Shown piece by piece: positions 1 to 23,097 of a stretch of DNA of 23,097 bases. The stretch comes from a virus, in the IMG/VR virus record IMGVR_UViG_3300036851_000455, positions 1 to 23,097 of that record; one strand, written 5' to 3'. The notes below the pieces were generated by a model. It saw nothing but the letters and a program-made list of their open reading frames with translations, had not been told where the DNA came from and searched no databases. The position numbers and the translations under genes are program-made. The first letter of the stretch is position 1. Every line of letters starts with the position of its first letter.

Positions 1-2692
1 CGGTCACATCCAAGATGTGCGCGACGTGCTCGGGGACCGTGCCGTCGCGCATCATCTGGCGCATTGAGAACACGTCGCGGAGCACCGTGGGGTCCGCGCG
101 GCCGAGCAGCATCAGCATGCCGCCGATAACGTTGTTGGTGTGCCAGCGGGGGGACAGGGGGAGAAGGGAGGTGCGGTAAACCTTCATGATCGGATCCCAT
201 GCTGCGGAGAGCTTGGTGGGACCTTTGGAGTGGTAATCCTTCACCGCGTCGGCCAGGTATCTCGGGATGAACGTCTGATCGGCGACCATCGAATTAAACC
301 GTTGTGACTCCCAGTTGAACCCCAGATCGGCAGGGTTGAACGCGGTGTAGCGTCGCTCGATCAGGTTGCGGAGGTTCTCCCGGTAGTTGGACAACGGGCG
401 GGCATCGGTGAGTGCGCGTGCCTCCGTGGCATATTGCGCCTCCAGATCCCGGAGCCGCACACCAGCAGAATCCACGATCGACTGGGCGAAGTGCTCGCTG
501 CCTTCCCGGGCCAGGAACTCGAGCCCCTGATGAGTGAGCGCCACCCCCAGATCAGGAACGTGCGGGGAGATGTCGAACGTCGCGTCTTTGATCGAGGACG
601 GCTTGATCGCCACTTCCCCAATCCTCGGGAAACGGATCGAGCGCGCCGCCCCTTCACCGACCCGATGCAGAAACACCGGTTCGATGCCCTGGTCGCGGAG
701 TTGCTGCCAGGTGCGCTGGATCCCGTCGCGTACGTCGAACCATTCGGCGTTCCATGCGGCTTCGTCCGCGTAGCCGATGTCGCGGTAGCGCTTCTCCATG
801 ATCGCGGCGAGGATCGCCTCCCGGGTCGCGTCATCGGGGCGCAGAACGATCTCCCCGCGGGCTGCGCGGGTCTGAACACGGGTCGCCAGTTCCTCCGCGG
901 CGCGCCCGACCACCACCTCCCGGAAGCGGGCCGGGGCACTCTTGGAGAGCACCTCGGTGGCCCGGGTCTCGAGCCGCGCGGTGGTGCGCTCCGTGAACGC
1001 CGTCGTGCGGGAAAGGACACGGTCGCGGGCTGCGTAGCGTTCCATGGAGTCCACGAACTCGGCGAGCTCGGGAATGACCGCCTTCTTGTTGCCGAGGATT
1101 GCCTGGGAGAGCGCGCGGGCGCGGGACCAGTTGCCGGTGGTGATCGCCTCTTTGAGCTCGCCGGCTCGGGTCCAGGACCGGCCGTAACGGTTCACGACGG
1201 CGAGCATCGCGTCGGGGGTCACGAGGGGTGCCAAGGGCGCAGCGCGCAGGTTGTCGATCCCAGCGACCACGGCGTCCAAATCACCCCGTGCGAGGGTTCG
1301 GCGCAACGCGCGTGTGTCCTGACCAGCCATATCCGCGGCGGTGAGTGCGAGCTCAACCTGCTTGGCGCGCGCTGCCCGCGAGATGCCACCGGTCTCACCC
1401 TGGCCGAAGACCCCCGCGGTGGTCGGGGATTGGGCCAGTTCCCGGGCGCGATCCAAGAGGCTATCGGCGGTGGCGGTCGGGGCCAACACCTCGGCCCGGA
1501 GGTCGGTGTACGTGCGCGCGCGCGACGCGAGTCCTTGCGCGCGGGTGATCTGGCGAGCTTGGGCGACGGGGAACACCTCGAGCCCCGGGGTGCCATCCGC
1601 GCGGGGGATGTTGAGGGTTGTGAGCTCCCCGAGTTCCGTTTCGACAATCGACGCGTACTGTCGGCCGAGCTCGTTGGCTTTCGCCGCATAGACCTGTTCG
1701 TCGGGGGTCATCAGATCCCACCGGCCGGTTGCGGCTTTCTGGGTGGCCTCGCGAGCGAAGTCCTCACCGTAGGTGGCGATAAGTTGGCCGGCTTCCCGGG
1801 TGAGGGGACCCATGACTTTGGTGAGCTCCGGGCGCCCCCATGCCATCTCCGGCATCCGGGCCTCAGGGTTCAGGACCGCCTCGAGCGTCATGTCGATGGT
1901 GTTCTTCGGTCGAGCGATGATGTCGCGGGTCGACTCGGAGAACGCGCGCTGCCACACCTGCACTGCCTTGGTGCCCTTGAGATCCTCACCGACGACTCGC
2001 AACGCGCGCGCGGCCCGGGTGTCCGCTGCTGCACCACGGAGAGCCTTCGTGACCTGCCCAGTGCCCGGCGCCCCGGTGAAATCCAACGCGCTGAACAGCG
2101 GGTGTGTGGCGAGCTCTCGGAGCCCTTCGCCGCCGCGCGCCACGTTGCCGACGACGTAGGCCCCCGGCAGCATGCGGACCCCGGGGGCCTGGGTGGCGCC
2201 GTAGATATCCCCGCGTGAAAGCGCGGCGAGACTTTGCTGGATGCCGGCCGGGGTTTCACGAGCCTCAGCGAGCAGAGAACCAGGGACGCGGGGGATGGAG
2301 GTAACGATGTTCGCGAGGTCGTGCAGCGCGTTGCCCGGGAGATTCCAGAGGGATCGAGACTTCGGGGCCGTAGACAGTTGCCCCGTCGCGATCGCCTGCG
2401 TCGCGCGCGCGGTCTGAGCCTTGGTGAGCGGCATCTGGCCTTTGGCGATGCGCGTGCGGTCGAGATCGAGCAACGCACCGGCCGCGGCGGGGGAGGCACT
2501 GTTGATCGTCGTGCCGATGGCCTGCCACTTGCGTGTGAGGGACTGCAGATTGCGTTGCAGGTTCGGATCGATGGGGGTGTTGAGGGCCCGCTGCCCGAGC
2601 ACTGGAGCAAGCAGGGGAATGGGCTGCAGGACCGGCTCGGTGGGAAAGACGCCCAGAGGGTCGAACCCACCCAATCCACCCAGGTCCGTCAT
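1..2692 (-). CDS. Very large virion protein, candidate DNA-ejection/internal protein (partial, C-terminus outside window)
   Basis: An open frame without a stop runs from ATG at 2692 to the left edge of the window, giving 897 visible residues, so the gene is incomplete. The N-terminus begins MTDLGGLGGFDPLG. The protein is largely helical and rich in Ala, Arg and Glu, with no recognised catalytic motif in the visible part. Near residues 845-860 it reads SPRWHTNNVIGGMLMLLG. This resembles the 'P-x-x-H-x-x-N' core followed by a hydrophobic helix seen in large polyvalent-type phage proteins; that family link is a memory-based inference. It is the last and largest of three helical genes after the adaptor, the place where podoviruses encode their big ejection protein. 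The start has no Shine-Dalgarno sequence but has TACGAT 6 nt upstream, so the mRNA may be leaderless. The unseen C-terminus could carry an enzyme domain. Confidence 0.8.
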   Translation of the reverse strand, partial: MTDLGGLGGFDPLGVFPTEPVLQPIPLLAPVLGQRALNTPIDPNLQRNLQSLTRKWQAIGTTINSASPAAAGALLDLDRTRIAKGQMPLTKAQTARATQAIATGQLSTAPKSRSLWNLPGNALHDLANIVTSIPRVPGSLLAEARETPAGIQQSLAALSRGDIYGATQAPGVRMLPGAYVVGNVARGGEGLRELATHPLFSALDFTGAPGTGQVTKALRGAAADTRAARALRVVGEDLKGTKAVQVWQRAFSESTRDIIARPKNTIDMTLEAVLNPEARMPEMAWGRPELTKVMGPLTREAGQLIATYGEDFAREATQKAATGRWDLMTPDEQVYAAKANELGRQYASIVETELGELTTLNIPRADGTPGLEVFPVAQARQITRAQGLASRARTYTDLRAEVLAPTATADSLLDRARELAQSPTTAGVFGQGETGGISRAARAKQVELALTAADMAGQDTRALRRTLARGDLDAVVAGIDNLRAAPLAPLVTPDAMLAVVNRYGRSWTRAGELKEAITTGNWSRARALSQAILGNKKAVIPELAEFVDSMERYAARDRVLSRTTAFTERTTARLETRATEVLSKSAPARFREVVVGRAAEELATRVQTRAARGEIVLRPDDATREAILAAIMEKRYRDIGYADEAAWNAEWFDVRDGIQRTWQQLRDQGIEPVFLHRVGEGAARSIRFPRIGEVAIKPSSIKDATFDISPHVPDLGVALTHQGLEFLAREGSEHFAQSIVDSAGVRLRDLEAQYATEARALTDARPLSNYRENLRNLIERRYTAFNPADLGFNWESQRFNSMVADQTFIPRYLADAVKDYHSKGPTKLSAAWDPIMKVYRTSLLPLSPRWHTNNVIGGMLMLLGRADPTVLRDVFSMRQMMRDGTVPEHVAHILDVT

Positions 2693-2698
2693 GATGCG

Positions 2699-2704
2699 AT
2701 CGTA
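2699..2704 (-). promoter_or_regulatory. Candidate -10 box (TACGAT) of leaderless promoter
   Basis: TACGAT is followed by the 6-nt spacer CGCATC and then the ATG of the large virion gene at 2692. No Shine-Dalgarno sequence is present. The same arrangement occurs before four other ATGs in the window. No consensus -35 element is visible. Confidence 0.5.
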
Positions 2705-2809
2705 CTACTGCACCGCGCGAGCAAAGGTGTCCCCAGGGCGGAAGGTCCCGGTGTCCCCAGGACCGATGATGTCAAGGGCTGGCGCTGCCGCGTCCAACAG
2801 TCCGCCCAC
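2705..2809 (-). CDS. Possible 34-aa small ORF in the intergenic gap
   Basis: GTG at 2809 opens a 34-codon frame that ends in TAG at 2705-2707, directly abutting the TACGAT box of the next gene. The product would be mostly acidic/hydrophobic with a duplicated PGDT motif (GPGDTGTFRPGDTFARAVQ). The amino-acid composition looks plausible for a real peptide, but the ribosome site is weak (GGGCGGA about 11 nt upstream), and the same DNA has strong RNA-folding potential. The duplicated PGDT simply reflects a 12-nt direct repeat in the DNA. It may be a short peptide, a remnant or nothing. Confidence 0.3.
   Translation of the reverse strand: MGGLLDAAAPALDIIGPGDTGTFRPGDTFARAVQ
2726..2761. repeat. 12-nt direct repeat, two copies
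   Basis: GGTGTCCCCAGG (plus strand) occurs at 2726-2737 and again at 2750-2761. Both copies can pair with the same upstream arm of the inverted repeat at 2822-2835, giving two mutually exclusive RNA stems. Confidence 0.8.
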
Positions 2810-2835
2810 CCAAGTCCAACATCCGCCCTGGGGAC
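2729..2835. repeat. 14-bp perfect inverted repeat, 79-nt loop
   Basis: The arm at 2729-2742 (GTCCCCAGGGCGGA on the plus strand) is the exact reverse complement of the arm at 2822-2835. Both lie in the only sizeable gap of the ejection-protein block. In the minus-strand transcript this would form a long-range G+C-rich stem between the 479-aa gene and the large gene. Possible roles are attenuation, mRNA stabilisation or processing. There is no U-run, so it is not a typical intrinsic terminator. Confidence 0.75.
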
Positions 2836-2844
2836 CCGACCACC

Positions 2845-4284
2845 TTACTGCATCAGCGACGCGAGGTCACCGGCCCCGGATGATTGGCCCATCAGTGCTG
2901 CGACTTGCTGGGCCTGGACCTGCTGGGCCAGCTGCGCGGCAATGGCGTCTTGTTCTTGCTGCTGACGGGCCAACGCGGTGGACTGGGGCAGCATCGCCAA
3001 TTGGCTCGAGAACGCCACCCCCTGGTTCGCTGCCGAACGAAGCGCGTTGTCGGCCATCAAGGTGAAGTACCGGGCCTCCGCGTCGTTGCGTGCCGCCCCC
3101 GCGAGCTCCCGGTAGGACGCGGCCTGCACCTCGGCCGCGGCTTGCTGCTGTGCGAGTTGCGGCTGGACCCACTGCTGCAACGCCGCGGTCTGGGACTGGT
3201 CGTTGCGTCGCTGCTGAGCCGCGCCGTAGAGCCCCTGGACGTACTGAGGCATGGCACCGAGGAGTTGGGTGGCCGCGGTGGAAGACGCCTCGGCGCGCTT
3301 CTTGTCGGATTTCCCCGCGGCGATGAGCGCCACGTCGTACTGCGCCATCAGCTGGGATCGTTGTTCGGCCGACAGGTTGTAGGTGGCCATCGCCTCGGCC
3401 AGGGTCGCACGGTTGGTGTCGATGATCTGGGCGGGCTTGGGCTTGTCCTTGCGCCACAGAGCGTCAGCGACTTTGTTGTAGCCCACGTTCCCCACGCCAC
3501 CAACTCCGGCGCCGATGAGCCCACCGAAGGGACCACCGACGACCGTGCCGAACGTGCCTCCTGCTGCCGCGCCGGTCGCGGCCTGATCGAGAATCGAGTT
3601 GGCACCGCCGATGTTCAACCGGTCGACCCCCATGCCGGCGAGCGTCGCCGCCAACCCACCGGCACCGACCCGCGCGCCCGACGCAAGCCCTGGGAAACGC
3701 GACACCGCCGCGGCCCGTAACCCACCCCCAGCCGCGGCGGTGTCGACGGCAGCCGGCGCCGCCCACGGAGAGGAGAGTGCACGAGACGTGAAGGCCGATG
3801 AGGGGGCTGACGGGAGGGTCTGGCCGAGCATCGGGCCCTGAGCGAACTCGAGCCCGATGCGGGGGACCGTCGGGGCACGAAGAGCCGCGAGTTGCCCGGG
3901 GCCCCCGATCATCTGCTGAATGGCCGGCGCCGCCGGGGCCGCGGAAGCTGCAGTTGTGGAAGCCGACGGACCCATGATGCGCGACAGGAGCCCGGCGCGC
4001 GACGCGGCCCCTTGGGAGGCGATACCGGAGATCGCCTGACGCGACGCGGCGCCGTTGGACACCCCGGCTGTCGACATCTCGAGTGCACGCTTCGCCGCGC
4101 GCTGGTTGAGCTTGCGTCGCCCGTACAACGCGCCGCCGCCGAGAACGGCGAGGTTCATGGGATCCGACAGCATGGCCCCGAAGCCCGTCGCCGGAGGGGG
4201 CGCGAGAGCTTGGCCGGTGGCAGGGTCGATGCCCAAGATGCCCGACATGTCAACGGTAGGGACCGGAGGATCGTAGTACGACAC
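2845..4284 (-). CDS. Ala/Gly/Gln-rich virion protein, candidate internal (ejection) protein
   Basis: This 479-aa protein starts at GTG 4284 behind AGGAG in the tail of the preceding gene, 14 nt after that gene's stop. Three zones are visible. Residues about 1-200 are Ala/Pro/Gly-rich and low in complexity. Around residues 225-265 there is a glycine-zipper-like stretch (GGPFGGLIGAGVGGVGN) that could insert into or cross a membrane. The C-terminal half is a long Gln/Ala-rich helical region (for example QQQAAAEVQAASYRELAGAA and LAQQVQAQQVAALMGQ). Small Ala/Gln-rich proteins with a glycine-rich hydrophobic segment are typical of podovirus ejection proteins. The role here is inferred from composition and position; no enzymatic motif is seen. 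Confidence 0.85.
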   Translation of the reverse strand: MSYYDPPVPTVDMSGILGIDPATGQALAPPPATGFGAMLSDPMNLAVLGGGALYGRRKLNQRAAKRALEMSTAGVSNGAASRQAISGIASQGAASRAGLLSRIMGPSASTTAASAAPAAPAIQQMIGGPGQLAALRAPTVPRIGLEFAQGPMLGQTLPSAPSSAFTSRALSSPWAAPAAVDTAAAGGGLRAAAVSRFPGLASGARVGAGGLAATLAGMGVDRLNIGGANSILDQAATGAAAGGTFGTVVGGPFGGLIGAGVGGVGNVGYNKVADALWRKDKPKPAQIIDTNRATLAEAMATYNLSAEQRSQLMAQYDVALIAAGKSDKKRAEASSTAATQLLGAMPQYVQGLYGAAQQRRNDQSQTAALQQWVQPQLAQQQAAAEVQAASYRELAGAARNDAEARYFTLMADNALRSAANQGVAFSSQLAMLPQSTALARQQQEQDAIAAQLAQQVQAQQVAALMGQSSGAGDLASLMQ

Positions 4285-4298
4285 CTGGGAACTCCTGT

Positions 4299-5405
4299 CT
4301 ACTTCGGTCGGTAGTACCCAGGGGCGTTGTACCCCGGGGCCACGGTACCGCTGGCGATCGCGCTGTTCGCCGCGTTGAGCGCAGCCTGGGCGACCTGCAA
4401 GGCCGCGGACTGACGGTTGGCATCGTTGGACGACATGGCATCGGCGATCTGCGCCAGCGCACTGGCTGACTGCAAACCGATGTTGTTGAGCCCCTGCTTG
4501 AGAGAGTTCATGAGCTCCTCACGCTGCAGACCGAAATCCTGGGCGAGCAAATCCATGTTCTTGAGCCGGTTGTCGATCGTCGCCTTCTTCTCTTTGGCGG
4601 TGAGCTCGGTGTTGCGGAGATCGAAGTCCAGATCCGCAGACTGCTTGTCGATCGATGAGGACTCGCGGTCGTAATCGAGGGTGGCGCGGTCGTAGCCAAG
4701 CGCGTTCTGGCCCAACCCGATGTCGCGTGTCTGGCCGATGAACCCCCGTTGCTTGTTGACCCCTTCGCTGCCGAACGCCCCTCGTGCCGTGGCATCGGAG
4801 TTCGCGTTCCACAGGTCGCGGTCGTAGGTGAGTTGGGTGCCCATGTCCGCGAGGGAACGTTGCCGACCGGCCATGGCGTAGTCGCGGCCCGCGAACCCCC
4901 GGAGCTTGTCGAGATACGTGCGGTTGCTGCCGTGCTGCTCGCGGGCGATCCCGAGCCCTTCGTCCACGAAACCGGACTGGGCGCGCGCGAGGTCGATGTC
5001 GTAGAGGTTGCCCTGCTCTTTGAGCCCCAGGCGCCGTAGTGCAATGTCGGTCCCCTGGCGCGCCAGACCAGCTGATTGCCCGTACCCCCCCGCCATCCGT
5101 GCCCGCATCGCCGCGAGCTCATCGGCGCGCGAGTCGAATTGGGACAAGCCGGTGGAGTACTGCGCGAGGTAATCGTCGTACAGGTACTTGTAATTGGGGG
5201 TACCGAGGGTGGCATTGGGACCCCAGTAGCTACCAGACGTGGGATGGTAGGGGTCGGTGCCGCCTGCACCCATGGGGCGGTTCGGATCGGGGGAACCCAT
5301 GGTGCGGTTCTCGTCGCCGGTATAGCCCTCGTAGCGCACCGCGTCGGGCGACGACCACGAGCCATCGGCGTTCTGGACCGGGGCGTAGGGATCTACGTTC
5401 GACAT
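4299..5405 (-). CDS. Helical virion protein, candidate internal/ejection protein
   Basis: This 368-aa protein starts at ATG 5405 after a strong Shine-Dalgarno sequence (GAGGGGG) and lies 10 nt after the adaptor gene. The first 80 residues are polar and rich in Pro, Gly and Tyr (DPYAPVQNADGSWSSPDAVR), probably unstructured. Residues about 85-320 are long helices rich in Asp, Arg, Leu and Gln, with a coiled-coil-like stretch around residues 240-300 (LDFDLRNTELTAKEKKATID). The end is Ala/Asn-rich and finishes in GYYRPK. It is the first of three consecutive helical genes after the connector. It is probably packaged with or bound to the portal/tail; no enzyme motif is seen and the exact role is unknown. 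Confidence 0.85.
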   Translation of the reverse strand: MSNVDPYAPVQNADGSWSSPDAVRYEGYTGDENRTMGSPDPNRPMGAGGTDPYHPTSGSYWGPNATLGTPNYKYLYDDYLAQYSTGLSQFDSRADELAAMRARMAGGYGQSAGLARQGTDIALRRLGLKEQGNLYDIDLARAQSGFVDEGLGIAREQHGSNRTYLDKLRGFAGRDYAMAGRQRSLADMGTQLTYDRDLWNANSDATARGAFGSEGVNKQRGFIGQTRDIGLGQNALGYDRATLDYDRESSSIDKQSADLDFDLRNTELTAKEKKATIDNRLKNMDLLAQDFGLQREELMNSLKQGLNNIGLQSASALAQIADAMSSNDANRQSAALQVAQAALNAANSAIASGTVAPGYNAPGYYRPK

Positions 5406-5415
5406 CTCAGCCCCC

Positions 5416-6090
5416 TCACCAGCCGATCACCAGGTTGTTGAACCAGTCGCCGCGGCCGACCTGCTGATCGATGATCGCCCCGGGCTGGTCGGTGGCGCGC
5501 CGGGTCATGTCGATGATCGTCGCGATGTTGCGTTCGTGCCTCTCGAGCGCCTGCTGCCAACGCTGGTCCCGGGCCCGGAGAAACGCCCGGTACTCGGCGT
5601 AGTCGTACACATAGTGCGACCAGCCGTCGACCACATCGAGGTTCGTACCCGCAGGGGTCGCCTGCTTGAAATAGGAGACGTTGAGCGTGCCGGCCAGGTG
5701 CGGGGTGGGGTAGAGACGGATGGTGGAAGACGGAGGGAGACCCCAGATGGTGTAGAACTCGGGATAGTTCTCACCGGACAACTGATTGCCCCACACTCGG
5801 TCCATGGCGTGCAGATCGAGGTAGATCAGCGGGATGATCTGAGACTCACCGGTCGGCGCGAACGACACGTGATGAATCCGCAACATGTCCACCGGAGCGT
5901 TCGCGACTGTGGCCACGTGCGCAGTGACCGCGGGCGTCGCCGTCGCGAACAGGCACTCGGTGCGCGACGCGATCTCCGCGCACGCCTCATTCAGCCACGT
6001 GTCGAGTTGCGCGTCCGACCAGTGCGCCGCCGAGACCTCGTTGAGACGCGCCCGGAGGTTCGTCCGGGCAGTGGCGAGCGAGAGCGTCAT
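5416..6090 (-). CDS. Head-tail adaptor/connector protein (candidate)
   Basis: This 224-aa protein begins MTLSLATARTNLRARLNE and continues with a helix of the form WSDAQLDTWLNEACAEIASR. A short N-terminal helical bundle of this kind, followed by a beta-rich middle (IRLYPTPHLAGTLNVSYFK) and a helical end (YAEYRAFLRARDQRWQQALE), is characteristic of podovirus adaptor proteins of the T7 gp11/tail-tubular-A type and of related phage connectors. Its role would be to link the portal ring to the tail nozzle. It lies between the nozzle candidate and the ejection proteins, which fits. The ATG at 6090 has no Shine-Dalgarno sequence but has TACGAT 6 nt upstream. Family assignment rests on the helix pattern and context. 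Confidence 0.85.
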   Translation of the reverse strand: MTLSLATARTNLRARLNEVSAAHWSDAQLDTWLNEACAEIASRTECLFATATPAVTAHVATVANAPVDMLRIHHVSFAPTGESQIIPLIYLDLHAMDRVWGNQLSGENYPEFYTIWGLPPSSTIRLYPTPHLAGTLNVSYFKQATPAGTNLDVVDGWSHYVYDYAEYRAFLRARDQRWQQALERHERNIATIIDMTRRATDQPGAIIDQQVGRGDWFNNLVIGW

Positions 6091-6096
6091 GGTGCG

Positions 6097-6102
6097 ATCG
6101 TA
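6097..6102 (-). promoter_or_regulatory. Candidate -10 box (TACGAT) of leaderless promoter
   Basis: TACGAT, spacer CGCACC (6 nt), then the ATG of the adaptor gene at 6090. There is no Shine-Dalgarno sequence at usable spacing. The box lies in the 36-nt gap after the low-G+C gene. Confidence 0.5.
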
Positions 6103-6126
6103 CTCTCCCGTGAGGTGGTCGTCGTG

Positions 6127-6690
6127 CTACGCAACGCGACTGTTCTTGAACGACTCGACAATGAAAAGCTGATTTCTGTCGTTGGTGTCCGACAGCAGGT
6201 TGTCACCCGAGTTGACCAGCGCCCGCAACGTAAATGTCCACGCGCCGGCAGGCAGGATTGTGTCGAGCCATTCGACTTGACCAACCCATGTACGGTGATC
6301 AGACACGGTATTGAAGAAATAATTGCCTATCGTGTAATCGGTTGCCGCAAATCCGGCGTCGGTGTTGGCAATCTGCAGACCAAAAGTCACACCCCCCCCG
6401 ACCGTATTCTTGTACGCGCTTCCAGCGGCGATCACCGTCAGTTTCGTTTCAGCCCCGTATCGTTTGGTAAATGTGCCGGTAAGTGGGGTACCTGTAGGCC
6501 AGTCAACGAATGTTCCCGAATTCGTATTTGACCCACCAGGAGACCCCGCGCGGATATCACCGATATTGGGAAGATCGAGCGGGAGTCGATTACCCCAATC
6601 CTGCAATCTGCCGATGAATTCACTCCACTCGACATCAGTCTCTGGCCGTTTCGCGGGGAGCGAAAGCTGAAACGAGTTGAGCCCAGTCAT
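6127..6690 (-). CDS. Beta-rich virion-associated protein of foreign base composition
   Basis: This 187-aa protein starts at ATG 6690, 4 nt after the stop of the nozzle gene. The first 45 residues are helical (VEWSEFIGRLQDWGNRLPLD). The rest is a run of beta strands with Gly/Thr/Asn turns (TPLTGTFTKRYGAETKLTVI, WLDTILPAGAWTFTLRALVN), like a small jelly-roll or C1q/TNF-type module found in phage fibres and decoration proteins. Its codons favour A/T at third positions far more than its neighbours, and the local DNA is close to 50% G+C, so it was probably acquired recently. Wedged between two tail-machine genes, it may be a receptor-binding or tail-decorating protein. The function is inference. 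Confidence 0.8.
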   Translation of the reverse strand: MTGLNSFQLSLPAKRPETDVEWSEFIGRLQDWGNRLPLDLPNIGDIRAGSPGGSNTNSGTFVDWPTGTPLTGTFTKRYGAETKLTVIAAGSAYKNTVGGGVTFGLQIANTDAGFAATDYTIGNYFFNTVSDHRTWVGQVEWLDTILPAGAWTFTLRALVNSGDNLLSDTNDRNQLFIVESFKNSRVA

Positions 6691-6694
6691 CGGA

Positions 6695-8551
6695 TCAGCC
6701 CTTCACCACCGGGTTGCCCGGTGTGGTATGCAGGCGGATGCCGATGACCTTGGGCGCGGGCCCGGTGGACGCGGAGGTTTCGATGCGGATCACCACGTAC
6801 CGGGCTTCGAAGTTCACGATGTCGGCTTCACGGTAGGTCAGCCGACCGTTCTCCTGCATGTCGCTGATGGTCCACGTCGCGGGGGTGAGCGCCACACCAT
6901 TGCGGTCGTAACCGGTGAGGGTGATGGTGACCGTAGCGACGGTGCTGTCAGATGCGGCGATGGCTTTGAGCTCGATGCCAGCGAAGTTGACCAGCGTCCG
7001 TCGGGTCTCCACGAGGGGCTGGGACTGCCAGCTGTACGACGATGCCGGGACGGTCCGATCGAAGCGATACCACGGGACGGCACCGCCGGAAGGGATCTTG
7101 TAGGGAAAGGCGTACAGCTTCCCGGTGTAAGGGGCCACATCGTAATGCGACCACCCGATGGAGGAGTAGTTCGCGGGGTCATCGAGGCGCCACCACCCGC
7201 CGCCTTGGGTGTCGAACAAGAAGTTATTGGGGACGAACACCTTGCCGTCCCAGTACGCGAGGCGACCAAGGTAACCCTGCAAGGGCTCATTGGTCGGGGT
7301 CGCGCGGTACTCCCAGAACATCGAGTCCATCTGGGGGGAAAGGTGCTTGGATTCGGTGCCCCCGTTCCAGACGTACACCCCGCGGCGCGTGAGATAGACG
7401 AACCCGATAGGGCACACCACGCCTTTGGAGATGACACCGTAGGTGGGCTCGAGCATGGGGAGGCGCACGATGGTGGGGTTGGCGATGTCGCCCCGGATCA
7501 TCCATCCGCCCCCGATCGACCGGATACCGATGAGCTCCGAGGCGTTGAGCGACGCCATGGCGCCGATGCCCGCAGTGGCGAACTCTTCGGCAAAGACCGC
7601 GCCGATGCTGAACGTCCCAGTCGGATCACGCACCGGGGTGTAGGTCACCACCTCGTAAGGCCCCGGGGCTGGGTTGAGTCCACACAGGACCGCCCGCCCT
7701 TGATGTAAAGCGAACACCTGGGGGCCATAGGTCAACAGGCCAGTGCCGGGACCCACGTTGATGGACGGGGTTTGGGGCACATTGACCCGCGTAGCTCCGT
7801 AGTTCGCGCCGGGATAGCTGACCTGCACATCAGTGTCGAACGTCGTGAGCGCGGCATCACTACCCCCGATCACCCCGGAGGAGAGTTGCGCGAACCACGC
7901 GCCGTAGAACGCCCGACCCTGGGGGCCTGCACTAAACCCACCTCCCACCGAGCCGGGATCGTAGAACGCCCGTTCCGTCCACCCCGGCGGGATAGGCCGT
8001 GGAGTCACAACCAACCCCACGGCGTTCTCCCGCATGAAGAAGAAATCCTTCGCCGCGGCACCCGAGTATTCGAAGAACACCCGACCGATCGCGTAGGCGC
8101 GATACCCGTTGACCGTGCCGTTGCCGCCCGTATCGTAGGCGAACCCGAACATGACGTTGACCACATCAGGGTTGGTGGCATAAGCACGCGCGAGATCAGA
8201 GTTGGAGGAGCTATACGGACCGTCGATCCCCGCATCGAGAATGTACATCGCCAACTGGTTCGTGGGATAGAACGTGGGCGAGGTGAGAGTGCCAGGAGGA
8301 GTGACGGTGTACTGGGAAGCCACCCCCACCGGAAGAGGGATGAGCGCCCCCGTGCGATCGGCGACGCACCGGTAGGTGTTGGCCTTCGAAGCCGCCACCG
8401 CGCCGCCGCCGGCTTCCGTTGCCGCTGCGGGAACAGGGAGTGAATGATCGGCCGCGACATCGGAGTACTCGTCATCCACGATCCCCGGACGGAAATCGGT
8501 GAGATCAATGTACGCGTAGCCTTCGGGGTTCCAGTCCTCCACCACAGTCAC
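6695..8551 (-). CDS. Tail nozzle / tail hub protein (candidate)
   Basis: This 618-aa protein starts with GTG at 8551, overlapping the previous stop as GTGA. The N-terminus (YIDLTDFRPGIVDDEY) resembles the 'D-x-x-x-F-x-x-G-I' opening of podovirus nozzle/hub proteins. The body is almost entirely beta, with repeated blade-like segments containing Trp/Tyr and Gly (GVYVWNGGTESKHLSP, YLGRLAYWDGKVFVPNNFLF, GKLYAFPYKIPSGGAVPWYR), consistent with a beta-propeller. The C-terminal 110 residues look like a separate beta-sandwich (ELKAIAASDSTVATVTITL ... RYVVIRIETSASTG). The size and fold fit T7 gp12-like or P22 gp10-like proteins that close the tail and contact the adaptor. It could alternatively be another tail-hub component. 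Confidence 0.85.
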   Translation of the reverse strand: MTVVEDWNPEGYAYIDLTDFRPGIVDDEYSDVAADHSLPVPAAATEAGGGAVAASKANTYRCVADRTGALIPLPVGVASQYTVTPPGTLTSPTFYPTNQLAMYILDAGIDGPYSSSNSDLARAYATNPDVVNVMFGFAYDTGGNGTVNGYRAYAIGRVFFEYSGAAAKDFFFMRENAVGLVVTPRPIPPGWTERAFYDPGSVGGGFSAGPQGRAFYGAWFAQLSSGVIGGSDAALTTFDTDVQVSYPGANYGATRVNVPQTPSINVGPGTGLLTYGPQVFALHQGRAVLCGLNPAPGPYEVVTYTPVRDPTGTFSIGAVFAEEFATAGIGAMASLNASELIGIRSIGGGWMIRGDIANPTIVRLPMLEPTYGVISKGVVCPIGFVYLTRRGVYVWNGGTESKHLSPQMDSMFWEYRATPTNEPLQGYLGRLAYWDGKVFVPNNFLFDTQGGGWWRLDDPANYSSIGWSHYDVAPYTGKLYAFPYKIPSGGAVPWYRFDRTVPASSYSWQSQPLVETRRTLVNFAGIELKAIAASDSTVATVTITLTGYDRNGVALTPATWTISDMQENGRLTYREADIVNFEARYVVIRIETSASTGPAPKVIGIRLHTTPGNPVVKG

Positions 8552-8850
8552 TTGGCACTCCCTGTCTCGAATTGCTGGAGCGCCGCCAGTCCTGCTTGCA
8601 CCTCGAGCGCCGCGAGTCGTTCCCGCGCGAGGTGAGCTTGGACTTCACCGCGCTGGCGGATCACTTCACGGCGCTGCAGGGAAGACGCCGCGCGGGCGTC
8701 GTTTTCTTTACCGGAGGACGATGTGGCCTGGGAGTAGAGGTAGCCGTTCAGCCACGCGACTTCAGCGTCGATCTCCACGGTTGCGCAGTCGCGGATCGCG
8801 GCCACGAGCTCGGCGGTGACCGCGCGGTGAGCCTCGAGGGGAGACATCAT
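8548..8850 (-). CDS. Small helical protein of unknown function
   Basis: This 100-aa, nearly all-helical protein is rich in Ala, Arg, Glu and Gln (VIRQRGEVQAHLARERLAAL). It starts at the first of two adjacent ATGs (8850), overlapping the previous stop as ATGA, and ends overlapping the next start as GTGA, so it is translationally coupled on both sides. It contains no Cys cluster, membrane segment or catalytic motif. Its place between a beta-rich virion protein and the nozzle candidate suggests a small tail component or assembly factor. I do not recognise the family. Confidence 0.85.
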   Translation of the reverse strand: MMSPLEAHRAVTAELVAAIRDCATVEIDAEVAWLNGYLYSQATSSSGKENDARAASSLQRREVIRQRGEVQAHLARERLAALEVQAGLAALQQFETGSAK

Positions 8851-9632
8851 GCTGCCGCGAACGCGGCTTGGATCGCGACGGTATCGGTGGCCACAGCCAT
8901 CGTCCAGTTGATGGTCTGATTGCCGGCTGCAGTGACTTCCTTGTATTGCCCCCCGACTTCGATGCTCGTTGTCGACGTACCCGAATCCGATTTGACCATG
9001 CGGTTACCCGCCCATGATCCGTTGGTTGTATCGGAGTCGTAGGTGGGGTCGGCGTTCGATTCCATCGCCATCATGCCCACCGTGAGTTCACCGGCTGCCG
9101 TCATGGCCACTGCCGGTGATACCGAAAGGCTGGTTGCTGAACCGATGCCGTAGGACTCCCCGACCGGCTCTGTCGTCGTCCACCCCGAGAACGCCTCCAC
9201 ATACGCGGCCTTCATCGCTACCGCGTCCGACAACGTGACAGTGATGGTGTCGCCGACCTCCAGAGCGGTGGTGGGGCTGCATTTGAACATGGCCCCTGCT
9301 ACCCCGGTACCCGCGGCAATGGGACGGACCCCTTGGCCGACAAGAGTCCACGTGTTGGCGCGAGAATCAGCGCACGTGAACGTCGGTGTGGTGCTCGAGG
9401 CGTTGTCCACCCCGATACGCAAGATGAGCAGCACCCCAATGGGCACTGCAACATCGACGGTGAGCGCGATGGTGGTGTCCGATACGCTGTCGATGGCCTG
9501 GGCGATGAGCGCACCGACAGCGGGGGGACCTGCTGGTGGGGAGGATCCAGATGCCGAGATGCACTTACGGATCAGACCAAGAGTTCCACATCTCCGTTCG
9601 ATGCGCGTTCCTCGCTTGATACTGCCCGACAT
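8847..9632 (-). CDS. Beta-rich virion protein (fibre or decoration type)
   Basis: This 261-aa protein starts at ATG 9632 after GGGGGAT. A short basic N-terminus (SIKRGTRIERRCGTLGLIRK) and a Ser/Pro/Gly linker lead into a domain of about 210 residues with alternating beta strands. It contains SRANTWTLVGQG, a GVAGAMFKC strand and GDTITVTLSDAVAMKAAYVE. This is the pattern of extracellular-type beta-sandwich domains carried by many phage virion proteins ('xxNxW' followed by a 'GDTITVTxS' strand). The end is Ala-rich (VATDTVAIQAAFAAA). It may bind host surface sugars or decorate the tail; no enzyme signature is seen. Confidence 0.82.
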   Translation of the reverse strand: MSGSIKRGTRIERRCGTLGLIRKCISASGSSPPAGPPAVGALIAQAIDSVSDTTIALTVDVAVPIGVLLILRIGVDNASSTTPTFTCADSRANTWTLVGQGVRPIAAGTGVAGAMFKCSPTTALEVGDTITVTLSDAVAMKAAYVEAFSGWTTTEPVGESYGIGSATSLSVSPAVAMTAAGELTVGMMAMESNADPTYDSDTTNGSWAGNRMVKSDSGTSTTSIEVGGQYKEVTAAGNQTINWTMAVATDTVAIQAAFAAA

Positions 9633-9635
9633 CGG

Positions 9636-9812
9636 CTAATCCCCCGTAGGAGGGGCAGCCAACGCGGCAGCGAGCTCCCGATGCGCGGTGGTGATGATCC
9701 GGGCTTCTTCCTCGATCGAATCGGCGGTGACTTCGAACCGGGCCATGGCAAGCAGCCGCCCGAAGAGCTCAAGGGTTTCCGATGAGAACGTCTTGTCGGT
9801 CATACCGGTCAT
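9636..9812 (-). CDS. 58-aa helical protein coupled to the fibre gene
   Basis: ATG at 9812 overlaps the stop of the fibre gene as ATGA; a second in-frame ATG follows at 9803. The product starts MTGMTDKTFSSETLELFGRL and is two helices with a conserved-looking pattern of Leu, Phe and Glu (ARIITTAHRELAAALAA at the end). Small proteins of this shape directly after tail-fibre genes are often assembly helpers or trimerisation factors. That role is inferred from position only. It is too short for most gene callers, but start and stop spacing on both sides fit the operon. Confidence 0.7.
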   Translation of the reverse strand: MTGMTDKTFSSETLELFGRLLAMARFEVTADSIEEEARIITTAHRELAAALAAPPTGD

Positions 9813-10924
9813 GCCGCGATCGCTCCTATGGTCCGCATCCTGGCCAGCAACGCGTTCAACTGGGTGATGGCAGTGGCGGCATCGGTGGCATCCGCGACCG
9901 CTGTCGGTTGAACAACAGGGGTGGCGTTCCAGAGCGCGAGTTTCTGCGCGGTCGACGTGCCGATCTTCGTGCCGGTGGAGGTGCCGAGCGCGAGGTTGAC
10001 CGAATCCTGGAGAGCGAGAGACCGGTGGAACCGCACAAGGGTGATCTGTGACGCGGTGACACCGAACGCGAGCTCGTTGGACGAGTTGACGGTAATGGCG
10101 TCGAGATCGCCGGAGTTCGCCGCGTTGCGCCACTTGAGCGACACCGCATTGGGGACACGCATCGCCGCGCCGGAGATCGTCGCGCCTTGCAGATCAACGC
10201 CGTAGGTGTGGGTGCCTTGGACCAGGAAGGAAGTCGTGGACGAAGAGTCATCACGGATCGACTGGTCGACCACGGCGTTCTGCACGAACCCCAGCCCGAC
10301 ACCCCATTGCGTGGTGCCCGAGCGGCCAACCTGGATTCCCGCACCGTGCTTCGGATTGGCCGACGCGTGAGAAGAACACGCCACCCATAGGCCCGCGGTG
10401 TTCGACAGGCCGTTGGTGTTGTAGTCCGAATCGGTCGCGACGTTGGAAGCCTGCTGGTTGTTCGATCGAAGTTCGACACCGAGGATCGTCGCATCGGTGT
10501 CTTTGAGACCTTCGAAGTACGCCCCGGTGCCTCGGCGGGTCGCGGAACCTGTGGACTTGCCGACAGCGTTGATCGCGACGGCATCCCAGTTCCCCGATCC
10601 CGATGCCTTAGCGAAGACAAACAAGCCGCACGCCTGCATCTTGTCGCCGGCTACACCCGAACCCTGTGACGACGAGAGCAGCACCAGCGCGGCGTTCTTC
10701 TCGTTGGCGAGGTTCGTGCCGCCGCCGGCCGTGCCGTCGATGTCCTCAGTGCGGGAGATCCGGAGGTTCGGGCCGACCGTGGTGACCGGCGACGCCGCGG
10801 ATCCGAGGGAGAGCTCGAGGTTCACGCCCGACGGCGCGCTCCCCGAGTAGTACGGTTGCGCGATGCCGGTGCTCGGCGTGATGCCGGCGCCGCCACTTCC
10901 GCCGCCCACTGAGCGGATCACCAC
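9809..10924 (-). CDS. Tail fibre-like protein with conserved C-terminal phage motif
   Basis: I place the start at GTG 10924, 1 nt after the stop of the upstream gene (another GTG follows at 10921), giving 371 aa. A longer frame back to 10969 would overlap the upstream gene by 44 nt. The N-terminus has a Gly-rich hinge (VGGGSGGAGITPSTG). The body is beta-rich and Asn/Ser/Thr-rich, typical of fibres. Residues about 314-340 read GTSTGTKIGTSTAQKLALWN followed by ATPVVQP. This is a variant of the 'G-T-x-x-G-x-K-I-G-x-x-x-x-Q-K-L-x-F-x-x-x-x-P-x-x-Q' ending common in phage and prophage fibre-like proteins. A short helix completes the chain. It probably forms trimers that contact the host surface. 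Confidence 0.87.
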   Translation of the reverse strand: MVIRSVGGGSGGAGITPSTGIAQPYYSGSAPSGVNLELSLGSAASPVTTVGPNLRISRTEDIDGTAGGGTNLANEKNAALVLLSSSQGSGVAGDKMQACGLFVFAKASGSGNWDAVAINAVGKSTGSATRRGTGAYFEGLKDTDATILGVELRSNNQQASNVATDSDYNTNGLSNTAGLWVACSSHASANPKHGAGIQVGRSGTTQWGVGLGFVQNAVVDQSIRDDSSSTTSFLVQGTHTYGVDLQGATISGAAMRVPNAVSLKWRNAANSGDLDAITVNSSNELAFGVTASQITLVRFHRSLALQDSVNLALGTSTGTKIGTSTAQKLALWNATPVVQPTAVADATDAATAITQLNALLARMRTIGAIAA

Positions 10925-10925
10925 C

Positions 10926-11204
10926 TCAGTTGACGCCTTCCACGGTGTACTTGTTGCCGTTCCCCACAACCTTCACGATCGTGGTCCCCGCCCCGAGCGC
11001 CGGCATCGCCGCGACGACCGTGGCCCCCGGGAGCACCACACCGTTCTCGTCGGCCTCAGAAACCGGGACAGCGCCGTCGAGCCGGAAATACAGCGCCGTG
11101 GTGGCATCGTGGTTGGTGATCGACACCGCCGGCCACGCCTGCGCGAGGGTCACCGTGTCCGCGGTCGTGCCCGAGAGGGTGTTGGTTTCTGCCCGTACAG
11201 CCAT
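10926..11204 (-). CDS. Small beta-sandwich virion-associated protein
   Basis: This 92-aa protein starts at ATG 11204 behind AGGAGGGG. It is made of short beta strands (TVTLAQAWPAVSITNHD, ALYFRLDGAVPV, TIVKVVGNGNKYTVEGVN) with a 'SITNHDATTALYFRLDG' block. Similar small proteins of the form 'v-x-N-x-x-x-x-x-x-x-Y-x-R-x-D-G' often sit just before fibre genes in phages and may be adaptor or base domains. It lies 1 nt from the fibre gene. The specific role is unknown. Confidence 0.85.
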   Translation of the reverse strand: MAVRAETNTLSGTTADTVTLAQAWPAVSITNHDATTALYFRLDGAVPVSEADENGVVLPGATVVAAMPALGAGTTIVKVVGNGNKYTVEGVN

Positions 11205-11225
11205 CGATCAAGCCCCTCCTGGGAA

Positions 11226-12158
11226 TCAGATGCGCGCGGTGCGCGGCGTGTCTTCGGTCGCAGTCGCGAGGGACTCAGCAGTGGGTAGGGTCCACTCGGG
11301 ACCCTGGGTGCGGATCCCCGCAGCACGCTTCTCCGTGTCGGTCATCGGCCCCGGGGCGTCGGCGACCGGCGTCTTGTAGCGAGAGGCTTGGGTGTCGGGG
11401 GAATTCGGCGCCGGGATCACCGTGCCGTTGGCGAGCACCAGAGAACCATCGGGCTGATAGCCCGGTTCCACCGGGGAGCCGTCGATGAGCAACGGGGCGT
11501 CGCCTTGGAGGCTCGGTGCCGGAGGCTGCTGCGGTTGGCCGGTGACGACGGGGGCCTGGCCGATCGGCGCGTTGGCAGCCTGCGTGGGGTTCGGTGCCGG
11601 AGCGACCGACGGAGCCGGCGGGGTCATGGTGGTGTTCGCTGCCGTGAGACGCGTAAGCTCGGCGAGCATGGCCTGCATCTGCCGTTCCTGCTCCGCGAGA
11701 CGACCTTGGAGTAGCGCGATGGCCTGATCTTGCGGGGGGAGGATCTCGGCGGTGAGACCCGCGGTGCCGTCAGGGTCATCGAGCAACATGAAGATGCGTT
11801 CGTTGGTCGTGATGTCGTACACCTCGAGCCGCGGGAGCACCGGGAGTGGATGCTTGTGAAACGGATCGTGCTTCTCATCGAAGAGGATCCCGGCATTCGC
11901 GTGGTCCCACGCTTCGCGGTTGTCGTACACCCCATAGAAGGCGCGCAGCTGGTCGAGCCGTTCGGTGCGGAGACGCGAGTCGGTGATGTCGGGCTTGCCG
12001 AGGAACTGGCACGCCATCTCCCACGTCACCATCGTCTCGGAACGGACATCGGGTGGTGCCGGAATGTAGACGTACTGGTCGGGAGCGATCTTGCCCCGAA
12101 AGGTCTGCGTGCCGGTGTTGCGGATCCGCACGATGTCCTGCGTCGATGATGGTGCCAC
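11226..12158 (-). CDS. Virion protein with coiled coil and proline-rich linker
   Basis: This 310-aa protein starts at GTG 12158 with GGAAAGG upstream. Residues 1-160 form a compact mixed domain (FRGKIAPDQYVYIPAPP, GVYDNREAWDHANAGILF, PRLEVYDITTNERIFMLLDD). Residues about 168-200 form a coiled coil (IALLQGRLAEQERQMQAMLA). A Pro/Ala/Gln-rich disordered linker follows, then a short beta stretch (DGSPVEPGYQPDGSLVLANG) and a charged tail. It lies between the decoration protein and the fibre block, suggesting a minor capsid, head-completion or fibre-anchoring protein. I do not recognise a named family. Confidence 0.83.
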   Translation of the reverse strand: MAPSSTQDIVRIRNTGTQTFRGKIAPDQYVYIPAPPDVRSETMVTWEMACQFLGKPDITDSRLRTERLDQLRAFYGVYDNREAWDHANAGILFDEKHDPFHKHPLPVLPRLEVYDITTNERIFMLLDDPDGTAGLTAEILPPQDQAIALLQGRLAEQERQMQAMLAELTRLTAANTTMTPPAPSVAPAPNPTQAANAPIGQAPVVTGQPQQPPAPSLQGDAPLLIDGSPVEPGYQPDGSLVLANGTVIPAPNSPDTQASRYKTPVADAPGPMTDTEKRAAGIRTQGPEWTLPTAESLATATEDTPRTARI

Positions 12159-12190
12159 GTGACTGCCTTTCCATTAGGCCAGGTGCCAGA

Positions 12191-12221
12191 GCGGGCCACC
12201 CCCGATGGAGGGATGGCCCGC
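12191..12221 (-). terminator. Strong hairpin after the decoration gene, possible terminator/attenuator
   Basis: GCGGGCCA at 12191-12198 pairs with TGGCCCGC at 12214-12221 (8 bp), and inner C/G runs can extend the stem. It lies in the 98-nt gap between the 167-aa gene and the 310-aa gene. No clear U-run follows on the minus strand, so it may slow or protect the transcript rather than end it fully. Confidence 0.5.
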
Positions 12222-12256
12222 GTCCTGCACGTGGCGTGTGCTCCTGGGCCTGGGGA

Positions 12257-12760
12257 TCAGACCTGGTTGACGAACAGCGGGGCGTAGTTCGCGGAACCGA
12301 GGAAGCTCGTGAGCTTCGCGTCCATGAACGTGCCGAGAAACGCGCCCAAGATGTCGGTCGCCGCGCCGGCCGCAGCCACCGAGTTGACCGAACCGGCGGT
12401 GGTGCCGCCGATCTGCGCGCGGGTGCCGAGCGCCGCGGCCGCGGTGGGGGTGCCTTCAACCAGCGCCGGGGTCATGCCATAGTCCACGACCTCGATCATG
12501 TCGCCCGCGGCTGCCGACGCGGTGCGAGCGATGCCGGCGAAGATGCCAGGGGAGGAACCGGTCGCGGCCTTACCAACACGGAGCGGCACGGTGGTGGTGG
12601 ACTCCACCCAGATGCAGACCTGGCCGACCGAGATCGCCTCGTTGGCCTGCCACCGGAACGACCGGTACGGGTAGCCAAGGAAGAAACCATCCTTGTTGAC
12701 CCACTGCGTGAAGTCCGATGACGCATCGGCAAGTGCGCCGAGAGGGTTGTAGAGCTCCAT
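12257..12760 (-). CDS. Capsid decoration/stabilisation-type protein (candidate)
   Basis: This 167-aa protein starts at ATG 12760 behind AAGGAG. It begins MELYNPLGALADASSDFTQW, then a beta-rich middle (GQVCIWVESTTTVPLRVGKA, GDMIEVVDYGMTPALVEGTP), and ends in Ala/Gly-rich strands (AATDILGAFLGTFMDAKLTS). Small beta proteins of 110-170 aa encoded directly after the major capsid gene are usually decoration proteins that bind the mature shell. Context supports this; the fold is not confirmed. It is set apart from both neighbours by hairpins, so its level may be controlled separately. Confidence 0.82.
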   Translation of the reverse strand: MELYNPLGALADASSDFTQWVNKDGFFLGYPYRSFRWQANEAISVGQVCIWVESTTTVPLRVGKAATGSSPGIFAGIARTASAAAGDMIEVVDYGMTPALVEGTPTAAAALGTRAQIGGTTAGSVNSVAAAGAATDILGAFLGTFMDAKLTSFLGSANYAPLFVNQV

Positions 12761-12819
12761 GATTCTCCTTGGGTTGTCAGCCGGGGATCGTGCCCGGAAC
12801 CGTGACTTTCACCCCCAAA

Positions 12820-12841
12820 GGCCACCCCCGAAGAGGTGGCC
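12820..12841 (-). terminator. Hairpin after the major capsid gene, possible terminator/attenuator
   Basis: GGCCACC at 12820-12826 pairs with GGTGGCC at 12835-12841 around an 8-nt loop that reads TCTTCGGG on the minus strand. Only three T residues follow (TTTGGGGG), so termination may be partial. That would suit high capsid expression with reduced read-through. Confidence 0.5.
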
Positions 12842-12863
12842 ATGGGCCGGACTAGGCCGGTAT

Positions 12864-12879
12864 TCGGGGCGTCCCCCGA
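12864..12879 (-). terminator. Second hairpin in the capsid-decoration gap
   Basis: TCGGGG (12864-12869) and CCCCGA (12874-12879) form a perfect 6-bp stem with a 4-nt loop, 10 nt after the capsid stop. Together with the stem at 12820-12841 and a weaker GGCC-based fold at 12845-12858 it gives a run of hairpins. The cluster may stabilise the capsid mRNA 3' end or attenuate transcription. Confidence 0.35.
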
Positions 12880-12888
12880 GTGCTGGTA

Positions 12889-13836
12889 TCAGGACGTGAT
12901 CGCCGTGAACTTCCCCTGCAGACGGGGGGCTTCCACGATGATGTTGCCCATGAAGTGGATGTGACTGACGAACGCGTTCTGGTTCGTCGGCTTGGCGAAG
13001 TCCTCCACGATGAAGTCGCCGAGGGGGTTCACGATCAGGTCGATGAACTCCTCGTTGAACATGAAGATGGAGTTCGCATCGGGCACGTGGTCATCGATGA
13101 GCCACGGCACGTTGTTGAACAGCTGGTTGGTGAACCCAGCCGACGCGAGGATCTCGTCGTGTCCCGACGGGCCGATCTGCACGACACGATCGGCCTCGTT
13201 CAACGCCCAGAACAGGTTGTAGGGCGTCTTTTGGGAGGCGATGAGCGTGGGGTGGTTCCCGCCGAGGGTCAGGTTCGTGAACATGGTGTTCAGCGCCGTC
13301 ATGGACAGCGCGGTGGTGGAACCGTCTTCCTGCGATGCCCACCCGGTGTAGGTGGCGCGCGCCAAGCCGGCGTAGGTGCCGGTCGAGTCGATCGCGAGTC
13401 GGAACCCGTCGGGCTGCAGCGGATCGGTGCCGAGGGACCAGATGCCCGAGGCGAGCAGTTCCGCCATGCGCATCTCGGCCAGCTTGGTCTGGACCTGCAG
13501 GAGGTTCGCGACCGCCTCGGGGGAGTTGGCCTTGGCCAGGTCACGCGTCGAGATGGTGATGGGGACCGAGCACTGCTTCCAGTCCCACACCGGGTTCTTG
13601 ATCACGTCGAACGGCGTGGTGTCGAGCAAGCCGTAACCCGAGTACCAGCCACCGGCGGTGGGCTGGGACAAGATGCCCGGCTGCTCGATCTGGGTACCGC
13701 CCTGGACGACCACCTTGTTGCCGGCGAGCAAGCGGTACATGACACCGTTGCGGCCGAACGTGTGGTCCACGATCTTGGGGATGGTGTACTGGCGCGAGAG
13801 GGACGTCAGGGTGTCCGCGCCGATGGCCGTGACCAT
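12889..13836 (-). CDS. Major capsid protein
   Basis: This 315-aa protein starts at ATG 13836 behind a perfect AAGGAG. It has the layout of HK97-fold coat proteins of short-tailed and related phages: N-terminal MVTAIGADTLTSLSRQYTIP, a beta segment (KVVVQGGTQIEQPGI), and a central helix-rich part (SPEAVANLLQVQTKLAEMRM). A strand-loop region with NHPTLIASQKTPYNLFWAL follows, and the C-terminus contains NSIFMFNEEFIDLIVNPLGD and IHFMGNIIVEAPRLQGKFTA. It lies directly after a scaffold-like gene and before a decoration-type gene, the normal order. Length and order are typical; the assignment is strong from context and sequence character but was not checked by search. Confidence 0.92.
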   Translation of the reverse strand: MVTAIGADTLTSLSRQYTIPKIVDHTFGRNGVMYRLLAGNKVVVQGGTQIEQPGILSQPTAGGWYSGYGLLDTTPFDVIKNPVWDWKQCSVPITISTRDLAKANSPEAVANLLQVQTKLAEMRMAELLASGIWSLGTDPLQPDGFRLAIDSTGTYAGLARATYTGWASQEDGSTTALSMTALNTMFTNLTLGGNHPTLIASQKTPYNLFWALNEADRVVQIGPSGHDEILASAGFTNQLFNNVPWLIDDHVPDANSIFMFNEEFIDLIVNPLGDFIVEDFAKPTNQNAFVSHIHFMGNIIVEAPRLQGKFTAITS

Positions 13837-13848
13837 AGATATCGCTCC

Positions 13849-15132
13849 TTACTGGTTCATGGTGGCGCGGAGCGTTGCGGCCATAGCCGCCCGTGTTTCC
13901 GCATCTGTCATGGTTCGAGGATCACGTGCCGGGGGAGCGGAACGTGGAACGGAACCTTGGCTTGAACCAGCAAGGGACGATGCGTTTGCCCGACGCCGAC
14001 GCATCTGCTCGAGCTCATCACTCGTCAGAACTTCATCGACACGGGACTGGACTTGCGAAGCGATGATAGCTTCCCGGAACTGCGGGGTCTGCCATACCGC
14101 CTGTTCGAATGCCCACTCGTAGATCTGCGACGAATCGACATGATCGGGAGCCTGAGCAAACGCGGTTTGCGCGAAAGGAAGCGCCGCGGACTCGAGACGC
14201 TGAAAAAGCGTCGGGTCCACGTCGGACGGAGGGAGTTGGTACTTGTCGCGGACCATCGCGAACGCCGAAGTGACCTTCGTCTGCTCGAGCGCGTTCTGAC
14301 GCGCGGCCTCCTGCTGCAGGAGCCAACGAGTCTGGTCCTGCTGCTGGGCAAGAGCGGCTTGCAGACGAGCATCCTCGGCGGCAGCGCGCGGATCGATGTA
14401 CTCACCAGAGTCATCGTCAACGAAGGAAGACGGCGAAGGAGGTGCAGGGGCCGGGGGTTGCCCGACTGGGACGATCTGCGCCTGGCCCGCCAAGAAGGCA
14501 CTCCACAGAGCCGCCTGCTGAGGCGTCATCAGGGATTGCCGAGCGGCGACACCGATCGCCGCGCGGAGCTCATCCTCGGTGAAGGACTGCCCGTCGAGCG
14601 TGACAGTTCCCGGGGAACCAGGCGCGCCGGAAGTACCGGGTGCGCCAGAGATCGAGGGAGCGGCCGCCCACGGCAGCGGCGGCGGACCGAGGGGGATGCT
14701 TGATGGAGGGGTTTCTACGGACCCCGAGGGACCGGACTCCCCGGGATCCGTAGAAGGCGCCGGGGGGCCACCTGTACTTGCCGAGCTCGACGGCTCCCCA
14801 GCATGATCATCGACTACAGGAGCCCACTCGTTGCCCTGCCCGGGACGTGCCGGCGCGGGACCGTCCGACGCCATGTGCGCCGCGACTCGCGACAGGAAAT
14901 CCGTCGCGGGAGCAGCGGAGTCAGGGGTCTCAAGCTCGGTCACTCCGGTGTTCAGCGCGGAGGTGCCGAGCGTCGGGTCGAGCTCCGGGGTTGGTGGGAC
15001 CCCAGGAACGACCGGTCCGTCGGCGTCGGCGTCGGCGTCGGCGTGGGGATCGGGAAGCCCGAGTGCCGCGGCGCGCGCCGCGAGACCAGAGGTCCCTTCG
15101 CTACCGTCGTAGTTCGTTGATTTCGGTGCCAC
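13849..15132 (-). CDS. Scaffolding protein (candidate)
   Basis: This 427-aa protein starts at GTG 15132, 3 nt after the previous stop. The N-terminal half is disordered and rich in Pro, Ser, Gly and Ala, with an (AD) repeat (HADADADADG). The C-terminal half is helical and charged (DPRAAAEDARLQAALAQQQD, RWLLQQEAARQNALEQTKV, SRVDEVLTSDELEQMRRRRA). An acidic/Pro-rich front with a helical, basic end immediately upstream of the coat gene is the standard profile of a scaffold that guides procapsid assembly and then leaves. No protease motif is seen, so scaffold removal by a protease in this protein is not suggested. Confidence 0.85.
   Translation of the reverse strand: MAPKSTNYDGSEGTSGLAARAAALGLPDPHADADADADGPVVPGVPPTPELDPTLGTSALNTGVTELETPDSAAPATDFLSRVAAHMASDGPAPARPGQGNEWAPVVDDHAGEPSSSASTGGPPAPSTDPGESGPSGSVETPPSSIPLGPPPLPWAAAPSISGAPGTSGAPGSPGTVTLDGQSFTEDELRAAIGVAARQSLMTPQQAALWSAFLAGQAQIVPVGQPPAPAPPSPSSFVDDDSGEYIDPRAAAEDARLQAALAQQQDQTRWLLQQEAARQNALEQTKVTSAFAMVRDKYQLPPSDVDPTLFQRLESAALPFAQTAFAQAPDHVDSSQIYEWAFEQAVWQTPQFREAIIASQVQSRVDEVLTSDELEQMRRRRANASSLAGSSQGSVPRSAPPARDPRTMTDAETRAAMAATLRATMNQ
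15019..15042. repeat. Hexanucleotide microsatellite (GTCGGC)4
   Basis: Four perfect tandem GTCGGC units on the plus strand encode the (Ala-Asp) repeat near residues 31-38 of the scaffold candidate. Because each unit is six bases, copy-number slippage would keep the reading frame. Confidence 0.9.
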
Positions 15133-15135
15133 GTG

Positions 15136-15525
15136 CTATCGCATTCCCGTCGGCGACTGCATCTGCCGGCGTAGTTCGTCGGGATTGGGTGGACCCATGG
15201 ACATCACACCGGCCGGCATCCCGCGTCCCATCGCCCCGCCCGCAGCGATCTGCGACGCGCCGACACCCCCCATACCGGGAGGCATACCGGGCATCCCGGG
15301 GGGCATCCCTGGTGGCATACCCATCGCATCCGCGGGGGAGCTCTGCACCGACGTGGTGCCTTGCGCCATGGAGTTCTCGATCGGCTGGCGGTACCAGCCG
15401 ATGATCGCCTCCTGAATCGCGTCCACGAGCTCGTCGTCGCAATCCGGGAGGAGCTTGAGTTGCGCGACCTGCTGAGTCAGCTTCTCAAGCGCTTCGGCGA
15501 AGGTGTTATCGGTACGGGTAGCCAC
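15136..15525 (-). CDS. Small protein with Met-Pro-Pro-Gly repeats
   Basis: This 129-aa protein starts at GTG 15525 after GAGG. Residues 1-55 are helical and acidic (EALEKLTQQVAQLKLLPDCD, VDAIQEAIIGWYRQPIE). Residues 68-86 are short Met/Pro/Gly repeats (MGMPPGMPPGMPG), followed by a flexible Met/Gly/Ala-rich tail. Between the portal and scaffold genes, such proteins are often small structural or assembly factors. I do not recognise the family. The low-complexity repeats suggest an extended, flexible linker rather than an enzyme. Confidence 0.83.
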   Translation of the reverse strand: MATRTDNTFAEALEKLTQQVAQLKLLPDCDDELVDAIQEAIIGWYRQPIENSMAQGTTSVQSSPADAMGMPPGMPPGMPGMPPGMGGVGASQIAAGGAMGRGMPAGVMSMGPPNPDELRRQMQSPTGMR

Positions 15526-15534
15526 CAGGGAACC

Positions 15535-15885
15535 TCAGACGTCCGGGTCGTCGTGCCCGAGAAGATCGACGTCGATCTCGTCGGGGACTTCATCGAAAGG
15601 ATCGGGCGTCGGGGTGTCACGCACGACCGCGTGCATCACTTCGATGCGATCAACCGTCGGGAAGGACGCGGAGACCGTGATCGCCTCGTCCACCGAAGTG
15701 AACGGCCCGAGGACCACCGAGTTCTCGTCGTTCGACACGAGCGTGCGGATTTCGACGTGGAAGCCATCAGGGAGCCACGACGGGTACCCGTCGGTGTCCT
15801 CGTCGGCCGACGCTTGTTCCACGATGACCGGCGGATCCTCCGGGAGGAACGGATCAACGTCCCCAGAGGTATCTGTGTCGGTCAC
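15535..15885 (-). CDS. Acidic small protein of unknown function
   Basis: This 116-aa, strongly acidic protein (MTDTDTSGDVDPFLPEDPP) starts at GTG 15885, overlapping the previous stop as GTGA. The middle is a compact alpha/beta domain (FHVEIRTLVSNDENSVVLG, FTSVDEAITVSASFPTVDRI). The end is Asp/Pro-rich (IDVDLLGHDDPDV). The acidity and the location upstream of the scaffold could suit an assembly chaperone or DNA mimic, but this is speculation. Confidence 0.83.
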   Translation of the reverse strand: MTDTDTSGDVDPFLPEDPPVIVEQASADEDTDGYPSWLPDGFHVEIRTLVSNDENSVVLGPFTSVDEAITVSASFPTVDRIEVMHAVVRDTPTPDPFDEVPDEIDVDLLGHDDPDV

Positions 15886-16037
15886 TTGATCGACTCGTTC
15901 ATCGCGCCGTTGCGGTTGCCGCCGCGGGTCTTCGCGCGGGCGTCCTGACCGTAACGCGAGCCCGTGGTGTGACCGACCTGCACGATGGGCGCGGAGCCCT
16001 TCACTGCCGGCAGCTTCGGCGTCAGCTTCTCAGCCAT
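15882..16037 (-). CDS. 51-aa basic protein
   Basis: This short gene starts at ATG 16037 behind AGAGG and reads MAEKLTPKLPAVKGSAPIVQ at the start, ending NRNGAMNESIK. It is basic and Gly/Arg/Lys-rich (RAKTRGGNRNG), probably unstructured and possibly nucleic-acid-binding. Its stop overlaps the next start as GTGA. A TACGAT box lies 34 nt upstream, so it may be the first gene of a promoter-driven unit that includes the scaffold and capsid genes. Confidence 0.75.
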   Translation of the reverse strand: MAEKLTPKLPAVKGSAPIVQVGHTTGSRYGQDARAKTRGGNRNGAMNESIK

Positions 16038-16070
16038 GTGAGTACCTCTTTGGTCGAAAGGGTTGATTCA

Positions 16071-16076
16071 ATCGTA
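16071..16076 (-). promoter_or_regulatory. Candidate -10 box (TACGAT) with short leader
   Basis: TACGAT in the context GTACTACGAT, matching other boxes in the window. The ATG (16037) lies 33 nt downstream and has its own AGAGG site, so here transcription would give a short 5' leader rather than a leaderless start. This could drive the scaffold-capsid unit. Confidence 0.4.
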
Positions 16077-16115
16077 GTACGAAACCGGATGGGATCGCAC
16101 GATGGACACCGCTGG

Positions 16116-16280
16116 TTAGCGGACGATGATGGCGGTGTCGTCGTCGCCGGGGCGCGTCGCGTTGACTTCGCGCTGCATCTGGCGGTCATTGGGCTGGCGG
16201 TTCATGGTGACTACGCACGCGTCGGGGTCGCCGCCGGGGGAGAAATTGGCGATGGTGCCAGGGGGATTGTGGTTGTTCAC
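16116..16280 (-). CDS. 54-aa protein of unknown function
   Basis: GTG at 16280 is preceded by a perfect AAGGAG at ideal spacing, 14 nt after the portal stop. The product begins MNNHNPPGTIANFSPGGDPD and ends DDDTAIIVR; it is polar, with no membrane segment. It is too short for many callers, but the strong ribosome site and tight spacing support it. The role is unknown. Confidence 0.75.
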   Translation of the reverse strand: MNNHNPPGTIANFSPGGDPDACVVTMNRQPNDRQMQREVNATRPGDDDTAIIVR

Positions 16281-16294
16281 CAGGAGCTCCTTGG

Positions 16295-18166
16295 TTACTT
16301 GCGCCCGGCGCGCTGCCGGGCTCCGGGGGGCTGCATCATGCCGTGAGCCTTCGCTTCACGGACACGGGCGAGAGTGCGTTGCCAGTTCGGCGGCGCGACG
16401 ACTTCCAGGACCGCTTCGTCGTCGTACGCGCCGATCGTGTAGAGGTTCATGGCCTCGGCGATGCGCGCCGCGCGGGAAGTGGGGAGGGAGGAGCCCGCTT
16501 CGATGTGCAGCTGGTAGCGCATCGGCGCGCGGCCCTTGGCCGACGGAAGCCACCAGTGGAGACCCCGCAACGCAATCGCGGATTCCTGACCCCCTTGGCC
16601 AGTGAGAGCAACGATGCGCGGGGTGTCATAGAACTCCACGATGAGAGAAGCGATCTTGTCACCGACGCGATGCAAGGTCCGCTCGAGATTACGTTGCGCA
16701 ATACGCACCCGGACAAACGCCGATTCTTGGACCGCTTCCATCGTGCCCTGGGAGTTGCGCTGCCCGTTGATCCCCCCGCGGTTGATGGAGGTCAGCCCGG
16801 AGATCGCTTCCATGCGGTCGACGTAGAACGAGACGAGTCCCATGGCGAAGTTCTCGGTGCCCATCGACGGGGGAGTCATGAACTCCGCGCGCGAGTTGGG
16901 GTTGACCGTGAGGCGTGTGCCCGGCTTGTTGGTGATCGCAGCGCGCTGCAGACCCGAGCGGGTGTCTTCCATGAACACCGGGTTGCCGGTCAACCAGATG
17001 TTGTGCTCGAGCGCGGCGAGCAGACGATTGATCGAGATCTGCGCGGGAGCAAGCAGTTCGACCAGGGATTGGCCCCACATCTCGCCGGTTTCCTGCAGCA
17101 CGTACTTCTCGTAGGGGTGCTGGCCGTGGGACCAGAGCTCGGTGGCCGGCTCGTTGAACAGCACACGATCCGACGCGGTGACCAGGCACCGCCACCGTTC
17201 AACGGTGCGCATCACCGGGGAGCCATCGTCCGCGGTCACGGATTCGTCGCGCACGTAGAAGTGCTCGCGCACCCACGTCTCGAGGACCGTGACCCCAGGG
17301 TCGGCATCCATTGGGCCGTTGAACCCCTCGGCGCCCGCGGGGCGATACGCCGCGCTGCCGCCAGCCACACCGGTCGCGGCTTCGGGGATCGGGCCATAGG
17401 AAGGGATCGACGCGGGACGCCCGGTCGGATTGATCCGATCAGGGGTGCGGTCATGGTCCGCGCGGTACTCACGGCCCTTGAGCTTCTTCGCCGCGCCGGG
17501 GAACCGCCGATCGAGTTCTTCGATCGAGACCGTGCGCACCTCTTGGAGGTAACCGAGGGACTCCCAGGAAGTGCCGAGAGGATCGAGGTACATGGTGAAC
17601 GGGTCGACACGGCGCATCGTCGCGTCGCCGAGCCCACCGCATTTCACCGGATCCCAGACCGCCTTCATGAACCCGGTGCCGTAGACATTCGCGTCCCACA
17701 GCATCGTTTCGATCTCAGCGTCGTAGTCGTTGACCTGCCAGACCGCGCGCAAGGTGGTGACGAGATCCTGGGCAAGTTGCGAATGCCACGCCGCGTCTTG
17801 GGAGTGCGGAGGCATCGACGGGGTGCAGAAGAACGTGGGCTTCCCGTCGGTCTGCCAACCCACGATCGCCGAGACAATCGGCCAGATCTCCGGGAGCTCC
17901 GGCGACGGCATCCACGCGGCGCGCGCGCCCCACGTGCGGTTGTGCAAGACGTTGTAGTTGCGCAGCCACCGTTCCACGAGCGGCCGACGGAACTGGCGCG
18001 CGTGGCGGAAGAGTTGCAGCGCGTAGGCCGCGAGGGTGCGTTCCGACTCGGCGTCGCTGTCGGGAACCAGCTGGGTCGTCGCACCGGGCGCGAGGCGCTG
18101 CGAGAGCAGACCTGGCGACGCCGCAGGGAGGATGTCCTCGAGGGTCAGCGACGACTCACCAGCCAT
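16295..18166 (-). CDS. Portal protein
   Basis: This 623-aa protein of the portal class forms the ring at the capsid vertex through which DNA enters. Early hallmarks are a helical start, then RRPLVERWLRNYNVLHNRTW and PEIWPIVSAIVGWQTDGKP, typical of portal wings. Later regions include YEKYVLQETGEMWGQSLVEL, SINRLLAALEHNIWLTGNPV and VSFYVDRMEAISGLTSINRG, matching the stem/clip helices with a conserved 'G-x-x-x-I-N-R-G' turn. It lies one gene after large terminase and before scaffold and capsid, the expected order, and its length fits portals of 500-750 aa. The ATG at 18166 has no Shine-Dalgarno sequence but has TACGAT 7 nt upstream. A long frame on the opposite strand is a high-G+C shadow. Confidence 0.92.
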   Translation of the reverse strand: MAGESSLTLEDILPAASPGLLSQRLAPGATTQLVPDSDAESERTLAAYALQLFRHARQFRRPLVERWLRNYNVLHNRTWGARAAWMPSPELPEIWPIVSAIVGWQTDGKPTFFCTPSMPPHSQDAAWHSQLAQDLVTTLRAVWQVNDYDAEIETMLWDANVYGTGFMKAVWDPVKCGGLGDATMRRVDPFTMYLDPLGTSWESLGYLQEVRTVSIEELDRRFPGAAKKLKGREYRADHDRTPDRINPTGRPASIPSYGPIPEAATGVAGGSAAYRPAGAEGFNGPMDADPGVTVLETWVREHFYVRDESVTADDGSPVMRTVERWRCLVTASDRVLFNEPATELWSHGQHPYEKYVLQETGEMWGQSLVELLAPAQISINRLLAALEHNIWLTGNPVFMEDTRSGLQRAAITNKPGTRLTVNPNSRAEFMTPPSMGTENFAMGLVSFYVDRMEAISGLTSINRGGINGQRNSQGTMEAVQESAFVRVRIAQRNLERTLHRVGDKIASLIVEFYDTPRIVALTGQGGQESAIALRGLHWWLPSAKGRAPMRYQLHIEAGSSLPTSRAARIAEAMNLYTIGAYDDEAVLEVVAPPNWQRTLARVREAKAHGMMQPPGARQRAGRK

Positions 18167-18173
18167 ACGTGCG

Positions 18174-18179
18174 ATCGTA
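18174..18179 (-). promoter_or_regulatory. Candidate -10 box (TACGAT) of leaderless promoter
   Basis: TACGAT in the context GTACTACGAT, 7-nt spacer CGCACGT, then the portal ATG at 18166. No Shine-Dalgarno sequence lies in the 39-nt gap upstream. Confidence 0.5.
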
Positions 18180-18205
18180 GTACGACGAAGACCAAGATCG
18201 AAGTA

Positions 18206-18730
18206 CTAGGCACTCACCCGCTTGCCCGTCCGCGCGTTAACCGCAGCCTGGCGGCGCTGGATCTCCTCAAGATGCTTCTTGCGCTCGGTGACCGAAGCGA
18301 ACTCCGTGGGGCGAACGTCGCGTGCCGTCGAGTGCGCGAATTCGGCGTGCAGGGAGCGGCCTTCGCGCTTGGCGCGCGCGATCTCGGCCTGGAGTTCGGG
18401 ATCGATGCCCGCAGCCTGAGCGCGTTCCGAACCGTCGACTTGGGTGAAGCGATGCGGGATACCAGTACGTTCGGTCGCGAGTTCGGAAGCAACGTGGAGC
18501 TCCCGATCAAACTGTTTGCGATCGGAGATGGGTTTGCCGACCGTGGGATTGAAGTGCTCCTGCATGACTGGTGAGAACTGCACGGCCCAGACGCGGCGCA
18601 TGATGCCGTCGCGATCGTCTTCGTAGCAGTCGAAACAGTGGCCGATGGAGTCGACAGCACACTCTTCGGGAGAGCCGGTCAGGGTCTCTTCGGCACCACA
18701 CGTGCGGCAGCGGTACAGGTAGGTGGGCAT
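18206..18730 (-). CDS. FmdB-type zinc-ribbon protein
   Basis: I start this gene at ATG 18730, giving 174 aa, because MPTYLYRCRTCG is the classic opening of FmdB-family zinc ribbons. A frame 19 codons longer is possible but adds an unrelated lead. Cys8-x-x-Cys11 and Cys32-x-x-Cys35 form a zinc-binding set. The C-terminal part is helical and charged (SVTERKKHLEEIQRRQAAVN), suggesting protein or nucleic-acid binding. FmdB-like ribbons are found in actinobacteria and their phages, often as putative regulators. Placed between large terminase and portal, it could bind packaging or head proteins. The zinc-ribbon call is solid; its job is unknown. Confidence 0.85.
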   Translation of the reverse strand: MPTYLYRCRTCGAEETLTGSPEECAVDSIGHCFDCYEDDRDGIMRRVWAVQFSPVMQEHFNPTVGKPISDRKQFDRELHVASELATERTGIPHRFTQVDGSERAQAAGIDPELQAEIARAKREGRSLHAEFAHSTARDVRPTEFASVTERKKHLEEIQRRQAAVNARTGKRVSA

Positions 18731-18752
18731 GGGGGAGGATGCTCCTTGGATG

Positions 18753-20474
18753 TCAGGTTCTTGCAGAGACGAACCCTGCAGCAGCAAGGCGTTCTTCCAG
18801 ATAAGTGTTAGGTGGTTGCTCGAGCTCGACGGTTCCGGTCGCGGAGACGGTCAAATCGGCGACGACCGCAGGAAGGTGGTCCTGCCAGCCTTCTCCGTAG
18901 GCGCGGAGCGTGGGGGACAGGACGTGGGTGACTGCGGCGATGGCGAGGGCCATCACGGTGTCGTCGTGGGATTCGCCGTCCGCGTTGCCGTAGTTGCCGT
19001 CAGGGAGCTTCACGTAGTTCTTCATCTCGCGGAACGTGTCAGCATCGTGGAGCAAGAGACCGAATCCCCGTGCGTCGAGACCATCGACCACGAAGGCGAG
19101 GAGTTGGCCGATCGCCACTTCTTTGCCTTGGACGGTGGTCTGCCAACCCCAGTTGTCTTCCACGATGTTGCCCGGGGTCTTCTCCATCTTGGAGTGCATC
19201 CACATGTTGGGGTACTGGGCCCCGAGGAGTGCACCGATGGTCAACGCACCCGGGCCTTGTTTCTCGACGGCAAGCTGGGCTTGGTTGTAAAAGATGCCGA
19301 GTTTGAACATCTCTTCGCCGAAGTTGCGGGGATCCATGCGTTGCCGGAACACCGCGCACTGTTCCATCGTGCGCCGGGAGATGACCTGGCCGACGGCGAA
19401 GTCCCCGTCGGTGGTGCGGGTCGGGTCGGCGCCAACCTGGTAGATGCCCCAGTCGCGGTCGCGGGAAGGGTCGCGATAGATCTTGAGCGGACCAGTGGCA
19501 TCTTCATGGAACACGACGTGATCGCCTTGCCGTGTGAGTCGGCCGACCTTCGGGACCATCGGCCGGTAGATCGCTTGGAGCTTCTCGAGCGGGTACACGT
19601 TGTGGCCGGTGGAGATGAACGCTTCCTCGGCGGACGCGGGGTACTCCTGGTGAAACAGCAAGATGTCGCCGCCACACAGGGAGCGGATCGCCCAGCGTCG
19701 CCACGCCAGCTGATCATCGTCTACCCCGAGCAGACGAAGGCAACGTTCGTCTTCATCGAGGGGACCGAGAGCGGGGATGTCACGGGTTCGGTGCGCGACG
19801 GTGTAGCGGTAGTCCTCGTATGCGAACCAGGGATAGAACACCGGCTCGTAGTCGAGCTCACCGGAACACGCGGCTTCCCACTGCAGATTGAAGTAGTCGC
19901 CGATGCCGTTGGCGGTGGACTCCATGACGATGAGGGTCTGGTCCTCGGTCGGGACCGACTGCAGTAACCCGAGGCAGAACTTCTTCGCGTCGGGGTAGAA
20001 CGCGAGCTCGGAAAGATGCAGCGCACGGTGGGTCTTGCCGCGGCCGGCTTTGCGGTTACCAGCCGTCGCGATCTCGAGTCGCGACCCGTGCATCCAGGAG
20101 AGGACGTTCTCCTTGTCGTTCTTCGTGGTGTAGAACTCCCGCAACGGGTAATGCGCCCAGAACGTGTGGTCCTTGCGGAGCAGAGACAGCGCGGTGTCAT
20201 CGTCGTGAGCAACAGTGATACCGGTGTAGTTGTCGAGGTTCATCGCGTGGGTGAACATCACACCCTGTGTCGCCGTCGAGAGCCCCATCTGGCGGGCCTT
20301 GAGGACGATGATGCGGATCCGGCCCCGGTGCGCAGCCTGGTTCTCCATGCGGGCCAAGAAGTCGCGCTGGACGCTGTTCGGGGTGAACGTCGCGATCTGC
20401 CCGGTGCGGCGCTGCTCGATCTTGAGCCGAGCGATATGCGGGGCGTAGAAGCTCACCAGAGACCCCGCCCACAC
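18753..20474 (-). CDS. terL: Large terminase (packaging ATPase-nuclease)
   Basis: The N-terminal ATPase has LKARQMGLST at residues 58-67, the modified Walker A of terminases. ALHLSELAFY at 151-160 carries the Walker B position, with Glu156, and IVMESTANG at 182-190 is the coupling motif. The C-terminal nuclease shows the acidic cluster of RNase H-like terminases: GADPT near Asp350, VEKQGPG near Glu404 and ESHDDT near Asp504/505. The 573-aa length is normal. It cuts concatemeric DNA and pumps it into the procapsid through the portal. The start is uncertain: GTG 20474 opens the frame, but GTG 20456 overlaps the stop of a 12-codon frame as GTGA, like other couplings here, giving 567 aa and a start of MSFYAPHIARLK. 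Confidence 0.95.
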   Translation of the reverse strand: MWAGSLVSFYAPHIARLKIEQRRTGQIATFTPNSVQRDFLARMENQAAHRGRIRIIVLKARQMGLSTATQGVMFTHAMNLDNYTGITVAHDDDTALSLLRKDHTFWAHYPLREFYTTKNDKENVLSWMHGSRLEIATAGNRKAGRGKTHRALHLSELAFYPDAKKFCLGLLQSVPTEDQTLIVMESTANGIGDYFNLQWEAACSGELDYEPVFYPWFAYEDYRYTVAHRTRDIPALGPLDEDERCLRLLGVDDDQLAWRRWAIRSLCGGDILLFHQEYPASAEEAFISTGHNVYPLEKLQAIYRPMVPKVGRLTRQGDHVVFHEDATGPLKIYRDPSRDRDWGIYQVGADPTRTTDGDFAVGQVISRRTMEQCAVFRQRMDPRNFGEEMFKLGIFYNQAQLAVEKQGPGALTIGALLGAQYPNMWMHSKMEKTPGNIVEDNWGWQTTVQGKEVAIGQLLAFVVDGLDARGFGLLLHDADTFREMKNYVKLPDGNYGNADGESHDDTVMALAIAAVTHVLSPTLRAYGEGWQDHLPAVVADLTVSATGTVELEQPPNTYLEERLAAAGFVSART

Positions 20475-20491
20475 CCACGACCGTCGACCAT
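20453..20491 (-). CDS. Possible 12-codon leader peptide before terL
   Basis: ATG at 20491 lies exactly 6 nt after TACGAT, as at the other leaderless starts, and opens MVDGRGCGRGLW followed by TGA. That TGA overlaps an in-frame terL GTG (20456) as GTGA. It may be a real leader that couples translation into terL, or a chance frame that merely marks where transcription starts. Confidence 0.3.
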   Translation of the reverse strand: MVDGRGCGRGLW

Positions 20492-20497
20492 GGTTCG

Positions 20498-20503
20498 ATC
20501 GTA
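20498..20503 (-). promoter_or_regulatory. Candidate -10 box (TACGAT) before terL
   Basis: TACGAT with a 6-nt spacer (CGAACC) to an ATG at 20491; it abuts the last codon of the upstream gene. The same box and spacing stand before the portal, adaptor and large virion genes. Confidence 0.5.
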
Positions 20504-20887
20504 CTAACTGACCGCAGGAGCCGGGGGTGCCGGGGGTGCTGGAGGGGTGTCCTCGGTGGCTTCCGGTGCGCGCGCGACGCCGAAGTTGCCGGCGAACGTC
20601 TGGCGCATCTCGGAGATCTGGGCCTCGAGCTCCCGCAGCCGATCGGAGTCATCGGACGCCGCGGCTTCCTTCACCATCGCCGGGAGGAACTGCTGCGCGA
20701 CACGAACGCGGGTGGCCATATCGGCGTTCGACATCGCGTAGTCGGCGATGTCCAGTGCCTTGTTGGCGAGGGCGTGGATCCGACCTTTGAGCTCAGGTCC
20801 GTGCTCGGGGTCGTGCATGAGCTCCTGCATCGCGACCGCGACCATCTGCACACCGGACGGGTTCCCAGAGGAACGTGGGGTGGCCAT
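20504..20887 (-). CDS. Candidate small terminase subunit
   Basis: This 127-aa protein starts at ATG 20887 (MATPRSSGNPSGVQMVAVAM), overlapping the previous stop as TGATG. It is mostly helical, with a block NADMATRVRVAQQFLPAMVK and a coiled coil (SDRLRELEAQISEMRQTFAG), then an Ala/Pro tail (APPAPPAPAVS). Small terminases are short helical oligomers encoded just before the large subunit, so location and shape fit. I do not see a clear DNA-binding helix-turn-helix, so an unrelated helical protein is possible. Confidence 0.8.
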   Translation of the reverse strand: MATPRSSGNPSGVQMVAVAMQELMHDPEHGPELKGRIHALANKALDIADYAMSNADMATRVRVAQQFLPAMVKEAAASDDSDRLRELEAQISEMRQTFAGNFGVARAPEATEDTPPAPPAPPAPAVS

Positions 20888-21051
20888 CAGAAGGCATTCG
20901 TTTCGGGGAGGAAACCGTAGAGCACCACGAGGTGCACAAGACGATTGGCGATGCGCTCCGATTCGCCAGCACCCCATTGCCCCTCATCGATCTCATCGAG
21001 GACATCCATGAACGCATCACGCAGCGCATTGTGTAAAGGTGTCGAGTACAT
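20887..21051 (-). CDS. 54-aa protein, unknown
   Basis: Starts at ATG 21051 after GGAAGGGAT and overlaps both neighbours as TGATG. It begins MYSTPLHNALRDAFMDVLDE and ends YGFLPETNAF: two amphipathic helices, acidic, with no Cys or membrane segment. The function is unknown; it is co-translated with the TerS candidate. Confidence 0.75.
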   Translation of the reverse strand: MYSTPLHNALRDAFMDVLDEIDEGQWGAGESERIANRLVHLVVLYGFLPETNAF

Positions 21052-21287
21052 CAGATCCCTTCCAAGGGCGGGAGACCGGTTCCCGGGCCAGCAACGACTC
21101 GGATGTCGATGCCCATATTCACGTAGTCCTCGAGCGCGTCGATACCTTCGAGCTCCCGTTCGGCCGCGTAGTGGTCCGCGCACACCGCGAGGAAGTGGGG
21201 GCCAGAGTCGGTGTGCACCCACGGGTAGTAGCGCACGGAGGGTCTGCCGAGAGGAATGGGCAGATCACCGTCGAACGGACCCCACAC
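21051..21287 (-). CDS. 78-aa protein, unknown
   Basis: Starts at GTG 21287, immediately after the previous TAG, and ends overlapping the next ATG as TGATG. The product (MWGPFDGDLPIPLGRPSVRY ... FLAVCADHYAAERELEGIDA) is alpha/beta with several aromatics and a single Cys. I do not recognise a family. The tight packing supports a real gene. Confidence 0.78.
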   Translation of the reverse strand: MWGPFDGDLPIPLGRPSVRYYPWVHTDSGPHFLAVCADHYAAERELEGIDALEDYVNMGIDIRVVAGPGTGLPPLEGI

Positions 21288-21482
21288 CTAGGGCCCCTTG
21301 TGGATCTCGTCGCGCGTGAACCACACCCCGCATTCCATGCACGGACCGCCGTCGGGATGCACAATGTGAGGGTTGCCGGCGGTGCCGTGGGACGCGCGGT
21401 CGTGGAGCTTCTCCATGCAGCCCTGCAGCGCGGCCTCGGTGAGAACGACCGGTTCCCCTGGAGTTTCCCACCAGCTAGCCAT
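21288..21482 (-). CDS. 64-aa protein with CxxC motif
   Basis: I start at ATG 21482 behind GAGG, overlapping the previous gene's end by 8 nt. A longer upstream frame exists but lacks support. The product begins MASWWETPGEPVVLTEAAL and carries HIVHPDGGPCMECGVWF. The His-x-x-His and Cys-x-x-Cys could bind one zinc ion. It may be a small zinc-binding protein; the function is unknown. Confidence 0.75.
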   Translation of the reverse strand: MASWWETPGEPVVLTEAALQGCMEKLHDRASHGTAGNPHIVHPDGGPCMECGVWFTRDEIHKGP

Positions 21483-21921
21483 CAACGTCCTCAACGGTTT
21501 CCCCAGGGAGCAACGCACGAGTGAAGATGCATTCGAGTTGCACCCCACCCCAGTCGGTCACCGGCATGGCGTGGTACTTGAACTCCCGCTCGATGGCCAG
21601 GGTCAAACGCAATGTGCCGGCTTTCCCGGTAGCGAACGTCGCGCCGATCACCGGAAAGCGTGCGAGCTCGAGGCGTGGCGTGTCGGGATCGATCCACGCG
21701 CCAGGAAGGCCGAGAGCACCGTCCACCAGTCCAATGCCGAGCTCGGCTGCGAGACGCGCCGCGGACTGACCATGCGCGGACAGCGCACCGGCTTCATCGT
21801 AGGGGTCCTCGGGTGCGCCGTTCTCGGGAACGAACGGATCCCACTCGACGTCAACCATGTGCCGCTCGAGCTCCGCGAGGAAATCGGACGGGTCATCGGG
21901 AGCCTCAGGGTAACGAGCCAT
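21475..21921 (-). CDS. 148-aa protein, unknown
   Basis: I choose ATG 21921 (MARYPEAPDDPSDFLAELER); a GTG at 21945 would add 8 residues. The first 60 residues are acidic and helical. The rest is alpha/beta with strands RLELARFPVIGATFATGKAG and LRLTLAIEREFKYHAMPVTD, ending VQLECIFTRALLPGETVED. It may be a small beta-barrel-like protein. It overlaps both neighbours slightly (17 and 8 nt), showing a compressed operon. No family is recognised. Confidence 0.8.
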   Translation of the reverse strand: MARYPEAPDDPSDFLAELERHMVDVEWDPFVPENGAPEDPYDEAGALSAHGQSAARLAAELGIGLVDGALGLPGAWIDPDTPRLELARFPVIGATFATGKAGTLRLTLAIEREFKYHAMPVTDWGGVQLECIFTRALLPGETVEDVDG

Positions 21922-22162
21922 CACCCACCCGCGCCTTGAGCTCACTTACAGCATCTTCGAACGCTTCGATCGCATCTTCTTCGGTGGGATACTCACCGAG
22001 CCGTATCGACATACCGGGGAGAAACGCAAGGAGATGCCAGCTGATACCCGCGTCATCGAGAGTGTCGGCGCTAGACCAGATGGTCATGGTTCTGCGCTCG
22101 TAAGCGAACCCGATGATCTGGTCACGATCGACCACAACGTTGCCGTAACGGAACAAGTTCAT
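21905..22162 (-). CDS. 85-aa protein, unknown
   Basis: Starts at ATG 22162, overlapping the previous stop as ATGA. It reads MNLFRYGNVVVDRDQIIGFA and then TMTIWSSADTLDDAG, with a helical acidic end (TEEDAIEAFEDAVSELKARV). The beta-beta-beta-helix order resembles small nucleotide- or protein-binding folds, but nothing specific is recognised. Confidence 0.8.
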   Translation of the reverse strand: MNLFRYGNVVVDRDQIIGFAYERRTMTIWSSADTLDDAGISWHLLAFLPGMSIRLGEYPTEEDAIEAFEDAVSELKARVGDGSLP

Positions 22163-22407
22163 GAGGGTTCTCCGTAGAGCTCGGGTCGACGTTCGCGATG
22201 TGACGGTGTGGGGCGTGGCCCGTGCCAGTTCGGCGCGGTGCCGGCGACGACACCTTTGGGTCGGTGGATCTTCCCTTGTCCACGGCTGTTGACGGGACGG
22301 CGGACACTCGAGGTGTCACCGACGGTGCCGAGCGGCATGCACGTGCACGGGGTTTCGTAGCGGTGCCAGACCCCGAACATGCAGCGGTAGCGACCCGGGG
22401 GCCCCAT
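22159..22407 (-). CDS. 82-aa basic Cys-containing protein, unknown
   Basis: Starts at ATG 22407, overlapping the previous stop as TAATG, and ends overlapping the next start as ATGA, so it is coupled on both sides. It begins MGPPGRYRCMFGVWHRYETP followed by CTCMPLG. Three Cys and one His in the first 25 residues could bind a metal. The rest is basic, rich in Arg/Pro and probably disordered (GKIHRPKGVVAGTAPNWHG). The function is unknown. Confidence 0.72.
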   Translation of the reverse strand: MGPPGRYRCMFGVWHRYETPCTCMPLGTVGDTSSVRRPVNSRGQGKIHRPKGVVAGTAPNWHGPRPTPSHRERRPELYGEPS

Positions 22408-22829
22408 TACAGTGCCTCCCCGGTCAGGTCCGGTCGCATGAATCCTTGCGCCGGGGTGGCGAACTCGCCGCGTTTGAACGCTTCGACCAAGTTGCCGTTG
22501 GTGGCGGCGAAGGTCCCCGCCGGCACGCTCGCAACCCGTCCACCCTCTGGTCTCCCGCCGTCGAAATCGGGGATCTGCAGGTCGGTGGGGTCGGCGCCAC
22601 TTTCCCCACGTAGTTCCCGCGCGACGCCTTGTTCCATGAACGTGGCGAACATCGCAAGCTGCTCGCTGTCGAGCGGGAGTTGCGGGACCGGCGCCGCGGG
22701 GGTCTCACGTAGCGCAACGGCGGTGGTCTGCTCAAGGGCCCCGGTGATGGATTTGAGGATGCGGTCGAACACCCACGCGCCGACCACCAGGGTGGCGATG
22801 CGAGCCAAGGCGGCAGTGAGGTGGTTCAT
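22407..22829 (-). CDS. 140-aa protein with N-terminal hydrophobic helix
   Basis: Starts at ATG 22829, overlapping the previous stop as ATGA. Residues about 4-24 (LTAALARIATLVVGAWVFDR) form a hydrophobic helix that could be a membrane anchor or signal-anchor. A helix near residues 55-75 (SEQLAMFATFMEQGVARELR) and a Gly/Pro-rich end follow. It may sit in the host membrane; holin function is not supported because only one hydrophobic helix is seen and no endolysin lies nearby. Confidence 0.78.
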   Translation of the reverse strand: MNHLTAALARIATLVVGAWVFDRILKSITGALEQTTAVALRETPAAPVPQLPLDSEQLAMFATFMEQGVARELRGESGADPTDLQIPDFDGGRPEGGRVASVPAGTFAATNGNLVEAFKRGEFATPAQGFMRPDLTGEAL

Positions 22830-23008
22830 GATGGTCTCGCGATCGTGTTGCCCGACTCGATGGTGACGGTGATGAGTTCGGGTTCGTTCATGTCCTGAAA
22901 GGTCGGCCCGTCCAGCACGAGCGACGGTGACCAGAGCAGGTGTTCACTGGCGCTGTAGGTCCGACCCTTGTACCGGTGAAGCACAACCTGAGTGGAGATG
23001 AGTCCCAT
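22826..23008 (-). CDS. 60-aa protein, first gene of the small-gene operon
   Basis: Starts at ATG 23008 with no Shine-Dalgarno sequence but with TACGGT 7 nt upstream. It reads MGLISTQVVLHRYKGRTYSA ... ITVTIESGNTIARPS, a small beta-type protein. It ends overlapping the next start as ATGA. Leaderless transcription from the box at 23016-23021 would feed this gene and the seven that follow. The function is unknown. Confidence 0.78.
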   Translation of the reverse strand: MGLISTQVVLHRYKGRTYSASEHLLWSPSLVLDGPTFQDMNEPELITVTIESGNTIARPS

Positions 23009-23015
23009 GGGTCCG

Positions 23016-23021
23016 ACCGTA
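23016..23021 (-). promoter_or_regulatory. Candidate -10 box (TACGGT) of leaderless promoter
   Basis: TACGGT in the context GTACTACGGT, 7-nt spacer CGGACCC, then ATG at 23008. This is a one-base variant of the TACGAT boxes elsewhere. Confidence 0.45.
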
Positions 23022-23043
23022 GTACGGGACCGGGGAGTGGGTG

Positions 23044-23074
23044 GTGGATAGTAAGTGATCCACTATCACTTACT
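23044..23074. promoter_or_regulatory. Interlocking palindromes, candidate operator
   Basis: AGTAAGTGAT (23050-23059) and ATCACTTACT (23065-23074) form a perfect 10-bp inverted repeat with a 5-nt spacer. Overlapping it are GTGGAT/ATCCAC (23044-23049, 23058-23063) and GATAGT/ACTATC (23047-23052, 23062-23067). The stretch is much richer in A+T than the genes and lies 23-58 nt upstream of the promoter-like box, where a dimeric repressor or activator could bind. It could also form an RNA hairpin at the end of an unseen upstream gene. Confidence 0.5.
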
Positions 23075-23097
23075 CAACCTCTACGTACACTGTAAGC

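Follow-up and report, generated by a model that had tools for sequence, protein, structure and literature searches.

A recurring -10-like box before virion genes of an uncultured phage and its predicted leaderless starts

Promoters with a -10 element alone are normal for host RNA polymerase, and the -35 element is often absent in actinobacterial promoters. In phage T4, the middle promoters (MotA/AsiA) combine a -10 element lacking a host-type -35 with the help of a phage element. In Actinobacteria and Deinococcus-Thermus, TA-led leaderless genes carry a TANNNT that begins about 12 nt before the start codon (Zheng et al., 2011; PMC3160421). In leaderless mycobacterial transcripts, which have no Shine-Dalgarno (SD) sequence, the -10 element places +1 on the start codon's A or G and C is preferred at -1 (PMC4633059), and in the cluster O mycobacteriophage Corndog predicted SigA promoters, including one in the structural operon, lead to leaderless mRNAs (PMC4351075). 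Cluster K mycobacteriophages carry the SAS/ESAS repeats, GGGATAGGAGCCC, which lie mainly before non-structural genes and have a proposed role in translation initiation (PMC3203893).

The window analysed here is a phage genome fragment of 23,097 nt (IMG/VR record IMGVR_UViG_3300036851_000455, positions 1-23,097). Its coding (minus) strand contains six near-identical 15-bp elements of the form TAS-TACGRT-YGNAYC, all intergenic, and the places given for them in the preliminary description proved right at all six positions. Box 1 (TAG-TACGAT-CGCATC, 2693-2707, hexamer 2699-2704) stands 6 nt before ATG 2692, the predicted leaderless start of a large ejection-type protein of more than 897 aa that runs off the record (1-2692, minus strand, as are all genes named here). 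Box 2 (GAG-TACGAT-CGCACC, 6091-6105, hexamer 6097-6102) lies 6 nt before ATG 6090 of an adaptor-like structural protein (5416-6090, predicted leaderless), and box 3 (TAC-TACGAT-CGCACG, 18168-18182, hexamer 18174-18179) places its hexamer 7 nt from ATG 18166, the predicted leaderless start of the portal protein (16295-18166). Box 4 (TAG-TACGAT-CGAACC, 20492-20506, hexamer 20498-20503), which overlaps the preceding gene's TAG stop, is found 6 nt before ATG 20491, and box 5 (TAC-TACGGT-CGGACC, 23010-23024, hexamer 23016-23021) has its hexamer 7 nt away from ATG 23008 of the 60-aa first gene. Box 6 (TAC-TACGAT-TGAATC, 16065-16079, hexamer 16071-16076) has no ATG directly after it; as previously described, it lies 33 nt from the start codon of an SD-bearing gene of 51 aa that opens the scaffold-capsid run (15882-16037).

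The five other boxes stop 0-1 nt short of an ATG, with the first T of the core 12-13 nt upstream of the start codon, and the earlier statement that these ATGs are without a usable SD stands. Upstream of ATG 6090 there is a GGGAGAG (15-21 nt, -7.9 kcal/mol), at a distance too great for a normal SD, and the other four starts, with SD scores of -0.5 to -3.3, lie at the random median (-3.2) or on its weak side. As had been pointed out earlier, bases outside the hexamer are conserved too, a pattern that is real and statistically unusual: A-14, TACG[A/G]T, G-5 and A-3 are shared by 6/6 sites and T-15, C-6 and C-1 by 5/6, whereas the only further 5/6 columns are -23 and +21, with 1.6 such columns expected by chance in 48 upstream columns. 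The consensus ASTACGATCGNAYC, with at most one mismatch allowed, matches the six box sites alone in a scan of the window. Box 6 keeps YGNAYC-A without an adjoining ATG, which would make the flank part of a promoter and not a translation signal.

The arrangement resembles TA-led genes in its TANNNT at about 12 nt, the absence of an SD and its occurrence in high-GC genomes; in those genes, however, the middle triplet is barely informative, whereas the window has CG[A/G] in 6/6 boxes together with conserved -14, -6, -5, -3 and -1 positions (PMC3160421). It shares with mycobacterial leaderless transcripts the placement of the -10, C at -1 and the lack of an SD, although the mycobacterial starts were mapped experimentally and those presented here are read from sequence (PMC4633059). 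As in Corndog, these would be actinobacteriophage promoters whose transcripts open with the start codon, but Corndog has a few individually predicted promoters and not one near-identical box throughout the virion block (PMC4351075). Leaderless starts are ordinary for actinobacteria; the unusual and new aspect is the repetition of a single version within one phage. With these findings leaderless expression, previously predicted one by one for a few actinophage genes, would become a family-wide mode for virion genes in uncultured phages, and the box may serve as a simple sequence rule to correct start codons and call promoters in such phages.

A scan of relatives, which had been suggested earlier, gives the TANNNT-ATG peak at 6/7 nt, before the same genes. 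Across 47 related loci the spacing peaks at 6 (77 cases) and 7 (36) versus about 15 elsewhere, and the profile of the opposite strand is flat. The motif was not preset: TANNNT at spacing 6 tops all XYNNNZ patterns with a z of 23.7, the runner-up reaching 8.3. In-frame boxes precede the adaptor gene in 12/34 loci including the window (11/33 relatives' orthologues), all at spacing 6, the portal gene in 11/51 loci including the window (10/50 relatives' orthologues) and p5405 in 7/31 loci (the window being counted where it has one), and the ejection protein has a box also in relatives L273, L279 and L240. Summed over 13 gene families, 41 boxes occur at spacing 6 and 15 at spacing 7, versus a median of about 3, the box being present in a minority of relatives' orthologues. 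The base at -1 in relatives is C in 75%, and G is favoured at -16 and -13. These relatives are remote, with no more than 48% identity in TerL and 47% in MCP, so that the exact box is not traceable in close kin; searches of IMG/VR with single-protein patterns for TerL and portal did not find close relatives.

Taken together, we favour, with a probability of about 0.85, the reading that the six boxes are -10 elements of promoters in the virion gene block, leaderless at five of them. The boxes look like -10 elements of an actinobacterial housekeeping sigma, and a high-GC actinobacterium is the probable host; the nearest relative to have been binned with a host genome, L101, lies in an Acidimicrobiaceae bin, but it is a single distant relative and binning can err. 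Host RNA polymerase with its housekeeping sigma would read TACGRT, the fixed discriminator YGNAYC and A-14 with no -35 box. At five sites, the -10 spacing and C at -1 suggest transcription starting at the A of ATG or 1 nt earlier, and the resulting leaderless mRNA would be translated by 70S ribosomes with no SD needed. At the sixth, the same promoter would produce a short leader carrying an SD, for which we infer a start at A 16064 and a 27-nt leader with AAAGAGGT. The leaderless reading of the five starts, already put forward in the preliminary description, is strongly supported by the family-wide spacing and the orthologous positions, and fits the TANNNT rule (PMC3160421).

The promoters would stand where one module gives way to the next (first small genes, terL, portal, scaffold-capsid, adaptor and ejection protein) and supply fresh starts within one long co-directional run, their shared sequence possibly giving these genes a common strength or timing. 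In this regard, of the six transcription units proposed earlier, the six promoters are supported but the separateness of the units is not, terminators being fewer than in shuffled sequence: a scan of 1-19999 found 4 sites versus 10 in shuffles, and the sole coding-strand candidate falls inside a gene. A TTGACA-like -35 placed 16-18 nt upstream reaches at most 3/6 matches at every window site and was rejected on that account; relatives show a weak TTGACA excess at spacer 17. A TG-type extended -10 (TG at -15/-14) is not present in the window, where five sites have T-15 A-14 and one G-15 A-14.

That the boxes arose by chance, TAC-GAT being a common Tyr-Asp codon pair of which a few copies fall before ATGs, has a negligible probability. 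The minus strand does hold 17 copies of TACGRT, 11 of them outside the six sites, and one chance TACGRT-N6-ATG occurs on the plus strand at 10851; but 0.2 cases are expected at spacing 6 alone versus the 3 true sites, to which two more at 7 nt are added, the extended match sets the six sites apart from all other copies, and the family-wide spacing peak in relatives already refutes chance. A start-associated translation signal acting in RNA, like the cluster K SAS, is very improbable. Most copies do lie directly before ATGs of SD-less genes, and the box is, like SAS, a phage-specific short repeat standing a few nt ahead of starts, mostly ATG, in many genes of a single phage. However, box 6 repeats the sequence at 33 nt from the start codon, with a separate SD between, and the sole constant core in relatives is the -10 pattern TANNNT; SAS differs in sequence (GGGATAGGAGCCC, 3-7 bp from the start), whereas the window boxes precede structural genes and read as a -10 promoter element (PMC3203893). 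Less far-fetched, albeit still improbable, is that the 10-bp near-palindrome TACGATCGNA is an operator overlapping the -10, bound by a dimeric phage repressor or activator that would account for the conserved bases outside the hexamer: C-6, G-5 and A-3 complement G-9, C-10 and T-12, and four sites are 8/10 identical to their own reverse complements, but the other two only 6/10, the palindrome-completing position is never T (0/6 sites), the conserved A-14 and C-1 are asymmetric, and the box of L280 has no such symmetry.

The boxes might also depend on a phage-specific factor, be it a phage sigma, an activator or a protein that remodels sigma, with the extra bases replacing the -35 in a late switch of the virion block, which we regard as unlikely, if better placed than the operator. 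It would suit the lack of a -35 and the uniformity of the box: window boxes share 6.3/8 variable positions per pair (random pairs, 2.6), and L280/G007 repeats another version, TACACTCGA (7.0/8), while most relatives have diverse boxes and a single repeated version is seen in this phage and L280. Copied flanks do not account for the shared sequence. TCC stands at exactly -38 to -36 in relatives G005, G006 and G017 (23 boxes over all relatives, and at most 5 at any other position); 40 Acidimicrobiia genomes show no such excess of TCC before TANNNT-N6-ATG (205 versus 206 at shifted spacing). Yet TCC is missing at -38 in the window, actinobacterial promoters are frequently without a -35, and a search of 21 records (this and related phages) for sigma-70 region 2 and region 4 gave no gene above the cut-off; many of these records are partial, so that this absence weighs little in either direction. 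A T7-type RNA polymerase (PF00940) had no match in the same records, the control genomes giving no positive. The phage-modified or phage-encoded polymerase suggested in the preliminary description thus gained no direct evidence. In line with T4 middle promoters, the boxes have a -10 and no host-type -35, with TCC at -38 as a possible helper in some relatives; in contrast to them, no activator gene was identified and the window has no MotA-like box. We consider it equally tentative that these phages use a lineage-specific factor in place of the -35 contact at their virion promoters. All lineages would share the leaderless -10 scaffold, each with a fixed auxiliary element of its own, and the box would mark the place for a phage protein able to reprogram the host's RNA polymerase. 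The elements proposed for each lineage are TACGATCGNA here, TACACTCGA in L280 and, in the L026/L027/L267 group, TCC at -38. Whether such phages reprogram the host polymerase or only copy a strong promoter of host type becomes testable through the uniform box and the phage-specific TCC of some relatives.

The box sequence is only mildly over-represented in host-type genomes. TACGATCGN4ATG is about 2.4-fold enriched over shifted spacing in 100 Acidimicrobiia genomes, at about one per genome, a modest excess that would suit a phage factor; shifted spacing was the control for TACGATCG since the backward-read pattern contains the rare CTAG and would be unfair. Exact TACGATCGNACCATG has 5 matches in 396 Actinomycetota genomes, and is thus not a common host promoter. 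In IMG/VR, the exact extended box (GTASTACGATCGNACC; TACGATCGNACCATG) was found in 13 and 48 stretches, judged to be chance because there is one match per stretch, the contigs are mostly of other GC and an ATG-led ORF follows in just 1/13. Against the favoured reading, a housekeeping sigma alone needs no near-identical hexamer middle or discriminator, and most relatives vary there.

Finally, ATG 20491, previously taken as the start of terL, instead opens a 12-codon minigene, MVDGRGCGRGLW* (20453-20491, predicted leaderless), while terL (18753-20456) begins, according to TerL alignment, at GTG 20456, with GTG 20474 as an alternative. Minigenes as a family-wide feature were rejected, since relatives show no spacing peak for leaderless minigenes, which leaves that of terL as a single case. 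Its TGA overlaps the terL GTG, which suggests that the two may be translationally coupled.

All six boxes reported in the preliminary description are present at their positions in the window, and sequence conservation does extend beyond the hexamer, with T-15, A-14, TACG[A/G]T, C-6, G-5, A-3 and C-1 recurring across the six sites. The consensus ASTACGATCGNAYC is found there with 0 or 1 mismatch, every other match in the window carrying at least 2; the only other columns alike in five of six sites, -23 and +21, are isolated and about as numerous as expected by chance. As the upstream regions are dissimilar outside the 15-bp element, recent copying of long segments does not account for the repeats. 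The proposed distance of 6-7 nt to the ATG holds on the minus strand, being 6 nt at three sites and 7 nt at the boxes at 18174 and 23016; TACGRT-N6-ATG, expected 0.2 times by chance, occurs at those three true sites and once fortuitously on the plus strand (10851). The sixth box (16071-16076) retains YGNAYC followed by A with no ATG after it, and the flank is therefore a DNA (promoter) feature.

The window record is complete and linear (23,097 bases, GC about 0.65), and its PHROG matches (terminase large subunit, portal, major head protein and adaptor-like structural protein, all on the minus strand) give a podovirus-like gene order. In a collection of bacterial genomes, its best relative is a contig binned as Acidimicrobiaceae, and we infer an actinobacterial host. 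We propose, as the most likely mechanism, that the host RNA polymerase, with its housekeeping sigma factor, would recognise TACGRT plus discriminator without needing a -35 element, none being found in the window, as previously noted. Transcription would start at or beside the A of the ATG, yielding mRNAs predicted to be leaderless and translated as such; at the sixth box, a start at A 16064 would leave a 27-nt leader with the SD sequence AAAGAGGT. This mechanism follows the pattern of actinobacterial leaderless genes (PMC3160421), and the C at -1 is also preferred in mycobacterial leaderless transcripts (PMC4633059).

Four of the five starts said to lack an SD do so, while ATG 6090 has GGGAGAG 15-21 nt upstream, too distant for a normal SD. 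The assignment of ATG 20491 as the terL start has to be abandoned, since TerL, when aligned with its counterparts in six relatives, begins at GTG 20456. That ATG opens a 12-codon minus-strand frame, MVDGRGCGRGLW* (20453-20491), whose TGA overlaps the terL GTG. The frame resembles a leaderless minigene with coupling to terL, but no such arrangement recurs generally among the relatives, so it is a single case. The promoter sites of the six suggested transcription units are supported, but not the isolation of the units: a terminator scan of positions 1-19999 gave fewer sites than shuffles, the sole coding-strand site lying inside a gene, and the six promoters thus probably feed overlapping transcripts.

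Single-protein searches found no close kin of the window; alignments of TerL and capsid recovered kin at up to 48% identity and 48 loci at 35-47% identity, respectively. On the coding strand of 47 of these capsid loci (L235-L281), TANNNT-N_d-ATG occurs 77 times at d=6 and 36 times at d=7, other spacings giving 8-24 and the opposite strand being flat. In a motif-free test, TANNNT at d=6 outranked all other XYNNNZ patterns, its z of 23.7 being followed by one of 8.3. In-frame boxes precede orthologues of the genes predicted to be leaderless in the window: adaptor at 12/34 loci (d=6 in all), portal at 11/51 and ejection protein in three relatives; none was found before scaffold orthologues. Orthologues of genes leadered in the window are also boxed (p5405, 7/31; p8551, 6/40), and in 13 gene families taken together d=6 accounts for 41 sites and d=7 for 15, each remaining spacing having 0-10. 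Judged from these sequence patterns, the recurring boxes and the spacing profile mark predicted leaderless virion genes as characteristic of the entire group: the promoter sites keep to similar gene borders, and the box sequences turn over. Many relatives also have small genes of 58-67 aa, several of which begin M..YNPVSNPNP, that follow the portal and are predicted to be leaderless, close to the position that the sixth box has in the window (L277:7971, 8243; L258:5039, 5323; L264:7277; L265:7656; L276:1252).

Boxes are diverse in most relatives, random pairs agreeing at 2.6 of 8 variable positions, whereas the window's four boxes meeting the ORF criterion share 6.3 and three boxes of one relative (L280/G007; TACACTCGA) share 7.0, neither value being reached in 2000 resamplings. 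The uniform box of that relative, TACACTCG, is its own; the 31 kb contain it exactly three times, and at every site an ATG follows after 6-7 nt (L280/L282:56, 4585, 16027). In 100 Acidimicrobiia genomes, TACGATCG-N4-ATG occurs about 92 times among the matches listed, and shifting the spacing by 3 gives 39; hosts of this class appear to use such promoters, but about once per genome, compared with three sites (six of the wider element) in the window's 23 kb.

Such uniformity, together with the missing -35, also favours a serious rival, namely that a phage-specific factor reads the boxes. In this regard, a TCC triplet occupies a fixed place, -38 to -36 (23 nt ahead of TANNNT), in relatives G005 (L026/L181-L182), G006 (L027/L183-L184) and G017 (L267/L298-L299), and occurs in ten others; over all relatives 23 boxes carry it there, no other position having more than 5. 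Since TCC is not enriched at this distance upstream of TANNNT-N6-ATG in 40 Acidimicrobiia genomes (205 vs 206 at a shifted spacing), it has the appearance of an upstream promoter element specific to the phages. However, neither a sigma-70 region 2 nor a region 4 gene scored above cut-off in 21 records of the window phage and relatives, many of them partial, and a search of 21 records for a T7-type polymerase gene, run without a positive control, was likewise negative. Binding of a regulator to the near-palindrome TACGATCGNA as an operator is a weaker alternative, as the base completing the palindrome is never present, and a role of the boxes as translation signals is contradicted by the sixth box and by the relatives.

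Leaderless promoters are known in actinobacteria (PMC3160421; PMC4633059) and have been predicted in actinophages, for Corndog (PMC4351075) and Adephagia gene 90 (PMC11373665). The start-associated repeat of cluster K phages (PMC3203893) likewise precedes starts, but differs from the box in sequence and was proposed to act in translation. Judged against the open-access literature, the recurrence of one uniform -10/discriminator box along the virion block, and the family-wide demonstration of predicted leaderless virion genes in uncultured phages, represent a new form of an already known type of promoter.

In eight records, 42-76 nt separate the record end from the first leaderless box (window 23022-23097; starts of L249, L260, L268, L270, L273, L275 and L280), suggesting that the genome has a genuine, fixed end shortly ahead of the first virion-block promoter. 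A perfect inverted repeat, AGTAAGTGAT-N5-ATCACTTACT, lies at 23050-23074, between the window's end and its box at 23016. Outside the virion block of relatives, inspection by eye revealed a second putative promoter type, CCC-NN-TGGG(T)-TACANT-GGG, which in many cases has a TTGAC-like -35 and a distance of 7 nt to the ATG (L297:5387, 17672; L296:5581, G016; L182:9526, G005; L183 about 16865, reverse, G006; two in L298-L299, G017); these sites are possibly early promoters with an operator.
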